Source: Bacteroidales bacterium
Lineage (GTDB): Bacteria > Bacteroidota > Bacteroidia > Bacteroidales > P3
DNA: 64,000 nucleotides
Reading direction: 5' to 3'
Assembly: GCA_017479385.1 (NCBI GenBank)
Contig: JAFVCE010000015.1
Location: 168,173-232,172, forward strand
A program made the position numbers and the translations under genes. Numbering within the stretch: the stretch's first letter is position 1; each line of letters starts with the position of its first letter. The notes below the pieces were generated by a model. That model saw only the letters and a program-made list of their open reading frames with translations. It was not told the DNA's origin and searched no databases. Positions 1 through 64,000 of this stretch are shown piece after piece.

Positions 1-199
1 ACTCGGTGAGTAGGTGTTCCAGCTGCTCGCCCACCACGAGGTTGTCGTGACGGTCGTATGAAACTTCGAACATCTTGGCGTCGATACGTTTCACGTTGCC
101 CACCAGCCCGTCGTCCTCGAGGTCGCGGCCGTTTTGGGCCATGGCCGTGGTTCCAATCAGCGGCAAGATAGCAATCAGCAGTATAACGATTTTCTTCAT
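1..199 (-). CDS. Exported protein of unknown function, N-terminal part only
   Basis: The gene starts at 199 on the minus strand and runs off the left edge, so only 66 residues are visible. The protein opens MKKIVILLIAILPLIGTTAMAQ, a clear signal peptide with a probable cleavage after AMA. The mature part (NGRDLEDDGLVGNV...) is acidic and hydrophilic and matches no family I recognise. It is divergent from the symporter at 424, with a 224-bp AT-rich gap between them. Export is a safe inference; no function can be given. Confidence 0.7.
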   Translation of the reverse strand, partial: MKKIVILLIAILPLIGTTAMAQNGRDLEDDGLVGNVKRIDAKMFEVSYDRHDNLVVGEQLEHLLTE

Positions 200-371
200 A
201 ATGCGTTGTTGTTTAGTTGTTTATCGGTTTGTCGTCGTCAAAAAAGTGCGCGTTGCGCTTTTTGAATATTATTATAATAACGTCATTTTTTTGTTTTTAT
301 TGCAGGCTCAAGGCAAATTTTGTGCGAAAATGTTAATTTTTTTGCAAAGATACGTTTTTTTTGCCAAATGG

Positions 372-401
372 TTGGAAATTGCGAAAAAAAATGTAACTTT
401 G
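372..401 (+). promoter_or_regulatory. Promoter of the symporter-rnz operon
   Basis: TAACTTTG at 394-401 matches the Bacteroidota -7 consensus TAnnTTTG. A TTG at 372-374 lies 19 bp upstream as a partial -33 box. The start codon is at 424, giving a leader of about 18 nt. Confidence 0.6.
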
Positions 402-423
402 CAGTCAAAATATTTATAAGCGA

Positions 424-1887
424 ATGGAACTAACTGTACTCATCTGCTTTGTGTTATACACAGTGTTGCTGTTTGTTGTGATGTGGCTAACGTCGCGTCG
501 AGGCAGCAGCAACGATGCTTTTTTTCGTGCCGGACGCCGTTCGCCGTGGTATGTTGTGGCCTATGGCATGATAGGGGCTTCGCTGTCGGGCGTAACCTTC
601 ATGTCGGTACCTGGCGGGGTCTATTCTGGCCAGTTTACATATATGCCGCTCGTGTTCGGCTATGTGCTTGGCTATGTGGTTATTGCCTTTGTTTTGCTGC
701 CACTTTATTATAGGCTCAACCTCACCTCAATCTATACCTATCTCGAGCAGCGTTTCGGGGTTCGCTCCGAGCGCACTGGCGCCCTCTTCTTCGTGGCTTC
801 GCGCCTGCTGGGTTCGGCCTTGAGGATGTATCTGGTGGTCTTCGTGCTCTACGAGTTTGTCTTCAAAGGGTGGGGGATACCCTTCTGGGTACCGGCCGTG
901 GTTTTCATTGCCATAATCCTGCTCTACACCTACCGCGGAGGGCTGAAAACGGTGGTTTGGACCGACACGCTGCAAACCACTTTCCTACTGCTTGCCGCCG
1001 CTGCCGCTGTGGTGGCGATACTTAAAGAATTGGGCATTGGCTACGGCGAGCTCATGCAACAGTCGGCCGAGGCTGGCTACACTCGCATTTTCGAAACCGA
1101 CGTCAACCACAACAAGTTCTGGCTCAAGCAGATACTGAGCGGTATGTTTATCACCATAACCATGACAGGGCTCGACCAAGACATGATGCAGAAAAACCTG
1201 ACCTGCCCCAACCTGCGGGCGGCGCAAAAGAATGTGCTCACCTCGAGCCTGTTGTTTGTTGTGGTCAACTTGCTGTTTCTCAGCCTCGGAGCTGCGCTGT
1301 TGGCCTACTCGTCGGCCACGGGTTTTGCGCTGCCGGTCAACGAGGCCGGCGCTGTGGTGGGCGACAAGATTTTCCCCTCGGTGGCATTCCATCTCGGCCC
1401 GTTCACGGCCATAATCTTCATTTTGGGCATGGTGGCTGCTGGCTATTCGAGCGCAGACGGCACGCTGACGGCTCTCACAACCACGGTGTGTTACGATTTT
1501 TTGCACTTCGACAAGATTGCCGACGAGCACCGCAAGCTCGTCACGCGGCGCGTTGTTCACGTGGCGTTCGCGCTGCTTTATTTGCTGGTAATCATCGCCT
1601 TCCGCCCATTCCATAACCAGTCGCTGATAGACACGTTGTTCGACGTGGCGGGCTTCACCTACGGCCCCCTGCTGGGTATGTATGCTTTCGGCCTTTTCAC
1701 TCGCCGTGAAGTCGACGACCGCTGGGTGCCGCTGGTCTGCGTGGCGGCACCGGTCATTTGCTATGTGCTAAAAATGAATTCGGCACAGTGGTTCGGAGGC
1801 TATCGTTTTGGTTTCGAGATACTTCTGCTCAACGGTCTGCTCACATTTGTTGGACTATTGCTAATCAAACCTCGCGCAAAGAAATGA
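424..1887 (+). CDS. Sodium:solute symporter (SSS family)
   Basis: The 487-residue protein is almost entirely hydrophobic with about 13 membrane helices, the length and layout usual for SSS/SLC5-type carriers that couple Na+ entry to uptake of a sugar, vitamin, organic acid or similar solute. Family features seen are the early GASLSGVTFMSVPG segment, the YRGGLKTVVWTDTLQ segment and SSADGTLTALTT near residue 350. The substrate cannot be read from the sequence. Its stop codon overlaps the start of the RNase Z gene (ATGA at 1884-1887), so the two are translationally coupled. Confidence 0.88.
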   Translation: MELTVLICFVLYTVLLFVVMWLTSRRGSSNDAFFRAGRRSPWYVVAYGMIGASLSGVTFMSVPGGVYSGQFTYMPLVFGYVLGYVVIAFVLLPLYYRLNLTSIYTYLEQRFGVRSERTGALFFVASRLLGSALRMYLVVFVLYEFVFKGWGIPFWVPAVVFIAIILLYTYRGGLKTVVWTDTLQTTFLLLAAAAAVVAILKELGIGYGELMQQSAEAGYTRIFETDVNHNKFWLKQILSGMFITITMTGLDQDMMQKNLTCPNLRAAQKNVLTSSLLFVVVNLLFLSLGAALLAYSSATGFALPVNEAGAVVGDKIFPSVAFHLGPFTAIIFILGMVAAGYSSADGTLTALTTTVCYDFLHFDKIADEHRKLVTRRVVHVAFALLYLLVIIAFRPFHNQSLIDTLFDVAGFTYGPLLGMYAFGLFTRREVDDRWVPLVCVAAPVICYVLKMNSAQWFGGYRFGFEILLLNGLLTFVGLLLIKPRAKK

Positions 1888-2693
1888 ACTTCTACGCCAC
1901 CATACTCGGTTCGGGTGCGGCCACGCCAACCATTCGCCGCTACTGTTGCTCGCAGGTTGTGAACATCGAGGGGTTGAAATTGCTCTTCGACTGTGGCGAG
2001 GGCACACAGCGCCAGGTGCGCAAATATCGCCAAAAGTTGCAGTCGTTGGCGCATATCTTTATTTCTCATATGCATGGCGACCACTTTTTTGGTTTGCCGG
2101 GGCTGCTCTCGACCATGCACCTCTGTGGCCGCAAGGAGCCCGTCGACGTTTTTGGCCCTGCCGGTATAGAGGCTGCCACGCGCGCCATCCTATCGGCTTC
2201 GGGGCACAATATCGACTTCGAAATAACGTTCCACGAACTCGATTTTGAGAACGGAACGAAGCTGCTGCTCGACCATAAGAACTGCACTGTCGAGGCTTTC
2301 AAGCTGATACACTCGGTGCCTACCTACGGCTTTCGCGTTACCGAGAAGCCCCGCGGAAGCAAGCCTCCACGCTCGATGGCCTATTGTTGCGACACGTTGT
2401 GCGACGACTCGCTGCTGCCCTATATTGATAAGGTGAACCTGCTGATTATTGACAGCACTTTTGACGACGACTTCGAGGCCGCGGCTGTCGAGAAGCTGCA
2501 CGGCACCGCCTCGATGGCGGCTCGCCTCGCCCTCAAAGCTGACGTCGACCAGCTGTTGCTTACCCACATCAGCGCCCGCTACCACACGGCCAGCGACCTC
2601 TTGGCCCAAGCCCGTGCGGTGTTCGAAAACACCCTTGCTGCCGAGGATGGCCTAATTGTCCCCATTGCCCACCGCGGCCGGAGCAAAAAATAG
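1884..2693 (+). CDS. rnz: Ribonuclease Z (tRNA 3' endonuclease)
   Basis: A metallo-beta-lactamase-fold nuclease that trims tRNA 3' ends. The zinc motif is SHMHGDHFFGLPGL; further ligands are the Asp of AYCCDT and the His of LLTHISARY. The start at 1884 is chosen because it overlaps the symporter stop as ATGA and begins with the expected MNFYATILGSGAATPT strand. At 269 residues it is about 35 shorter than the usual 300-305-residue enzyme. The shortening lies between VPTYGFRVTEKPRG and YCCDT, where homologues carry a longer segment. The catalytic residues are intact, so it is probably active. Confidence 0.9.
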   Translation: MNFYATILGSGAATPTIRRYCCSQVVNIEGLKLLFDCGEGTQRQVRKYRQKLQSLAHIFISHMHGDHFFGLPGLLSTMHLCGRKEPVDVFGPAGIEAATRAILSASGHNIDFEITFHELDFENGTKLLLDHKNCTVEAFKLIHSVPTYGFRVTEKPRGSKPPRSMAYCCDTLCDDSLLPYIDKVNLLIIDSTFDDDFEAAAVEKLHGTASMAARLALKADVDQLLLTHISARYHTASDLLAQARAVFENTLAAEDGLIVPIAHRGRSKK

Positions 2694-2725
2694 AAGGGCT
2701 GAGTCAGACAGAGACAGTCCTTCTG

Positions 2726-2755
2726 AAAAAAAACGGAGGCCTGCGATGGCCTCCG
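2726..2755 (-). terminator. Rho-independent terminator of the PepSY-like gene
   Basis: CGGAGGCC (2734-2741) pairs with GGCCTCCG (2748-2755) across a 6-nt loop. Read on the minus strand the stem is followed by eight U (A-tract 2726-2733). It lies just past the stop at 2776. Confidence 0.85.
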
Positions 2756-2775
2756 AGAGTTGGTTTGAAATCTTG

Positions 2776-3243
2776 TTACTCGCCGAGGAACTTGCCGCTG
2801 GTGTCGAAATTGAGCAGTTTTGGGTCGGCCTCTTTGCGCCACCACAATATGCCTTTTTTCTTGGCAATGCACACTTGGTAGGAGTATACGCCTTTGACTT
2901 TGCGGATGTAGACCTCGTTGATGGTATAGCCGTGGTAGTTGTTCTTCACGGTGTCTTTGATGGCGGCCGTGTAGTGCTCGGGGCGGATAATGTAGTGGGT
3001 TTCGAAGCCCTTGTTGTTGAACTGCATGGCCATGGGGTCGCCCTCGCTGTCGGTGTAGACGGCGCGGAAGGTTGTCGAGTCGATTTGGTACCATTTAACT
3101 CCCGTTGCACCTTTGGCTTTGGATTGGAAGTCTTTGATGATGCGCACGGCAACGTCTTTTTCGGAGACCTCTTTGGGCTTTTGAGCAAACGCAGCGACCT
3201 GGATGAGCAGGGTGGCGGCGAACAAAACGAGTATCTTTTTCAT
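2776..3243 (-). CDS. Exported PepSY-like (DUF2874-type) protein
   Basis: A 155-residue protein with a signal peptide (MKKILVLFAATLLIQVAAFAQ). The mature part has the beta-rich pattern of PepSY-like periplasmic proteins of Bacteroidales, with GVKWYQIDSTTFRAVYTDSEGDPMAMQFN resembling the strand pair typical of the family (quoted here in parts: GVKWYQIDST, FRAVYTDSEG). The start at 3243 gives a proper signal peptide; the open frame extends further upstream without one. It stands alone with its own terminator. Molecular role unknown; the family assignment is moderate. Confidence 0.7.
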   Translation of the reverse strand: MKKILVLFAATLLIQVAAFAQKPKEVSEKDVAVRIIKDFQSKAKGATGVKWYQIDSTTFRAVYTDSEGDPMAMQFNNKGFETHYIIRPEHYTAAIKDTVKNNYHGYTINEVYIRKVKGVYSYQVCIAKKKGILWWRKEADPKLLNFDTSGKFLGE

Positions 3244-3323
3244 ATTCAATAATTTGTAGTGTTCGTTGTGTTGTTCTATGGTAGGCAAATTTACAAATTT
3301 TTTTTCATTCCACAATTTTTTTC

Positions 3324-4040
3324 TTATTTTTGCGTTATTTTCATAAGTTGACGCATCACGTTTTCGCCGTCGCGAATGGCTTGCATGGCCCAGTTGAGTT
3401 TGAGTTCGGCCTCGTCGTCGGGGCCCAGGTGCCAGTCGATAGAAGGGTCGGCGCGCATTTTCTCGGTTAGGTAGAAGAGGCTGAGGGCAGCGCATACCGA
3501 GATGTTGAAGCTCTCGGTGAAGCCATACATCGGTATCTTGACGTAGGCGTCGGCGCCCGCCACCGCCTCGTCGGTCAGGCCCGTCAGTTCGGTTCCGAAC
3601 ACCAGCGCCGTGGGCTGGCTGATGTCGAGCTCGGTAATCATCGTGTCGCGCTCGTGGGGCAAGGTGGCAACAATGCGGTAGCCGCGGCTGCGCAGGGCGG
3701 CATAGGCTTCGCCAATCGAGGGGTGATGATAGTAGTCTACCCACTTCGAACTGCCCACCGCCACGTCGTCGGCAGGGCAGAAAGGGTTGCGGTTCTCGAC
3801 CACGTGGACGTCCTGCACCCCAAAGCAGTCGCAGCTGCGCAACACCGCCGAGGCATTGTGTGATTGGTAAATATCTTCGAGCACAACGGCGATGTGTCGC
3901 GTGCGGTTTTTTGCCAAACGGTCGAAGAGCGAACGCTTGTTGTCGCTAAACAATTCGGCCGCTCGTTCGTAGAGAGCGATTTTTTCTTCGAGCGTGTAAT
4001 TGTCGAATAATCCGACAGTTCCCCATGTTCTTTTTGGCAT
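3324..4040 (-). CDS. trmH: tRNA/rRNA 2'-O-methyltransferase, SpoU/TrmH family
   Basis: The 238-residue protein carries the three SpoU motifs of the knotted SAM-dependent methyltransferases: NASAVLRSCDCFGVQDVHVV (near residue 60), ALVFGTELTGL (near 150) and IPMYGFTESFNISVCAAL (near 180). The C-terminal helix region resembles TrmH, which methylates G18 of tRNAs, so TrmH is the likeliest member. The start at 4040 (MPKRTWG) is preferred to an upstream ATG at 4070, because a promoter -7 box lies at 4068-4075. It is divergent from the glycosyltransferase at 4120. Confidence 0.88.
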   Translation of the reverse strand: MPKRTWGTVGLFDNYTLEEKIALYERAAELFSDNKRSLFDRLAKNRTRHIAVVLEDIYQSHNASAVLRSCDCFGVQDVHVVENRNPFCPADDVAVGSSKWVDYYHHPSIGEAYAALRSRGYRIVATLPHERDTMITELDISQPTALVFGTELTGLTDEAVAGADAYVKIPMYGFTESFNISVCAALSLFYLTEKMRADPSIDWHLGPDDEAELKLNWAMQAIRDGENVMRQLMKITQK

Positions 4041-4063
4041 AACGGTGCTGTGTGTTAAATTTT

Positions 4064-4100
4064 TTTGCAAAATTACAAAAAAAAATCGTAACTTTGCAAA
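4064..4100. promoter_or_regulatory. Overlapping divergent promoters of trmH and the glycosyltransferase
   Basis: Rightward: TTTG 4064-4067, 21 bp, TAACTTTG 4089-4096. Leftward: TTTG (CAAA 4097-4100), 21 bp, TAATTTTG (CAAAATTA 4068-4075). Each -33 box directly abuts the -7 box of the opposite promoter, so the two polymerase sites occupy the same 37 bp. Confidence 0.75.
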
Positions 4101-4119
4101 CTAAAAATTAAAGAACTAT

Positions 4120-4701
4120 ATGATAGTTGGTTACGATGCTCGAAACGCTTTTAGGAACAGCACTGCGCTGGGCGAATACAGCCGAAACTTGATTACGGCC
4201 ATCGCCTCGCGCCACAGCGTCGATTTCCGAGCTCTACTCTTTGCCCCCTCGATGAGGGGCGACTACCGCACTCATTTCATCAGCTACGCCAACGTCAGCA
4301 CCTACCGTGCCGTCGGTATCAACAAACACCTGCCCACTTTCTGGCACCGCTTCCGCCTCAACGCCGCTTTGATGGACAACAAGGTCAAGGTCTATCACGG
4401 CCTGAACGAGGAACTGCCCTATGGCATTGGTCGCGACATCAAGACCATCATCACCTGCTACGGTCTCGAGTCGCACCGCGCCACCTCGCCAATCGATTCG
4501 CTCATGTGGCGCCATCGTATGCACTACGCTTTCCGTGCCTCGAACATCATCGTGGCTGTGAGCGACGCGGTGCGCGACGAGCTGCTGGCCTACGGTGTGC
4601 GTGCCGAGAAGATTCGCGTCCTACCCATGTCGCCCGACGGCAAGGTCGACGCCGCAACCGCCGACGCGTACTTCGAGATATACCAAAAACTGATAGGCTG
4701 A
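4120..4701 (+). CDS. Truncated GT4-type glycosyltransferase (N-terminal domain plus C-terminal tail)
   Basis: The 193 residues begin like a GT-B fold glycosyltransferase (MIVGYDARNAFRN, then LGEYSRNLI), with VYHGLNEELPYGI and IIVAVSDAVRDELLAYGV marking the acceptor-side domain. After IRVLPMSPDG at about residue 171 the nucleotide-sugar-binding domain (about 170-180 residues) is absent. The protein closes with DAATADAYFEIYQKLIG, which resembles the last helix of such enzymes. This looks like an in-frame internal deletion rather than a simple stop. It has its own promoter, but catalysis is unlikely without the donor domain. Confidence 0.75.
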   Translation: MIVGYDARNAFRNSTALGEYSRNLITAIASRHSVDFRALLFAPSMRGDYRTHFISYANVSTYRAVGINKHLPTFWHRFRLNAALMDNKVKVYHGLNEELPYGIGRDIKTIITCYGLESHRATSPIDSLMWRHRMHYAFRASNIIVAVSDAVRDELLAYGVRAEKIRVLPMSPDGKVDAATADAYFEIYQKLIG

Positions 4702-4964
4702 ACGCTCTGATTTTTAGCCATATAGAGCTGTGGCTTCGGCGTGGTGTCGGGCCGCTTTGCGATTAGGTTCACCGTGCCAGTTGTTACGCAACCTCGTCCG
4801 CCGAGGCGTGGTACTGGTAAAAAAACGATATACGGAAATTTTTTTTCGCCACACTGCCGCGAGGCTTCCTCGAAATTGTTAATAACTTTTTTCCGAGGAC
4901 TGTGGTGTTTTGATTAAGTTGTTGATTTTCAGGTAGTTGTGTATTTTGATGAAAATCAATAGTT

Positions 4965-5017
4965 TGGAGGGGTTAGGGTCGTGTTGAGGTCGTATTAAGG
5001 TCTGGTTGAGGTCGGGG
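4965..5017 (+). repeat. 11-bp-period dispersed repeat, copy A
   Basis: On the minus strand the units read CCCGACCTCAA, CCAGACCTTAA, TACGACCTCAA, CACGACCCTAA, CCCCTCC: consecutive 11-mers of the same family as copies B-G. It lies between the convergent glycosyltransferase fragment and PHP gene. Confidence 0.8.
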
Positions 5018-5048
5018 AGGGCTCGAGCTGTTGATAACTTTTTTTCGA

Positions 5049-5080
5049 GGTGCGGGCGCCGCTTTAGCGGCGCCCGCACC
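5049..5080 (-). terminator. Strong GC hairpin after the PHP gene
   Basis: GGTGCGGGCGCCGCT (5049-5063) is perfectly complementary to 5066-5080. There is no good U-tract on either side, so it may act as a transcript-end barrier rather than a classical intrinsic terminator. Confidence 0.5.
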
Positions 5081-5165
5081 TTATAGCGCTGATGTCGAGA
5101 GCATTAAACCCAATCCTCACCCCCTCTGCTCCCCATAGTTGGCCGCACCCTGGTGGGCCAGCTGG

Positions 5166-5942
5166 TCAGCGAGGCAGCGGCGCTTGGCGGAAGGCAACGG
5201 TGTCTATGCTCCGCCCCTCCTCGCCACGCAGCGCGGCGCTGAACTCGGCAAAAGTGCGGTGCTGCATATAGACGACGTTATACACATCGCCCACGTTGTT
5301 GATGAAATGGGCGTCGCTGTCGGTAATAAAGTTAAATCGCTTGAGGTAGGCAAACTTCTTCAGCGTCTCGTCGCGCGTCGTAAAACGGTTAATTTCCAGC
5401 GCGTCGGCACGAATGTCGGGTGGCACAAAACCCAGTTGGCTGGTGAGCGAGGTGGTGCCCTTGTTGATGTGTGCCGGAATAAAGAGCCCCCCAATGCGGT
5501 GCACCTCGTCGTAAAGGCCGTCGATATCCACATCAATGGCGTTGAGCAGGTGGTAAGGCTCTTCGCCCACAATCTCGTCGTTTTCGTCCACAATCAGCTG
5601 GTAACCAAAGCGTTCCTCATCGTTCGGGATAGGGGGGAGGTGCTTGTCCAAAAACTCCTGAAACTCGTCCAGCTGGTCGTCGGTCTCGAAATAAGCCAAG
5701 CAGTGAGCCTCCTCCTGCGAGGTAATTTCAACCCCACCCAGCACAAAAAGTCCCTCGTCGCGGCCAATCTTCTGTGTGGTCTTAACTTGTCGGGTAGTGT
5801 TGTGGTCGGTAATGGCAATCATGTCGAGCCCGCGGTGCAAGGCGGTGTCCACAATGGCGCGCGGCGACATCTCGAGGTCGCCACATGGCGAGAGCACCGT
5901 GTGGATGTGCAAATCGGCTTTGAATGGTGTGATGGGCGTCAC
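5166..5942 (-). CDS. PHP-domain metal-dependent phosphoesterase
   Basis: A 258-residue protein with PHP motifs: KADLHIHTVLSPCGDLEMS (motif I, residues 8-26), MIAITDHNT (motif II), a later HIN and the C-terminal DSDAH. These supply the His/Asp metal ligands. It starts with GTG at 5942; an in-frame stop lies five codons upstream and there is no ATG in between. It follows the DRTGG gene by 66 bp. In many bacteria PHP and DRTGG genes lie together near hydrogenase or NADH-dehydrogenase-like genes; no such genes are seen here. Substrate unknown. Confidence 0.85.
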   Translation of the reverse strand: MTPITPFKADLHIHTVLSPCGDLEMSPRAIVDTALHRGLDMIAITDHNTTRQVKTTQKIGRDEGLFVLGGVEITSQEEAHCLAYFETDDQLDEFQEFLDKHLPPIPNDEERFGYQLIVDENDEIVGEEPYHLLNAIDVDIDGLYDEVHRIGGLFIPAHINKGTTSLTSQLGFVPPDIRADALEINRFTTRDETLKKFAYLKRFNFITDSDAHFINNVGDVYNVVYMQHRTFAEFSAALRGEEGRSIDTVAFRQAPLPR

Positions 5943-6008
5943 TATCTTGCTGTTTTAGCGTTACTTACGTGGTTTTGCGCGGCTCGATTTTCCTCCCCGT
6001 TGGCCAGA

Positions 6009-6344
6009 TTAATTGTTAAGCAACTGGTAAATCTTGCCCACAGTTTCGTAGGTCTGCATCTTTGTGCTCAAGAAAGGTATACCCTCCTCGTTGCTCTGCC
6101 CCTTGGTGTCGTCGCTGGCGTCGAGCCCCTTCACCAATATCACGCAGGCCAACTCCTTCAGCGAAGCAATGGCCATCACATTCTTGTGGGTCTGCAAAGT
6201 AACCCAAACGTTGCCCATCTCGGCGTTGCCCATCACGTCGCTCAGCAGGTCGCTCACGTAGCAGCCGTCGATGTCGCGGTCCAGTCCCTTCTCGCCCGAA
6301 AGCACCTTCAGGCCCAGTTTCTCTACAAGTTCTCTGACTTTCAT
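6009..6344 (-). CDS. DRTGG-domain protein
   Basis: A 111-residue protein beginning MKVRELVEKLGLKVLSGEKG, then DRDIDGCYVSDLLSDVMGNA, as in stand-alone DRTGG proteins. These resemble the domain found in phosphotransacetylases and in HPr-kinase neighbours. The start at 6344 fits the family; the upstream extension of the frame is AT-rich and non-coding in character. It is the first gene of a two-gene operon with the PHP gene. A regulatory, ligand-sensing role is usual speculation for the family; nothing here proves it. Confidence 0.8.
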   Translation of the reverse strand: MKVRELVEKLGLKVLSGEKGLDRDIDGCYVSDLLSDVMGNAEMGNVWVTLQTHKNVMAIASLKELACVILVKGLDASDDTKGQSNEEGIPFLSTKMQTYETVGKIYQLLNN

Positions 6345-6465
6345 AATTTCGTCCAATTTTTTAGTAATTGTTTTTCGCGCTGCAAATTTACATAAAAAAA
6401 ATGAATTATAGCGCAACAGCCCCAAAATATTTTTTCACCCCGACCCCGACCCCTGCCCAAGTCTC

Positions 6466-6485
6466 TCCGATTAGTCAATCGCACA
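6466..6485 (+). repeat. Left copy of a 20-bp island-flanking repeat
   Basis: 18 of 20 bases match 14756-14775 (tccgattaNtNaatcgcaca). It precedes the AT-rich accessory block and is paired with the longer repeat at 6993-7045. Confidence 0.6.
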
Positions 6486-6501
6486 CCTGAAGATAGAGAC
6501 A

Positions 6502-6801
6502 ATGAAAGAAGCCATTACAGTTGGACATCTTGCGATGTATTATATGGAACTTTTGCTTTCTATCGAGAATGAGCTACAGTATTCTTCCGATGACCCACAT
6601 GGAAACAAACTCCGTCTTTTTTATAAATTTTCAGAGAAACTTGGCTATTGTTTGCAAGTCGCGCTCAAGATTAATGTTGGAATCGCCCAAGACAAAATGC
6701 AAGATTCGCAAGAAGCTCGACGCAGATGTGAAGAGATGAAAAACAACCACCTTGCTATCGGAAAAGCCTACCAAGAGCCAACGCTTACATATCATTATTG
6801 A
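6502..6801 (+). CDS. Small hypothetical protein of the accessory block
   Basis: A 99-residue predicted protein (MKEAITVGHLAMYYMELLLS...), mainly helical and charged, with no signal peptide, membrane helix or recognisable domain. Its base composition is much more AT-rich than the core genes to the left. It lies between the two halves of the left flanking repeat; the right-hand copy has only 23 bp in that place, so this gene sits in about 480 bp present on one side only. A hairpin with a pyrimidine-rich tail follows. It could be a passenger gene of the island. Confidence 0.5.
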   Translation: MKEAITVGHLAMYYMELLLSIENELQYSSDDPHGNKLRLFYKFSEKLGYCLQVALKINVGIAQDKMQDSQEARRRCEEMKNNHLAIGKAYQEPTLTYHY

Positions 6802-6811
6802 GGATAGATTA

Positions 6812-6830
6812 CCACCGACTTTATCGGTGG
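6812..6830 (+). terminator. Hairpin after the small hypothetical gene
   Basis: CCACCGA (6812-6818) pairs with TCGGTGG (6824-6830) around a 5-nt loop, followed by a T/C-rich run. It lies 11 bp past the stop at 6801. Confidence 0.6.
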
Positions 6831-6992
6831 CTTCTTTGCTCCTTCTTTGTGGGTTCTATGTAGTTCTATTCAATGGTGCGTTGCATGGGAAGTGTAATGA
6901 CATTCGCGTCGGCAACGAATTGGGGGAATCTCAGCAGTTCCCTCGCGTAAGCATATGCGGTTAGATATCGTGCACCTGCACGCACGAGGATC

Positions 6993-7045
6993 TTCTTCGT
7001 GTGTTAATATCTTTATTTGGACTCAATTGCAAAAAAGTTGTATCT
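6993..7045 (+). repeat. Left 53-bp direct repeat of the defence island
   Basis: 48 of 53 bases match 14799-14851, including an uninterrupted 28-bp identity (7018-7045 and 14824-14851). The left copy includes a working-looking promoter. Confidence 0.85.
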
Positions 7046-7048
7046 TTG
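7016..7048 (+). promoter_or_regulatory. Promoter of the 2-TM / Cas2-like operon
   Basis: TTTG 7016-7019, 21 bp, TATCTTTG 7041-7048: a full match to the Bacteroidota consensus. In the right-hand repeat copy the -7 box has changed to TATCTATA, so only the left copy should fire. Confidence 0.8.
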
Positions 7049-7066
7049 CAAAAAAAATAACAACAA

Positions 7067-7333
7067 ATGAAAGAAGAAGAGATCAACGAAAATTCTCCCG
7101 AAATCAAACCAAATGAGAAAGATGGTTCTGATCCTAAAGAGAACACTCGAAGCAAGATAGCGACGCTATATTTATGGTGCTTCTTTGCTGTCATATTACT
7201 TGTGTTTATAACGGGCTGTTGTAAAGATTTTGGAGTAGATGATTACAAAGATTTGATTTTGACTGTGTCTGGCGTTCTGACTGGTCCGCTTGGTTTTATT
7301 GTCGGTTACTATTTTAAAGCATCTAAAGAATGA
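7067..7333 (+). CDS. Small two-helix membrane protein
   Basis: An 88-residue protein. The first 35 residues are charged and acidic (MKEEEINENSPEIKPNEKDG). Two hydrophobic stretches follow, about residues 43-60 (LYLWCFFAVILLVFITG) and 69-83 (LTVSGVLTGPLGFIVGYYF). No signal peptide or known family is visible. Its stop overlaps the start of the next gene as ATGA (7330-7333), so the two are co-translated. In a defence setting a small membrane protein next to a sensor-like partner could be an effector; that is inference from context only. Confidence 0.65.
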   Translation: MKEEEINENSPEIKPNEKDGSDPKENTRSKIATLYLWCFFAVILLVFITGCCKDFGVDDYKDLILTVSGVLTGPLGFIVGYYFKASKE

Positions 7334-7599
7334 ATACTATCATCATATCATATCGATTGGACTCAGAGGCTCCATATCAAGAATTGAGGAACCGAATTAA
7401 AAAATACCCCAATTGGGCACGATTATTTCAAGATGTATGGATTATCCAGACTCGCCATAGTGTTAGAGATGTTCGTGACGATTTAGAAAATGCCATTCGA
7501 GGCATGGGAGAGATTTTTGTAGTCAATATTACAGGTTCAGCATGGGCCTCATATAAAATTGATAAGGAGATGGCAGAATGGATTCATGAAAACATTTAG
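7330..7599 (+). CDS. Cas2/SinR-like small protein
   Basis: 89 residues with the beta-alpha-beta-beta-alpha-beta pattern of the Cas2/VapD/SinR-like ferredoxin fold: NTIIISYRL (strand 1), YQELRNRIKKYPNWARL (helix), DVWIIQT (strand 2), SVRDVRDDLENAI (helix), EIFVVNITGSAW (strand). Such proteins exist both as CRISPR Cas2 and as stand-alone proteins of unknown role or RNases. No CRISPR array or cas1 is present, so it is not CRISPR Cas2. It overlaps the 2-TM gene by 4 bp and is convergent with the gene at 7666. Confidence 0.65.
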   Translation: MNTIIISYRLDSEAPYQELRNRIKKYPNWARLFQDVWIIQTRHSVRDVRDDLENAIRGMGEIFVVNITGSAWASYKIDKEMAEWIHENI

Positions 7600-7665
7600 A
7601 TACTATAAGGTTTTAATTATGACCAAATCTTGTAGTTTATATCCAAAACGTCAGAATACCAAATC

Positions 7666-8052
7666 CTATAATTTCGAGAATATTCTCAAAATTCCTCTTA
7701 CCATTGAAGCTGCATCAATCGATTTAAACGATAATAAGTTACTTCTATTCAGTTCGACTGCAGCTCTCATTTTCTCTATTAAGCGACAGAACTCCTCCTT
7801 TGCGGTTTGAAAATCAGCAAATCTAAGATTTATTGATGATGTCGTCTCCTGTTGTTTCATATGAGGAGAAAATACTATTTCTCCTGACTGTATCAAATAA
7901 TAATCTGCATTATCTTGCATTACTTCTTTTGTACAAAAAACGAAATCTTGTTTAAATTGCGTAATTTTAATTGGGTCTTCTGTCAGATTCTTGGCTTCCT
8001 CAAATAATGAATCTAATATTTGTATTTTCTTCTTGTATGTCATATATCTCAT
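7666..8052 (-). CDS. Hypothetical protein downstream of the methyltransferase
   Basis: A 128-residue AT-rich gene 38 bp past the methyltransferase stop, same strand, so probably the third gene of the helicase-methyltransferase operon. The protein is mixed alpha/beta with long predicted helices at both ends (KIQILDSLFEEAKNL; TAKEEFCRLIEKMRAAVEL). No motif is recognised. An alternative start four codons in (MTYKKK) is possible. It might be an accessory or immunity-type protein of the system, but nothing in it shows this. Confidence 0.55.
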   Translation of the reverse strand: MRYMTYKKKIQILDSLFEEAKNLTEDPIKITQFKQDFVFCTKEVMQDNADYYLIQSGEIVFSPHMKQQETTSSINLRFADFQTAKEEFCRLIEKMRAAVELNRSNLLSFKSIDAASMVRGILRIFSKL

Positions 8053-8090
8053 TGGATTATGTTCTATATGGATGACGATGGCAGAATAAA

Positions 8091-11075
8091 TTATTGTTCT
8101 ATTATTGCGATTTCTTCTTTGGTGAGGTTGTAGAGTTGATAGACTAGGGTGTCTATTTCTTTTTCCAGTGATGAAATATCAGAGTTAGGATTATTTTGCT
8201 TTTTAGCGACAATCATGTCAATCAACGACGTTATGGCTTCTTCTTGTTCAGTATTGGCCTCGGGGATAGGCAGTTGCTCTAACTCATAGATATTAACATG
8301 GTTGTTGGTGCTTGTTTTTCGGAAATACCAATCAATAATGCGTGAGTTGATAATGGCTAATACGTATTTGTTGTTACAATTTGGGTCAAGTGCAATTTTG
8401 TTTACAGAATTACCAAACAAACACCTTTCTTTCCTGGTTAAAGAAACATTAAATCTACGTCTATCTGTCATTCCAGATATTTGCTGACACACAAGGTACG
8501 TATTCAATGTGTTCTTCATTACAATATCATTCTTATATCCATTTTGAACATATTCCTCCACCATTTCATCGGTATAATACCTGTGTACATGACACCCTCG
8601 GTACATCTTTACATCCGTTTGTCTTGTTGAAAAGCAGAAACACTCATTGGTGAGATTGAAGTCGCCCTGAGACGACGATTGTATCATATCGCCAAGAAAG
8701 GTTGTGCCATCGTTCATTTTTTCGACGATAGAAAAATCGTCATGTCGAATGAGAGGGAAGTAATAACCCTGTGGATAGAAATGCAGGGGTGTTTGTTGAG
8801 GAATGACTGCGAAATCGAAACTATTGATAGTGGTTAAGTCATTGTTCGCAGACAAGAGAAATATATGATTGTTGCAAGGCATGCCCTTTGAGAAAAGGAC
8901 AATACAAGTTGCCACTAATGCGCCTTTGAACAGTTGACCTTCAGGGTGTGGTGCCACCTTGGGAAATTCAATCACCTGATATAGATTCGTTTTCTTTATT
9001 AGTAATTCTCTGGTATGCTGCGATGACGAGTCACACATCAAGGAACTCTGTGTTATCAATGCACAAATACCACCATTGCTCAAAATGTTGTACGAATGCT
9101 CTACAAATAGTTTGTAAATATTCTGTTTGCCTTTATCTTTTCCTTCTGAATATGGAAACTTTAGCTTGTCAACAAGTCCCTTTTTCATCTGGAAATATGG
9201 CGGGTTACCAATGACGATATCAAATCCGCCGCGGTCGAAGATGTCTTTGAACCAAGTGTGCCAGAGGAAGAAGTCCTGGTTGGCGGAGGGGTCGAGGGTT
9301 TGCAGGCGAGCTTCGGCGGTGGGACTGATGCCTTGCTGGAGGATATAGCTCTTGACGGTGGAGTTAATCTGTGTGCGGTATTGCACCTTCTCGTTGTGGT
9401 CGGTGAGGGAGAAGTATTTCTTGAGCAGCAGTTGCAGGTTGTGGCGGGTGTCGGCGGAGGAGAAGTCGAGGCCATACTGCGAGGCGAGGGCTTTCTTGCG
9501 GCAGCCCACCTTGCCGTCGAGTATATGGCTGAGGTCGCAGCCCTCGAAACTCTCGATGAGGCTGTTGCCTTGCATGAACTTGTAGTCGAAGTTGGGCAAC
9601 GGCTCCGGTCCAGTGGCAGGGTTGCCGTCCCATTCGGCATCCACCACTATGCTGAGCCAGAAACGCAGGCGGGCGATGTCGATGGCACCGCGCTCTATGT
9701 CCACGCCGTAGATGTTGCGCTCTATTATCTCGCGTTTGAGCGCATAGCGCGGTGTGGTGTCGCCCACCGCCTCGCGGCAACGCCACAGCTCGTTTAGCAG
9801 TCCCATGGGGAAGGCTCCGCTGCCTATGGCAGGGTCGCAGATGCGCACCTCGCGCAACGCCTCGGCCATGGTCTCACGGCAGGGCAGCAATGTTTCCGGC
9901 AATTCGTGCTGCTCCACGAAGTGGCGGATGGCGGGGGATGCTGGTGCCGATGAAGCACCATCCAATCTGCTTTGCAGGTAGGCAATCAGGCTCTCCTTGC
10001 ACATGTAGCGCACAATCTCCTTGGGTGTGTAGAAAGCACCTTTGGCCTTGTTATCCTCGAGCAGGCTTTCGAATATCTTGCCCAGCATCTCGGGGTCCAC
10101 GCCCACCTCGGCATCGTCGGGGTCGTTCTCATCCACGGTGAAGTTATATGAAGCCAAGAACTCGAAGAGTTTTTCGAACAGCTCGGCAGGCAGCTGTATC
10201 TTCCGCTTGTCCACCTCGTCGCGTTCAAAGAGACCACCGTTCAGGTATGGCAATGCCTGCCATTGCCGCAGCAGCTGCATATCCCACCCCTCGCGGTGGA
10301 ATAGGGCTTCGCGTTTGGCGACTTCGGTATTGAATATGCCGAAGAATAGCGGCTCAAGCACCTGCTCGAGGAAGTCAGCCTGTCGGTCGAGGGATTGCAT
10401 GAAGAAGAGGTTCTTCAAAAACTCCGGGTCGCCATCCAGCCATCCTTTCTTTTGCAGGAAGTGGAGGAAGACTATGCGGCCGAGCATCTTCTTCACGTAG
10501 TCGTGGATGACGGCGCCGTCGTACCCCTGCTGTTTCAGCTCGCTGACGATACTGTCGTAGTGGTGGTGATATTCCTTGAAGAACTCGTTGCTGAGGGCAT
10601 CGACGGAGAAGGCGCGTTTGAGGTCGTCGAGGGTGAGCGTAGCGGCATCGATGCGTTGCAGACGCTCCAACGGGGTCTTATACTGCCCCTGTGGGTCGCC
10701 CAGCACGTAGGAGTAGCGTTTGGTGGCGGTGCTGCCTTCGCGCAGGTCGCAGATATAGGAAAGCCTCCAGCGGCGACCGTCGTCGAACACGGCAATGGCA
10801 GCCTCGACGTCATACTTTAAATAAGGGGCAATCAGCTTGCGCAGCCCCACGCGCTTGCGCTCCACGCTGCTGTGCGAGCGGGTGTAGAAGAAACCAATCA
10901 AACGGCCTTCGGCATCCTCGCGATCGCCGATACAGTACACCTCGTCGCCTTCGTCGGTGGTGGCGAGATGCTCGAGGCTTTCTTGCTTATTGAGGTTGGT
11001 ACAGCCGAAGAGGCGGTGCACTATCTCTTCGCTGTATGTGGTATAGTTGAATGGGGCTTGGAATATCTGTTTCAT
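8091..11075 (-). CDS. Eco57I-type N6-adenine DNA methyltransferase (994 aa)
   Basis: The SAM-binding motif DPAIGSGAF is at residues 414-422 and the catalytic motif NPPYF at 624-628, preceded by KGAFYTPKEIV (346-356), the usual order for adenine methyltransferases of restriction systems with built-in target recognition. Residues 1-340 form an N-terminal region with no obvious nuclease motif. The C-terminal third is probably the target-recognition domain. The gene begins 8 bp after the helicase stop. Its last 1.1 kb is clearly more AT-rich than the first 1.9 kb, with the change next to the NPPYF codons (about 9.2 kb), as if the recognition half had been exchanged. Confidence 0.88.
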   Translation of the reverse strand: MKQIFQAPFNYTTYSEEIVHRLFGCTNLNKQESLEHLATTDEGDEVYCIGDREDAEGRLIGFFYTRSHSSVERKRVGLRKLIAPYLKYDVEAAIAVFDDGRRWRLSYICDLREGSTATKRYSYVLGDPQGQYKTPLERLQRIDAATLTLDDLKRAFSVDALSNEFFKEYHHHYDSIVSELKQQGYDGAVIHDYVKKMLGRIVFLHFLQKKGWLDGDPEFLKNLFFMQSLDRQADFLEQVLEPLFFGIFNTEVAKREALFHREGWDMQLLRQWQALPYLNGGLFERDEVDKRKIQLPAELFEKLFEFLASYNFTVDENDPDDAEVGVDPEMLGKIFESLLEDNKAKGAFYTPKEIVRYMCKESLIAYLQSRLDGASSAPASPAIRHFVEQHELPETLLPCRETMAEALREVRICDPAIGSGAFPMGLLNELWRCREAVGDTTPRYALKREIIERNIYGVDIERGAIDIARLRFWLSIVVDAEWDGNPATGPEPLPNFDYKFMQGNSLIESFEGCDLSHILDGKVGCRKKALASQYGLDFSSADTRHNLQLLLKKYFSLTDHNEKVQYRTQINSTVKSYILQQGISPTAEARLQTLDPSANQDFFLWHTWFKDIFDRGGFDIVIGNPPYFQMKKGLVDKLKFPYSEGKDKGKQNIYKLFVEHSYNILSNGGICALITQSSLMCDSSSQHTRELLIKKTNLYQVIEFPKVAPHPEGQLFKGALVATCIVLFSKGMPCNNHIFLLSANNDLTTINSFDFAVIPQQTPLHFYPQGYYFPLIRHDDFSIVEKMNDGTTFLGDMIQSSSQGDFNLTNECFCFSTRQTDVKMYRGCHVHRYYTDEMVEEYVQNGYKNDIVMKNTLNTYLVCQQISGMTDRRRFNVSLTRKERCLFGNSVNKIALDPNCNNKYVLAIINSRIIDWYFRKTSTNNHVNIYELEQLPIPEANTEQEEAITSLIDMIVAKKQNNPNSDISSLEKEIDTLVYQLYNLTKEEIAIIEQ

Positions 11076-11083
11076 CTTGTTTG

Positions 11084-14000
11084 TTATTTTACAAAGGTTT
11101 CGGAAAGGATAATATCGGGTTGTGCAATAGCGGCAGGAATGCTAGTGGCGGAACTCTTCTCCACTTGGTCAGCATAGCGTGCTGCAAGGGCTTCCAACTG
11201 CTGCACAATCGCTATTGTCGGCAGTGGCTCTTTCTTGTGCTTGCGCGAGAGGCGGTTCAGCTGGTCGGCCAGTTGGTTGAAGGTGCCATGCTCCACGAGA
11301 CGTTTCAGCCGGTCGAGGGTCTGCAGAGCCTCGGCATCGTGCATCATGCCGGGGCGCACCTCGCGCAGGAAGGCGGCAGCCTTCTTGGCGTCGTTGTCGC
11401 GTCCACCTATGCGCGGACGCTCTTCGTGCTGCTCCTGCTGTTGGTCGTGGGCATACTGAGCCATCGAGCGGCGCACCTGGTCGTAGTGTGCCTCGTTGTT
11501 GTCGCCCCAGGGGGCGGCAGGCTCCGATGGGTCGGCCTTGAGCAGGCTGACGGCATCGAGGAACGAGAGTTCGCGCACCTGCTCGCCCACGAGGTAGAAA
11601 GCCTTCTTCTGTGGCGAGGAGAGGTAGGCAAGGGTGGATGGCACGGTGGCATCATTCGGCAACTGCACCCTCCCTGCCTCTCTGGCGCAGCGGCTCTTGG
11701 CAGGCAGCTGCTTGATGCGGCGGTAGAGCGTAGGGTTGCTGTCGTGCAGGGCTTGCACCTCGCTGCGCAGGGCCAGACGGCGGTCGGTGTCGTCGGGCAT
11801 ATCGGAGTTGAAGAGACGGAATTCCTGAACAATCTCGTCGTGCGAATAGATGCGCGTGTCCTCGCCGAGTGCGGAGTGGAAGCTCTGCAACTTTATGAAG
11901 GAGTTCTTCTTCAGGCTGATGATGGCATCGCCAGGGTCGGAGGGGTAGAACATGTAGTTGTGGATGGCCTTGGCGGTGGAGCCTATGCGGTTCACGCGGC
12001 CGATGCGTTGCATCAGTCGGGTCGCGTTCCACGGACTGTCGTAGTTCACAATCATATTGGCGCGGTGCAGGTTCACGCCCTCGGCCAGCACGTCGCTGGT
12101 GATGATGATATTATAGTCGTTGCGAGGGTCTCCGTCGTATTTGGCGTCGAAGTTCTCGCGTATTGTCTGCTGCTTGCGTTTGCGGTCGCGTGCGCATACA
12201 GGCAGTATGTCGGTGCGGTGCAGCCGCCCTTGAAGTTGCTCGGTGAGGTAGTTCACCGTGTCCACACTCTCGCTGAAGACCACCAGCTTTCCGCTGGGGT
12301 TGCGCTCGGGGTCGAACAGCTCGCCTTGCAGCATCTGCACGAAGAGGTCGAGCTTCGGGTCGGCGGTGAGGGCATCCCACCGCTGGCAGAGTCCACGTAG
12401 CAGTGTGGCATCGTATTCCAGCATGGGCAGGAAGTCGGGGTTGAAGTCGGCTGCTCGGAACACAATCCCGTCGGTGTCGTAACCCTTTGTCATGGCCAAC
12501 TCGATAATCTCGTCCAGCTCCAACCCGTCGGCCTGCAACTTCTTCACGTTCATGTCAGGGGCGATGATGACCTTATCCTCGTGGAACATGCGTATCATCC
12601 CTTCGGTGGCTTCGAGCAGTGTGTGGAGCGACCGCTTGAAGGCGAAGAACGAGCTCTCCAACCGTTTCACCATGTGGGTACGGTAGATGCCGGCCAGTGC
12701 TTCGGCCATGTGCTTGGCCGACTTGCCCGAAGGCACACGATATTTGGGGCAATACTCGATGGCGCGGTAGCGGGCATAGCGCAATCCGCTGCCGTCAAAT
12801 TGATCCGGGTCTACCGCCTGCAAGTTGGCCGTAGGGGTGTCGATCAACTTCTTATAGGTGTCGACAAACAGCATCAACTCGCCGGGCTGCATCTGATAGG
12901 TGCGGTCTTCGGGGTCGAGCAGTTGGGGGAAGTGTATCTCGGCGGCATAGCGCGGCTCATGCTCGATATTGCTGCGCGTGCGGCGCACCATCACCTTCTC
13001 CAACACCGTGTGGCGCAGGGCGTGGTTGATGGCATCGATGCGCTGCTGCAGTTCGGCGGGCTTCAATTGCTGCCGCTGCGACATCAAGGCGTTGTACTCC
13101 TTAATCCACGGCGCGAAGGTGTCGGCAACGTTCTGCACCCCGTCGATGGTGCAGCGGGCGGTGTCCTGGAAGAGGAGAAGCTGGTTCTTGATGTCCTCGG
13201 GCGTGTTGTTGAAGGGGGTGGCCGAAAGTAGCAGCACGCGTTTGCCGCCACGGATATTGCCCTTGTTGACGCGGCCCGACTTGGTGATGCGTTGCAGGAG
13301 GTCGTAGTTGCCTGTGGTGTCGTGGCGGAAGTTGTGCGCCTCGTCCACTATGATGAGGTCGTAGTACGGCGGCAGGTCGTAGCCGTCGCCGTCCACGATC
13401 TTGTCGAGGCTGCCGTTGCTCACAAAACGACTGTAGCGGTTCTTCAAATGGAAATCGTCGAAGGTCTTCACCCAGTTACGCTCGACCGACGGGGGATAGA
13501 CGACGAGGATGCGGGTGCCGTCGCCATTGGCAGCCACAAATCGCTGCGCTATCATGGCGGCAATCACCGTCTTGCCGAGACCCACCACGTCGGCGATGAA
13601 GCATCCTCCGTGGCGGAGCATGATGTCGTAGCCCTGAATGACGGCATCGCGCTGATAGGTCAGGTCGTCGTAGCCATCGGGCAGCACCGGCGCGAAGTCG
13701 TCCTCCACCTGCGTGCCGAACTGGTCTATCAGCACACGCATATACAGCTCGTATGGCGTGGGCTGATGCTCCTGCGGAGCAAGGTGAGTACGATTCACGA
13801 TGCGCTGCACATCGGCCATGGTAACAGTCAACGCGTCAGCCCACAGCTGCTGGAACTGCGCCTCGCAGTAGGCCACGTCGTCGTAGTCCTTCATCGCCAC
13901 GTTGAGCTCGTAGCGCGGCGGCTCGGTGGTGCCGAGGCCTTGGGCTGAGAGGTTGCTGCTGCCCATGATGACCCAGCCGTCGCTGTGCTCGGAATGTTGC

Positions 14001-14422
14001 TGCGGCAGGCAGAGGTAGAACTTGGCGTGGAGGTCGCGCGTGGGGTGTATGCGCAATTCAAGGCGACCTGCGGCAATGTCGTCGCAGAACTGGCGTATGC
14101 CTTCGTCCACCTCGCTGCTGTATTCGGCTCGGCGCACGTCGTCAAGGAACGCCTCGCAATACTGCTCTATCGATGCTTCGCGGTCTCCGAAAAACATCTT
14201 GCCGGCAGCCTGCGCCCGGCGGAAGAGGTCGTCGATATTTATGCCGACGAGGATTTTAATCTCATGCGTGCCGGCCAGCTCCTGCCGCAGGCGGAAGTAG
14301 CCGCTACTGCGGAAATAGCCCACCACGGCGTGGAACACGTCGAAATCTGCCATGGCCGACGCAATGCCATGGAACTTGTCCATCAGAGTAGCGTCGATGT
14401 TGTTGAAGAACTTGCTACTCAT
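11084..14422 (-). CDS. PLD-nuclease/SNF2 helicase fusion of a defence operon (1112 aa)
   Basis: The N-terminal 180 residues form a phospholipase-D-like nuclease domain with HAK at 132-134 and GSSN at 154-157. A SNF2-type helicase follows: GLGKT 281-285 (Walker A), DEAH 360-363, SATPFN 400-405. The second RecA lobe has the QRIGRVNRIGST motif VI. It is the promoter-proximal gene of an operon with the adenine methyltransferase. The pairing recalls DISARM (SNF2 helicase DrmD, methylase DrmMI, PLD protein DrmC), but DrmA/DrmB are absent and PLD is fused to the helicase. Probable role: nuclease/translocase acting on unmodified foreign DNA. Confidence 0.85.
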   Translation of the reverse strand: MSSKFFNNIDATLMDKFHGIASAMADFDVFHAVVGYFRSSGYFRLRQELAGTHEIKILVGINIDDLFRRAQAAGKMFFGDREASIEQYCEAFLDDVRRAEYSSEVDEGIRQFCDDIAAGRLELRIHPTRDLHAKFYLCLPQQHSEHSDGWVIMGSSNLSAQGLGTTEPPRYELNVAMKDYDDVAYCEAQFQQLWADALTVTMADVQRIVNRTHLAPQEHQPTPYELYMRVLIDQFGTQVEDDFAPVLPDGYDDLTYQRDAVIQGYDIMLRHGGCFIADVVGLGKTVIAAMIAQRFVAANGDGTRILVVYPPSVERNWVKTFDDFHLKNRYSRFVSNGSLDKIVDGDGYDLPPYYDLIIVDEAHNFRHDTTGNYDLLQRITKSGRVNKGNIRGGKRVLLLSATPFNNTPEDIKNQLLLFQDTARCTIDGVQNVADTFAPWIKEYNALMSQRQQLKPAELQQRIDAINHALRHTVLEKVMVRRTRSNIEHEPRYAAEIHFPQLLDPEDRTYQMQPGELMLFVDTYKKLIDTPTANLQAVDPDQFDGSGLRYARYRAIEYCPKYRVPSGKSAKHMAEALAGIYRTHMVKRLESSFFAFKRSLHTLLEATEGMIRMFHEDKVIIAPDMNVKKLQADGLELDEIIELAMTKGYDTDGIVFRAADFNPDFLPMLEYDATLLRGLCQRWDALTADPKLDLFVQMLQGELFDPERNPSGKLVVFSESVDTVNYLTEQLQGRLHRTDILPVCARDRKRKQQTIRENFDAKYDGDPRNDYNIIITSDVLAEGVNLHRANMIVNYDSPWNATRLMQRIGRVNRIGSTAKAIHNYMFYPSDPGDAIISLKKNSFIKLQSFHSALGEDTRIYSHDEIVQEFRLFNSDMPDDTDRRLALRSEVQALHDSNPTLYRRIKQLPAKSRCAREAGRVQLPNDATVPSTLAYLSSPQKKAFYLVGEQVRELSFLDAVSLLKADPSEPAAPWGDNNEAHYDQVRRSMAQYAHDQQQEQHEERPRIGGRDNDAKKAAAFLREVRPGMMHDAEALQTLDRLKRLVEHGTFNQLADQLNRLSRKHKKEPLPTIAIVQQLEALAARYADQVEKSSATSIPAAIAQPDIILSETFVK

Positions 14423-14643
14423 AGACGGACAATGTTTTTATGCGCCGCACGCAAAGCGCACGGCGCAGCCCCTGCGCAGACAGCCGCCTGCACAGTGAAG
14501 TTACTGACTAAAGAAAAACGATCCTTGCCGAGCCGCCCGGCGCGCCCCGACGCTACACCGCCACTATGCCACAGCCTCCGCTGGGGGGGGTGATTAAGAA
14601 TATCTTGGACATTATGCCATGTTCATTTGTATAATTCATGCTG

Positions 14644-14674
14644 CAAAGTTACGCTTTTTTTCGCACTTGGCAAA
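14644..14674 (-). promoter_or_regulatory. Promoter of the helicase-methyltransferase operon
   Basis: On the minus strand TTTG (14674-14671), 19 bp, TAACTTTG (14651-14644): an exact consensus match. The helicase start is about 220 nt downstream, an unusually long leader for this window. Confidence 0.8.
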
Positions 14675-14755
14675 ATATATTTCGCATTGGGGGGGGATTG
14701 TTACTCGAAGCAGCCTCAATCAGAGACTTATCAATAACCGCTTAGCGTACGTATG

Positions 14756-14775
14756 TCCGATTATTTAATCGCACA
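14756..14775 (+). repeat. Right copy of the 20-bp island-flanking repeat
   Basis: Partner of 6466-6485, 18 of 20 identical. Here it is only 23 bp from the 53-bp repeat. Confidence 0.6.
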
Positions 14776-14798
14776 GATGTTCATTCTGGGGGGGGGAT

Positions 14799-14851
14799 TT
14801 CTTCGTGTGGTGGTATCTTTAGGTGGACTCAATTGCAAAAAAGTTGTATCT
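14799..14851 (+). repeat. Right 53-bp direct repeat of the defence island
   Basis: Partner of 6993-7045, same orientation, 48 of 53 identical, 28 bp perfect. Its promoter -7 box is altered. Confidence 0.85.
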
Positions 14852-14970
14852 ATAAAAAGAAGTCAAGTGTGACAGTTGTACCCTTGATAGGTTCATAGAC
14901 ATGAAAGAATTGGCAGATAACTAATGAGCCTCCGATTTGTCTATTGTGCTCAATTTCAGGTCAGAGACGT

Positions 14971-15029
14971 GTTAGGTAGGGGTTGGGGTCGTATTGAGGT
15001 CGAACAAGGCTTGATAATCAGATGGTTAC
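14971..15029 (+). repeat. 11-bp-period dispersed repeat, copy B
   Basis: On the minus strand it starts with a GTAACCATCTGATT end similar to the GTAACTGCTTGATT ends of copies E and G, then TTCGACCTCAA, TACGACCCCAA, CCCCTACCTAA. The other end is not recognisable. It follows the stop of the YfcC gene. Confidence 0.75.
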
Positions 15030-15103
15030 AAAAGGGCAAAAAGGGCCTCCTAATTCGAGTCTTACTCGACACATAAGCGATAGATGGACAGTGACTTACG
15101 GTG

Positions 15104-16702
15104 TTAGAAGCCTGGCAAGTCGAGCCACAGGGTGGGCAACATGAGCAGAAAACCCACGACGATGAGCCCCACAATGAATTTCCACGCCCACTTGAACCAC
15201 ACTCCGTATGGGATTTTGGCCACCCCGAGGCAGCCTATGAGTACGCCGCTGGTAGGGGTAATCATGTTTGTAAAGCCATCGCCAAACTGGAATGCGAGGA
15301 CGGTGGTCTGGCGCGACACCTCAATCAGGTCGGCAAATTGGGCCATGATGGGCATGGTGAGGGCGGCTTTGGCCGAGCCTGAAGGCATAATGACGTTGAG
15401 CGCCGTCTGGAAAAGGTACATCACACCGAGCGACGCCACCTCGCCGGTGCCTGCCAGCGAGCGCGTGAGGCCATAGAGAATTGTATCGATTACATGGCCA
15501 TCGCGCAGCACGAAGATGATGCCACTGGCCAGGCCCACCACGAGGGCTGCCGAGAGTATGTCTTTGCACCCCGAAAGGAAGAGCTTGGCTATGTCGTCGG
15601 CCCTCTGGCTATCGGCAATTCCGCAACAAATGCCCATGGCTAAAAACAGGGCCGAAATTTCCATCACGTACCATCCGTAGCCCAAAACTCCGGCAATAAG
15701 ATATAATATAGTAAATAATAATATATCGATAATAAAAAGGTGTACCGAGCGTTTCAAGGCGAGCGCGCCAGACAGCGCAAAAAGGGCAGCGAGCACCGGC
15801 ATGAGCACCAGGTTGAAGGTGGTTTGGCCAATGGTGACCGACGTGGTGGGGTAGGCCACGGCCACGGCAATCAGCACCGCCACCATAGCGCCGTAGAGCA
15901 CCCACGGCGCGGCCGTGGCATGGCGAGCCGACTGGGCGGTTGGCACCTCGGTCGCAGCCCTCTGGCGCCAATATTCGTCGAGTTTGTATACGGGCGAACT
16001 CGTGGGGTTGCGTTTCACTTTGGCGGCATACCACAGCACGAAGGCTATGGCCAGCACCGTCAGCACCACCCAGCACACAAAGCGGTATTCCAGGCCCGAG
16101 AAGATGGGCAGCTCGGCAATTCCCTGCGCAATGCCGATGGTAAAGGGGTTGAGCATTGCGCCCGCAAAGCCCACGTGGGCAGCAACATAGCACATACAGA
16201 GGCCCACAATAGAGTCGTAGCCCATCGAGATGGCCAGCGGCACAAAAATCACCACAAAGGCAATAGTCTCCTCGCTCATCCCAAACACGGCTCCAAACAG
16301 GCTGAACATCACCATAACCAGCGCGATGATGATGTTCTCTACCCCCAAACGGCGCAGCAACTTGTTGTTATTGAGACGTTGAACACGGCGCAGGAAGGCC
16401 ATCACGGCCACGTCGATGGCATGACTATTGTTCAAAATCCAAAAAGCTCCGCCCACCATGAGGATGAAAACAATAATGTCGGCCTTATCCACAAAACCAT
16501 TGAAGAGCGACGAAAAGACCTGCCAAGTCTGCGGCGAGCGGTCCACAAAATGGAACGAGCCACCGTCGACCACCTCGCGCGAGGAGCCACCCACCTCGAC
16601 AGTGTGGCGGGCAAATTCGCCAGCAGGCAACACCCAGGTGAGCGCTGCGGCTATCACAATCAGCGCGAAAACAATGGTAAAAGTGTGAGGTATGCGTTTC
16701 AT
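15104..16702 (-). CDS. YfcC-family membrane transporter
   Basis: A 532-residue protein with about 12-13 membrane helices and the family opening (MKRIPHTFTIVFALIVIAAALTWVLPAGEF in parts: IPHTFTIVFALI, TWVLPAGEF). Family segments GMSEETIAFVVIFVPL, NPFTIGIAQGIAELP and NVIMPSGSAKAALTMPIM are present. YfcC-type carriers are annotated as basic amino acid antiporters or C4/short-chain-acid carriers; the substrate cannot be decided here. It is divergent from ridA. A -7 box (TAATTTTG on the minus strand, 16726-16733) lies 24 bp before the start. Confidence 0.82.
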   Translation of the reverse strand: MKRIPHTFTIVFALIVIAAALTWVLPAGEFARHTVEVGGSSREVVDGGSFHFVDRSPQTWQVFSSLFNGFVDKADIIVFILMVGGAFWILNNSHAIDVAVMAFLRRVQRLNNNKLLRRLGVENIIIALVMVMFSLFGAVFGMSEETIAFVVIFVPLAISMGYDSIVGLCMCYVAAHVGFAGAMLNPFTIGIAQGIAELPIFSGLEYRFVCWVVLTVLAIAFVLWYAAKVKRNPTSSPVYKLDEYWRQRAATEVPTAQSARHATAAPWVLYGAMVAVLIAVAVAYPTTSVTIGQTTFNLVLMPVLAALFALSGALALKRSVHLFIIDILLFTILYLIAGVLGYGWYVMEISALFLAMGICCGIADSQRADDIAKLFLSGCKDILSAALVVGLASGIIFVLRDGHVIDTILYGLTRSLAGTGEVASLGVMYLFQTALNVIMPSGSAKAALTMPIMAQFADLIEVSRQTTVLAFQFGDGFTNMITPTSGVLIGCLGVAKIPYGVWFKWAWKFIVGLIVVGFLLMLPTLWLDLPGF

Positions 16703-16783
16703 TTGAGGTACTTTTTTCAGAGTGCAAAATTACAAAAAAAAATCTTTCTGCAGAAAAATAATCGCACATTCAAAAAAAAATTG

Positions 16784-16791
16784 TAAATTTG
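16784..16791 (+). promoter_or_regulatory. Promoter -7 box of ridA
   Basis: TAAATTTG matches TAnnTTTG, 37 bp before the ATG at 16829. No clear -33 TTTG at the right spacing. Confidence 0.5.
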
Positions 16792-16828
16792 CATTTTAAA
16801 AATATTAATAATAATACGACATACCAGT

Positions 16829-17206
16829 ATGAAAAAAGTAATCAGCACCCCCAAAGCTCCGGCCGCTATTGGTCCTTATAGTCAGGCAATTATGGCTGGC
16901 AACACGCTCTACATTTCGGGCCAGGTGCCCATCGACCCCGCCACTGGCAAACTGGTCGAAGGAGGCATAACCGAGCAAACCGAACAGGTTTTCAAAAACA
17001 TAAAAGCCATCCTCGACGAAGCTGGATTCACCTTCGACGACGTGGTTAAGAGCACCTGCCTCCTCTCTACCATGGACCACTTTAAACCCATGAACGAGGT
17101 CTACGCCAAATACTACAGCCACGACTGCCCCGCTCGCGCCGCCTTCGCAGTGGCCGGCCTACCTATGGGCGCCATGGTCGAAATAGAAACCATTGCCGTA
17201 AAGTAA
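16829..17206 (+). CDS. ridA: RidA family enamine/imine deaminase
   Basis: A 125-residue protein of standard length. Motifs of the RidA/YjgF family: GPYSQAI near the start, ISGQVPIDPATGKLV, and the active-site Arg in PARAAFAVAGLPMGAMVEIE, which binds the carboxylate of 2-aminoacrylate-type intermediates. The enzyme removes reactive enamines made by PLP enzymes. It lies 100 bp ahead of the acyl-CoA dehydrogenase, with a spacer holding no obvious terminator, so co-transcription is possible. Confidence 0.93.
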   Translation: MKKVISTPKAPAAIGPYSQAIMAGNTLYISGQVPIDPATGKLVEGGITEQTEQVFKNIKAILDEAGFTFDDVVKSTCLLSTMDHFKPMNEVYAKYYSHDCPARAAFAVAGLPMGAMVEIETIAVK

Positions 17207-17306
17207 CCCCAAGGCGGCAACCCGACCCACTTTTGGCCACACAAACCCAACGGCTTGCGGCCAAAACCGAACCAAACAAGAAACAAGACTAAACAATAAA
17301 GAAAAC

Positions 17307-18446
17307 ATGGATTTTAGCTACACCAAACAAGAAGAACTCTTCCTGCAGATGATACGCGAATTTGCAGAGAACGAGGTCAAACCCCTCGCCGCCGAAGTCG
17401 ACGAGGAGGAGCGCTTCCCGATGGAGACCGTGCAAAAAATTGCCAAACTCGGCCTGATGGGTATCCCCGTGCCTACCCAGTATGGCGGCGCTGGCGGAAC
17501 CAACATCATGTATGGCATGGCCGTCGAAGAGCTGAGCCGCGTTTGCGCCACCACGGGCGTAATCCTCTCGGCCCACACCAGCCTTTGCTGCGCCCCCATC
17601 CTTGAGTCTGGCACCGAGGAGCAAAAAATGAAATACCTGCCCAAACTCGCCAGCGGCGAATGGATTGGCGCTTTCGGCCTCACCGAACCCAATGCCGGTA
17701 CCGACGCAGCCGGCCAGCAAACCACCGCCGTGCTCGAAGGCGACGAATGGGTGCTCAACGGCAGCAAGATTTTCATCACCAACGGCTCCTACGCCAATGT
17801 CTTTATCATCATCGCCATGACCGACAAGAGCCTCGGCACCAAAGGCATCAGCGCCTTCATCGTCGAGAAGACCGACCCAGGCTTCAGCGTTGGTAAGAAA
17901 GAGAAGAAGATGGGCATTCGCGGCAGCGCCACCACCGAGCTCATTTTCGAAGATTGCCGCATTCCGAAAGACCGCCAGCTGGGTCAGCTCGGCAAAGGCT
18001 TTGGCTTAGCCATGAAGACCCTCGACGGTGGCCGTATCGGTATCGCCTGCCAAGCCCTCGGCATTGCCCAAGGTGCTATGGACGAGACTATAAAATACAC
18101 CAAAGAGCGCAAGCAGTTTGGCCGCAGCATCAGCCAGTTCCAGAACACCCAGTTCCAGATGGCCGACCTCGAGACCAAGGTCCAAGCCGCCCGCCTGCTC
18201 TGCCGCAACGCCCACTACAAGAAAGACCACGGTATGCCCTACAGCGCCGACGCCGCTATGGCCAAGCTCTTCAGTGCCGAGACCGCCATGGAGGTTACGA
18301 CCAAGGCCGTCCAGTTCCACGGCGGTTATGGCTACACTCGCGAGTACCCCGTGGAGCGCATGATGCGCGACGCCAAGATTACCGAAATCTACGAAGGCAC
18401 CAGCGAGGTCCAGCGTATGGTCATCGCAGGCAAATTGTTTAAATAA
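17307..18446 (+). CDS. Short-chain (butyryl-CoA-like) acyl-CoA dehydrogenase
   Basis: A 379-residue flavoprotein with the acyl-CoA dehydrogenase signatures GAFGLTEPNAGTDA and RMMRDAKITEIYEGTSEVQR; the Glu of YEGTSE is the catalytic base of short-chain enzymes. It is followed 70 bp later by etfB and etfA, the arrangement of Bcd-EtfBA complexes that reduce crotonyl-CoA to butyryl-CoA, in some bacteria coupled to ferredoxin reduction by electron bifurcation. Thiolase, HBD and crotonase genes are not nearby. Substrate chain length is inferred from context. Confidence 0.9.
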   Translation: MDFSYTKQEELFLQMIREFAENEVKPLAAEVDEEERFPMETVQKIAKLGLMGIPVPTQYGGAGGTNIMYGMAVEELSRVCATTGVILSAHTSLCCAPILESGTEEQKMKYLPKLASGEWIGAFGLTEPNAGTDAAGQQTTAVLEGDEWVLNGSKIFITNGSYANVFIIIAMTDKSLGTKGISAFIVEKTDPGFSVGKKEKKMGIRGSATTELIFEDCRIPKDRQLGQLGKGFGLAMKTLDGGRIGIACQALGIAQGAMDETIKYTKERKQFGRSISQFQNTQFQMADLETKVQAARLLCRNAHYKKDHGMPYSADAAMAKLFSAETAMEVTTKAVQFHGGYGYTREYPVERMMRDAKITEIYEGTSEVQRMVIAGKLFK

Positions 18447-18516
18447 AACCTATAAGTCATTATAGGTCCTATTGAGCCCTATAAGCCTTATAATCACAAC
18501 AATTAAAGAAAAAATA

Positions 18517-19302
18517 ATGAACATAGTAGTTTGCATAAAGCAAGTGCCGGACACCACCGAGGTTAAAATCAACCCCGTGACCGGTACGCTCATCCGCGAG
18601 GGCGTTCCCTCCATCATGAACCCCGACGACAAGGGCGGCCTTGAGTACGCCCTGCAGCTGAAGGATAAATACGGCGCCCACGTGACCGTTATCACCATGG
18701 GTCTGCCCCAAGCCGAGGCCATCCTGCGCGAAGCCCTAGCTATGGGTGTAGACCGCGCCATCCTGCTCACCGACCGCAAGCTTGGCGGTGCCGATACCCT
18801 GGCCACCAGCAGTGCCATCGCAGGCGCACTGCGCACCATGGACTTCGACCTCGTCATCACCGGCCGCCAAGCCATCGACGGCGACACCGCTCAGGTGGGT
18901 CCGCAGATTGCCGAACACCTCGACCTGCCGCAGGTCTCCTATATGGAAGACCTCCAGTACGACGAAGCCACCAAGACTTTCACCATCAAAAAGCAGCTCG
19001 AAGACGGCTACCAGGTGCTGCAGATGCAGGCCCCTTGCGTCGTCACCGCACTGGCCAGCAGCGTCCACCCGCGCTATATGAGCGTCAACGGCATTGTTAC
19101 CGCTTTCGACAAAGAAGTCGAGGTATGGGGCGCCGACCGCATTAACGTGCCCGACGAGCACATTGGCAAGGCTGGTTCGCCCACGAGCGTCTTCAAGTCG
19201 TTCCCCAAACAGCTCAAGCCTGCCGGCCAGACCTTCGAGGTTAGCCCCGAAGAGGCCGTAGAGCTCATCATAAACAAACTGAAAGAGAAACATATTATCT
19301 GA
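18517..19302 (+). CDS. etfB: Electron transfer flavoprotein beta subunit
   Basis: 261 residues, the usual EtfB length. It begins MNIVVCIKQVPDTTEVKINP and contains DLVITGRQAIDGDTAQVGPQ, the FAD/AMP-contacting loop. The start at 18517 is chosen because it gives this conserved N-terminus; the frame opens 15 codons earlier without similarity. It lies between the acyl-CoA dehydrogenase and etfA (5-bp gap), as in clostridial-type Bcd-Etf clusters. The DGDTAQVGPQ loop fits that type; whether it bifurcates electrons cannot be told here. Confidence 0.93.
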   Translation: MNIVVCIKQVPDTTEVKINPVTGTLIREGVPSIMNPDDKGGLEYALQLKDKYGAHVTVITMGLPQAEAILREALAMGVDRAILLTDRKLGGADTLATSSAIAGALRTMDFDLVITGRQAIDGDTAQVGPQIAEHLDLPQVSYMEDLQYDEATKTFTIKKQLEDGYQVLQMQAPCVVTALASSVHPRYMSVNGIVTAFDKEVEVWGADRINVPDEHIGKAGSPTSVFKSFPKQLKPAGQTFEVSPEEAVELIINKLKEKHII

Positions 19303-19307
19303 TTGCC

Positions 19308-20318
19308 ATGAACTTAGCAGAATATAAAGACGTATACGTGTTTGCCGAACAGCGCGACGGCAAACTGCAGAATGTGGCCCTCGAGCTGCTGGGCAAAGCC
19401 CGCGAACTGGCCGACGCCAACCAAGAGAAGGTCGTGGCCATGCTCCTCGGCAAGGACATTAAGGCCCTCGCACAACCCCTCATCGAGCACGGTGCCGACG
19501 AGGTGCTTGTGGTCGACAATGACCTGCTGAAGGACTACCTTACCGAGCCCTACACCGAGGCCATTACCCAAATCATCGCCGAGCGCAAACCGAGCATCAT
19601 GCTCATCGGCGCCACCACCATAGGCCGCGACCTCGGTCCGCGCGTCAGCGCTCGCAATCGCACCGGCCTCACCGCCGACGCCACCAAGCTCGAAATCAGC
19701 GACGACGAGGCTCACGAGTTCCGTATGACCCGCCCCGCTTTCGGCGGCAACCTGATGGCCACCATCCTCTGCAAAAACCATCGCCCGCAGATGTCGACCG
19801 TCCGCCCCGGCGTTATGCAGAAAATGGCCGCCGACGCTACCCGCAAAGGCACCGTCACCGACTTCGCTGTCAGCTTCGACATCGAGAAGATTAACCGCGT
19901 TAAGCTCGTCAAGACCGTCAAGGAAGAGAAGACCGTCACCGACATTAGCGAGGCAAAAATCCTTGTCAGCGGTGGCCGTGGCGTGGGCACCAAAGATGGT
20001 TTCGAGAAACTGGGTGCCCTTGCCAAACAGCTGGGTGGCGAAGTGTCGAGCAGCCGCGCCATGGTCGACGCCGGCGTTATGGACGCCAGCCGCCAGGTAG
20101 GCCAAACCGGCAAGACCGTTCGCCCGGCCCTCTATATGGCTTGTGGTATCAGCGGTGCCATCCAGCACCTGGCTGGTATGGAGGAGAGCGAACTCATCGT
20201 TGCCATCAACAAGGATAAGTTTGCCCCCATCTTCAGCGTGGCCGACCTCGGCATTGTGGGCGACCTCCACAAGATTGTGCCCATGCTCACCGAGCGCCTT
20301 GCCAATATGCAACGCTAA
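19308..20318 (+). CDS. etfA: Electron transfer flavoprotein alpha subunit
   Basis: 336 residues. The C-terminal FAD domain carries GGRGVGTKDGFEKLGALAKQ and GISGAIQHLAGMEESELIVA, then DKFAPIFSVADLGIVGDL, all standard EtfA signatures. It has no N-terminal ferredoxin domain, which some bifurcating EtfA proteins carry. It is the last gene of acd-etfB-etfA and is followed by a hairpin at 20393. It forms a heterodimer with EtfB and passes electrons to or from the dehydrogenase. Confidence 0.94.
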   Translation: MNLAEYKDVYVFAEQRDGKLQNVALELLGKARELADANQEKVVAMLLGKDIKALAQPLIEHGADEVLVVDNDLLKDYLTEPYTEAITQIIAERKPSIMLIGATTIGRDLGPRVSARNRTGLTADATKLEISDDEAHEFRMTRPAFGGNLMATILCKNHRPQMSTVRPGVMQKMAADATRKGTVTDFAVSFDIEKINRVKLVKTVKEEKTVTDISEAKILVSGGRGVGTKDGFEKLGALAKQLGGEVSSSRAMVDAGVMDASRQVGQTGKTVRPALYMACGISGAIQHLAGMEESELIVAINKDKFAPIFSVADLGIVGDLHKIVPMLTERLANMQR

Positions 20319-20392
20319 CTGCCCCCAAGGGTAAACCACAGTGGTTAGGTGTTGTTGCCATACCCTGGCAACCCCCAACCGCCCATACACAC

Positions 20393-20432
20393 AAAGCCAG
20401 CGGCTCTCATCAACAAGCGAGTCGCTGGCTTT
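20393..20432 (+). terminator. Hairpin downstream of etfA
   Basis: AAAGCCAGCG (20393-20402) pairs perfectly with CGCTGGCTTT (20423-20432). Only a short U-run, partly in the stem. Probable transcript end of the etf operon. Confidence 0.6.
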
Positions 20433-20440
20433 ACTCTTAA

Positions 20441-20520
20441 AAAGCAGGGGGCAACGAGCCAAAAAGATGGGGAAAAGTAGGGGGTAGGGAGCCAAAAAGA
20501 TGGGGAAAAGCAGGGGCTAT
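20441..20520 (+). repeat. 33-bp tandem repeat, about 2.4 copies
   Basis: Units begin at 20441, 20474 and 20507 (AAAGcAGGGG...). The first two differ at only a few positions; gagccaaaaagatgggga is shared exactly. Confidence 0.75.
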
Positions 20521-20551
20521 CAAGCCCAGTGGGAGGGGTGAAAATCGAGGG

Positions 20552-20641
20552 CTAAAGGGCTCAAAATCAATGCTTATTCGACCTCAATACGACCTTAACC
20601 CCTCTCTAACCCCTCCTCAACCCTGTTAATCAGGTACTTAC
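20552..20641 (-). repeat. 90-bp dispersed repeat, copy C
   Basis: Same length as copies E and G. One end AATCAGGTACTTAC (20628-20641) matches 12 of 14 of the E end; the other end is degenerate. The core reads TTCGACCTCAA, TACGACCTTAA, CCCCTCTCTAA, CCCCTCCTCAA: four 11-bp units. Confidence 0.85.
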
Positions 20642-20735
20642 AATGGCAAAAAAAGCACAAAACTAATCGTGTTCGCAGTGGAAGAGCAGTTGCGCCACGA
20701 GCAGCACTTTGTCGGCACAAAAGTTTTGGTAGTAA

Positions 20736-20770
20736 AAAGAGAGAGGGCCACCCTGCGGGCGACCCTCTCT
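20736..20770 (-). terminator. Terminator of the OM barrel gene
   Basis: AGAGAGGG (20742-20749) pairs with CCCTCTCT (20763-20770); on the minus strand a U-run follows (20736-20740). Confidence 0.8.
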
Positions 20771-20807
20771 TGCGATTTGTTTTTATTCCTGTTTTTTTGC
20801 TTTCTGT

Positions 20808-21245
20808 TTAGAAGCGATAGCGGATACCAAGTGCCCAGCCGGGGTTGAAGCCGCTATGACCAACGAGGCCAAACTCGGGGCGGAAATCGAGGGTGAACTG
20901 CAGGGGGAAGCTGGGGTTGAATTCGAGACCAACTTGAGCAGCCACGCCTAGACCCAAACCACCATCGTTGCCAGTGATGAAGCCGAGGCTTGCACCAACG
21001 CCAGCATACCAGCCGAAGGGGCCAGTGATGTTGCCAGTCCACTGATAGATACCGGTAAGGTTGAGGTAGTTGCCAGCAATGCCGAGGTCGGTTTCGAGAC
21101 GGTTGCCACCCATACCCCACTGGGCCGAGAGTTCACCACCCCATCCCCAGCCACCGCCAAAGCGGACACCGAGAGTGGAAATTTGGGCGTTGGCAGCAGT
21201 TCCGAGGGTGATAATAGCTGCAAGAGCGAGAATTACTTTTTTCAT
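20808..21245 (-). CDS. Small outer-membrane beta-barrel protein
   Basis: A 145-residue protein with a signal peptide (MKKVILALAAIITLGTAANAQ) and alternating hydrophobic/glycine-rich strands (VRFGGGWGWGGELSAQWG, YAGVGASLGF, WALGIRYRF). The C-terminal Phe is typical of BamA-inserted OM barrels. Eight short strands are plausible, as in OmpX/OmpW-size barrels. The function is not evident. It is transcribed alone and has its own terminator. Confidence 0.8.
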   Translation of the reverse strand: MKKVILALAAIITLGTAANAQISTLGVRFGGGWGWGGELSAQWGMGGNRLETDLGIAGNYLNLTGIYQWTGNITGPFGWYAGVGASLGFITGNDGGLGLGVAAQVGLEFNPSFPLQFTLDFRPEFGLVGHSGFNPGWALGIRYRF

Positions 21246-21349
21246 GATGTACTTGATTTTTAAACAGTTAATGTTAATTTTTAGTTATTAATTTAATGCA
21301 AAAATACGTTTTTTTTATGAATAATAGAAAAAAATATTCATTTTTGTGC

Positions 21350-23461
21350 TCATTTTTCTATGCCGACGTGTTGGCGTTGCCACCGAGGCAGGCCGTATGC
21401 CTCGCAGTAGTCGGCCACTATGTCGAGCAGTTCTTTGCCGTAGGCAGCCGATTTTTTTTGCCCAATGCCATCGACTGCGAGCAGTTCGTCCATGCTGCGT
21501 GGCAGGGCGGCGGCTACGGCGAGTAGCGTCTTTTGGTGCAGAACGTGGAACGGTGGCACCTCGAGTTCCTTAGCCTTGGCAGCGCGCCACTTTGCAAGCA
21601 AGCCCACGAGGGCCTTGTCGGGTTCGGTGGGCTGTGGTTTGGGTTGCGGCTGGTGGCTTAAGAGGCTGTCGGCCTTGGCCTGCTGGTAGGCCTGGACGGT
21701 GAACGAGCCGCGTGCTGCCACCTCGAGGCAACGCAGCTTTTGCCGCAAACCTTCGGCCACTCGGGTGGCGTGGTCGTTGTAGGCGCGAGCAACCTCTTTG
21801 TTGTCTATTTCGAGCTTGAGGAGCGGAGCTATGGCGCGTTCTGTCTCGGCCAGTTGCGCGCCGAAGTAGGCACCGGCCTTAGCCACACGGTCGTCTACGG
21901 CTGCTGGCTCGATGGCGAGCAGTTGGCGATGGAAGCGCAGAGCCACCTCTTGCAGCTGGTCGACGGCGAGGATTTGCTGGGCTAAGATTATGGCCTTGTC
22001 GGAGTAGAGCGAGCGTAGGCGGCCGTCGAAGAGCGACTGCAACGACGACATATCGCGCTGCAGGGTTTCGAAACCGAACAGTTCGAAAAGTGTATCGACA
22101 AAATATTGGCGCTCGTTGGCCGCAAGGGCGTCGCGCACGGCAGCCTCGGAGGGCTGAGTTTGGGCAAAACGGTCGACCTCGGCGTTGCCAAACACGCAGT
22201 TGGCCCCGAGGGGCGAACTGAGGGTGAGACCTTCGAGCGAGCGGCAACGCGAGAGGGCCACGTAGACTTGGCCGTAGGCAAAGGCCTCGGAGGCATCGAC
22301 CACCACGCGGTCGAAGGTGAGGCCTTGAGCTTTGTGGATGGTGACAGCCCACGCGGTGCGCAGCGGGAACTGCACAAAACGGCCCACGACGTGCTGCTTT
22401 ATTTGGTTGTCGGTGGGGTCGAGGTCGTATTGTGTGTTTTCCCAAGTCTCGCGCGCCACGACGATTGTTTCGCCGTCGTCGTCGCGCACCTCAATGGCGT
22501 CGTGGCCGTTGGCGTCGGCAACAAAAGCGGTAACTGTGGCCAACTTGCCGTTATAGTAGCGATGGCTACCCGACGAGTCGTTCTTGACAAACATCACCCG
22601 CGCCTGCGGCTTGAGGGTGAGGCTGGTGGCGGTGGGAGCCGACGATTCGGGAAAGGTGCCCTCGATTGTGGCCTCAAAGGTGCGTTCCTTACCCTCAAGG
22701 GCTGCCAGGCGAGCGGCGTTGATGCTGTCGGCCTGGTAGTTATGTGTGGTGAGGCGTATGGGTTCGCGGTCGGTGGGGCCGAGCGGCACGGCGCGCGCAT
22801 TGAGCAGGCAGAGCGTCTCGGTGTCCACACGGTTGTCGCGCACGCGGTTCAGAAGCGCCACAAATCGGTCGTCCTGCTGGCGGTATACGGTCTGGAGCTC
22901 GATGGTTATGTAGTTCAGCTGCCGCAGGGCCTTGCTGTTAAAGAAGAAAGGCGAGTCGTAAACGCGGTCCATATAAGGTTTCTCGCTATCTTTGACCACA
23001 GGCGGCAGCTGGTGGATGTCGCCAATCATTAGCAGCTGTACGCCGCCAAAAGGGCGCTGGCTGTGGCGATAGCGGCGCAGTGTGTAGTCGACGGCATCGA
23101 GCAGGTCGGCGCGCACCATAGAAATCTCGTCGATGATGAGCAATTCGAGCGTGCGGATTATGTCGAGCTTCGATTTGCGCAGCTTGTGCTTGTTTTCGGG
23201 CAGTTGGTATTCGGTTACCAGCTCGGGCACATCGGGCAGGTAAGGGCAAAAAGGCAGTTGGAAGAAGGAGTGGATGGTTACCCCACCGGCATTGACGGCG
23301 GCCACCCCCGTGGGAGCCAACACCGCATGGCGCTTGCCGACGGTGGCGTCGATGTCGTGCAAGAAGGTGGTCTTTCCCGTTCCGGCTTTGCCGGTGAGAA
23401 AGAGCGACACCCCTGTGTTGCACACATAGCGCCGTGCCAGTTCGAGTTGCGGGTTGGTCAT
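21350..23461 (-). CDS. Pif1/RecD-like superfamily 1 DNA helicase with C-terminal HRDC-like domain
   Basis: 703 residues. SF1B helicase motifs: LTGKAGTGKTTFLHDID (Walker A, residues 22-38), LAPTGVAAVNAGGVTIHSFF (motif Ia), LLIIDEISMVRADLLDAVD (Walker B) and VTIHKAQGLTFDRVVVD near residue 385 (motif V region). The C-terminal end (VAAALPRSMDELLAVDGIGQ) is an HRDC/HhH-like nucleic-acid-binding domain. This architecture is common and single-copy in Bacteroidales. It probably unwinds structured or RNA-containing DNA. It follows nadE by 38 bp on the same strand. Confidence 0.88.
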   Translation of the reverse strand: MTNPQLELARRYVCNTGVSLFLTGKAGTGKTTFLHDIDATVGKRHAVLAPTGVAAVNAGGVTIHSFFQLPFCPYLPDVPELVTEYQLPENKHKLRKSKLDIIRTLELLIIDEISMVRADLLDAVDYTLRRYRHSQRPFGGVQLLMIGDIHQLPPVVKDSEKPYMDRVYDSPFFFNSKALRQLNYITIELQTVYRQQDDRFVALLNRVRDNRVDTETLCLLNARAVPLGPTDREPIRLTTHNYQADSINAARLAALEGKERTFEATIEGTFPESSAPTATSLTLKPQARVMFVKNDSSGSHRYYNGKLATVTAFVADANGHDAIEVRDDDGETIVVARETWENTQYDLDPTDNQIKQHVVGRFVQFPLRTAWAVTIHKAQGLTFDRVVVDASEAFAYGQVYVALSRCRSLEGLTLSSPLGANCVFGNAEVDRFAQTQPSEAAVRDALAANERQYFVDTLFELFGFETLQRDMSSLQSLFDGRLRSLYSDKAIILAQQILAVDQLQEVALRFHRQLLAIEPAAVDDRVAKAGAYFGAQLAETERAIAPLLKLEIDNKEVARAYNDHATRVAEGLRQKLRCLEVAARGSFTVQAYQQAKADSLLSHQPQPKPQPTEPDKALVGLLAKWRAAKAKELEVPPFHVLHQKTLLAVAAALPRSMDELLAVDGIGQKKSAAYGKELLDIVADYCEAYGLPRWQRQHVGIEK

Positions 23462-23499
23462 ACTGCTTTTGCTGCTTTATTTATTGCATAAAAAATCTA

Positions 23500-25056
23500 T
23501 TAAGATATTGGCCAACGGCGGTCGAGGCCGAATGTCATGGGGCTGACTTTGAGCACTGGGGCGAACTGCAGCCGCTTCCACTCGTTTTGGCGCACCTTGC
23601 GTAGCACTTGGGCCACGAGGTCGGCGTCGTAGCCTTCGGCCACAATCTCGTCGTGGCATAGAGCCTCTTCGAGGTGGAGGTTGAGTATGGCGTCGAGCAC
23701 GGCATAGTCGGGCAGCGAGTCGCTGTCTTTCTGCCCGGGGCGTAGTTCGGCCGATGGGGCCTTGTCTATGGTGTGTTGCGGGATGCGTATCTCGTTGCGG
23801 TTAAGCCAGTTGCTTAGTTCGTAAACCTCGGTCTTATAGAGGTCGCCAATCACGCTCAGCGAGCCGCAACTGTCGCCATAGAGCGTGCCGTAGCCCATGG
23901 CAGCTTCGCTCTTGTTGGTGGTGTTGAGTGCCAGCGCGCCAAACTTGTTGGCATAGCTCATTACGATGGTGCCGCGCACACGGGCCTGCATATTTTCTTC
24001 GGTCACATCCTCGGCGCGGTCGCCAAAGACGGGCTTCATAGCTTCGCGCAGCGAGTCGAATATGGGGCGTATGGGCACAATGTCGTAGTCTACGCCCAGG
24101 TTGCGAGCCAGGTCTTCGGCATCTTGAACAGAGTGGTCGGTGCTGTACTGGCTGGGCATGAGCAGGCCGTGTACGTTTTCGGGGCCGAGGGCGTCGGCAG
24201 CAAGCACACAAACGAGAGCCGAGTCGATGCCGCCACTCAGGCCGAGCACAGCACGCTTGAGGCCGTTCTTGGTAAAATAGTCGCGAATACCCATCACGAG
24301 TGCTTTATAGACCAGCTCTACGGCCTCGGGCTTCTCGTCGTCGGCCGAGCCGAGCAGCTGCATATCGGCCGTGGCTGCATATTCTTCGAAATAGGGCAAC
24401 TGGCACAACACGTTGCCAGCAGCGTTCATGGCGAGCGAGCCACCGGCGTAGAGCAGTGGGCCTTCGCCGCCAATGCGGTTGGTGTAGACAAGGGCCGAGT
24501 TGAGGTTCTCGACAATTTTGCGCATACGGTAACGAATGCGGTAGGGGCGGTTATAGTCGAACACGTTGCAACCACAGCATATTACCATGTCGGGTTGCTC
24601 TATGTGCTGGCGGTTCAGCTCTTTAAGGTCTTCGTAGAAACCAATGGCGAGCAGCTGGTTCTGAAACTGTATGGTTTGCACACCCTCGCCACGAACAAAA
24701 TACTTCTGCTCGTCGGGTTGCAGATATTTTTTTGTCACAATGCCACGAATGGCACAATTTTGCACAAAAACGATGGCGTTGCAGAGGCCTTTGTTTTGGA
24801 TTTGGAGCGGCATACCGATAAGGAAAGCGCGATGTTCGGAGCGCGCCACCAGCTCTTGCAAGGCTGCTTGAGCTCGCTTCTGCAAATCGGTGTAGGCGGC
24901 CGAAGCGTACTGCGGGTAGCCGCAAAGGGTGCAGGCTGGGAAAACGGTGAGCAGAGCCTCGCGCGACTCGGGGCTGTCCAACTCGCGCAACACCCATTCC
25001 ATGTTGGCCTCGGGGTTGTTGGTGGCAATATTGTGCTGTACTATGTGAATTTTCAT
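23500..25056 (-). CDS. nadE: NAD+ synthetase with a degenerate glutaminase domain
   Basis: 518 residues: nitrilase-like domain (1-250) and NAD synthetase domain (about 250-518). The synthetase half is intact (LGLSGGIDSALVCVLAAD, NTTNKSEAAMGYGTLYGD). In the glutaminase half the usual catalytic Glu of the FPE/FSE-LATCGYP motif is Ala (VFPACTLCGYP), and the catalytic Cys of the ICED motif is Tyr (IGFYEDLKE); only the Lys (TKKYLQPDE) remains. The enzyme may therefore use free ammonia, or need another amidotransferase. It is first of a two-gene unit with the helicase. Confidence 0.88.
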   Translation of the reverse strand: MKIHIVQHNIATNNPEANMEWVLRELDSPESREALLTVFPACTLCGYPQYASAAYTDLQKRAQAALQELVARSEHRAFLIGMPLQIQNKGLCNAIVFVQNCAIRGIVTKKYLQPDEQKYFVRGEGVQTIQFQNQLLAIGFYEDLKELNRQHIEQPDMVICCGCNVFDYNRPYRIRYRMRKIVENLNSALVYTNRIGGEGPLLYAGGSLAMNAAGNVLCQLPYFEEYAATADMQLLGSADDEKPEAVELVYKALVMGIRDYFTKNGLKRAVLGLSGGIDSALVCVLAADALGPENVHGLLMPSQYSTDHSVQDAEDLARNLGVDYDIVPIRPIFDSLREAMKPVFGDRAEDVTEENMQARVRGTIVMSYANKFGALALNTTNKSEAAMGYGTLYGDSCGSLSVIGDLYKTEVYELSNWLNRNEIRIPQHTIDKAPSAELRPGQKDSDSLPDYAVLDAILNLHLEEALCHDEIVAEGYDADLVAQVLRKVRQNEWKRLQFAPVLKVSPMTFGLDRRWPIS

Positions 25057-25178
25057 CGTGATGTTTTGAGTTTAATTATACAATAATTAAACGCAGCAGC
25101 GAGCAAAATATTGTATCTCGCGCAAAAAAAATTAATGCCGCCAAGCGCTTTTTTTTCTTGTACAATTTATAAAAAGTG

Positions 25179-25186
25179 TATCTTTG
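25179..25186 (+). promoter_or_regulatory. Promoter -7 box of the T9SS protein gene, with G9 leader tract
   Basis: TATCTTTG matches the consensus; TTG at 25158-25160 lies 18 bp upstream. The leader (about 85 nt) contains a run of nine G at 25210-25218, a site prone to slippage. Confidence 0.6.
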
Positions 25187-25277
25187 CAAAGACATTTTAA
25201 GAGAATTTAGGGGGGGGGTAAACCCCTGTAAATAGGTAAGAATTAATGTATTATAATAAATAAAAGGTCAAAACAAG

Positions 25278-27659
25278 ATGAAAAAATTGATTACATTTTT
25301 TGCAGCTTTATGGCTGTCTGCCATTATGGCCACCACAATGGCCAGTAATGTAGTGGTTTGCGACGGAAGTACGCAGCTAACCACCATACCGACCTATACG
25401 TTCTATAGAAACAGTGCCACTCAGTTCATCTACACCTCTAATGAACTGGGGCAGGCCAACACCTTTATCAGCATAAGCTTCAAGCACTATTCCACAGGTG
25501 CGGGCACTGGCATTCAGCGCTACTGGAAGGTATATCTAACCAGCACCACGCGCTCCGAATACGCGAGTGAGAACGATTGGGTTACTGTTCACTCTAACGA
25601 CCTTGTGGCCCAAGGCCTCGTGGAGTTGCCAAACTACAATAGCGACGTTACCGTCACCTTCACCAACCCATTCCAGTATAACGGCACTTCGAACCTTGCC
25701 GTTACCATTATCGACAACAACGACGACTACGAAAGTGGCCATAGCTTCGCTGGCCTCGGCACCGACGGGAATACTCCCTACCGCAGTGTAAGAAAAGCTG
25801 ACGACAATGCCGCGTTCAGCATCTCCTCTGTGGGTACGTTTTCGGCTCAGAATTATGGTACCAGCAATTTCCGCCCACGTGCCGAGTTTGGCGTGCAGGC
25901 TGCCCCTCCATCGGTGCAAATCAAAGGCCCAGACAATGTCATAGCCGGCTTCAGCAATTACTTTATTGCCCAAGTTAACTCTGAGGAGCCAATAAACAGC
26001 TACACTTGGACAACCACCGGTGCCACCCCATCGAGCTATACTGGCGACACGGCCTCGTTTGCTTGGGCCACCCCTGGCTCCTACACTTTAACCCTCAGCG
26101 TCGAGACCAATAGCAATGGCACCACCACTGCCACCCAAGACATCACCGTGCGCTCGCTCGGCACTATGGGCGACACTATAGACTACACTTTCGGCAACGA
26201 GTATTACGACACTTGGGGACTCCCTGACGATAACGGTGGATACACAGGCGAATTTATATGGGGCATACGCATACCAGCATTCCTGCTCGCAGGGCGCAAC
26301 TACCTCTCCTCGGTGGGGCTATACCTCTACAGCGATGGTGAATATACCCTAAACGTCTATCAAGGCTCAAGCATTGTCGACGCCACACCAGTCTACACCA
26401 ACCAATATATACTTGTTGGCTCTGGTAGCTGGGTCTACATTCCCGTATATGGTGGCTACGCCATAGACCATACACAAGACCTATGGATAGTTTTCCGCTC
26501 GGAAGGCAACGCCTATCCCGCCGCCGGTGTCCTCGACACTGGCGTTGGCCTCTATGGCCAGTATTTATACAGAAATGACGTTTGGGATGTTATGAAAAAA
26601 TATGACCATGACATCACTTGGATGATACAAGCCATAACATCGGCCACCGCCCCCAGTGCCTTCTCGTGCGATTTCACCGTTCCGACCAAATCGAACGTCG
26701 GATACCCTGTGTCATTCTCGACCAATGGCCCTGCAAGTGCAACCTTCAGTTGGACCTTCAATGGCGCCACTCCGGCCACCGCCACGGGCCAGACCGCCAC
26801 GGCCAAGTGGCTCTCTCCTGGTACATACAACGTTGGCCTCACCTCAACTTGGAACGGACAGACAGCCTCGGCTACCCATCAAATCACCATCGTCGACTCT
26901 TGCCACTTCCATCTGCCCTACATCGAAGATTTTACGAACGGCATTGATTGTTGGTGCAGCATTGACGGCGATGGCGACGGCCACACATGGGAAGAAGAGT
27001 CCATCAATGATTATACAGATTATACAAGTGCATACCAGGATGAGCACTGCATAGCCTCGGCCTCGTATTGGTATGGCCCAATTACGCCAGACAACTGGAT
27101 TATCTCGCCCCGCATAGAACTCAATGCCTCAGGCTCCATTATCCTCAAGTGGTCTGATTTAGCTCTGCATACGGATGACTACAGAGAACACTACTCTGTG
27201 TGGATTTCTACCACAGGCGCAGACACCAGCGACATGAGAGTCAAACTCTTCGAGCGCACCACCGACACGTACATGACCTGGAAACAGCAAAGTGTAGACC
27301 TTACCGACTATGCCGGAAAGGTTGTATACATCGCCTTCCGCCACCACGACTGTACCGGCCAAGATATGTTGTTTATAGATAGCATAAGCATTACCGCCAC
27401 CTACTACACCGAGCCTGTAGGCATAGCCGAAGCCGAGGCCACAACAACAGCCGTCTACCCCAACCCCACATCGGGCAAGGTGCACGTAGAGAGCAGCGAA
27501 CCCCTCTACCAACTCGACCTCTACAACACTCAAGGCCAGCGCCTGCTCACCCAGCACGGCTCGTCCGACATCGACCTCGGCCAGCTGCCCACCGGCCTCT
27601 ACCTGCTTCGTGCCACCACCGCCAGCGGCACCACCACCCACCGCGTGATGAAGAAATAG
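25278..27659 (+). CDS. Secreted PKD/cleaved-adhesin protein with T9SS sorting domain
   Basis: 793 residues. A signal peptide (1-22); an N-terminal beta domain; a PKD-like domain (about 212-292); a beta-sandwich (about 295-455); a second PKD (about 460-550, SPGTYNVGLTSTWNGQTASA); a cleaved-adhesin/MAM-like domain (about 555-715, PDNWIISPRIEL) as in gingipain adhesins; and a type A T9SS C-terminal domain (AVYPNPTSGKVHVES ... GLYLLRATTASGTTTHRVMK). It should be exported across the outer membrane and anchored or released. No protease or glycosidase domain is seen, so adhesion or binding is likelier than catalysis. Confidence 0.85.
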   Translation: MKKLITFFAALWLSAIMATTMASNVVVCDGSTQLTTIPTYTFYRNSATQFIYTSNELGQANTFISISFKHYSTGAGTGIQRYWKVYLTSTTRSEYASENDWVTVHSNDLVAQGLVELPNYNSDVTVTFTNPFQYNGTSNLAVTIIDNNDDYESGHSFAGLGTDGNTPYRSVRKADDNAAFSISSVGTFSAQNYGTSNFRPRAEFGVQAAPPSVQIKGPDNVIAGFSNYFIAQVNSEEPINSYTWTTTGATPSSYTGDTASFAWATPGSYTLTLSVETNSNGTTTATQDITVRSLGTMGDTIDYTFGNEYYDTWGLPDDNGGYTGEFIWGIRIPAFLLAGRNYLSSVGLYLYSDGEYTLNVYQGSSIVDATPVYTNQYILVGSGSWVYIPVYGGYAIDHTQDLWIVFRSEGNAYPAAGVLDTGVGLYGQYLYRNDVWDVMKKYDHDITWMIQAITSATAPSAFSCDFTVPTKSNVGYPVSFSTNGPASATFSWTFNGATPATATGQTATAKWLSPGTYNVGLTSTWNGQTASATHQITIVDSCHFHLPYIEDFTNGIDCWCSIDGDGDGHTWEEESINDYTDYTSAYQDEHCIASASYWYGPITPDNWIISPRIELNASGSIILKWSDLALHTDDYREHYSVWISTTGADTSDMRVKLFERTTDTYMTWKQQSVDLTDYAGKVVYIAFRHHDCTGQDMLFIDSISITATYYTEPVGIAEAEATTTAVYPNPTSGKVHVESSEPLYQLDLYNTQGQRLLTQHGSSDIDLGQLPTGLYLLRATTASGTTTHRVMKK

Positions 27660-27683
27660 GCAACACCAACGCTCCACACAACA

Positions 27684-27710
27684 AAAGGCCCCACCCTGGG
27701 GCCTTTTTTA
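27684..27710 (+). terminator. Terminator of the T9SS protein gene
   Basis: AAAGGCCCC (27684-27692) pairs with GGGGCCTTT (27698-27706), followed by further T. It lies 24 bp past the stop. Confidence 0.9.
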
Positions 27711-27766
27711 TTTATGGCCATATTATATTGCCAGGGCAAGCACGTCGTATTTGCCACCAAATACTC

Positions 27767-27948
27767 GACTGACAAAATGGCAGTCGCCCCGCGGGGCAGG
27801 GTCGGGTTAAGGAGGGGTTAGGGTCGTATTAAGGTCGTATCATCTCTTACTCATGTCTTACTCATCTCCTATTCTTCCCTTACTCATAACTTACAATAGT
27901 AGAGGATGATATAGCGAAAAATAGGCTTAGACTGCCATTTTGTCAGTC
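27767..27948 (+). mobile_element. 182-bp MITE-like element with 19-bp perfect inverted ends (holds repeat copy D)
   Basis: GACTGACAAAATGGCAGTC at 27767-27785 is the exact reverse complement of 27930-27948. Between the ends, 27801-27900 is built of 11-bp units: first GGGTTAAGGAG, GGGTTAGGGTC, GTATTAAGGTC, then units with TACTCAT repeated at 11-bp spacing. No open frame. Each end is itself a GACTG/CAGTC inverted repeat. It lies between convergent genes. Confidence 0.75.
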
Positions 27949-28005
27949 TATGGCCCGTTTTTGGGGCCTCGAGGGGGGCGGGAGAGGGGGTATTGGGGGC
28001 AGTAT

Positions 28006-28047
28006 AAAAAAAGTGCCGCCCTGCACCTCGGGGGGGTGCAGGGCGGC
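28006..28047 (-). terminator. Terminator of the DUF2807 lipoprotein gene
   Basis: GCCGCCCTGCACC (28015-28027) pairs perfectly with 28035-28047; on the minus strand a run of U follows (28006-28012). Confidence 0.9.
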
Positions 28048-28075
28048 GCATGGGGAATGGTTGCGGCGCAGACGT

Positions 28076-28801
28076 TTAGCGCTGCGTGACGGTAGAGCCG
28101 CCCGTGGCCTCGGTGTCGACCTCGGGCTTGCAGTCGGGGCTGGCAAGGTGGTAGACCAGTTGGCTGGCACCGCTGAGGTCGGCGTCGAGCGACGAACAGA
28201 GGGTGATGTTGGCCGTGCTGGCGCCAGAGAGTGTGGCGTCGACTCGGCTGGCGTTGAACTCGGCCGCCGAGAGCTCGCTGGCACCGCTGAGCTCGACGTC
28301 CATATTGTCGCTACACAGGCCGCTGACCGTGGCAGTAGAGGCCCCGCTGAGGTCCATATCGATTTCGGAGCACTTAACCGCGCCAACAAAGACAGAGGCG
28401 CCGCTGAGTTCTACCTCAACGTCGTTGGCCTCGATGTCTCCACTGAACGACGAGGCACCGCTGAGTTCGATGCTGTTGAGGGCGGCGTTTGGTGGCAGTA
28501 GCACGTGGCCGCCGGTGGTGTTGGCGGCGAGCCAGTTGCGGGTGTAGCCAATGCTGAGGGTGCCGCCGCTGGTTTCGAAGCGTAGGTAGGGCTGCTGCGA
28601 CTCGGGAATGGTGACGACGGCGCAGCTCACCGTGTCGCACACTTCGACCCGAAAGGCGTGGCTCACTACGAGCTCGGTGTAGGCCTTGTCTATCGGCAGG
28701 CGTTTGGTTACGTTGGGTTCGTTGCTATCGGCCGAGGTGCAGGCTGCAAGCAGGGCCGCTGCGGCCACGAGGGTGCTGACAATGAGGTTGCGTTTTTTCA
28801 T
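28076..28801 (-). CDS. DUF2807 (head GIN domain) lipoprotein with LSGAS repeats
   Basis: A 241-residue protein. The lipobox LLAAC (residues 17-21) marks it as a lipoprotein. The body has at least six repeats of the form (E/D/T)LSGAS, one per turn of a right-handed beta-helix, as in DUF2807 proteins (sometimes called autotransporter-adhesin-like). It is anchored in the outer or inner membrane by lipid. Function unknown. It is a single gene with its own strong terminator, convergent with the T9SS gene. Confidence 0.85.
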   Translation of the reverse strand: MKKRNLIVSTLVAAAALLAACTSADSNEPNVTKRLPIDKAYTELVVSHAFRVEVCDTVSCAVVTIPESQQPYLRFETSGGTLSIGYTRNWLAANTTGGHVLLPPNAALNSIELSGASSFSGDIEANDVEVELSGASVFVGAVKCSEIDMDLSGASTATVSGLCSDNMDVELSGASELSAAEFNASRVDATLSGASTANITLCSSLDADLSGASQLVYHLASPDCKPEVDTEATGGSTVTQR

Positions 28802-28860
28802 TTCCTAAATGGTTTTTTAACATAACGACGAAAGGGCCGATTTATTACATCATGGTGCAA

Positions 28861-28901
28861 AAAAAAATCTCCACACCGGCTGGGCCGAGTGGAGGTTTTT
28901 T
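28861..28901 (-). terminator. Bidirectional-looking terminator after rplY
   Basis: CTCCAC (28869-28874) pairs with GTGGAG (28889-28894). A-run on the left and T-run on the right give U-tracts in either direction. Confidence 0.8.
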
Positions 28902-28924
28902 TGTGGGTCGATACTGCAACGTGT

Positions 28925-29491
28925 TTATTCGGCAGCGGCCTCGACGGCGGCGCGGGTGCTGTTGACCACAACCACGTCGCTGGTCTTAACGTTGAGGATT
29001 TCGAAGTTGTTGGTGGCAACATCTTGGACCTTAATGCTCTGAGCCACATCGAGGTTGGTGATGTCGAGCAGGATTTCGTTGGGCATATTGGCCGGCAGAG
29101 CTTTAACTTTGAGTTTTTTCTGCTTGTAGGCCAGTTTGCCGCCGCGCATAACGCCCTTCGAGGTGCCAGTGGTGTGGACCGGGATGGCCATGACGATGGG
29201 TTTGTCGTCGCTCAGCTCGTAGAAGTCGGCGTGGTACACGATTTCGGTCACGGGGTGGAAATCGATGTCCTTAAGCATAGCGCGGTGGGCAGTGCCGTTG
29301 ATGGTGATTTCGACGTAGCAGGGTTCGGGGTTGAACAGGACGCGCTGGAAGGCAGTTTGGTCTAAGCTGAAAAGCAGCTGCTCGCCTTTGCCATACATGA
29401 CGCAGGGCACCTTGTCGGCGCGACGCAGAGCTTTAGCATCCTTTTTCCCTACGTTCTCGCGAAGAGAACCGCTCATTGATACTACTCTCAT
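28925..29491 (-). CDS. rplY: 50S ribosomal protein L25 (Ctc form)
   Basis: 188 residues, the long TL5/Ctc form with an N-terminal 5S-rRNA-binding beta domain (RENVGKKDAKALRRADKVPC, VMYGKG) and a C-terminal beta domain (VGG-type replaced by RGGKLAYKQKKLKVKALPAN). It starts at 29491 with MRVVSMSG. It follows prs by 62 bp on the same strand, the usual prs-rplY pairing. It binds 5S rRNA in the large subunit. Confidence 0.95.
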   Translation of the reverse strand: MRVVSMSGSLRENVGKKDAKALRRADKVPCVMYGKGEQLLFSLDQTAFQRVLFNPEPCYVEITINGTAHRAMLKDIDFHPVTEIVYHADFYELSDDKPIVMAIPVHTTGTSKGVMRGGKLAYKQKKLKVKALPANMPNEILLDITNLDVAQSIKVQDVATNNFEILNVKTSDVVVVNSTRAAVEAAAE

Positions 29492-29553
29492 GGTTTTTGT
29501 GGTTTTTGGTTGGTTAAAAAAAATATTGTTGTTTGTGTAAAAAAAAAGATTCG

Positions 29554-30534
29554 TTACATTCTGTGAATCACGCCTTTGCGGTGTATTGTGGTCTCGTAAA
29601 GGTTGTCGAGGCTTTCGTAACTCACCACGCGGCGTATGGCTTCGGCCAGCAGCCAGTCGCAGCTCAAGACATGGATTTTAGAGCTCTCGCGCTTGAGGGG
29701 GATGGTGTCGGTGGTGACGAGTTCTTCGAGTTCCGAGGCTTCCACTTTCTCTATGGCCTGGCCACTGAGCACGGGGTGGGTAATCATGGCGCGCACGCTC
29801 TTGGCACCGCTGTCTTTGATAATGGCGGCAGCTTTGCAGATGGTCGAGCCGGTGTCGATAATGTCGTCGAGCAGGATAACGTGCTTGTCGGTCACGTCGC
29901 CAATGAGGCGCATCTCGCCAATTTCGTTGGGTTTGTTGCGATGTTTATAGCAAATCACGAAGCTGTTGTTCAGCGTTTTAGCATACATACCAGCGCGCTT
30001 GCTGCCGCCCATGTCGGGGCTGGCGAACATGACGTCGGCAATGTCGAATTTTTCGCGTATGTAGGGCATAAATAGGCTCGAGCCGAAAAGGTGGTCGACA
30101 GGGATGTTGAAGAAGCCTTGAATTTGGTCGGCGTGCAAATCCATAGCGATAATGCGGTCCACGCCGCTCACGGTGAGCATATCGGCAATAAGTTTCGACG
30201 CTATTGGCACGTGTGGCTTATCCTTGCGGTCCTGGCGTGCAAAGCCGTAGTAAGGGATAACGGCCACGATTTTTTTAGCCGAAGCGCGCTTGGCGGCATC
30301 AATCATCATCAACAACTCAAAGAGATTATCGGTCGGCGGAATGGTGCTCTGAATAATGAACACTATACCACCGCGGATAGTTTCTTCGTAAGAAGGTTGA
30401 AATTCGCCGTCGGCATATTGAAAAACCGTCGATTTTCCTAAAGGAATACCATAGATGTCGGCAACTCTGCGAGCCAAATTTTCGGTTGCGCGACCCGCAA
30501 AAATGAACACCTTGTCAGTACTGTTTTCGCCCAT
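29554..30534 (-). CDS. prs: Ribose-phosphate pyrophosphokinase
   Basis: 326 residues. It transfers pyrophosphate from ATP to ribose 5-phosphate, making PRPP for nucleotide, His, Trp and NAD synthesis. Seen: the flexible-loop region PYYGFARQDRKDKPHVPIAS, the divalent-metal site DLHADQIQGFF and the PRPP-binding loop VILLDDIIDTGSTICKAA. Length and motifs are those of class I enzymes. First gene of prs-rplY. Confidence 0.96.
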   Translation of the reverse strand: MGENSTDKVFIFAGRATENLARRVADIYGIPLGKSTVFQYADGEFQPSYEETIRGGIVFIIQSTIPPTDNLFELLMMIDAAKRASAKKIVAVIPYYGFARQDRKDKPHVPIASKLIADMLTVSGVDRIIAMDLHADQIQGFFNIPVDHLFGSSLFMPYIREKFDIADVMFASPDMGGSKRAGMYAKTLNNSFVICYKHRNKPNEIGEMRLIGDVTDKHVILLDDIIDTGSTICKAAAIIKDSGAKSVRAMITHPVLSGQAIEKVEASELEELVTTDTIPLKRESSKIHVLSCDWLLAEAIRRVVSYESLDNLYETTIHRKGVIHRM

Positions 30535-30659
30535 TATGATTTGAATTTCGGTATGTTATGAGTTTTTTCTATGTTTCATACTAATCTGAAAACGAGTGCA
30601 AAAATACATTTTTTTCGCGACATGGCAAAAAAAAGTTTTTCTATATCAGAAAAAATGAG

Positions 30660-30667
30660 TAATTTTG
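30660..30667 (+). promoter_or_regulatory. Promoter -7 box of tRNA-Leu
   Basis: TAATTTTG, 28 bp before the mature tRNA end; no good -33 TTTG. Confidence 0.55.
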
Positions 30668-30695
30668 CACCCGCTTTCGACGAGAAACGGAAGGC

Positions 30696-30778
30696 GCCCG
30701 GGTGGTGGAATGGTAGACACGGTAGACTCAAAATCTGCTGCCGGCAACGGCGTGTGGGTTCGATACCCACCCCGGGTA
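30696..30778 (+). tRNA. tRNA-Leu, anticodon CAA
   Basis: The acceptor arm GCCCGGG (30696-30702) pairs with CCCGGGT (30771-30777; one G-U), discriminator A. The anticodon stem GTAGA/TCTGC encloses loop CTCAAAA, anticodon CAA, reading UUG. The long variable arm (class II, TGCCGGCAACGGCG) and the T arm GTGGGTTCGATACCCAC are clear. The terminal CCA is not encoded. Confidence 0.95.
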
Positions 30779-30782
30779 CAAT

Positions 30783-30813
30783 GCGGTGACCTGCTGGCCA
30801 CCGCTTTTTTTTT
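30783..30813 (+). terminator. Terminator of tRNA-Leu
   Basis: GCGGTG (30783-30788) pairs with CACCGC (30799-30804), inner CC/GG pairs, then nine T. Confidence 0.88.
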
Positions 30814-30891
30814 GCCCCCTCAACAATATTTTGGTTTTTTGTTTGCCCTGTCGGGCTTTGGCGGTGTTTTTGTAAGTGGGGGCGGCGACTG

Positions 30892-32781
30892 TCAGAGCAG
30901 GCGGATGTTGAAGTCGGGGTCGATGGTGGCTTCGCCGCTGTCGATAAGTTGGCGCACAGCTTGGGCTACGGCGTCGGGCTCGAGTGGCGACACGGCGGCT
31001 TGCAACGCCTTGACGGTGCGCGGGCTGGCGGCCAACTGGAGGCGCAGGGCGGGCAGCAGACTTGCAGGGTCGGGTCTGCGGTTGGCGGCGAGGCACACGT
31101 CGCACTGGCCGCAGGGCTCGCTTTCGGCTTGCCCAAAGTAGGTTAGTAGCAGCTGGCTGCGGCAGCGGTTGTGCTGCCCGATGTAGTCTTTAACGGCCTG
31201 TGCGCGGCTGGTTGCGGCCTGCTTCAGTTGGCGGTAGTTGCTATCGGTTAGGTATAGGGCATTGGCGTCGACGCGGTTGGCGGTGAAGCATATCTGTGGC
31301 TTGTTTGTGGCCGGACGGTAGGCTACCACGCCGTGTTGGGCCATCTGGCTGAGCAGGGCCGAGACGGTGTCGGCGTCGGTGTAGCACTCTTTGCCTATGG
31401 CGCGCTCGCTGATGGGTACATATTCGCTCGAAATGCCAGGGTAGAGCCGCATGACGATTTGTAGCAGGTTGCCTTCGCGCACGTGGTCCACCTGGTAGCG
31501 GTAGGTCTCGTTGCGGTTGGTGACGAGGTGGAGCTGCGACACAGGGTCGTTGCGGTCGGGTATGGCGAGCATACCCTCGGTTTCGAGCAGGTGGAGGGCC
31601 GAGTAGCAGGTGGTTGGCTCGAAGCCGTAGGTATTGCAGAGCGACTGCAGGTCGAAGTCGAAGCTCGTATCGGCACCGCTGCCAATGGGCACGTTGTAGA
31701 AGTTGCACACAGCGCGATAGACGTTGCGTATGTAATTGATTGGTGGATAAGACGTTTCTATTGCGCTATCAATGCGCGAAGCGTCGCCGTCCGAGGTGAG
31801 GAATACGGCGTAGGCTTTCTTCCCATCGCGGCCTGCGCGCCCCGCTTCTTGAAAGTAGGCCTCGAGCGAGAGTGGTGGGTCGAGGTGTACCACGGCGCGC
31901 ACGTCGGCCCTATCTATTCCCATCCCGAAAGCGTTGGTGGCCACCATCACGCCGTCGGTAGAGTTCATCCAGACCGCTTGACGCTGGTCGCGTTCGTGGG
32001 CCGAGAGGCCTGCGTGGTAGTAGGTGGCGCGTATGCCTTGTGTTGCCAACTGGGCAGCAACCAACTCGGCTCGGCGGCGACTGCGCACATAGATGATGGC
32101 AGCCCCCTTCACGGCAGCGAGTATGCGCACCAGGCGTGTGCTGCGGTCGGGGTCGCGTATAACCATATAAGCCAAGTTTTTGCGCTCGAAACTGGAGGCG
32201 AGTGTTTGTGGCGAGCGCAGCTGCAAAAGTTGGCAGATGTCGACCGCAACCTCTGGTGTGGCCGTGGCAGTGATGGCCAGGATGGCGACCTCGGGGTGGT
32301 GCTGGCGCACGCTGGCCACTTGCAGGTACGAGGGGCGAAACTCGTAGCCCCATTGCGATATGCAGTGGGCTTCGTCTACGGCTACGAACGATATTTTCAT
32401 CCTTTTAAAATAGGCCACAAACAGCCGGTTGTGCAGTCGCTCGGGCGAGACGTAGAGCAGTTTCACGTCGCCATAAAGGCAGTTGCTGAGCACCACTTCG
32501 GCTTCGCCCGAGGTCATGCCCGACGTTATGCAGGCCGATTTGATGTGGCGGCGTTTGAGGTTCTCTACCTGGTCTTTCATCAGGGCAATGAGCGGCGAGA
32601 CCACGAGGCACACCCCTTCCATAATCACCGCCGGCAGTTGGTAGCACAGGCTCTTGCCACCGCCGGTTGGCATGAGGGCAAGGGTGTCGGCGTGGTCGAG
32701 CACACGGTCCACCACCGCTTCCTGCAGAGGGCGGAACGAGTCGTAGCCCCAATATTTTTTCAGTGCCTCGAGTTTGGTCAT
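30892..32781 (-). CDS. recQ: ATP-dependent DNA helicase RecQ
   Basis: 629 residues. Motifs: FRPLQEAVVD (motif 0), ALMPTGGGKSLCYQLPA (Walker A), VDEAHCISQWGYEFRPSY (DEAH plus aromatic loop) and QEAGRAGRDG (motif VI). A zinc-binding cluster (PCGQCDVC) and winged-helix region follow. The HRDC domain is missing or replaced by a short tail (ALQAAVSPLEPDAVAQAVRQ), as in many Bacteroidota RecQ proteins of this length. A 3'-5' helicase for repair and restart; transcribed alone. Confidence 0.93.
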   Translation of the reverse strand: MTKLEALKKYWGYDSFRPLQEAVVDRVLDHADTLALMPTGGGKSLCYQLPAVIMEGVCLVVSPLIALMKDQVENLKRRHIKSACITSGMTSGEAEVVLSNCLYGDVKLLYVSPERLHNRLFVAYFKRMKISFVAVDEAHCISQWGYEFRPSYLQVASVRQHHPEVAILAITATATPEVAVDICQLLQLRSPQTLASSFERKNLAYMVIRDPDRSTRLVRILAAVKGAAIIYVRSRRRAELVAAQLATQGIRATYYHAGLSAHERDQRQAVWMNSTDGVMVATNAFGMGIDRADVRAVVHLDPPLSLEAYFQEAGRAGRDGKKAYAVFLTSDGDASRIDSAIETSYPPINYIRNVYRAVCNFYNVPIGSGADTSFDFDLQSLCNTYGFEPTTCYSALHLLETEGMLAIPDRNDPVSQLHLVTNRNETYRYQVDHVREGNLLQIVMRLYPGISSEYVPISERAIGKECYTDADTVSALLSQMAQHGVVAYRPATNKPQICFTANRVDANALYLTDSNYRQLKQAATSRAQAVKDYIGQHNRCRSQLLLTYFGQAESEPCGQCDVCLAANRRPDPASLLPALRLQLAASPRTVKALQAAVSPLEPDAVAQAVRQLIDSGEATIDPDFNIRLL

Positions 32782-32912
32782 GCTTAATTAACGCGCGAGG
32801 GCGAAAAATATTGTGCCCCCGTGTCATAAAAAAAATGTTGTCGGGCAGGCTGGGAAATTTGTGCCACGCATTGGTGGCTTGTTGGTGGTGTGGGGTGTTT
32901 TGTTAGGATGGT

Positions 32913-32945
32913 AATAGGGGCCGCCGCGCAGCGGCGGCCCCTATT
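32913..32945 (-). terminator. 15-bp GC hairpin at the end of the envelope operon
   Basis: 32913-32927 is perfectly complementary to 32931-32945 with a 3-nt loop. No U-tract. It lies 31 bp past the stop at 32977. Confidence 0.55.
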
Positions 32946-32976
32946 TGAACCATTATTTCACCTGAATATGAGATGG

Positions 32977-34452
32977 TTATTTCTTTTTCAGCAACACGGC
33001 GTTGTGGCTTTGCCAAGCGGTGAGCAGGCGGCGCAAGGCGGCATAGTCGTCGCCATAAACCACCTCGCGTTCCAGTGTCAGGCTGCGCTCCACGGTGAGT
33101 TTGCGTCCGCTCTGTTTAATCTTCACGCTCACACTGCCCAGACTGTCGCATTTTTCTTCAATCTCAACAGCAGGGCTTATCATCTTCAGGCCTTTGGGCA
33201 GGTCGACGGTGTATTTGTAATGCTCGTTGCAGAGGTCTACCTTGACTGGCGCCTTGCGCGAGGGTGCAAGTTGGTCGAGTTTCATGTGGGTGCATCCTTT
33301 CTCGATGGGCACCATCCAGCGGTAGTAGCCGCCTTCCAGCGTGTCGAACGTCGGCGTGATACTGCGACTCTGGTCTTTGGTGTTCACAGCCTCGTGTGCT
33401 TCGCCAATAATGGGCATACGGTGGGTTTTGCTGTCTGGTGTAGCATCGTATTGCAGCGTGTCTATCGTCACCGCCACGCGGTCGTAGTTATCGCCATAAA
33501 CCGTGGCCTCGAAGCCGGCAGTGCGCAACATGGCGGCCAGCAACACAGCGCGGTCGGTAGGCGTTCCGCAGCCACTCTCCCATGTCTGCAAGGCTGTGGC
33601 ATGGGTGTAGCCCAACAGGGCAGGTGGCAAGTTGTTCAGATGAATGTTGTCGGCCACAAAGTTGCGCAGGCTACGCACGGTGTGGAAAGGCTTGTCTTGC
33701 ATCAGATTGACCACGGTGAGCATACTTTCGGGCAACCCCTCGTTGTCGAATTCGGGTCGAAATTGTGGTGTGCCGTTATAGAAAGTGAGCGTTGGATACA
33801 ATTCGTCGTCGGCTGGCAGGTAGGCAGCGCGAAAATTCTGTGGCAGGTTGAGGCCAGTGAGGCTATAGCTGTGAGCGTCGCCTTTCTCGGTAAATGTAGC
33901 ATTGAAGTAGGGGCTACGCTTCAAGTTGGCAACAAGCTCATATTTTTCGGGCACATTAATTTCAACCTCGTAGCGCTTCACCGGGCAGTCTTGTGCCAGC
34001 ACAAGGCGCTCGTTGACCAGGTCGGCAGAGCGGTGTATGGTGTAGTCGAGCACGATGGTGCAATTATATTCGAGTGCAGTGTGGATTATGGCCAGTTCGC
34101 GAATGTCGTTAAATCGACCGCAGTCGGCACACTGGCTTGGCAACTGTTCCACAAAAGCGTTTTCTGGCGTTGCAACGCGACTGCCGTCGGGGCGAATGGT
34201 GTAGCTCTCGTTAATAGTAAGCGTCTCGAAACGAGGGTCATAGATGATGAAAGTTTCGCCCTTGTCGGCATAGGCGGTGATGGCGCGGTTTCTAATAAGG
34301 GTAATCTCTTTGCGGAAGTTATAGTCGGTTGTGCCGTCGTTGTTCACCGTGTAGCGGTGGCGCAGCAGTTGGTATTCGGCGTCGGGCTGTTGGGCAATTG
34401 TGGTGCTGGCCAATGCGGTCAGCAGCAGTGCTATGGCGAATGTTCTTTTCAT
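32977..34452 (-). CDS. Exported DUF3857/transglutaminase-like protein
   Basis: 491 residues with a signal peptide (MKRTFAIALLLTALASTTIAQ). The N-terminal half is a DUF3857-like beta domain; near residue 295 lies ESGCGTPTDRAVLLAAMLRTAGFEA, the transglutaminase-core helix with its Cys. The His and Asp of the triad are not obvious, so activity is uncertain. It is last in a four-gene minus-strand unit (mscS, DUF4105, two transglutaminase-like genes; gaps 6, 19 and 17 bp). Probable periplasmic role, substrate unknown. Confidence 0.8.
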   Translation of the reverse strand: MKRTFAIALLLTALASTTIAQQPDAEYQLLRHRYTVNNDGTTDYNFRKEITLIRNRAITAYADKGETFIIYDPRFETLTINESYTIRPDGSRVATPENAFVEQLPSQCADCGRFNDIRELAIIHTALEYNCTIVLDYTIHRSADLVNERLVLAQDCPVKRYEVEINVPEKYELVANLKRSPYFNATFTEKGDAHSYSLTGLNLPQNFRAAYLPADDELYPTLTFYNGTPQFRPEFDNEGLPESMLTVVNLMQDKPFHTVRSLRNFVADNIHLNNLPPALLGYTHATALQTWESGCGTPTDRAVLLAAMLRTAGFEATVYGDNYDRVAVTIDTLQYDATPDSKTHRMPIIGEAHEAVNTKDQSRSITPTFDTLEGGYYRWMVPIEKGCTHMKLDQLAPSRKAPVKVDLCNEHYKYTVDLPKGLKMISPAVEIEEKCDSLGSVSVKIKQSGRKLTVERSLTLEREVVYGDDYAALRRLLTAWQSHNAVLLKKK

Positions 34453-34469
34453 AACTCTCTGGGTTTTGC

Positions 34470-36434
34470 TTATTTAGTTAAAATAACGGGGGTTTTGGCA
34501 AGGGCTTTCTGACCTGCCACCGAAGCGCGGAAGGTGGGCCAGTCGCTGGCTTCGTAAACACGTTTGCCAAACAGCAGGCTCTCGGCAAAGGTGAAGTGCG
34601 ACCCATCTATCCAATATTGGCATCCGAAGCTGGCAGCAGGGTCGGCCACGCCTTCGATGTAGGGGAAGTGCAACTGCGAGTATTGATAGGGTAGGGTTAT
34701 GTCTTCGCTAATTTCGACTAACCGCGAGCAGCGGTCGGCAAAAGGTTGGGTGCGTGTTTCGGGGGTGATGTCGAAATTGAGGTGCCCCATAGCGCGGCTG
34801 TAGAAGTTGCGTGCGCTTAGGGGGATGAAGATAATCTCGTTGGGTGTCACCGTGGCGTAGTTGGCAATGCGGAATGTGTAGGTTATGCTCACCGGCTGGT
34901 CGAGGTAGTGGTCGGGGTCGGTGTGCTGAATGTCGATAATCTCGGCGTTAGGTGCAATGCGTAGCAGTTCGGCTTCGAGGTTCTGTCTCCATTCGCTCTT
35001 GCGAGCTCCGAAAACGCCACGCACGGCCGCGTCGCTTTGCCCTTCGGCACTCACTGTGATGGAGCCACTGAGGGTGCCGTAGGGGTCGATGGCGGTCTTG
35101 GCCGAAATGCGAACATAGTGGTTCTCGGGGGCCGAAATTGGTGTCACCATCAGGTCGGCACCATTGGGTAAGCCCATCAAGTAGCCCTGTTGCTGTTCGG
35201 CGCTGCTCCACAATTCGCGCACATTGGGTACCCATGTGGGGTCAAGCAGTTCGAAACGTCCGTCGCGGTGCTGCACAACGCAAACCGAGTGGTTGAACTG
35301 GTCGGCCGGTATGCGGTCTATGCGTTCGCCGGCCATGGTCATAGCTGCGTATGAATTAAAGCCTGCAGCGCGGAGCATGGTGACAAGCATTCCAGCTTTG
35401 TCTTTACACACGCCACAGCGGTCGGTAAAGTTCATGGCGGCGTTGTGTAGGGTGTAGCCCTCGCCTTCGCCCATCGAAATGCCAGCATATCGAATGTTGT
35501 CTGCCACCCAGTGGGTAAGTATGGCAATCGAGTCTTGTTCTGAGCTGGCTGTGGCGAGCAGTTGATTCACTTTGCGTTGAACCTCGGGTGTGGGCTCAAA
35601 GCTGCCGTAATCTTCGTTCACGCCATAGAACCACATCGACTTGGCTTCCCAGTCGGGGCTGGTCGAGAGGAGCAGTTTGCACTGAATGTCGTTGTTGGCC
35701 AGAGCGCGAGCTTCGCGTTTGAGGGGCACGATGTCTTTTTTGGCAAAGGTGTAGACTGTCCTGTCGGGCTCTTGGGCAGGGGTTATGGTCGTATTAAGGT
35801 CGCCATTGTATGCTTTATACTGAAGCTTTTTGTCGTTAAGAATATTGAGTTGGTACACTTTTTGCACCACGGGCTGCTCTGACCAGAAAGGCACAATGTC
35901 GTAGAAGTGGCCGCGCATGGGCGGAATGTAGCGGGCATCGGGGTCCGATTCGCCGTCGCCGGAAAGCAGGGCATAGGTATAGCCCTTGCGGTATGTGGTA
36001 AATTCGAGTGCATCGCCAGGGTCGAGGTGTCCCACTTCGACCATTTTCTGGCTTGCTCCCCAATATATCATTCGTGCGGGAGCCACGTAGTCGTAAATTC
36101 TATTATTATCATCGCGGTCGGGCCAAACGAGAGTGTCGGTGGTGCCATCGCTGCGGTGAACAAGTACTTGCAGTATATCGACATAGGCCGAGAGGGGGTC
36201 GTAGTCTACCTTTATGGTGCTGTTTGCGGCGCAGCCTGCGGCGTTGAGCATGAGTATACGCTGGTGGTTGTTGACGTGGCTCAGGCCACTCTCTTCCATG
36301 AATACGCTGGTCGAGTCGTAGGCCGTGACTTGATTGTAGTCGGCGTAGCGGTATGGCAAGGCGTATTGCTGGGCTGTGGCTGAGAGAGCTATGGCCATAA
36401 TCAGCGGCAGGATGGTGATTGGTTTTTTCATCAT
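34470..36434 (-). CDS. Exported DUF3857/transglutaminase-core protein
   Basis: 654 residues with a signal peptide (residues 1-22). A DUF3857 domain (about 40-290) is followed by a transglutaminase core with a full triad: Cys in DRCGVCKDKAGMLVTMLRAA (about residue 345), His in FNHSVCVV and Asp in ELLDPTWVPN. A C-terminal DUF2012-like beta domain follows. Codons 211-218 (GDLNTTIT) coincide with a fragment of the dispersed 11-bp repeat. Homologous in layout to the next gene, suggesting an old duplication. Acts in the periplasm; substrate unknown. Confidence 0.83.
   Translation of the reverse strand: MMKKPITILPLIMAIALSATAQQYALPYRYADYNQVTAYDSTSVFMEESGLSHVNNHQRILMLNAAGCAANSTIKVDYDPLSAYVDILQVLVHRSDGTTDTLVWPDRDDNNRIYDYVAPARMIYWGASQKMVEVGHLDPGDALEFTTYRKGYTYALLSGDGESDPDARYIPPMRGHFYDIVPFWSEQPVVQKVYQLNILNDKKLQYKAYNGDLNTTITPAQEPDRTVYTFAKKDIVPLKREARALANNDIQCKLLLSTSPDWEAKSMWFYGVNEDYGSFEPTPEVQRKVNQLLATASSEQDSIAILTHWVADNIRYAGISMGEGEGYTLHNAAMNFTDRCGVCKDKAGMLVTMLRAAGFNSYAAMTMAGERIDRIPADQFNHSVCVVQHRDGRFELLDPTWVPNVRELWSSAEQQQGYLMGLPNGADLMVTPISAPENHYVRISAKTAIDPYGTLSGSITVSAEGQSDAAVRGVFGARKSEWRQNLEAELLRIAPNAEIIDIQHTDPDHYLDQPVSITYTFRIANYATVTPNEIIFIPLSARNFYSRAMGHLNFDITPETRTQPFADRCSRLVEISEDITLPYQYSQLHFPYIEGVADPAASFGCQYWIDGSHFTFAESLLFGKRVYEASDWPTFRASVAGQKALAKTPVILTK
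35778..35802 (+). repeat. Repeat-family fragment inside a coding sequence (copy H)
   Basis: 24 of 25 bases equal those of copy D (27813-27837). On the coding strand it reads CGACCTTAATACGACCATAA and on, in frame, giving DLNTTITP. Confidence 0.7.
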
Positions 36435-36453
36435 ATTATCGATTTTTATTTTT

Positions 36454-37617
36454 TTAACGTTTTGAAGGAGCTGAGTTAAGCAACATATATGTGAGGCGCA
36501 ACAACAGTGCCAACTCTATGGGCAGCACGGCAATGTTGATGTGTTGCGGCCAGCCTACGAGGGTTACCACTATTGCCAGCAGTGTAATTATCGTTTGGAT
36601 AATCACCACAACGCGGTTGCTGCGGCTCAGGGCGATGGCAAGGTAGATGAACAATGGGCTGGCCCAAAGCAGGTTGAAGTTGAGTTTGGTGCAATAGTGG
36701 GCCGAGGCGAACCACATAACCATTAGGAAGAGCGCCATCAAGCCTGCCAGGCCGAATAGTATGGCGTCTATCCATTGCAGGCGCCACTTCCATTGCCAGC
36801 CGGCCACTGTGGCGCAGAGGATTATGGCAAAGACTATCCAGAATAGAACTACGGGCGAAAAACTGTTGCTCATCTCGGCGCGGTGGTCGGCAAGTATCAT
36901 TCTGCGCCCCGAGGTGAGAGGGCGCTGGGTGTTGCTAACGCGAGTTGTGTCGAGTTGTACCAGTATCTCTTTGGGGAGGAACATATATTCGTAGGTCGAG
37001 CAGGGCTTGTCGCATTTGGCACCGAGCAGCAGGTCGCAACCAAAGCGCCACCACTCCAACTTTTGGTCCATCATGGGGTAGATGAGTTGGCGATAGGTGA
37101 GGGCCGAGTCGAACTGGCGGTCTACGAAGAGGGTTCGATGGGCGAGGGTAGAGTTCACCATATCGCGAACGCGCGTAGCACAGTTGTCGCGGAAGAAGTC
37201 GTAGCGGTAGTATCGGTTCTCGGGTTGGTAGTTCCAGTTGAGGGCGGTGTAGAGGTTGTTTACCTCTTGGTTGGTTAGTTCAAGGCGCTGTTCCCAAACG
37301 GCACGGTTCTCGAGCTGGTATATATAAAGGTAGTTATCGGTCTGGCTGCGGCTTAGACAGTAGTCGAGCCTCCCCATGGCAAATTTGAGGTAAAAATTCT
37401 TTGTGTCGAAGTCGAATGTGCCGTAGTTGTAGACCGAGTCGAACCCGCGGTTTGGGTCGCAGATGCGAATTGCGGCGTGGCCGAAGGTGGTGTAGAACTC
37501 GTCGCCCGGGCCACAGATGATGACGCTGGCAAAAGCGTTGTCGCTCAACGGCATACGGTCTTGAGCCGTGGCCGAAAACCCCAACGCTACGAGCAGCAGG
37601 ATGACGATTTTTTTCAT
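36454..37617 (-). CDS. DUF4105 membrane protein (Lnb-like lipoprotein N-acyltransferase candidate)
   Basis: 387 residues: signal peptide, a periplasmic DUF4105 domain (VIICGPGDEFYTTFGHAAIRI; YRYDFFRDNCATRVRDMV), and four to five C-terminal membrane helices from about residue 250. Conserved His of FGHA and Cys of DNCATR suggest a papain-like active site. DUF4105 proteins of this shape were recently reported as the Bacteroides lipoprotein N-acyltransferase Lnb; I assign that role from memory of the family, not from the sequence alone. Second gene of the mscS operon. Confidence 0.78.
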   Translation of the reverse strand: MKKIVILLLVALGFSATAQDRMPLSDNAFASVIICGPGDEFYTTFGHAAIRICDPNRGFDSVYNYGTFDFDTKNFYLKFAMGRLDYCLSRSQTDNYLYIYQLENRAVWEQRLELTNQEVNNLYTALNWNYQPENRYYRYDFFRDNCATRVRDMVNSTLAHRTLFVDRQFDSALTYRQLIYPMMDQKLEWWRFGCDLLLGAKCDKPCSTYEYMFLPKEILVQLDTTRVSNTQRPLTSGRRMILADHRAEMSNSFSPVVLFWIVFAIILCATVAGWQWKWRLQWIDAILFGLAGLMALFLMVMWFASAHYCTKLNFNLLWASPLFIYLAIALSRSNRVVVIIQTIITLLAIVVTLVGWPQHINIAVLPIELALLLRLTYMLLNSAPSKR

Positions 37618-37623
37618 TGCGTT

Positions 37624-38706
37624 TTATTTTTGTGATTCGGGCAGTTCGGGAGCAGCGGGAGCGGCAGGGATGGCGTCGGAACGTTGGTCCATGCTGATTG
37701 GCTCTTGTGTGGTGGCGTTGTGGACAGTGATTTGTGGGAATGGGATTTCGACACCAGCGTTGTTGAAGGCGATGTAGATGTCCTCGCGAATGTGTTTCCA
37801 GACTGTCCAGTAGTCGTCGACTTTGGTCCAGACCCATACCGAGAGGTCTACCGAGTTGTTGCCCAAGTCGCTCACAGCCACCGTGGGGGCTTTGTATTCC
37901 CATTGGATGAGGGGTTCGGCTTTGATTACTTCCCACAGCACCTCTTTGGCTTTTTTGAGGTCGGTGCCGTAGGCTACCGAGGCCACTACGTCGAGCCTGA
38001 TTTGGGGCTCTTTGGTGTGGTTGATAAGGCTCTTGGTGGCCAGTTCGCTGTTGGGGATGATGATGGTGCGCCCGTTGAAGGGTTGCATGATGGTGTGGAA
38101 TATGCGGATTTCTTTGATGTAGCCTTTGTAGGAGCCGCACTCTATGTAGTCATCGACCTTGAAGGGGCGCATTAGGAGAATGATAACGCCGCCGGCGAAG
38201 TTTTGGAGTGTGCCTTGCAGGGCCATACCGATGGCCAAGCCCATGGCGCCGAGGAGGGCGATGAACGATGTGGCCTTGATGCCGATAACGTCCATGGCCA
38301 TGATGACAATCATGGCTTTGAGCAGGAGGTCTACGAGCGAGGCGAGGAACGATTTGAGCGAAGCGTCGGCGTTGCGTCGGTCAAGAGTTTTGACAATCAG
38401 CTTTTTGAGCATCTTGGCAAGTTTCAGACCTATCCAGAGGATGAGGATGGCCGCAATCAGTTTCGGGATAAAGCTCACGGTGAGTTCGGTCAGCGAGCGG
38501 AGGCCGTCGCGCAGGAAGGCGTTCTCGCCGGTGACCACGGCCTTGATGTCGGTGATGTCCATATTGCGAAGGCTGTCGCTCAGGGCTCGCGTGATGCTGT
38601 CCGAGGCCTGCATGGTCTCGCTTATCGGCCCGTTGACCTGGGGCGTACCCTCGGCCTGTGCGGCCGCCAGGGTGATGAGTTGGGTGTTGTCGTCCAAAAG
38701 TTTCAT
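37624..38706 (-). CDS. MscS-family mechanosensitive channel
   Basis: 360 residues. Three helices, then the pore helix region ALLGAMGLAIGMALQGTLQNFAGGVIILLMRPF (in parts: GAMGLAIGMALQG, LQNFAGGVIIL), the cytoplasmic beta domain starting KVDDYIECGSYKGYIKEI and the C-terminal vestibule domain. It ends in a Pro/Ala-rich tail (AIPAAPAAPELPESQK). It opens under membrane tension and lets solutes out in osmotic downshock. First gene of the four-gene envelope operon. Confidence 0.92.
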   Translation of the reverse strand: MKLLDDNTQLITLAAAQAEGTPQVNGPISETMQASDSITRALSDSLRNMDITDIKAVVTGENAFLRDGLRSLTELTVSFIPKLIAAILILWIGLKLAKMLKKLIVKTLDRRNADASLKSFLASLVDLLLKAMIVIMAMDVIGIKATSFIALLGAMGLAIGMALQGTLQNFAGGVIILLMRPFKVDDYIECGSYKGYIKEIRIFHTIMQPFNGRTIIIPNSELATKSLINHTKEPQIRLDVVASVAYGTDLKKAKEVLWEVIKAEPLIQWEYKAPTVAVSDLGNNSVDLSVWVWTKVDDYWTVWKHIREDIYIAFNNAGVEIPFPQITVHNATTQEPISMDQRSDAIPAAPAAPELPESQK

Positions 38707-38900
38707 ATTTCGTTGCTAATAATTTGTCGGTTGTTGGTCTTTGTAGACATTTTGTTGGTTTCGGGCTGCAAATTTACAACTTTTTTTGCAATATGACATA
38801 AAAAATATAAATGCGTCTGGTTTTGTGCATAGTCGCAGCGTTTTACCGACGCCACGCGCTGCGTTTCGGAACACTTTTTTTGCTTTTTCTTATGCTTTTT

Positions 38901-38931
38901 TTTGTTGTTTCGGAAAAAATGTGTAAATTTG
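38901..38931 (+). promoter_or_regulatory. Promoter of the LMW-PTP gene, leaving almost no leader
   Basis: TTTG 38901-38904, 19 bp, TAAATTTG 38924-38931: a full consensus match. The ATG begins at 38936, so transcription should start at or within a nucleotide or two of it. Confidence 0.8.
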
Positions 38932-38935
38932 CAGC

Positions 38936-39406
38936 ATGAAAAAAGTACTATTTGTCTGTCATGGCAACATTTGCCGCAGCCCTATGGCCGAATTTGTAAT
39001 GAAGCGCTACGTGCGTCGTGCTGGTTTGGAAGAGGAATTCGAAATTGCCTCGGCCGGCACCAGCGACGAAGAGCAAGGCAACCCCGTTTTCCCCTTAGCC
39101 AAGCGCAAGCTGGCCGAGCATGGCGTGGGCTGCCCGGGCAAAACCGCCAACCAAGTGACGGCGGCCGACATGGAGCGCTACGACCTCATTGTTTGCATGG
39201 ACAGCAAAAACCTCGACGCTCTGTCCAAAACCTTCGGCTCGCAATATAAGTCGAAAACGAGCCTCCTGCTCGACCACCTGCCCAGCAACCACAAGCGCGC
39301 CGGCCAAGACGTGGCCGACCCCTGGTATACGCGCAATTTCGACGCCGCTTGGAGCGACATCGACGCCGGTTGCAAGGCGCTATTCGAGCAGTTAACACAA
39401 GAGTAG
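38936..39406 (+). CDS. Low-molecular-weight protein-tyrosine phosphatase
   Basis: 156 residues. The N-terminal CHGNICRSP is the P-loop with the nucleophilic Cys; DPWYTRNFD near residue 123 carries the general acid Asp. The start cannot lie further downstream without removing the first strand of the fold, so the very short distance to the promoter implies leaderless translation. Followed after 6 bp by the PurL-like gene. Such phosphatases often act on capsule tyrosine kinases; none is near. Confidence 0.93.
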   Translation: MKKVLFVCHGNICRSPMAEFVMKRYVRRAGLEEEFEIASAGTSDEEQGNPVFPLAKRKLAEHGVGCPGKTANQVTAADMERYDLIVCMDSKNLDALSKTFGSQYKSKTSLLLDHLPSNHKRAGQDVADPWYTRNFDAAWSDIDAGCKALFEQLTQE

Positions 39407-39412
39407 CGCGTT

Positions 39413-40216
39413 ATGGACGAACAGCTCGTCAGTTTCGAGGCCGTCGAGGCCATGGGCGTGAGCCGCGCCGCCTACGACGAGGTGCTCGCCATACTTGGCC
39501 GACAGCCCACGCTCGACGAGATTAGCACGCTCCTCGCCATGTGGGACAGCAACGGCCGCCAACAAAGCCTCTGCGGTTGGCTTCGCGGGCAGCGCCACAC
39601 CGTCGAACTGCACGAGTACCTCTACACCGGCACAACCGACGAGCACAAAACAATCAAGGAGCCGCGCGTGGCCGAATGTGTGGCCTCGGCCCAGCGCCTC
39701 GCCACCGAGATTGCCCCCACCACACCCAGCCTCGACCCCAAAGGCAACTCGCTATTGCTCTACATGGTGGGCAACGTCAGCACCGAAATTCTCGACTCCG
39801 AATATGCCCAACGCTGCCTGCACTTGGTGTGCAACCCCTTCGCCACCGGCCTCAATGCCGACGACTGCAACTACATCGAGATGATACTCGCCGCCCAACG
39901 CCAAGCTGGCGAGGTTATTGCCACCGCCCCAGTGGGTCGGGGTGGCCTCTTCGTAACCCTCGCCCACGCTCTGCGGCCAGCCGGATTCGACATATTGGCC
40001 CCACGCGAGGTGCGCCTCGACGCCTTTCTTTTTGGCGAAGAGCCAGGGCGCTACGTGGCCACCGTGGCCGAGGCTTGCGACGACCATTTTCTGCTCCACC
40101 TCGACCAGGCTCGGCTCAACTGTTGCTTCCTCGGTCGCACCACCTCGAACCGCATTTTGGTCGACGGCTACGACTTCGGCCCCGCACGCAATTTTTCGCC
40201 CTCCGTAACTGCTTGA
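39413..40216 (+). CDS. Short PurL/AIR-synthase-like protein, catalytic site lost
   Basis: 267 residues. The N-terminal stretch AILGRQPTLDEISTLLAMWD follows the FGAM synthetase pattern (GRxPTxxELxxxxxMWSEHCSYK), but the active-site part reads DSNGRQQSL. The C-terminal half (GRGGLFVTLAHALRPAGFDI ... VRLDAFLFGEEPGRYVATVA) resembles the last AIRS domain of PurL (SDGGLFxTLxE, FGExQSR). The central domains and glutaminase are absent. It is probably not a purine enzyme; a regulatory or relic protein is possible. The last codons and stop lie inside repeat copy E. Confidence 0.6.
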   Translation: MDEQLVSFEAVEAMGVSRAAYDEVLAILGRQPTLDEISTLLAMWDSNGRQQSLCGWLRGQRHTVELHEYLYTGTTDEHKTIKEPRVAECVASAQRLATEIAPTTPSLDPKGNSLLLYMVGNVSTEILDSEYAQRCLHLVCNPFATGLNADDCNYIEMILAAQRQAGEVIATAPVGRGGLFVTLAHALRPAGFDILAPREVRLDAFLFGEEPGRYVATVAEACDDHFLLHLDQARLNCCFLGRTTSNRILVDGYDFGPARNFSPSVTA

Positions 40217-40294
40217 TTCATAGGGTTGAGGAGGGGTTAAAGAGGGGTTAAGGTCGTATTGAGGTCGAATAAGCCTTATCAATCAGGCATTTAC
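40205..40294 (+). repeat. 90-bp dispersed repeat, copy E (overlaps the stop of the preceding gene)
   Basis: Ends GTAACTGCTTGATT (40205-40218) and AATCAGGCATTTAC (40281-40294) are inverted copies, 12 of 14. The core on the minus strand reads TTCGACCTCAA, TACGACCTTAA, CCCCTCTTTAA, CCCCTCCTCAA. The first bases supply the final Val-Thr-Ala-stop of the PurL-like gene. Confidence 0.88.
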
Positions 40295-40410
40295 GACCCG
40301 ATTTTGGCCCGATTTTGGCTCGTGCGCGACATGAATTTAACTTGATTTTAACACTATTTTTAACCGACTTTTTCTCGACCGTACCCCGATTTTTGCCCGA
40401 GATTGACCCC

Positions 40411-41526
40411 TCAAATCATCGACAGCAGAGGCTCTATGGCCCGAGCCGTGGCCAACGGCTGTAGCACCGTGGCGCGGCGCTCGGCCTCGGCGGCAGAAAA
40501 CTCGGTGGTCATCAGCCGTCGCAGTTCGTGGCGCAGCTGGTCGTCGCTTTCGGCCACGCAGCACAGAGCTTCGAGCCCGGTGCCGGCCACCATGTTGCGG
40601 TTCACCAAGCAGTGCCGGCCCTCGTAGAGCGAAGCTAACAGCTTGAGTTTTAGTCCGGTGGCCTGTTCGGTAACCATTATGCAAACTTGTGCCTCGGCCA
40701 GCAGGCGGCTCATCGCCTCGTCGCTGGGGTTGGCCACGAGGGTGACGTTGGGCATGGCGTCGAGTTTGGCCACGAGCCAGTGCGGCGGGTTGGCTCCGGC
40801 TACCACAAAGGGGGTGATGCCGTCGGCAAAAACGGCGTCGGCCAGCCGCGCCACGGCGTTGTAGTTTTCGGCCACAGCCAGGTTGCCGTGGTATAGGGCA
40901 AAGTTTCCCAAACCCTCGTGTTTGGCCACAGAGTTGTAGGGGTGAGCGGCCGACATGAGGCGCACGTTGTGGCACCCCATGGCCTCGAAAGCGCGCTTGT
41001 CGGCCTCGGTAATGGCCAACACAGCGGTGGCATGGCCAATCGTCGGTTCGAAGTGGCGCAACTTGGCAGCCTCGGTGGCGAGGTACAGACGGCGCCCCAG
41101 ATTGCGCTCGGAGCGCGAAAGCAGGGCGTAGTAGTCGGCCTCGACGTTATGGGTGCGAACCATCACGGTGCGTTGAGGGGCGAAAAAACCGTCGGCCAGC
41201 AGTCCGCAGCAGTGAATGCCTTCGAGCAGTACGGGCCAACCGTCGGCCGCGAGGCGGCGGCGCAGGTCGTCGCTGTGGCGCGAGGCCACAATGAAAGGGC
41301 GAGCCGATAGTTGCCGCCAGGGCGACATATCGCGTTGATAGTAGTTGACTTCGGCACACAGTCGTTCCAACTCGGGCGCCTGGCCACGGCCGTAGGCAAA
41401 ACAGTGCAGGTGTAATTCTACGCCCGCTTCGGCCAGCGCGCGCAGACGGTAATATACGTCGATAACCCCACCGTAGTCGGCAGGCCACGGCACATTGAAC
41501 GACACTATGTGCAGCTGGCGACTCAT
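40411..41526 (-). CDS. GT4-type glycosyltransferase
   Basis: 371 residues with a GT-B layout: N-terminal PWPADYGGVIDVYYRLRALA, VRTHNVEADYYALLSRSE, then a donor-binding domain starting FALYHGNLAVAENYNAVARL and the LLAEAQVCIMVTEQATGLKL region, where the usual acidic Glu pair is weakly conserved. Probably transfers a sugar to a surface glycan. It is last of a minus-strand operon with cyclophilin, response regulator and MBL hydrolase (gap to the MBL gene 5 bp). Confidence 0.8.
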   Translation of the reverse strand: MSRQLHIVSFNVPWPADYGGVIDVYYRLRALAEAGVELHLHCFAYGRGQAPELERLCAEVNYYQRDMSPWRQLSARPFIVASRHSDDLRRRLAADGWPVLLEGIHCCGLLADGFFAPQRTVMVRTHNVEADYYALLSRSERNLGRRLYLATEAAKLRHFEPTIGHATAVLAITEADKRAFEAMGCHNVRLMSAAHPYNSVAKHEGLGNFALYHGNLAVAENYNAVARLADAVFADGITPFVVAGANPPHWLVAKLDAMPNVTLVANPSDEAMSRLLAEAQVCIMVTEQATGLKLKLLASLYEGRHCLVNRNMVAGTGLEALCCVAESDDQLRHELRRLMTTEFSAAEAERRATVLQPLATARAIEPLLSMI

Positions 41527-41531
41527 ACTGT

Positions 41532-42296
41532 TCAGATTTCGATTTTCAGCCCGTCGGTGGCAATGGTCACGTTGTGGGGTAGGGTGGGGGCAACCTCGGC
41601 GTAGAGGCCCATCTCGTGGCTCACGTGGGTGAGGTAGGCGCGTTGTGGCTCGACGGTGGCAATAACCTCGAGCGCCTCGGATAGGCAGAAGTGCGAGAAA
41701 TGCTTCTCGTGGCGCAGTGCGTTGACTACGAGCACGCGAACCCCACGCAGCTTCTCCAACTCGGCTGGGGCAATGTAGTTGGCGTCGGTAATGTAGGCCA
41801 GCGGGCCAATGCGGAATCCCAGCACGGGCAGGTCTTTGTGCATGGCGTGGATGGGTACGACCGTTTGGCCGGCGGCTACGAACTGCTCGTCGCCCACAGT
41901 GGTCAGGTCGGCCTCGGGCAGGCCTGGGTAGAGGTGTGGCGCAAAAATGTAGTAGTAGTCGTGCTTAATGGCGGTCACGGCGGGCTCGTTGGCAAAGATG
42001 TCCATTTTGCGCCTCTGCACATAGTTGAGGGCGCGAATGTCGTCGAGTCCGCCCACGTGGTCGCGGTGGGCGTGGGTGATGAGAATGGCGTCGAGGTGGT
42101 CTACCTGCTCGCGGAGCATCTGCTCGCGGAAGTCGGGCCCGATGTCGAAAAGTATGTTGTGGCCGTCGTCGGTAGCAACGAGGGCCGAGGTGCGCAAGTG
42201 GCGGTCGCGGCTGTCGGCAGAGCGACAGACGCGACATTTGCAAGCTATTACGGGCACCCCTTGCGAAGTGCCCGTTCCGAGGAATGTTAGTTTCAC
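41532..42296 (-). CDS. MBL-fold hydrolase, PhnP-like
   Basis: 254 residues: FLGTGTSQGVPVIACKCRVC at the N-terminus with the CxCxxC cluster seen in PhnP-like phosphodiesterases, the zinc motif THAHRDHVGGLDDIR, and the later His/Asp ligands in IHAMH and YITDANY. It probably hydrolyses a cyclic phosphodiester or nucleotide. The gene is tightly packed: 3 bp after the response regulator and 5 bp before the glycosyltransferase. Confidence 0.85.
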   Translation of the reverse strand: MKLTFLGTGTSQGVPVIACKCRVCRSADSRDRHLRTSALVATDDGHNILFDIGPDFREQMLREQVDHLDAILITHAHRDHVGGLDDIRALNYVQRRKMDIFANEPAVTAIKHDYYYIFAPHLYPGLPEADLTTVGDEQFVAAGQTVVPIHAMHKDLPVLGFRIGPLAYITDANYIAPAELEKLRGVRVLVVNALRHEKHFSHFCLSEALEVIATVEPQRAYLTHVSHEMGLYAEVAPTLPHNVTIATDGLKIEI

Positions 42297-42299
42297 GGG

Positions 42300-42995
42300 C
42301 TAATCCTGTTTTACGGTTAATTTAAATCCCACACCGTGGACGTTGGTGAGTTGCACGTGGGGGTCCATTTTCAGGTATTTGCGCAGTTTGGTAATGTATA
42401 CGTCCATGCTGCGTGCAGCAAAATAACTATCGTCTTTCCATATCTTTTGGAGGGTGGTGGTGCGGTCGACCACTTGGTTGAAGTTGATGGCAAAGATGCG
42501 TAGCAGTTCGGCTTCTTTGGCGGTGAGGCGTTGGCTTTTTTCGCCACAGGTGAGGGTTTGGTGCGAGCTGTCGAAGACAATTCCCCCCAGGTTGTAGATG
42601 TTTTTGTCGCGGTTGCCGTCGTTGTAGGAGCGGCGTATGGTGGCGTTGAGGCGAGCCAAGAGCTCCTCCATGCTGAATGGCTTGGTAATGTAGTCGTCGG
42701 CGCCCACGTCGAACCCTTTGAGCTTGTCGGCCTCGAGGTTCTTGGCAGTGAGGAATATGATGGGAATCTTTTTGTCTGAGCGGCGAATTTCTTTGGCCAC
42801 AGCAAAGCCGTCTTTTTGCGGCATCATGACGTCGAGAATGCAGGCATCGACATCCTCGGTGGCGTAAATCTCTAAAGCTTCGTTGCCGTTGGTGGCGAGA
42901 GCCACGGTGTAGCCTTTCTGAGTGAGGTAGGCTCTCAGAATGGTGCCCATGTTGGGGTCGTCTTCGGCTACTAAAAGTTTGATTCCGAGGTTCAT
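42300..42995 (-). CDS. OmpR-type response regulator (RprY-like), no adjacent kinase
   Basis: 231 residues. Receiver domain: the acidic pair EDD (near residue 11), the phospho-Asp in ACILDVMMPQKDG, Lys in YITKPFS. The C-terminal winged helix carries RLTAKEAELLRIFA and SMDVYITKLRKYLKMD. The start at 42995 gives MNLGIKLLVAEDDPN; the frame continues upstream with no similarity. It resembles RprY of Bacteroides. No histidine kinase is in the window, so its partner must be elsewhere. Confidence 0.9.
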   Translation of the reverse strand: MNLGIKLLVAEDDPNMGTILRAYLTQKGYTVALATNGNEALEIYATEDVDACILDVMMPQKDGFAVAKEIRRSDKKIPIIFLTAKNLEADKLKGFDVGADDYITKPFSMEELLARLNATIRRSYNDGNRDKNIYNLGGIVFDSSHQTLTCGEKSQRLTAKEAELLRIFAINFNQVVDRTTTLQKIWKDDSYFAARSMDVYITKLRKYLKMDPHVQLTNVHGVGFKLTVKQD

Positions 42996-43021
42996 ATTGT
43001 AGTTTTTTTTGATTGTGAGTA

Positions 43022-43480
43022 TCAATCGTCGATAATGGTGACGCTCTCGATGAGGTCGCCGGGGCGGATGGCGTCGATTATGGGCCAATCCTGTTCGTCA
43101 ACACGGCCAAAGCAGGTGTGAACGCCGTCGAGGTGTTGGGTGTTTTGGCGGTTGTGGCAGACAAAGAATTGCGAGCCGCCGGTGTCTTTGCCAGCATGAG
43201 CCATAGAGAGCACTCCGCGGTCGTGGTATTGCTTCGGGGCCGAGGTTTCGCACTTGATGGTCCAGCCGGGGCCACCGGTGCCGGTGCGTGGGTCGCCCCA
43301 GTTGCGGCTAAAGGGGCATCCACCCTGTATCACGAAGTCGGGTATCACGCGGTGGAAGCGCAGGCCGTCGTAGAATCCCTCTTTGGCCAGTTTCACAAAG
43401 TTGGCAACGGTATTGGGCACTTCGGCGTCGTAGAATGTTACGTGCATTGTGCCTTTGGCTGTTTTTATCTCTCCATGCAT
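43022..43480 (-). CDS. Cyclophilin-type peptidyl-prolyl isomerase
   Basis: 152 residues, no signal peptide, so cytoplasmic. Signatures: [16 protein letters not shown] (with active-site Arg) and [10 protein letters not shown]. It catalyses cis/trans isomerisation of Xaa-Pro bonds and helps folding. First gene of the operon with the response regulator (26 bp). Confidence 0.93.
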
Positions 43481-43605
43481 AACGGTAGTGTTTTTGTTGT
43501 TGGTTCTTTTTAGTAGTAACGCGCAAACTCGCGTTTTATTGTGTAGAATGTTAAATTTTTCTAAAAAATGTTAAAAATGGCAGCGTTTCGGGCTTTTCTA
43601 CTCAA

Positions 43606-45165
43606 TCAGAGTCCAGAGGCTTTCTTGAAAATTCGGCCAAAGCGCACCTTGTGGTGGTCCTTGTCGGTCGAGAAAACTATGGTCGAAGCTTTGCCCACAA
43701 TGTGGTCTTCGGGCACAAAACCCCAGTAGCGGCTGTCTACGCTGTTGTGGCGGTTGTCGCCCATCATCCAGTAGTAGTCCATCTTGCAGGTATAAGTGTC
43801 GGTGGCTTGGCCGTTGATGAGTATTTCGTTGCCCACCACCTCGAGCGTGTTGTGCTCGTAGACTTCTATAACGCGGCGGTAGAGTGGCAGGTTCTCGGTG
43901 GTGAGGTGCAGGGTTTCGCCTTTGGCCGGGATGTGAATGGGGCCAAAGTTGTCTATGCTCCAGCGGTAGCCATCGGCGTGGGGAAAGAGGGCGCGGGTGT
44001 CAGTAGAGTCGGCTGGGAAGACGATGGCTTGTACGTCGAGCACATCGTAGCGGCTGGCCATCTGGTTGGCCACCGTCCGGCTAAGCGGCAGGGTGAAGTA
44101 GGGGGTGCCGCTGTAGAGTTGCATAATGCGGGCGTTGGTAATGTCTTCTTGGCTCACTCCAACCTCGTCGAGCACTTGCAGCGGGTTGCTCATGTTGGGG
44201 CGGAAGAGCACCGAGTAGGTGAATTGCAGGTTCTCGGGGTTCTCTATGGCGGTGCCGTTCACCAGCACCTGCTGGTCTTTGATTTCGAGGTCGTCGCCAG
44301 GCAGGCCGATACAGCGTTTGATGAAGTTTTCGCGTTTGTCGACAGGGCGGACTCGAATTTTTCCAATCTCAATGCGGTTGCCGTATGGGTCTACCACGCG
44401 GTCCTGCTCAACAGCGTCGAGGCCATATTCGCGCACGAGGTCGTGGTAGCTGCGGTTGCTCATCTGGGCGCTGCACATGGTGTCGCCATCGGGGTAGTTG
44501 AACACAACGGCATCGAAGCGTTCGATGTGGCTCAGACCGGGGTAGCGGTGGTAGGGCAGTTCAATCCAGTCGAGGTACGACTCGCATTGGCCTTTGGTGA
44601 GCGGCAACACGTTGTGTACGAGAGGGAAACTGAGCGGTGTCATGCTCACACGTGGACCGTAGGCCAGTTTCGACACCATTAGGTAGTCGCCCACAAGCAG
44701 CGACTTTTCCATCGAACTGGAGGGTATCTTATAGAATTCCAGCACGTTGCCGCGAATAATTACGGCTGCAACAAGGGCAAAGACAATGGCATCGAGCCAG
44801 TCGCGGGCCTCGCTCACTTTGTGTGGAGGCAGGTCCTTGGGGTGGGTGTATTCGAATTTAGAAAAACCAAGTATCGGCATATATATCCACGGGAAGATAA
44901 CGGCCGCTGTCTGTTCCCAGAAGTTGTATCGGCGGAAGCATTTGGCTGTCTCGACCACCAGCAGCAGGAAACAGAAGATGTTGATTGCCGGTATGAGGAA
45001 GTAGATGTACCACCGCCACGATTTGTTGCATATTTTTATCCACACCACTATGTTGTAGATGGGAATGATGGCTTTCCACGGCTCGACGCCGGCTTTTTTG
45101 AACACGAACCACAGCCCGACTATGGTTCCTACAAAGTAGAGTATCAGCAAGATGTCGTATATCAT
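43606..45165 (-). CDS. lepB: Signal peptidase I with N-terminal membrane extension (519 aa)
   Basis: The N-terminal 110 residues hold three to four membrane helices with FKKAGVEPWKAIIPIYNIVV, a DUF5684-like module common in this phylum. The protease core follows: catalytic Ser in IPSSSMEKSLLVGDYLMVSK, catalytic Lys in ENFIKRCIGLPGDDLE, and box E MGDNRHNSVDSRYWGFVPE. An insertion between the Ser and Lys parts makes it longer than proteobacterial enzymes. The start at 45165 (MIYDILLILYFVG) is preferred to 45237, which lacks hydrophobic context. It cuts signal peptides off exported proteins. Confidence 0.92.
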   Translation of the reverse strand: MIYDILLILYFVGTIVGLWFVFKKAGVEPWKAIIPIYNIVVWIKICNKSWRWYIYFLIPAINIFCFLLLVVETAKCFRRYNFWEQTAAVIFPWIYMPILGFSKFEYTHPKDLPPHKVSEARDWLDAIVFALVAAVIIRGNVLEFYKIPSSSMEKSLLVGDYLMVSKLAYGPRVSMTPLSFPLVHNVLPLTKGQCESYLDWIELPYHRYPGLSHIERFDAVVFNYPDGDTMCSAQMSNRSYHDLVREYGLDAVEQDRVVDPYGNRIEIGKIRVRPVDKRENFIKRCIGLPGDDLEIKDQQVLVNGTAIENPENLQFTYSVLFRPNMSNPLQVLDEVGVSQEDITNARIMQLYSGTPYFTLPLSRTVANQMASRYDVLDVQAIVFPADSTDTRALFPHADGYRWSIDNFGPIHIPAKGETLHLTTENLPLYRRVIEVYEHNTLEVVGNEILINGQATDTYTCKMDYYWMMGDNRHNSVDSRYWGFVPEDHIVGKASTIVFSTDKDHHKVRFGRIFKKASGL

Positions 45166-45202
45166 AACTTTTTGTTTTTGCGTTTTTATTTTAGTATTAA
45201 CG

Positions 45203-46354
45203 TCAATTTTCCGAAAATATTGTGCTAATTGTGTCAAGAAACACTTTTTTTTCGTTTTCCCAGCAAAGGTCGTGCCGTGCCTTGTCGAAAATCTGGTTGT
45301 ATTCCTCGTCTGGCATTTGCTCCCAATGCTCTATTGCGTGACTAATTTTTTGGGCTAAAAGTTGTGGCTGTTTGGCCTCGTTGTTTATTAAAGTCCCAGT
45401 TGAATAAATTTCTATAATTTTCTTTATTTCAGGGAAATCGGTTGCCAGTACAGGTACGCCTGCTTGTACGAAGTCGCCAATTCGGTTGGGTAGCGAGTAG
45501 TAGTAGTTCAGCCCCATATTGTCGAGCAAAACCAGTCCGAGGTTGGCCGATTTTGTGAGAGGCATAAGTTTTGCAGGCTCCACTCTCCCCAGAAACTCTA
45601 TGCGGTTAGCCCACGGCAGCGAGTTTACGCGATGTTTGAGTTGGTGATAGATGTCGCCTTCGCCAGCAATAACGAGTCGGCAGTTGTCGAGGTATTGCAT
45701 TGCCTCAATTGCCCACTCAATTCCTCGGCCAACGTTGACAGCTCCTTGGTAGAGTATGGTTTTGGTAGTGTTTTTTGGCCTAACAATTGCCTCGTCGCTT
45801 TTGGGTGCAAAGTTGCGAACCACTGCCATCTTTTTTCCTGTCCGCTTTTCGTATTCGTCGGCCACGCTTTGGCAGACGGTGATTGCTCTATCTGTACTTG
45901 AGATAAAACATTTTTCTATTCTCTGCCACAGATGTTTAACTACTTTTCGTTCAACTAACTCTGGAACCTCAGAAAACAGTTCGTGAGCATCGAGAAAGAG
46001 TTTCTTTCTTCGCAATTTGGCAGCCAGTGCGCAGGCGGGCAGCGTGTCTACGTCGTTGGCGTAGAAGAGGTCGGCTTTGGTAAAAAGCATTATGAAAAAT
46101 AGGCGTATATTATATTCAGCATAGAAGAGCACTTTTTTGTTGAATATCAGTTTTATACGTCGTGTCACATAAAGTCTTTCTATAGGTTTGCTGTTTGGCA
46201 ATTTTCGACCAATAAGGGTTACGTTGCAGCCGGCCTCGCGCAGTGCCATGCATGTTTTGTCAACCCTGCGGTCGGTAACAAGGTCGTTGGTTACTGCCAT
46301 CGTTATTTTTTTACCCAAAAGCACTGTCGACGTCATGCAATATATAACGTTCAA
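45203..46354 (-). CDS. GT4-type glycosyltransferase
   Basis: 383 residues with a full GT-B fold: MAVTNDLVTDRRVDKTCMAL, ADLFYANDVDTLPACALAAK, FLDAHELFSEVPELV, then the donor domain TKTILYQGAVNVGRGIEWAI and LPNRIGDFVQAGVPVLATDF, the equivalent of the EX7E nucleotide-sugar site. Starts at 46354, 46336 or 46300 are possible; homology begins at GKKITMAVTND. More AT-rich than its neighbours, as surface-glycan genes often are. Probable role in capsule, LPS or protein glycosylation. Confidence 0.85.
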   Translation of the reverse strand: MNVIYCMTSTVLLGKKITMAVTNDLVTDRRVDKTCMALREAGCNVTLIGRKLPNSKPIERLYVTRRIKLIFNKKVLFYAEYNIRLFFIMLFTKADLFYANDVDTLPACALAAKLRRKKLFLDAHELFSEVPELVERKVVKHLWQRIEKCFISSTDRAITVCQSVADEYEKRTGKKMAVVRNFAPKSDEAIVRPKNTTKTILYQGAVNVGRGIEWAIEAMQYLDNCRLVIAGEGDIYHQLKHRVNSLPWANRIEFLGRVEPAKLMPLTKSANLGLVLLDNMGLNYYYSLPNRIGDFVQAGVPVLATDFPEIKKIIEIYSTGTLINNEAKQPQLLAQKISHAIEHWEQMPDEEYNQIFDKARHDLCWENEKKVFLDTISTIFSEN

Positions 46355-46421
46355 ACTGCAGTTTTAGTATTTGTGTTCAAAAAAACTTCTGTCAAAACCC
46401 CTTGTTTTGACATTTTTTTTG

Positions 46422-46429
46422 TAAATTTG
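46422..46429 (+). promoter_or_regulatory. Promoter -7 box of the META-priA-sbcDC unit
   Basis: TAAATTTG, 16 bp before the ATG at 46446; CTTG at 46401-46404 is a weak -33 candidate at 17 bp. Confidence 0.5.
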
Positions 46430-46445
46430 CACCGAAATTGAAGTC

Positions 46446-46898
46446 ATGAAAAGGTTCTGTTTTTTGGTAATAGTGTGTATGTTAGCTGCTTGTGCCCCGC
46501 ACCGTCAGCTCGCCGTAAGCGACAAATCTGTCGAGGTCGTGTTCGACAAATCAGACGAGTGGCATCTTGTATCCCTCTCTTCCCAAAAAGTTGCGCCAGA
46601 TTGTGTCTTCACACTCAAACTCAACCCCGAAACGAATGCTTTTACTGCAACGGGGCCTTGCAATAGTTTTTATGGCGACTTTAGTGCCTATGTAGTTGCT
46701 TCGTCCGATATGAGTTTTACTCACTACAGCCTGAGTTTTAGCAACCTTTCTTCAACCAAAGTGCAATGCCCCGACGGCCAGATGAAGTTCGAAAAAAGTT
46801 TCAACTCCGCCCTCGTCAAAGCTACTCGAGTTTCTCTCTCTGCTTATGAACTTGTTGTATATCAACGCGATAAAGAATTAATGCGCTTCGAGAAATAA
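46446..46898 (+). CDS. META-domain lipoprotein (HslJ-like)
   Basis: 150 residues. The lipobox LAAC (residues 13-16) after MKRFCFLVIVCM marks a lipoprotein. The body has WHLVSLS, NAFTATGPCNSFYGDF (the G-CN-F signature of META domains) and FEKSFNSALVKATRVSLSAYEL. META domains occur in the heat-shock protein HslJ; their molecular action is not known. Seven bp ahead of priA, so co-transcribed with it. Confidence 0.8.
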   Translation: MKRFCFLVIVCMLAACAPHRQLAVSDKSVEVVFDKSDEWHLVSLSSQKVAPDCVFTLKLNPETNAFTATGPCNSFYGDFSAYVVASSDMSFTHYSLSFSNLSSTKVQCPDGQMKFEKSFNSALVKATRVSLSAYELVVYQRDKELMRFEK

Positions 46899-46905
46899 AT
46901 TCACT

Positions 46906-49368
46906 ATGGACGATACGTTGTTTGTCGAAGTAATATTGCCACTGCCTTTGCCTGGTACCTACACCTATCGTGTACCAGCCGAGTATAATGGTGTCATTGC
47001 TACCGGGCAGCGTGTAGTGGTGCAGTTCGGTATTAAGCATCTCTATGCAGCCATTGTGCGTAAGATTACCACTGATGTCCCGTCCTATAAAGTCAAGTAC
47101 GTCCTCTCCATTCTCGATTTGGAGCCGATTGTAACCGAGTTGCAAATGCAGTTTTGGGAGTGGATGGCACAGTACTATATGTGCCATTTGGGCGACGTCA
47201 TGGCAGTGGCATTACCGTCTGCCTTTCGTCTTGCAAGCGAATCTTCTATAGCTATCCATCCCGATTTCACTGGCGAATTGACCAACCTGAGCGACAATGA
47301 ATTGCGCATTGTCAATATACTCAGCGAGCATCCTGTGATGAAGCTCGCCGACATTTCGCGGGCTCTTGGCATTCAAAAAATCATGCCCATAGTGAACACC
47401 ATGGTCGAAAGGCAAATTATAGTGCTCGACGAAGATTTGCGAGAGCGCTATCTCCCAAAGAAAAGACCGTATATCGCTCTGTCTCAGCAGTATAAAGATG
47501 AGCAAGCCTGCAAAGCCCTATTCGATACCCTCGAATCATCGAAGTCGACTCAACGTCAGGTTAACCTGCTGCTCGACTTCATGCAACGCTCTAATTTCGG
47601 TGCCGAGGCGCTACCTAAAAGTTCGCTAAAAGCTTCCTCTACACTGCAGACGCTTATCAGAAAAGGCATTCTCGTGGTCGAAGAGCGCGAAGAAAGTAGG
47701 CTCGAAACATTTTCTGCCGACCAAGTTATATCGCCAGATTCCATTGTTCTCAACGATGAGCAGCAGGCTGCATTCGACTATCTATCATCGCCAGAAGTAC
47801 CTAATGTTTCGCTTCTTCATGGTGTTACATCTTCTGGAAAAACAGAAGTTTATATCAAGTTAATTCAAGGAGTACTTGAGCAAGGTAAGCAAGTTCTATT
47901 CTTGCTTCCAGAGATTGCACTGACGGCACAGTTAATCAATCGTTTGAGGAAGTATTTTGGTAACTATGTAGGTGTCTATCATTCCCGTTTCAGTGTCAGT
48001 CAGCGTGCCGAAGTTTGGAGTCGGACAATGTCCCCCGACCCAGAGAAGCGCTACCGTGTGCTGCTTGGTGCGCGCAGTGCCGTTTTTCTACCGTTCCGAG
48101 ACCTGGGCTTAGTGATAGTTGACGAGGAGCATGACACCTCGTTCAAGCAAGCGGAACCGGCTCCGCGCTATAATGGTCGCGATGCTGCCTTGTATGTGGC
48201 TCGTCTGTATGGTGCGCGCGCCGTGCTCGGTTCGGCAACTCCAAGTATCGAGACCTATTTTATGGCCCAAGAAGGCAAGTATGGTCTTGCTGTGATGAAG
48301 CACCGATTCGGCGGTATCCAGATGCCAGAGGTGTTGTGTGTAGACATGAAGGAGGCTCATCGAAAGAAAGAAGTAAGAGGCTCGTTTTCAGTATTTTTAT
48401 TAGACAATATTGAAGCGGCACTTAAAGCTAACAAACAAGTCATCTTGTTTCAAAATCGCCGTGGATTTTCGCTTCATTTAGAATGTGCTGTCTGCCATCA
48501 CATACCTCAATGTCAGCACTGCGACGTCTCGCTTGTTTATCACAAGTCGACCAACAGTTTGCGCTGCCATTATTGTGGATATTCAATACCTGTACCGTCA
48601 GAGTGTCCAGCTTGCAACTCGACTCAGCTTTCCATGCGTGGCGTTGGAACAGAGCGTATTGAAGAGGACCTCTCTATCATCTTTCCCGATGCAAAGGTCG
48701 CAAGAATGGACCTCGACACCACGTTACAAAAAAGCCGCTACATCGAGCTGATAAGCGATTTTCAAGATAGAAAAATCAATATTCTTGTTGGAACACAGAT
48801 GATTACCAAAGGTTTGGATTTCGATAATGTGGCCGTTGTTGGCATTGTCAGTGCTGATAACCTTATCAACTATCCCGACTTTCGTTCGTTCGAAAGGGCT
48901 TTCCAACAAATGACCCAAGTGAGCGGGCGTGCTGGCAGGCGAGGAGAACGTGGCAAAGTGATAATTCAAACTTATAATCCTTATCATCAAGCAATTAGGA
49001 ATGTTATTGACAACGACTATGCTGATATGTACCACTCTCAGATAGTCGAGCGTAGAGTCTTTCGCTATCCACCATACTATCGTTTGATTGAAATTACCCT
49101 CAAACATCGCAACAAGGATGTTGTTGACGAAGCCATGTTCCAATTTTCAAATCTTGCAAAAAGTACTTTTGGCAACCGAGTTATTGGACCTACTACGCCC
49201 ATGGTATCGCGTGTCAGAAGTTTGTATATCAAGACGTTGATGGTTCGTTTCGAGCGCAATGAGCCACTTGCGTCGGCCAAGGCGGTGTTGACCAAGATGG
49301 CCGATGATACGCGCTCGTGCAAAGAATATGCTTCTGTTTTGTTTCAGTTTAATGTAGACCCCTGTTAA
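46906..49368 (+). CDS. priA: Primosomal protein N' (PriA helicase)
   Basis: 820 residues. An N-terminal DNA-binding domain; helicase motifs GVTSSGKTEVYIK (Walker A, near residue 305) and VIVDEEHD; zinc cluster with paired Cys (CAVCHHIPQCQHCDVSL, CHYCGYSIPVPSECPAC); C-terminal VGTQMITKGLDFDNV and QVSGRAGRRGERG. It reloads the replisome at stalled forks. Its stop overlaps the sbcD start by one base (TAATG at 49366-49370). Confidence 0.95.
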   Translation: MDDTLFVEVILPLPLPGTYTYRVPAEYNGVIATGQRVVVQFGIKHLYAAIVRKITTDVPSYKVKYVLSILDLEPIVTELQMQFWEWMAQYYMCHLGDVMAVALPSAFRLASESSIAIHPDFTGELTNLSDNELRIVNILSEHPVMKLADISRALGIQKIMPIVNTMVERQIIVLDEDLRERYLPKKRPYIALSQQYKDEQACKALFDTLESSKSTQRQVNLLLDFMQRSNFGAEALPKSSLKASSTLQTLIRKGILVVEEREESRLETFSADQVISPDSIVLNDEQQAAFDYLSSPEVPNVSLLHGVTSSGKTEVYIKLIQGVLEQGKQVLFLLPEIALTAQLINRLRKYFGNYVGVYHSRFSVSQRAEVWSRTMSPDPEKRYRVLLGARSAVFLPFRDLGLVIVDEEHDTSFKQAEPAPRYNGRDAALYVARLYGARAVLGSATPSIETYFMAQEGKYGLAVMKHRFGGIQMPEVLCVDMKEAHRKKEVRGSFSVFLLDNIEAALKANKQVILFQNRRGFSLHLECAVCHHIPQCQHCDVSLVYHKSTNSLRCHYCGYSIPVPSECPACNSTQLSMRGVGTERIEEDLSIIFPDAKVARMDLDTTLQKSRYIELISDFQDRKINILVGTQMITKGLDFDNVAVVGIVSADNLINYPDFRSFERAFQQMTQVSGRAGRRGERGKVIIQTYNPYHQAIRNVIDNDYADMYHSQIVERRVFRYPPYYRLIEITLKHRNKDVVDEAMFQFSNLAKSTFGNRVIGPTTPMVSRVRSLYIKTLMVRFERNEPLASAKAVLTKMADDTRSCKEYASVLFQFNVDPC

Positions 49369-50567
49369 TGAAGATTATACATACATCAGACTGGCACTTG
49401 GGTCAGCAGTTCTACACGTATGACCGCACTTCGGAGCACGAAGCCTTTGCTCGTTGGCTGGTTTCTTTGGTCGAGGCTGAGCGCCCAGATGCCTTCGTTT
49501 TGAGCGGCGATGTGTTTGATGTCGGAATGCCTTCGGTGGTGGCACAAAAGCTGTACGCCAACATTCTTGTGTCGCTACACGAAGCGTGCCCCACAATGAC
49601 AATTGTAGTTACTGCTGGCAACCATGACAGTCCTTCGAGAGTGGAAATCTACCGCGATGTTTGGCAAGCTTTTAATGTGCGTATTGTTGGCAACTTGCAA
49701 CGTTGCGAAGACGGTAGCGTTGATTGGCGGCGCCACATTGTAGAGGTGCCTAACAAGGGCTACGTTGTGGCCATTCCTCATATTTACCCGCAGAATTACC
49801 CCGCTGTTGATGGCGGCGATAGAGTGTCGGCCTTTTTCGGAGAGTTAAACCTTCAGGTCGCTGCCATCAATAGCCAATCTTTGCCGGTGGTACTGATGGC
49901 ACATACTGCTGTGCGAGGTTGCGACCTTACGGGGCACCGCCGTATGCAACAAGACATGATTGGTAATGTTGAATATATTGATATAGAGAAGTTTGGGACG
50001 GGTTTTTCGTATGTCGCACTCGGTCATATTCACTGCCCCCAAACGCTAAATGGGCAAACCGTGGCTCGGTATTCGGGTTCGCCTATCGCCGTCAGTTTCG
50101 ACGAAGATTATCCGCACGGGGTCTCGGTTGTGACGTTAGAAAGTGGCAAAGAACCCATCGTTGAGCCTAAAGTGTTCGATTCTCCTCGCCCTATGATGAC
50201 TTTGCCACGTGAGCCACAGCCGTTCGATGATGCCGTTGCCGAGCTTGCCTCGTTGCCAGCCGACTCGCCAGCCTACGTCCGCCTCAATGTCCTGTCAGCC
50301 ATAGGGTTACCACCAGATTATTCGGAACGTATAGCCATGGCCGTGACCGGCAAAAAGTGTCGTTTTTGTACCGTTAACATAACCCTGCCAAAGCAGGAAA
50401 AGCAGTCGGACTACAACACAAACCTCACCCCAGACCAGTTGCGACAACTTTCGCCTACCGATGTGGCAGCGCGCTTCATGGAGCAGCAATGTGTTGAACA
50501 CGAGACTGTTGGCCAATTTTTGAAAATGATTTCCGAAATCGAACAGGAGGTGCAACATGAGGATTAA
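49368..50567 (+). CDS. sbcD: Nuclease SbcCD subunit D
   Basis: 399 residues. Mre11-type phosphoesterase motifs: HTSDWHLGQQFY, VLSGDVFDVG, TAGNHDSPSR, LMAHTAVRG and ALGHIHCPQ supply the Mn2+ ligands. With SbcC it forms the SMC-like nuclease that cleaves hairpins and palindromes and processes DNA ends. It overlaps sbcC by 11 bp. Long cruciform-prone repeats in this window would be its natural substrates. Confidence 0.95.
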   Translation: MKIIHTSDWHLGQQFYTYDRTSEHEAFARWLVSLVEAERPDAFVLSGDVFDVGMPSVVAQKLYANILVSLHEACPTMTIVVTAGNHDSPSRVEIYRDVWQAFNVRIVGNLQRCEDGSVDWRRHIVEVPNKGYVVAIPHIYPQNYPAVDGGDRVSAFFGELNLQVAAINSQSLPVVLMAHTAVRGCDLTGHRRMQQDMIGNVEYIDIEKFGTGFSYVALGHIHCPQTLNGQTVARYSGSPIAVSFDEDYPHGVSVVTLESGKEPIVEPKVFDSPRPMMTLPREPQPFDDAVAELASLPADSPAYVRLNVLSAIGLPPDYSERIAMAVTGKKCRFCTVNITLPKQEKQSDYNTNLTPDQLRQLSPTDVAARFMEQQCVEHETVGQFLKMISEIEQEVQHED

Positions 50568-53382
50568 ACGCATAATAATACACAACATAGCCTCGATTGC
50601 CGACGCCACTATCGACTTCACAACCGAGCCCTTGACCAGCAGTCCGATATTCCTAATCACGGGGCAAACAGGGGCAGGTAAGAGTACTATCATAGACGCC
50701 ATTTGCCTGGCTCTCTATGCCGAAACTCCACGAATGGCTCGCACTCGCGTGCGCGAATCGTATGTTTCGCCTCGTAGCGATGGAGAAAGCGAATCTATCA
50801 ACATCAACGACAACCGTCAGCTCATGCGTCGCGGTGCCGGAGAGTGCTTCGCAGAACTTCTTTTTACGGCCAACGACGACCATGACTACCTTGCTCGTTG
50901 GCAGTTGCGCAGGGCATACGGCAAACCCTCTGGCAACATTGGCAAGGAGGAACACACTTATTGTGACGCCGCGACAGGCACACAGATTGCTCGCAACCGC
51001 GGTGTTGACAATGCCTTGAAACTGAGTTTGATAGGTCTAACATTCGAGCAGTTCTGCCGAACTTCGCTGCTGGCACAGGGCGAGTTTACGCGTTTTCTCC
51101 ACGCTTCGGGCGACGAGAAGTCGGAAATTCTCGAGAAGCTGACCGGTATGGAAATTTACTCTAAAATTGGGCAACGAATTTTTTCGACCGCAAAGTCGAT
51201 AGAGACACAATATAATTCGCAACGTTCCGTTATAGATTCGATGACGTTGCTCTCCGACGAGGAGCTGGCCGAGCAGCACAAACAACAAGCCGATGCTACA
51301 AAACAGTTGGCCGAAATAGATGTCGCAATAACTGCTACGACACTAAAAATAAACTGGATACAGGCAGCTGCGAAACTCGCCAACGACCAGACGAGGACAG
51401 CAGAACGCACCGAAACGTTGCGAACGCGCCTCGCGTCCGACGACTTCGCTGGCAAGGAACGGACTATTGCGCAGTACGACTTGAGTGTTGAGGCTCGCGT
51501 AAGGCTTAACGATATGGCACACACGCAGTTGCAGCTTCGGTCAACGCTGACCCAGTTGCCAGCCCTGCAGCAAAGGATGGAGCAGTTGGCCACCAACCAT
51601 AAGGCTGCCATCCAGTCGCAGCAGCAGATTCAGACCACTATCTCGGCCGTTAGGAAGAAACTCGACGCCCATCACCCTGCCGAACTCAACCACGAGCAGG
51701 CACAGCTGCTCGACCATCAACGGCAACTGAACAAGCTGGCAAGTGCAATCGAGCGGCACACCGCCTCCCTCAATGACGAGGAGCGCCAGCAGGCGCAGTT
51801 GCGCGATGTTACGGCCAAAGTATCAGCCGCAGAGTCCGAGTTGGCCACGCTCGAACCACGCTTAGCGGCCACTACCACCGAGGTGGAAAAAGCGCGTCAG
51901 CGTCTGGCACGTTTCAGCTTGGGCGCTGCCAAAGCGGCCGACGAATTGCGCGCCACATTGGCCGAGGGCGACATCTGCCCAATTTGTGGCAATAAGATAG
52001 AACACATTGTGACTCACGATTTTATAGAGTCGCAATTGCAGCCTCTGCGCGAAGAGTTGTCGCAGGCAGAACGCGAGCTGTTGGCCCTCAGCGGTCGCCG
52101 CTCAGAGCTTTCAGCTACTGCGGTTTGGGGCAAAAAGGCATTGGCCGAAACCACGCAGACGCTGGCCGCGACACAGGCCTCGGTGCAGGCCACCCAGACC
52201 GAAGTGGCACTACTTTCCGCGCAACTCAATGTCGAAGCCACGCCCGAAGCCATGCGTCTGGCTGCCAACACGACCGACGACCGCCTACGCGCAATAGCGG
52301 CAGAACAGGGCGTCGTGGCCGAGTTGACAAAAAAAATAACATCGCTTTCGGCCGAGTTGAGTCGAGTGGTGGAAGCTGCTAATGACGTTAAAAACACTCT
52401 CGACACCGCCACTACCGAGTGGCAAAAATTGACCACACAAAAGCAGAACGCCGACACAATAATTGAGCAAAATCGACGTTATATTGACGATTTTTGTGCG
52501 CAACACGAGGATTTGGATATGGAACGTTTGAAGCAACTTAACCAACTGACACAGAATGATGTAGACCGCGTAAGGCAGTTCTGCAATGCCAGTCGTGTCG
52601 AATTGCAGCAGCTCAAAGGCAGTCTTCTTGAGCTTGAACACCAAGTGGCTGCCCATGAGGCACAGCGTCCGCCACTGGCCGACGGCGATACTCTCGAATC
52701 GCTCCAGCATACCCTCACTGCTATGACTGCACGCAGCCACGAATTGCACCAATTGCTTGGCGGAATAAGCTCTCGTCTTGACCAGGACAAGCAACAGCGC
52801 AACCACCGCGCCAAGCTGCTCCACGACCTCGAAAACCTGCATCAGCGCTGGATGGCCTACAGTAGCCTGTCGCGTATGTTCGGCGACGCAGAAGGCAAGA
52901 AATTCCGCAACATTGCGCAAAGCTATATCTTGATGCATATCCTCGACCAGGCCAACCATTACCTCGCCACTTTTACCGACCGATATAGGCTTACCTGCAA
53001 CCCAGGCTCGCTCGTTATCTTGGTTCACGACAACCTGCAAGGCTTTGCGCCACAGGGAATTAACATTCTCTCGGGCGGCGAAAGCTTCATGGTTTCGCTC
53101 TCGTTGGCGCTGGCTTTGGCGCACATCGGTGGTGGTTCGGACAGCGTCGACACCCTCTTCATCGACGAAGGTTTCGGCACCTTGAGCGAGGACTACCTCG
53201 AGGCGGTGATGGACACGCTCGAAAAACTGCGCCAACACGGCGGCCGTCGCGTTGGCATAATAAGCCACGTTGAGCAGCTCGGCGAGCGCATACCGGTCAA
53301 GGTCGAGGTGTCTCGGGTAAACCCCACAACAAGCTCTGTGCGAATTGTTTCGGCTGCGAATAACGCAACTTTCAGGGGCTGA
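50557..53382 (+). CDS. sbcC: Nuclease SbcCD subunit C
   Basis: 941 residues. Walker A GQTGAGKSTIIDAICLAL (residues about 36-53), long coiled coils, a central CPIC zinc hook (GDICPICGNK, near 475), ABC signature LSGGESFMVSLSLALALA and Walker B TLFIDEGFGTL near the C-terminus. ATPase partner of SbcD; the hook joins two complexes. Third gene of priA-sbcD-sbcC. Confidence 0.95.
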   Translation: MRIKRIIIHNIASIADATIDFTTEPLTSSPIFLITGQTGAGKSTIIDAICLALYAETPRMARTRVRESYVSPRSDGESESININDNRQLMRRGAGECFAELLFTANDDHDYLARWQLRRAYGKPSGNIGKEEHTYCDAATGTQIARNRGVDNALKLSLIGLTFEQFCRTSLLAQGEFTRFLHASGDEKSEILEKLTGMEIYSKIGQRIFSTAKSIETQYNSQRSVIDSMTLLSDEELAEQHKQQADATKQLAEIDVAITATTLKINWIQAAAKLANDQTRTAERTETLRTRLASDDFAGKERTIAQYDLSVEARVRLNDMAHTQLQLRSTLTQLPALQQRMEQLATNHKAAIQSQQQIQTTISAVRKKLDAHHPAELNHEQAQLLDHQRQLNKLASAIERHTASLNDEERQQAQLRDVTAKVSAAESELATLEPRLAATTTEVEKARQRLARFSLGAAKAADELRATLAEGDICPICGNKIEHIVTHDFIESQLQPLREELSQAERELLALSGRRSELSATAVWGKKALAETTQTLAATQASVQATQTEVALLSAQLNVEATPEAMRLAANTTDDRLRAIAAEQGVVAELTKKITSLSAELSRVVEAANDVKNTLDTATTEWQKLTTQKQNADTIIEQNRRYIDDFCAQHEDLDMERLKQLNQLTQNDVDRVRQFCNASRVELQQLKGSLLELEHQVAAHEAQRPPLADGDTLESLQHTLTAMTARSHELHQLLGGISSRLDQDKQQRNHRAKLLHDLENLHQRWMAYSSLSRMFGDAEGKKFRNIAQSYILMHILDQANHYLATFTDRYRLTCNPGSLVILVHDNLQGFAPQGINILSGGESFMVSLSLALALAHIGGGSDSVDTLFIDEGFGTLSEDYLEAVMDTLEKLRQHGGRRVGIISHVEQLGERIPVKVEVSRVNPTTSSVRIVSAANNATFRG

Positions 53383-53433
53383 CATAATAAAATTCCGCAT
53401 TTCACGTTATTGAATAAAAAACACAACCACATT

Positions 53434-54054
53434 ATGGCAAAAAAGATAACACTACTTGCTCTCGCGCTCCTGCTCGCCATAGTTGCCACTGCACAAGGAC
53501 GTTTCGACGTGGCTGCGTGGGGAGGCTTGAGCATGGGCCAAATCGACGGCGACGACGCCGGCTCATACAACCACCCCGGCTTGGCCGCTGGCTTCGAATC
53601 GACATTCGCGCTGGGCGAGGAACAGGGGCTGTTGCGCGCCCTGGTTGGCTTCGGATTCATCCAAAAAGGGTCGTTCATTCAGCAGGTCGACCGCCGAATA
53701 AACCTTTCGTACATCGAAATTCCTATTATGCTCACTCTCAATTTCGGCGACGGACGTTTGCGCCTCGGCGCTGGGGTGGCACCAGCAGTGTTGGTCGACG
53801 CAAAGGTCTACGACTCTGACGTCTATAATCAGTTGCAATCCAATAATTTCCGTCGTTTCGACGCAGTGCCACTCTGCCTCGGGGTGCGCTATATGGTTAC
53901 TCCCAACTTGGGCCTCGAAGCTCGCTACCAAAACTCTATGCTCCCCATCACCGTCGAGAGTGGTTCGGGCACCTACCGTTTGTTCCGCACCAACCAAGGT
54001 ATTTTTAACCGCAATGTTGTTTTCTCGCTCGTATATCGTTGGCTACCACGCTGA
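53434..54054 (+). CDS. Outer-membrane beta-barrel protein (PorT-like family)
   Basis: 206 residues from MAKKITLLALALLLAIVATAQ, a signal peptide; the open frame begins eight codons earlier, but that start would weaken the signal. The body is amphipathic strands (AAWGGLSMGQIDG, ALVGFGFIQKGSFIQ, YIEIPIMLTLNFGDGRLRLG, NVVFSLVYRWLPR), as in the porin family/PorT-like barrels of Bacteroidota. Function unknown. It follows sbcC by 51 bp and may share its transcript. Confidence 0.8.
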   Translation: MAKKITLLALALLLAIVATAQGRFDVAAWGGLSMGQIDGDDAGSYNHPGLAAGFESTFALGEEQGLLRALVGFGFIQKGSFIQQVDRRINLSYIEIPIMLTLNFGDGRLRLGAGVAPAVLVDAKVYDSDVYNQLQSNNFRRFDAVPLCLGVRYMVTPNLGLEARYQNSMLPITVESGSGTYRLFRTNQGIFNRNVVFSLVYRWLPR

Positions 54055-54119
54055 TAGGTACCAAAATCGCTATACAATCAAGACCATAACGTAAGCCACA
54101 CACAACAACACCCTTTTTT

Positions 54120-54207
54120 GCCCGACCTCAACCCGACCTCAACCCGACCTTAATACGACCTCAATACGACCCTAACCTATCCCTAACCCTGATAATCAAA
54201 TAGTTAA
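54120..54207 (-). repeat. 11-bp-period dispersed repeat, copy F
   Basis: Five consecutive 11-mers (CCCGACCTCAA twice, CCCGACCTTAA, TACGACCTCAA, TACGACCCTAA), then a CCTATCCCTAACCCTGAT part and the end AATCAAATAGTTAA (54194-54207). The opposite inverted end is absent. It ends 18 bp before the thioesterase start. Confidence 0.85.
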
Positions 54208-54225
54208 GTCGAAAAATAGTTGTAT

Positions 54226-54666
54226 ATGACTGAAAATCAAAGTGTTAATACTTGTAAAAATAACCTTTTAGACCTTGTTCGAACCACCTTTTCGGCCGAC
54301 CACTATGCAGTGTCGGCCACGGGGGTCGAAATCGATGCCGTGGCCGACCATTTTGCCAAGTGTCGTTTAGAACTTGCGCCCAATCATCGCAACGCGCGTG
54401 GAGCCGTTATGGGAGGTGTACTCTTCACCATGGCCGATTTCGGAGCTGCCATTGCCGCCAACACCGATTGTTTGGACGGAGGCAACCTCGGTTGGGTGTC
54501 GCTCAACGGCGTAATCCACTACCTTTCTACTACACGTGGTGAGCGATTGGTTTCCGAAACGCGCTGTGTTAAACTTGGCCGCACCACGGCGCTCTATCGC
54601 ACCTCTATCCTTGATGGTGACCGCTTGGTGGCCGAGGTCGAGACCACCATGGTGCGTGTGGGTTGA
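54226..54666 (+). CDS. Hotdog-fold thioesterase (PaaI type)
   Basis: 146 residues. The hotdog core shows HRNARGAVMGGVLFTMADFG, where the helix after GGV carries the catalytic Asp, and VSLNGVIHYLSTTRGERLVS. PaaI-type thioesterases release CoA from aryl- or acyl-CoA. The ATG at 54226 is preferred to a TTG two codons earlier. No promoter box is obvious between it and repeat copy F. Convergent with lpxA (5-bp gap between stops). Confidence 0.85.
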   Translation: MTENQSVNTCKNNLLDLVRTTFSADHYAVSATGVEIDAVADHFAKCRLELAPNHRNARGAVMGGVLFTMADFGAAIAANTDCLDGGNLGWVSLNGVIHYLSTTRGERLVSETRCVKLGRTTALYRTSILDGDRLVAEVETTMVRVG

Positions 54667-54671
54667 GTGGC

Positions 54672-55460
54672 CTACTCGTCGCGTTTCATGAAGCTGTAAC
54701 CCTTCATCAGGCCAGTGGTTGCCGAACCGATGAAAGCCAGAATTTGCTTGCCCTCGTCGGTGTGGCCATACTTCTCCTTGATGATTTCGGTGGCGGAGGA
54801 GACGGTGAGGCCTTTTTGGAACAACTCGCGGTAGATGCCCTGTATGGTGTTGATAGACTCGCGCGAAAAGCCGCGACGTTGCAAGCCAAGCGAGTTCACG
54901 CCGGCGTAGGATATGGGGTAGCGAGCAGCTTTGACAAAAGGCGGTATATCCTTGTCTATCAGTGCGCCACCTTGCGTAATGACGTGCGAGCCGATGTGTA
55001 TAAACTGCAAGCACGCCGTTTTGCCGCCCAAAATAACATAGTCGCCAACAATGATGTGGCCAGCCAACGTGGCGTTGTTGGCAAAGACACAGCAGTCGCC
55101 CACCACGCAGTCGTGGGCCACGTGGACGTAAGCCATAAGCAGGTTATTGTTGCCAATGACAGTTTTGCCACTGGCGGCGGTGCCGCGGTTAATGGTGCAG
55201 CATTCGCGTATGGTGTTGCCGTCGCCAATTTCGACGGTGGTGTATTCGCCGGCAAACTTCAGGTCTTGTGGAACAGCGGCGATTACTGCGCCGGGGAATA
55301 TTCGGCAGTTGGCGCCGATACGGGCACCGGGGAAGATGGTCACGTTAGGACCTATCCATGTATTGTCGCCAATTTCAACGTCGTTGCCGATGGTGCTGAA
55401 GTTGGAGATGGTCACGTTTTTTCCGATTTTTGCATCGGGGTGTAAGTCGTAAAGTACCAT
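54672..55460 (-). CDS. lpxA: UDP-N-acetylglucosamine acyltransferase LpxA
   Basis: 262 residues, a left-handed beta-helix with hexapeptide repeats (IGPNVTIFPGARIGANCRIF in part). HVAHDCVVGD includes the catalytic His, and LGLQRRGFSRESI begins the C-terminal helical part. It adds a 3-hydroxyacyl chain to UDP-GlcNAc, the first lipid A step. Starts 2 bp after the lpxC stop. Confidence 0.95.
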   Translation of the reverse strand: MVLYDLHPDAKIGKNVTISNFSTIGNDVEIGDNTWIGPNVTIFPGARIGANCRIFPGAVIAAVPQDLKFAGEYTTVEIGDGNTIRECCTINRGTAASGKTVIGNNNLLMAYVHVAHDCVVGDCCVFANNATLAGHIIVGDYVILGGKTACLQFIHIGSHVITQGGALIDKDIPPFVKAARYPISYAGVNSLGLQRRGFSRESINTIQGIYRELFQKGLTVSSATEIIKEKYGHTDEGKQILAFIGSATTGLMKGYSFMKRDE

Positions 55461-55462
55461 AA

Positions 55463-56386
55463 TTATTGTGGATTGTTCGTTGTGTAGTTGGTTATGTAGT
55501 TGGCAAAAGCCACGTTGGCTTTATGGCCTGGTTTAAAAATGCGGAAGCGTGCGTTGAACGTTGTCCCAACAAGTCGGATGTCGCCAATGAAGTCGAGCAA
55601 CTTGTGGCGGGCAGGCTCGTTGCTAAAGAATGGGTCGGTAGTGTTGAGCACACCGTCGTGGACTTTGAAGTGCGAAGCGTCTTTGTTGAAAGTCTTTTCG
55701 AGCCTCTTCAGTTGGCGTGGACTCAGTTCTTTGTTCACAAAAACGAGGGCGTTGTCGAGGCTGCCACCTTTGATGAGGTTGAGTTTGAGCAGAGGTTCAA
55801 TCTCGTGCAAAAAGACGAAGGTGCGGCAGGGTGCAATTCCGGCGGCGTAGTCGGTCATGTTTTCGAGCGTGGCTTCCTGGCAGCCGATGACGCTGTTGGG
55901 AAAGTCTATTTTGCAGTCGACGGCAAAGTGGTCGCAAGGCTCAACGTCGTAGATGGAGCCTGTGTTTTTTACCTCGAAATGGAGCGGTTCTGATATGGTG
56001 TAAACTTTGCGTTCGGCAGCCAGTTCTTGCGAGCCGACGCGCGTTAGTTGCAACATCCAGGGGCGTGACGAACCGTCGAGGATGGGTATTTCGCCGCCGT
56101 CGAGTTCGATAATAGCGTTGTCTATCTGTGCTCCGTGGAGGGCAGACATCAGGTGTTCGATTGTGGCGATGGTGTGTCGTCCCGAACCGAGGGTGGTGCC
56201 GCGGGCTGTCTCGCCAATTGAGGCGGCTCGAGCTGGCTGGGTGATGATGTTGGTGCAGTCGGTGCGGCGAAAGACTATGCCGAAATCGGGCGGAGCCGGT
56301 TTCACCACCACGGTGACGGTGCGCCCCGTGTGGAGTCCTAAGCCAGTGAGTCGGAATTCTTTTTTTACAGTAGTTTGGTGAATCAT
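55463..56386 (-). CDS. lpxC: UDP-3-O-acyl-GlcNAc deacetylase LpxC, not fused to FabZ
   Basis: 307 residues. Zinc ligands: IEHLMSALHG (His near 80), and HKLLDFIGDIRLVG (His and Asp near 260). In most Bacteroidota LpxC is fused to the dehydratase FabZ, giving about 460 residues; here the frame stops at the end of the LpxC domain and lpxA begins 2 bp later. FabZ must therefore be encoded elsewhere. Third gene of a guaA-LysM/PBP-lpxC-lpxA unit. Confidence 0.93.
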   Translation of the reverse strand: MIHQTTVKKEFRLTGLGLHTGRTVTVVVKPAPPDFGIVFRRTDCTNIITQPARAASIGETARGTTLGSGRHTIATIEHLMSALHGAQIDNAIIELDGGEIPILDGSSRPWMLQLTRVGSQELAAERKVYTISEPLHFEVKNTGSIYDVEPCDHFAVDCKIDFPNSVIGCQEATLENMTDYAAGIAPCRTFVFLHEIEPLLKLNLIKGGSLDNALVFVNKELSPRQLKRLEKTFNKDASHFKVHDGVLNTTDPFFSNEPARHKLLDFIGDIRLVGTTFNARFRIFKPGHKANVAFANYITNYTTNNPQ

Positions 56387-56396
56387 AGCGATTTAG

Positions 56397-57914
56397 TTAT
56401 CGATTAGTAACGGGAGTCATTTGCAGGTCTACCATTTTGTAGAGTATGGCTGTGGCGTTTTCGAGGCCCGAGGCGCTATCGTTGCGGCCGAGGCGTATTG
56501 GGGCCATCATGCCTGGTGCAGGGCCTGTTGGGGTGACCCAAAAATCGTTGCCCGATGTTTTGAGCCCGTTGACGAAGTAGCGCACTATGTCGTTGCCGAG
56601 GGCGGCGAATTGGCCGGTGGGTTCGGTTTTATAGGCTTCGCGGAAGGCTGTAAGGAAGTCGGAGTGGGTGCTGTTGGCCATATCCCAGTCGGTGTAGAAA
56701 GTGTGGTAGGAGAGGTGTTGCAGTTGCGAGAAGTCGATGTCGGAATACTCGCGTGTCCAGTCGTTGTAGGTGTAGAGTGTGGGTTGGTCTTTCTTGAAGG
56801 AACTCAGTTTGTTGAGTAGGGTGCTGACGTAGACGCGGTTCTTGCTCCGGTCTTGGTCGTAGATGCTTACCACTACGCTCGAGGGGGTGGTTTTGAGGGT
56901 GGTGGCGAGTTTGGCGTTTTGCGACCAGTTGAAGATGGTGTATTTTATGTCGCCACGGTTGTCGAGCTGTTTTTTGAGTTCGTCGAGTTGTTCTTTTTCG
57001 CTTTTCGAGCCGGAGTGTATTATATAAAGGTGTTGGCCGGGGTGCTCTTTGCTGATGTTGCTGAGCATGGCTTTGGTGCGGCCGGCGAGCGAGGGCATAC
57101 ATTTTACCACATAGGGGTTGTCATGTGTGATTTCGCTGCGGGTCGACATGGGGTTGATTACATGCACGCCGGCTTGGCTGGCGAGGACAGCTGCTTCGGC
57201 AAAGGCGTCGCGCATGAGCAGGGTGACGATGAAGTCGCAACTGGCCAGGTTGTGGCTTTCGAAAGCTTGGCGGACGCTTTCGGGCTTGCCGTCCGAGACG
57301 TCGGCCACCACGAGGTCGACCCTTGTGCCTTGGCTGCCCAGCTGGTTGAGGGCGAGCATCATGCCTTCGTAGAACTCGATGAATTCGAATTGTTTGTACG
57401 ATTTCTTGCCACGTTGTTCGACGTCGAATTTCGAGGTCGATATGGCGTCGATTTGGTCAAGGTAGAGGGGCATGATGAGGCCTATCTTGATGTGGTTTTT
57501 GTCGGTCAGGCGCGGTTTGGTGGCTTGGGTTATGGCCGGTTTGGGGCGCTGCGGGGTGGTTTGGCCGGTGGGTGTTTGGGTTGTGGTTGTGGCAGGCCTG
57601 TCAGTTGGGGCTGACTTTTTGTCAGTCTCGGTGGTCTGGCCTGGTAGTTGTTGGCCTCGACATGGCAGCCATACGGTGTCGCCTGGTTCGAGAAAATGGA
57701 TGTCTTTGTGGGTAACGGCGTCGTATGACTTAAGTCCATAGGCCTTTGAAATAGAGTATACGGTTTGTCCCTTTTCGACTATATGGACGTAGTATTTGCG
57801 GCCGTTTAGGGTCTGGGTTTCTGTTGTGACTTTGACCGGGGCGGTGCCTGGGGCTTGGGCCGCAGCGCTGCAGGCGAGCAGCAGTGCCGTTATTGCAAGG
57901 ATGGTGCGTTTCAT
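56397..57914 (-). CDS. LysM protein with type 1 periplasmic-binding domain
   Basis: 505 residues. A signal peptide (MKRTILAITALLLACSAAAQ); one LysM domain (about 43-90: HIVEKGQTVYSISKAYGL, DTVWLPC); a Thr/Pro/Gln-rich linker (about 95-140); then a periplasmic-binding-protein fold (IGLIMPLYLDQ onward) like the amino-acid ABC receptors and LpoA/YraM-type proteins. It probably binds peptidoglycan and may act as a cell-wall enzyme activator or ligand sensor. The start at 57914 gives the signal peptide. Gaps of 8 bp to guaA and 10 bp to lpxC. Confidence 0.82.
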   Translation of the reverse strand: MKRTILAITALLLACSAAAQAPGTAPVKVTTETQTLNGRKYYVHIVEKGQTVYSISKAYGLKSYDAVTHKDIHFLEPGDTVWLPCRGQQLPGQTTETDKKSAPTDRPATTTTQTPTGQTTPQRPKPAITQATKPRLTDKNHIKIGLIMPLYLDQIDAISTSKFDVEQRGKKSYKQFEFIEFYEGMMLALNQLGSQGTRVDLVVADVSDGKPESVRQAFESHNLASCDFIVTLLMRDAFAEAAVLASQAGVHVINPMSTRSEITHDNPYVVKCMPSLAGRTKAMLSNISKEHPGQHLYIIHSGSKSEKEQLDELKKQLDNRGDIKYTIFNWSQNAKLATTLKTTPSSVVVSIYDQDRSKNRVYVSTLLNKLSSFKKDQPTLYTYNDWTREYSDIDFSQLQHLSYHTFYTDWDMANSTHSDFLTAFREAYKTEPTGQFAALGNDIVRYFVNGLKTSGNDFWVTPTGPAPGMMAPIRLGRNDSASGLENATAILYKMVDLQMTPVTNR

Positions 57915-57922
57915 GATATTAT

Positions 57923-59449
57923 TTATTCCCACTCGATGGTTGCGGGCGGTTTTGAACTGATGTCGTAGACCACGCGGTTCACTCCCTTGACGCGGTTGAT
58001 GATGTCGTTCGATACGCGTGCGAGGAAGTCGTAAGGCAGGTGGCTCCAGTCGGCCGTCATACCGTCTACGCTCTCGACGGCGCGCAGGGCCACGACGCTC
58101 TCGTAGGTGCGTTCGTCGCCCATAACGCCCACGCTCTGCACCGGAAGGAGCATGCAGCCGGCTTGCCACACTTTGTCGTAGAGGCCGCTTTGGCGCAGTC
58201 CGCTGACGAAGATGTCGTCTACCTCTTGTAGTATGCGGACTTTCTCGGGAGTGACGTCGCTCAGAATGCGTATGGCCAGGCCTGGGCCGGGGAAGGGGTG
58301 GCGGCCGATGAGTTCGTCTTTGATGCCGAGTTGGCGACCCACGCGGCGCACCTCGTCTTTGAACAGGCTGCGCAGTGGTTCGACGAGTTGCAACTTCATG
58401 TAGTCGGGCAACCCGCCCACGTTGTGGTGGCTTTTGATGGTTTGGCTGGGGCCTTTGACGCTCGACGATTCAATCACATCGGGGTATATCGTGCCTTGCC
58501 CCAGATATTTAGCGTCGGTGATGAGTTTGGCTTCGGCGTCGAAGACGTCGATAAAGGTTTTGCCGATGGCTTTGCGTTTCTTTTCGGGGTCGGTGACGCC
58601 GGCCAGTACGCTGTAGAAGCGCTCTTTGGCGTCGACACCCTTGACGTTGAGGCCCATGCCGCGATATTGTTCGAGCACGCCTTCGAACTCGTTTTTGCGC
58701 AGCAGGCCGTTGTCGACAAAAATGCAGTGCAGTTGGTGACCGATGGCGCGATTGAGCAGCACGGCAGCCACGGTGCTATCAACTCCGCCGCTGAGGCCGA
58801 GCACCACCTTGTCGCCCCCAATCTTGGCGCGCAGGTCGGCAACGGTGGTTTCGATGAACGAGGCGGGGGTCCACGACTGGTCGCAGCCGCAGATGTCGAC
58901 CACAAAGTTGCGCAATATCGTCAGCCCGTCGACCGAGTGGTGAACCTCGGGGTGGAACTGTATGGCGTAGGTTTCTTCGCCCTCAATCTGGTAGCCGGCG
59001 TTGGCCACCGTCTGGGTCGAGCAGATAACGCGATAGCCCTGCGGCAGGGTGTTGATGGTGTCGCCGTGGCTCATCCAAACTTGGCTGCCTTCGGGCACGT
59101 TGCGCATAAGTGGGTTGCTTTTGTCGACGTAGCAGAGGTTGGCGCGCCCATATTCGCGGGTTTGCGACTGCTCTACGCTGCCACCGCCATATTTGGCCAG
59201 GTATTGAGCGCCGTAGCACACGGCCAGCAGCGGCATTTTGCCCTTGATGGCGCTCATGTCGGGCACCGGCGCGTCGGCGGCGTTGCAGCTGTAGGGGCTA
59301 CCAGAGAAGACCACGCCTTTGACCTCGGCACCAAGGGCCGGTATCTTGTTGTAGGGGTGAATTTCGCAGTAAACATTCAGTTCGCGAATTTTGCGAGCAA
59401 TGAGCTGAGTGTATTGAGAACCAAAATCTAAGATGACAATAGTGTCCAT
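57923..59449 (-). CDS. guaA: GMP synthase (glutamine-hydrolysing)
   Basis: 508 residues. Glutaminase domain: nucleophile Cys in [16 protein letters not shown], His/Glu in [12 protein letters not shown]-pyrophosphatase domain: [17 protein letters not shown]-terminal dimer domain ends PPATIEWE as in all GuaA. It makes GMP from XMP. First gene of the unit leading into lpxC-lpxA. Confidence 0.97.
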
Positions 59450-59752
59450 ATTCTCTGTATTATTTTAAAAAGCAAAGATACGCACTTTTTTTGAATTAGC
59501 GAAAAAAATCTTTGTCGTGGTACAATATTTTGTTCTCTTGGTCGTTAATATAAATGTTGCGAGCGCGCTAAAAGTGGCCTCAGGCTTGGCGCAAACCTCA
59601 ACCTCGTGGTTCGGAGGCAAAAAAGCCTCGGATGGTACCGGTTGGGGCGCGCTGCGCAGACGTAAAACGCTTGGTTACAATAGCTTAAAACTTCGTCAAA
59701 CAGCCAGTCTGCCTCGCCTTGAAGAGGGGTAGGCGAGGGGTTTGCTCGAATT

Positions 59753-59842
59753 GTAACTGCTTGATTGTCAAGCCTTGTTCGACCTCAATACGACCCTAAC
59801 CCCTCCTTAACACGACTTAAGGCCTATAAATTAGGCAGTTAC
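59753..59842 (-). repeat. 90-bp dispersed repeat, copy G
   Basis: Ends GTAACTGC (59753-59760) and GCAGTTAC (59835-59842) are perfect inverted 8-mers, and similarity continues for 22 bp (16 matches). Core: TTCGACCTCAA, TACGACCCTAA, CCCCTCCTTAA, CACGACTTAAG. Confidence 0.88.
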
Positions 59843-59936
59843 GTCGTCGTTTTTATGCCCTCAAAAGAAAGATGTGCGAGAGCGAAATTTTTTGTGCTTT
59901 TCGAAATATAAAAAGTGCTAATTCAAAAAAAAATCG

Positions 59937-59944
59937 TATCTTTG
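59937..59944 (+). promoter_or_regulatory. Promoter -7 box of bamD, adjacent to the start codon
   Basis: TATCTTTG; the ATG is at 59951, only 6 bases after the box, so the mRNA would be leaderless or nearly so. No -33 TTTG at the right distance. Confidence 0.6.
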
Positions 59945-59950
59945 CCCGTT

Positions 59951-60769
59951 ATGAAATGGTGGAAAACTGTTACCGGAATCGTTGCAATTGCTTTGCTTAC
60001 AGCGAGTTGCAACGGATATGAGAAGTTGCTGAAAAGTAACGATTTTGAGGCCAAGTTCGCCGCAGCCGAGCGTTTTTACAACGAGGGCAGTTACTCGCGT
60101 GCAGCCCAGTTGCTCGAAAATCTGACGCTCGAGTATCACGGCTCGGACCACGCCGAGGACATTGCTTGGTACTATGCCAACTCGCTGATGAAGGAGCACG
60201 ACTACTTTACCGCGGCCTACCAGTTCAAGCGCTTTGTTCGCCAGTATCCCTACAGTGCACGTACCGAAGAGGCTACCTACCGCTCGGCCTGGTGCCGCTA
60301 TATGGATTCGCCCGAGTACTCGCTCGACCAGTCGGTTACCAAGGAGGCCATTACAGAGTTCGAGCGCTTTGCCGAGCGTTATCCGCAGAGTTTGCACCTG
60401 CCACAGGTCAACCAGTACCTCGACGAGATGCACGCCAAGTTGATGAAAAAATCGTACGAAACGGCCTACGAGTACTACTACATTGGCGAGTATCACGCGG
60501 CCTATGTGGCTTTCCAGCAGTTTCTTAACCTCTATCCCGACGCGCAACAGCGCGAGGACGCCATGTTCTACCTCCTGAAATCGGGCTACCACTATGCCGC
60601 CGGCAGCCGCGAGGATAAGGTTAAAGAGCGTATGCAACAGGTTGTCAACGACTTCGACAAGTTGGCCACCAGTTTCCGCGATTCCAAGTATATGGAGCAG
60701 GCTCAAGAAATCTACACCAAGAGCCGCGCCGCCCTTGCCGCCATCGAACAAAACGAACAACAACAATAA
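59951..60769 (+). CDS. bamD: Outer membrane assembly factor BamD
   Basis: 272 residues. Signal and lipobox MKWWKTVTGIVAIALLTASC, then TPR-type helices (FAAAERFYNEGSYSRAAQLL; YTAAYQF-type FTAAYQFKRFVRQYPYSART). The start at 59951 is chosen because it begins the signal peptide; the frame opens 12 codons earlier, upstream of the promoter box. It works with BamA in inserting OM barrels, such as the two encoded in this window. First gene of bamD-rpoZ-coaBC-transglycosylase. Confidence 0.92.
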   Translation: MKWWKTVTGIVAIALLTASCNGYEKLLKSNDFEAKFAAAERFYNEGSYSRAAQLLENLTLEYHGSDHAEDIAWYYANSLMKEHDYFTAAYQFKRFVRQYPYSARTEEATYRSAWCRYMDSPEYSLDQSVTKEAITEFERFAERYPQSLHLPQVNQYLDEMHAKLMKKSYETAYEYYYIGEYHAAYVAFQQFLNLYPDAQQREDAMFYLLKSGYHYAAGSREDKVKERMQQVVNDFDKLATSFRDSKYMEQAQEIYTKSRAALAAIEQNEQQQ

Positions 60770-60789
60770 CATCCCTTTTTATTAATACA

Positions 60790-61173
60790 ATGGAAGAGAA
60801 AAGAAAAATAAGCAACACCGCCATCACGCGCAACACCGCCGAGTTCAGCCAGCAAACCGACAATCTCTACGAAACAGTGGCCATGCTCACCAAGCGTGCC
60901 AACCAGATTGCCTCGGAAGAGAAGCGCGAGCTTCGCAAAAAAATCGACGAGTTTGCAGCCCATAGCGACGGCCTCGACGACTATTACGAGAACCGCGAGC
61001 AGGTGGAGGTGGTGCGCCACTACGAGCAAATGCCCAAACCCACCCTCGAGGCCACCGAAGAATATCTGGCCCATCAGCTCTACTACCGCAACCCCTCGAA
61101 GGAGAGCCAGCGCGAACACATGATTGACGAGGAGATTGGCCTCGCCCATACCACTCAGAGCAAAGAGCAGTAG
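60790..61173 (+). CDS. rpoZ: RNA polymerase omega subunit, Bacteroidota form
   Basis: 127 residues. NLYETVAMLTKRANQIASEEKRELRKKIDEF is the Rpb6/omega core (quoted in part: ETVAMLTKRANQIA), followed by the phylum-specific tail ENREQVEVVRHYEQMPKPTL and YYRNPSKES. It stabilises the beta' subunit. Gaps of 20 bp from bamD and 25 bp to coaBC; this order is common in Bacteroidales. Confidence 0.9.
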   Translation: MEEKRKISNTAITRNTAEFSQQTDNLYETVAMLTKRANQIASEEKRELRKKIDEFAAHSDGLDDYYENREQVEVVRHYEQMPKPTLEATEEYLAHQLYYRNPSKESQREHMIDEEIGLAHTTQSKEQ

Positions 61174-61198
61174 TTCAACCCTTTAGCCCCCAAACCCT

Positions 61199-62380
61199 AT
61201 GCGCATCATTGTCGGCATAACGGGAGGTATAGCGGCCTACAAGTCACCCCAGTTAGTGCGCCTGCTGCGCAAAGCGGGCCACGAGGTGCAGTGTGTGGCC
61301 ACGACCCATGCCCTGCAGTTCGTTACCCAACTAACGCTCGAAACGGTGTCGGGCCGGTCGCTCTACTACGACCTTTTCAGCTCGGCCAACAGCCACTCCA
61401 CCGAACACATCGCCCTCAAAGACTGGGGCGAGGCAATGATTGTGGCACCAGCCACGGCCAACATCATTGGCAAGCTGGCCTCGGGCGTGGCCGACGACGC
61501 GTTGTCGACCCTCATGCTCGCTTTTTGTGGCAAGCCCATGCTCATCTGTCCGGCCATGAACAGCCAGATGTGGCTCAGCCAGCCGGTTCAGCGCAACGTG
61601 GCCTACCTGCAATCGCTCCAGGGGGTAGCTTTTGCCGGCCCCGAAGGGGGCGACCTTGCCTGCGGCGTCAGCGGCGTGGGGCGTATGTGCGAGCCCGAAA
61701 CTATAGTCCAGTTTTTTGCCACCGCCTTTGGCCCCAAACCGCTGGTGGGGCAGCGTGTACTGGTTACCGCCGGACCCACCTACGAGCGCATCGACGCTGT
61801 GCGTTTTGTGGGCAACTACTCGTCGGGCAAGATGGGCTACGCCTTGGCCGAGGCCTTGGCGGCCCGCGGGGCCGAAGTGGAGCTCGTTAGCGGGCCAACC
61901 CACCTAACTGTCTCTGCTCCAGGGGTAAAACTCACTCGGGTCGAGTCGGCGCGCGAGATGTTCGATGCCGCCACCGCTACGTTCCCTTCATGCTCGGCAG
62001 CCATACTCAGTGCTGCTGTGGCCGACTACAGGCCCGACCACCAAGCCAACCATAAACTCAAGAAAAACGGGGCCGACGGCATGGACCTACATCTTGTACA
62101 AAACCCCGACATACTCGCCACCCTCGGCACCATGAAGACTGAAGGTCAGCGACTTATAGGTTTCGCTCTCGAAACCGACAACGAGATGCAAAATGCCCTT
62201 GCAAAATTAGAACGCAAAAATCTCGATTTTATTGTGCTCAACTCGCTAAAAAATGAAGGGGCTGGTTTTGGGGTCGATACCAATCAGGTTACCATCATCG
62301 GCCGCGATGGCCGCACCGTCGATAGCCCCCTGCTGCCCAAACGCGAGGTGGCTAACCTCATTGTAGACACCTGCCTATGA
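61199..62380 (+). CDS. coaBC: Bifunctional phosphopantothenoylcysteine decarboxylase/synthetase
   Basis: 393 residues. CoaC part: GITGGIAAYKSPQLVRLLRK, the FMN site APATANIIGKLASGVADD, PAMNSQMW, and the active-site Cys in ACGVSGVGRM. CoaB part: TAGPTYERIDAVRF and NYSSGKMGYALAEAL. Two steps of coenzyme A synthesis. Overlaps the next gene by 4 bp (ATGA at 62377-62380). Confidence 0.95.
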   Translation: MRIIVGITGGIAAYKSPQLVRLLRKAGHEVQCVATTHALQFVTQLTLETVSGRSLYYDLFSSANSHSTEHIALKDWGEAMIVAPATANIIGKLASGVADDALSTLMLAFCGKPMLICPAMNSQMWLSQPVQRNVAYLQSLQGVAFAGPEGGDLACGVSGVGRMCEPETIVQFFATAFGPKPLVGQRVLVTAGPTYERIDAVRFVGNYSSGKMGYALAEALAARGAEVELVSGPTHLTVSAPGVKLTRVESAREMFDAATATFPSCSAAILSAAVADYRPDHQANHKLKKNGADGMDLHLVQNPDILATLGTMKTEGQRLIGFALETDNEMQNALAKLERKNLDFIVLNSLKNEGAGFGVDTNQVTIIGRDGRTVDSPLLPKREVANLIVDTCL

Positions 62381-63354
62381 AACGCCTTGCCATTGCCGCC
62401 ATTGTGCTGGCCACCATTGCCATTGGGGGCGAGATTTTTATCTTTGCCACTCGTGGCACCCGCAACGACGACGAGACGTTGCGCCAAGCCATCCGCACCG
62501 AGTATCGGGTCTATGCTCCGCCAATGCCCGATACCCTCTCGTTTTGTGGCGAGCAGGTGCCGCTCAATATCTACTACGTGCGCGAAAGCCTCGACCGCGA
62601 GTTGCTCTCCAATATGTATTGGCAATCCAATATGCTGCTTTGGCTCAAGCGTGCCGGCCGCTGTTTCCCCGTCATCGAGCCCATACTGAAACGCAACGGC
62701 GTGCCCGACGATTTCAAGTATCTTTGCGTCATCGAGAGTGGCCTTGTCAACGCCACCTCGCCGGCTAAGGCTCAAGGCTATTGGCAGTTCCTCAAGTCGA
62801 CTGGCGAGCGTTTTGGCCTCGAAATCAGCGACGAAATCGATATGCGCAACGACCTCGAAGCCTCGACCGAGGCTGCTTGTCGCTACCTTAAACTGCTCCA
62901 CGACCATTTTGGCAGCTGGACTGCCGCCGCAGCAGCCTACAACTGTGGCGAGGGGGGCCTGCAACGCAGGCTGACGCTCGAGTCGGCCGACAATTACTAC
63001 GATGTTCGCCTCAACCGCGAAACGGCGCGCTACGTCTACCGCATTTTGGCCATCAAGCTCATCTTCCAAAATCCGCAGGATTTTGGCTACACGCTGCGTC
63101 GCTGCGACCTCTATCCGGTGTTGCCATACCGCGAGGTCGAACTCAGCGGGCAAGACGTCGACCTCTATGCTTTTGCACGGCAGAACGACTGCTCCTACAA
63201 AATGCTCCGCGAAATGAACCCGTGGATAACCGCCGAACGGCTTAAGAACAAAGGCCGCAAGCGCTACACGCTGCGCCTGCCGGTCAAAAAAGGCACCGAG
63301 TATAACACTATTGTCCAGGGACGCAAAGACACCTCGGTCGTGACTCACCTCTGA
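62377..63354 (+). CDS. Lytic transglycosylase (SLT domain, MltD-like)
   Basis: 325 residues. An N-terminal signal/anchor (MKRLAIAAIVLATIAIGGEI), the SLT core with catalytic Glu in LCVIESGLVNATSPAKAQGYW, YLKLLHDHFGSWTAAAAAYN and a C-terminal LysM-like stretch (VDLYAFARQNDCSYKMLREM, ending RLPVK). It cleaves peptidoglycan glycan strands with anhydro-MurNAc formation. Translationally coupled to coaBC. Confidence 0.9.
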   Translation: MKRLAIAAIVLATIAIGGEIFIFATRGTRNDDETLRQAIRTEYRVYAPPMPDTLSFCGEQVPLNIYYVRESLDRELLSNMYWQSNMLLWLKRAGRCFPVIEPILKRNGVPDDFKYLCVIESGLVNATSPAKAQGYWQFLKSTGERFGLEISDEIDMRNDLEASTEAACRYLKLLHDHFGSWTAAAAAYNCGEGGLQRRLTLESADNYYDVRLNRETARYVYRILAIKLIFQNPQDFGYTLRRCDLYPVLPYREVELSGQDVDLYAFARQNDCSYKMLREMNPWITAERLKNKGRKRYTLRLPVKKGTEYNTIVQGRKDTSVVTHL

Positions 63355-63429
63355 CCCATCGCAAAGGTGTTTCGCGCCATTAGTCGATAGCCGCTTATCT
63401 GTGTCCAACAGTTTCATTTTCAGTGTTTC

Positions 63430-63613
63430 TCTCTGGTTTAGTGTTCTCTTGGTTCAAAAATTTTTTTTGCGAAGAAAGTCCGTTCCGCATCGTCGAATCA
63501 TCGTCAACCCAAATCGTTCGTTAGCTTTTTTGCCGTAGTGTAAGGGCAAGAAGAGGGTCGTAGTTGCCTAAGTGTCACCTGCTCCGTCCCATACCCGATT
63601 GGGGTCGAACCGC
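63430..63613 (-). ncRNA. Possible minus-strand non-coding transcript
   Basis: The leftward promoter has no CDS in front of it; the next gene (transglycosylase) is on the other strand. The GC-rich first 80 nt can form ACCC/GGGT and GGCAA/TTGCC stems. The end is a guess: a weak GCGgAA/TTCGC stem and an A/T-rich run near 63460. No known RNA family recognised. Confidence 0.35.
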
Positions 63614-63616
63614 CTG

Positions 63617-63647
63617 CAAAATTACAAAAATATTCCCACATGGCAAA
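63617..63647 (-). promoter_or_regulatory. Leftward consensus promoter with no downstream CDS
   Basis: On the minus strand TTTG (63647-63644), 19 bp, TAATTTTG (63624-63617): a full match. Confidence 0.75.
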
Positions 63648-63675
63648 ATTTTCTGGCGTGTGGGTCAAATTTTAT

Positions 63676-63706
63676 TTTGCAGAATGAAAAATTGTGTGTA
63701 TTTTTG
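63676..63706 (+). promoter_or_regulatory. Rightward consensus promoter of the last gene
   Basis: TTTG 63676-63679, 19 bp, TATTTTTG 63699-63706. Transcription from about 63711 gives a leader near 245 nt. Confidence 0.8.
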
Positions 63707-63778
63707 CAATTCATAAATAAATATACAATATGTAAATAGTTAAAAAATAAAGACATAGACATACAATAGCGATTCGTG

Positions 63779-63905
63779 CTATTCTTGATAACCAAATTTC
63801 CACACAACGTCCCGGTCCTCGGGATACCCACAATCAAGAATAGGTCAACGAAACGCCGTTCATCGGCGTGGAATGACTTGTTGGATTGTGGAGGGCGTGG
63901 AAACC
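63779..63905 (+). ncRNA. Structured leader RNA with alternative helices
   Basis: Stems: CTATTCTTGAT 63779-63789 with ATCAAGAATAG 63833-63843 (11 bp, perfect); TTTCCAC 63797-63803 with GTGGAAA 63897-63903; TCCCG/CGGGA 63810-63814/63820-63824; CCACAATC 63828-63835 with GATTGTGG 63884-63891; ACGCCG/CGGCGT 63853-63858/63864-63869. The 11-bp stem shares bases 63833-63835 with the 8-bp stem, so both cannot fully form. No known riboswitch or 6S RNA recognised. Confidence 0.55.
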
Positions 63906-63957
63906 CTGGAGATTAGACAAAAATTACGTTCCACGCTATTTTTATGCACCACGCCCG

Positions 63958-64000
63958 ATGAAACTAATTGAACAAAACCCATTCCGCATGCTTGGCATCC
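63958..64000 (+). CDS. Start of a conserved hypothetical gene (cut by window edge)
   Basis: Only MKLIEQNPFRMLGI is visible. This opening resembles a family of large cytoplasmic proteins of Bacteroidales that begin with an NPFRxLGI motif, recalled from memory. No function can be given. It lies behind the structured leader. Confidence 0.5.
   Translation, partial: MKLIEQNPFRMLGI

Follow-up and report, generated by a model that had tools for sequence, protein, structure and literature searches.

A short repeat dispersed through the genome of a Bacteroidales bacterium stands in register with a weak, chromosome-wide GC pattern of 11.000 bp in the coding DNA. The best explanation, offered tentatively as a real possibility, is that the copies are REP/BIME-like elements that share the register of a nucleoprotein lattice of integer step and perhaps nucleate it.

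Copies in the window

Within the window, the whole stretch of 64,000 nucleotides that was analysed, 11-bp units are present at all seven positions where a preliminary description had placed them. The gaps given below lie between genes called with a simple in-house script, not a standard gene caller, and TRF arrays are those with a score of at least 40.

4955-5017, minus strand: array copy, not of type A, in the convergent gap 4702-5165
14940-15029, minus strand: type A copy in a tandem gap; left end at 15016-15029, boundary at 14940 set by length
20552-20641, plus strand: type A copy of 90 bp, downstream of an ETF alpha gene, in the convergent gap 20319-20807
27789-27839, minus strand: CGACC-type array in the convergent gap 27660-28075
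27840-27894, no strand: adjoining 11-bp array with a different unit (TCATCTCTTAC), found by TRF; resembles congener units, e.g. those of genome G028
40205-40294, minus strand: type A copy of 90 bp in the convergent gap 40217-40410
40297-40319, no strand: two CCCGATTTTGG units with a period of 11, beyond the left end of the copy at 40205-40294, found by TRF
54120-54207, plus strand: array copy, not of type A, in a tandem gap
59753-59842, plus strand: type A copy of 90 bp with inverted ends in a divergent gap; stem in fold, z -4.91

The type A core TTCGACCT opens four of the seven sites (14971, 20552, 40205 and 59753), and the right end of the 14971 copy (14940-15029) is unrecognisable. Four sites have a TRF period of 11 or 22 (at 4973-5014, 27840-27894, 40223-40251 and 54121-54171), and there is no such call at 14971, 20552 or 59753 at a score of 40 or more. 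By the in-house gene calls four copies (4965, 20552, 27801, 40205) lie between convergent genes, as the preliminary description had it; 14971 and 54120 are in tandem gaps and 59753 is in a divergent one. Its observation that the period survives a change of unit holds for the TCATCTCTTAC units at 27840-27894 and for the CCCGATTTTGG units at 40297-40319 next to the 40205-40294 copy. The nearest named records of the ETF-alpha protein belong to rumen and hindgut Bacteroidales MAGs, including Candidatus Colimorpha merdihippi (87%) and 'bacterium P3' (85%).

Structure of the element

About two thirds of all copies are one element, type A, mostly of exactly 90 bp, which reads NTAAnTGCyTGAnnnTCAAGCSTTGTTCGACCTCAATACGACCTTAACCCCTCTTTAACCCCTCCTCAACCCTGATTTTCAGGCAGTTAC over 96 copies. 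Its 11-bp arrays are held between the inverted ends GTAAnTGCyTGAnnnTCA ... TGAnnnTCAGGCAGTTAC; copies of other types carry different left or right parts. A pattern search finds the left end in 82 copies and the right end as well in 56, of which 52 are exactly 90 bp long and the rest 89, 100, 101 and 113 bp. Mean pairwise identity among copies is 0.75, and no target-site duplication was noticed by eye. One site (L025) takes the form of a 44-bp tandem array (4 x 11).

The inverted ends lie at -24 and +64 of the 96 type A copies, as terminal inverted repeats do in MITEs. In the position profile of the same copies the end reads NTAA, preceded by C (0.41) or G (0.37) and with no G after it; this profile lacks the GTAG or CGTC tag that stands beside the palindrome in REP/BIME elements. 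Nor is there the compensatory change that a REP/BIME stem would show, as in 79 copies the number of paired end positions, 15.10 of 24, is the same whether the two ends come from one copy or from different ones. The ends thus match as inverted repeats without covarying, and a protein-read end would be likelier than a paired stem. An RNA or cruciform stem is rejected on this lack of covariation and because three window copies out of five fold only weakly. Site-specific outer arms, striking by eye at loci L018, L036, L044 and L054, were likewise rejected, the outer flanks of 56 copies showing no excess complementarity as a set (p 0.32).

No match to the RAYT domain (Y1_Tnp, PF01797) was found in the genome, and mobilisation by a RAYT is rejected for that reason; the domain is matched in 27 of 37 searched genomes of the genus, this genome being one of the 37. 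Carriage by phage or plasmid is also rejected, with no exact match in viral contigs and no plasmid match. In the window, Rfam reports only a tRNA (30696-30778), and no CRISPR or known RNA family coincides with the copies.

Copy number and placement

The genome comprises 2.28 Mb in 24 unordered contigs. ACGACCTYAA occurs 209 times in it, against 7 for the reversed control, and a search with a core profile, built from 56 hand-picked sites with low or odd matches excluded by hand, gives at least 152 copies, a lower bound with 150 candidates scored. The family is therefore dispersed genome-wide, as had been proposed, and not confined to a few copies; the 11-bp signal at the copies is also stronger than in other intergenic DNA. 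A 36-column weight matrix (accepted sites score 23.3 bits or more, and shuffled sequence reaches 0.4 bits at most) places 149 sites in 139 loci of the genome, most of which were fetched because they hold a site; L025 supplies four of the 149, all from its one array. By setting, 85 sites are convergent, 42 tandem and 6 divergent, 10 lie inside called genes and 6 at locus edges. In all, 133 of the 149 are in gaps between called genes, as befits a high-copy, short intergenic element of the REP/BIME kind. Three of the ten in-gene sites score below 30 bits and may be due to chance.

Placement was assessed on 264 kb, comprising the window and ten 20-kb stretches picked by round coordinates. Here 14 of 15 convergent gaps of at least 150 bp hold a copy, and none of 6 shorter convergent gaps does. 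Of 158 tandem gaps 4 are occupied (1 of 11 among those of 150-300 bp), and of 21 divergent gaps 3. The 150-bp cut is partly circular, since gap length includes the element, and without it 14 of 21 convergent gaps are filled. Presence in the long convergent gaps of this genome is thus near-obligate, and the convergent bias seen in the window is borne out. In tandem gaps no strand bias is found: relative to the upstream transcript the C-rich strand is opposite in 22 cases and the same in 20, on which ground a Rho-loading role is rejected. Distances between copies show no bias modulo 11 (29, 17 and 11 pairs closer than 12 kb), in a test that used only matches starting at model position 1.

Phase lock of the flanking DNA

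Beyond the shared 90 bp, the flanks of type A copies carry an 11-bp rhythm of GC and of A in fixed phase, and the coding DNA around copies is phase-locked at 11.0 bp out to kilobases. From 160 sites, with p-values approximated as exp(-R^2), R on the left is 5.94 (-550..-220), 4.25 (-990..-550) and 2.47 (-1540..-990), followed in farther bins by 2.09, 2.04, 0.89 and 2.50. On the right it is 3.56 (220..550) and 4.18 (550..990), then 1.67, 1.47, 2.14, 1.81 and 0.69. In the controls R does not exceed 0.97 after codon shuffling, 1.05 around 199 stop-codon anchors, or 2.11 at ten other periods; period 10.5 gives 2.05 in one flank bin. In about 72 kb of coding DNA to the left of type A copies, GC ranges from 0.555 to 0.622 by position modulo 11.

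The left and right flanks are offset in phase by 2.51 bp for type A (95% interval 1.86-3.19) and by 1.27 bp for other copies (0.34-2.20). As 90 modulo 11 is 2, the type A offset is as if the copy had entered an existing lattice, and insertion of this kind accounts for it no worse than does nucleation from the copy. The congener G028 shows a modest lock (R 1.9-2.4) around 31 anchors, which are palindromic and therefore not independent; at its six alpha sites the lock is not significant. Genome G023 offers three usable sites only.

Coherence of the coding DNA

The pattern is also apparent without reference to the copies. In coding DNA with copies masked, spectral power at 11.00 grows with window length: it is 1.07 in windows of 176 bp and 3.59 in windows of 11264 bp. 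With the element unmasked, codon shuffling abolishes the growth. At 5632 bp, again unmasked, the power is 2.87 in this genome, 2.76 in G023 and 1.93 in G028, and at the same length it is 0.95 in nine stretches of other congeners and 0.84 in five other families; E. coli gives 1.59, with no peak and a background about equally high. The best period in a scan from 10.960 to 11.040 in steps of 0.002 (element unmasked) is 11.000.

The most trustworthy version of the coherence test compares 550-bp coding windows 0.55-6.6 kb apart, with 11-bp arrays masked, against a phase-randomised null, and covers seven genomes of the genus at period 11.0 only. The z-values are 9.7 in this genome (10 of 11 loci) and 12.0 in G023 (9 of 9 loci), with weak coherence in G028 (3.2) and G001 (2.4). 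Coherence is absent from G009 (-1.0), G002 (-1.5) and G012 (-0.6), all three of which have 11-bp arrays. In runs lacking phase randomisation it is also absent from five other Bacteroidales families and E. coli, and in this genome it is absent beyond 6.6 kb. Same-order genomes from the same source as the congeners are without the pattern, which argues against a data artefact. Pair z-values of the runs lacking phase randomisation are inflated by window reuse; among these inflated values, period 9 reaches 3.7 in this genome and 3.3 in the same-order set.

Codon position 3 is strongest and all three positions are in phase, which makes this a signal at the level of DNA; the pattern continues across strand switches and across copies. 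The preliminary description had regarded the period as close to one helical turn. A period of 11.000 whose phase is constant over kilobases is better fitted by an integer step than by helical pitch. A corresponding period-7 lattice was sought in families with 7-bp arrays and not seen (1.10 versus 0.92, s.e. 0.11), a weak test because the loci are mutually homologous. Period 8 stands at 2.0 in both groups of ETF loci, from the same cause. The genome has two HU-type genes, both ordinary, and an expansion of HU is accordingly rejected.

Relatives and other array families

Matches to the core profile are missing from 57 of the 60 relatives and are weak in the other three (best E 5.8e-6, with stricter filters); judging by this search, the 90-bp element is evidently species-specific. 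Arrays of 11 bp with other units occur in 8 of 15 readable congener stretches, of which a few AT-rich ones may be chance; loci reading N throughout (L101, L102, L108 and L110) are left out of this count. The unit TCAACTCCGAG is dispersed in G023 (131 matches), and GTAGGAGTTGA in G021 (131), G028 (107) and G069 (70), with no match to the reversed patterns in any of these four genomes. Any match at all to the congener unit patterns is found in 14 and 16 of 59 genomes. The 11-bp period thus outweighs the sequence of the unit, being kept across unit changes, in the units of other species and in flanking coding DNA. A potential for G-quadruplexes, which had also been raised, is not a shared property, because no GGG occurs in the units of G023 (TCAACTCCGAG) and G028 (GTAGGAGTTGA, TTGTTCTTCGA).

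G028 has two array families; within 220 kb, 14 of their arrangements are inverted pairs of arrays that match near-perfectly. Its arrays show no convergent preference, occupying 3 of 14 convergent, 7 of 127 tandem and 7 of 13 divergent gaps, and a genus-wide convergent rule is rejected on this account. At ETF loci, grouped as P3-like or other by identity, 23 intergenic lag-11 arrays are found in 43 P3-like loci versus 1 in 37 loci of other families; many arrays of the other Bacteroidales families instead have period 7, and periods at P3-like loci range from 7 to 11. Period 11 accounts for 13 of 19 arrays in this genome, 13 of 16 in G023, 23 of 23 in G028, 9 of 15 in G009 and 5 of 11 in G001. 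With G009 lacking the lattice and G001 weak, the link between period-11 arrays and lattice is suggestive only.

Comparison with known systems

The likeness to REP/BIME elements and RAYT-mobilised REPs of enterobacteria and other bacteria is extensive: these too are dispersed, intergenic, present in 100 or more copies, biased to 3' ends and convergent gaps, bounded by inverted ends and found in species-specific sets. The REP tag is GTAG or CGTC beside a palindrome (PMC3733652). The element described here differs in its GTAA-type ends, in having no RAYT and no covariation of its ends, in the 11-bp array at its middle and in its phase lock to the surrounding coding DNA. STRR and other short simple-sequence repeats share with it short tandem units, intergenic location and lineage specificity. 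The heptamers of this class come from cyanobacteria, Beggiatoaceae and some Bacteroidetes (PMC4679880); the present element, by comparison, has period 11 and is a composite with defined ends that is dispersed as a unit.

Gyrase sites (Mu SGS, BIME-2) have phased G/C beside a defined site and suit convergent transcription, but their motif covers 130 bp, and the pattern here covers kilobases at an exact integer period. The p6 complex of phi29 and GA-1 is comparable, by analogy only, as an architectural protein with an integer base-pair step and nucleation sites; p6 comes from phages and works on a genome that is small and linear; what is seen here is a sequence imprint. Genome-wide periodicity of about 11 bp ('class A flexible patterns', the cyanobacterial 'structural code') likewise involves coding and non-coding DNA and favours third codon positions. 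As described in PMC1242344 that periodicity is fuzzy and does not extend beyond about 100 bp, and a further published signal also covers about 100 bp (PMC4132750); the present one is exact, keeps its coherence up to 6.6 kb and is tied in phase to a repeat. The repeat alone would be a further REP or simple-repeat variant. No known kind accounts for an exact 11-bp coding pattern, coherent over kilobases, with copies locked to its phase.

Alternative explanations

The main rival, also a real possibility if only a tentative one, is a selfish REP- or MITE-like repeat with no host function, which would have expanded in the species and survived where it is least harmful, in convergent gaps, having been inserted or retained at no more than a single phase of an 11-bp pattern of independent origin. 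The species-specific burst, the exact 90-bp form with its pairwise identity of 0.75, the even strand count in tandem gaps (22 to 20) and the offset of 2.51 bp, near 90 modulo 11, all agree with this, and REPs elsewhere are for the most part found between genes that run in one direction or converge (PMC3733652). With 14 of the 15 long convergent gaps occupied, and 1 of the 11 tandem gaps that measure 150-300 bp, the filling is, however, high for neutral insertion, even if gap length includes the element; the genome has no RAYT (PF01797), and both the lattice and the 11-bp period common to unrelated units are left unexplained. Pure replication slippage, generating short simple repeats in the 5-11 nt range, is very improbable: it does not make fixed-end copies of 90 bp at unrelated sites, nor the coding phase lock, and as the whole story it is already disfavoured. 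The many period-7 arrays in other Bacteroidales families, the periods of 7-11 at P3-like loci and the heptamer repeats known from bacteria (PMC4679880) do speak for it, and gain or loss of units, as in the 90- and 101-bp forms, may be explicable by it.

It is unlikely that the copies are topological elements, gyrase-type wrapping sites like BIME-2 that would absorb positive supercoils where transcripts converge. The convergent bias suits such a role, and the phase-locked GC/AT of the flanks resembles, as an analogy, the E. coli gyrase motif, which is degenerate, 130 bp long and of phased G/C, BIME-2 being enriched in cleavage sites (PMC6379681). A 130-bp motif nevertheless contrasts with a lock that reaches through kilobases of coding DNA. 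Wrapping at about 10.7 bp per turn would not predict an exact integer period, and G028 has no convergent preference; gyrase could account for the convergent sites and for the flanks close to a copy, but not for the kilobases. An RNA-level 3'-end signal, whether it terminated transcription in both directions, loaded Rho or formed a stabilising stem, is quite improbable. The convergent position, the pyrimidine dimers that recur on one strand at 11-nt intervals, the well-folding closing stem of 59753-59842 (z -4.91 and -3.42) and the G028 beta copies, which are near-perfect hairpins, would accord with one. Against these stand the lack of strand bias in tandem gaps, the equal pairing of ends within and between copies (15.10 of 24), the outer flanks that are not complementary as a set (p 0.32), the window copies 54120-54207, 27801-27900 and 20552-20641 that fold no better than shuffles, and the lack of an Rfam family.

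Proposed mechanism and significance

If the repeats are indeed in register with an integer-step nucleoprotein lattice, the coding-DNA pattern would be the imprint of a putative DNA-coating architectural protein that steps exactly 11 bp per subunit. The arrays would be its strongest phasing or nucleation sites, and convergent gaps may be favoured because both flanking transcripts end there. A step of this size has a counterpart in p6, monomers of which bind every 11 bp in GA-1 and every 12 bp in phi29, the phi29 protein starting at nucleation sites defined by bendability (PMC10899789). The more general proposal, possible though rather doubtful, is that in some species of the genus the chromosome lies in a protein lattice of exactly 11 bp per subunit, coherent over several kilobases through genes on either strand, which would leave a GC imprint most marked at third codon positions, with arrays in almost all long convergent gaps as phasing or nucleation sites whose units turn over between species while the step stays. 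Among the open-licence PMC papers searched none names such a lattice or element, in keeping with the earlier statement that no Bacteroidales repeat of like design had been described; the preliminary interpretation as a whole is partly supported.

The 11-bp rhythm common to repeats and genes hints at an unrecognised mode of bacterial DNA organisation. Were it the imprint of a protein lattice, it would provide a map of bacterial nucleoid organisation readable from sequence. The meaning of the bacterial periodicity of about 11 bp would then become directly testable, with a register predicted at every gene and anchor sites besides, and there would be a reason both for the filled convergent gaps and for the rapid turnover of repeat units.

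Related arrays in the source genome

Longer tandem units that are multiples of 11 bp are also present on the contig of the window. A 44-bp unit composed of four 11-mers forms a long tandem array (L025, a stretch of the source genome at G000:C3:97200-99400), and a shorter repeat lies within the window itself, separate from the copy at 20552 and directly to its left:

20440-20516, 33-bp tandem repeat (3 x 11)

Three called genes, identified as Mur ligases by Pfam Mur_ligase domains, contain arrays (L033, L034 and L040, on G000 contigs C4 and C5). Some copies other than the main type A are adjoined, as judged by eye, by TTATCAACA or similar words, which we take to be DnaA-box-like (window 4965-5017, L052, L012 and L004). 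Several contigs of this genome carry copies at their ends, within the first 0.1-1 kb (C1, C6, C7, C8, C13, C21 and C22), as though the assembly had broken close to them.

Arrays in other Bacteroidales

Dispersed, near-perfect hairpins occur in the congener G028 (14 in 220 kb), each consisting of two inverted 11-bp arrays of TGTTCTTCGAT units (L291-L300, L114). Around the electron-transfer-flavoprotein (ETF) operon (L117-L196), intergenic tandem arrays of period 7-11 are numerous in rumen Bacteroidales, where they are frequently inverted pairs sited between genes of the same operon; in other families, the arrays are almost exclusively of period 7. At like positions around this operon, both the unit and the period of the array vary by species.
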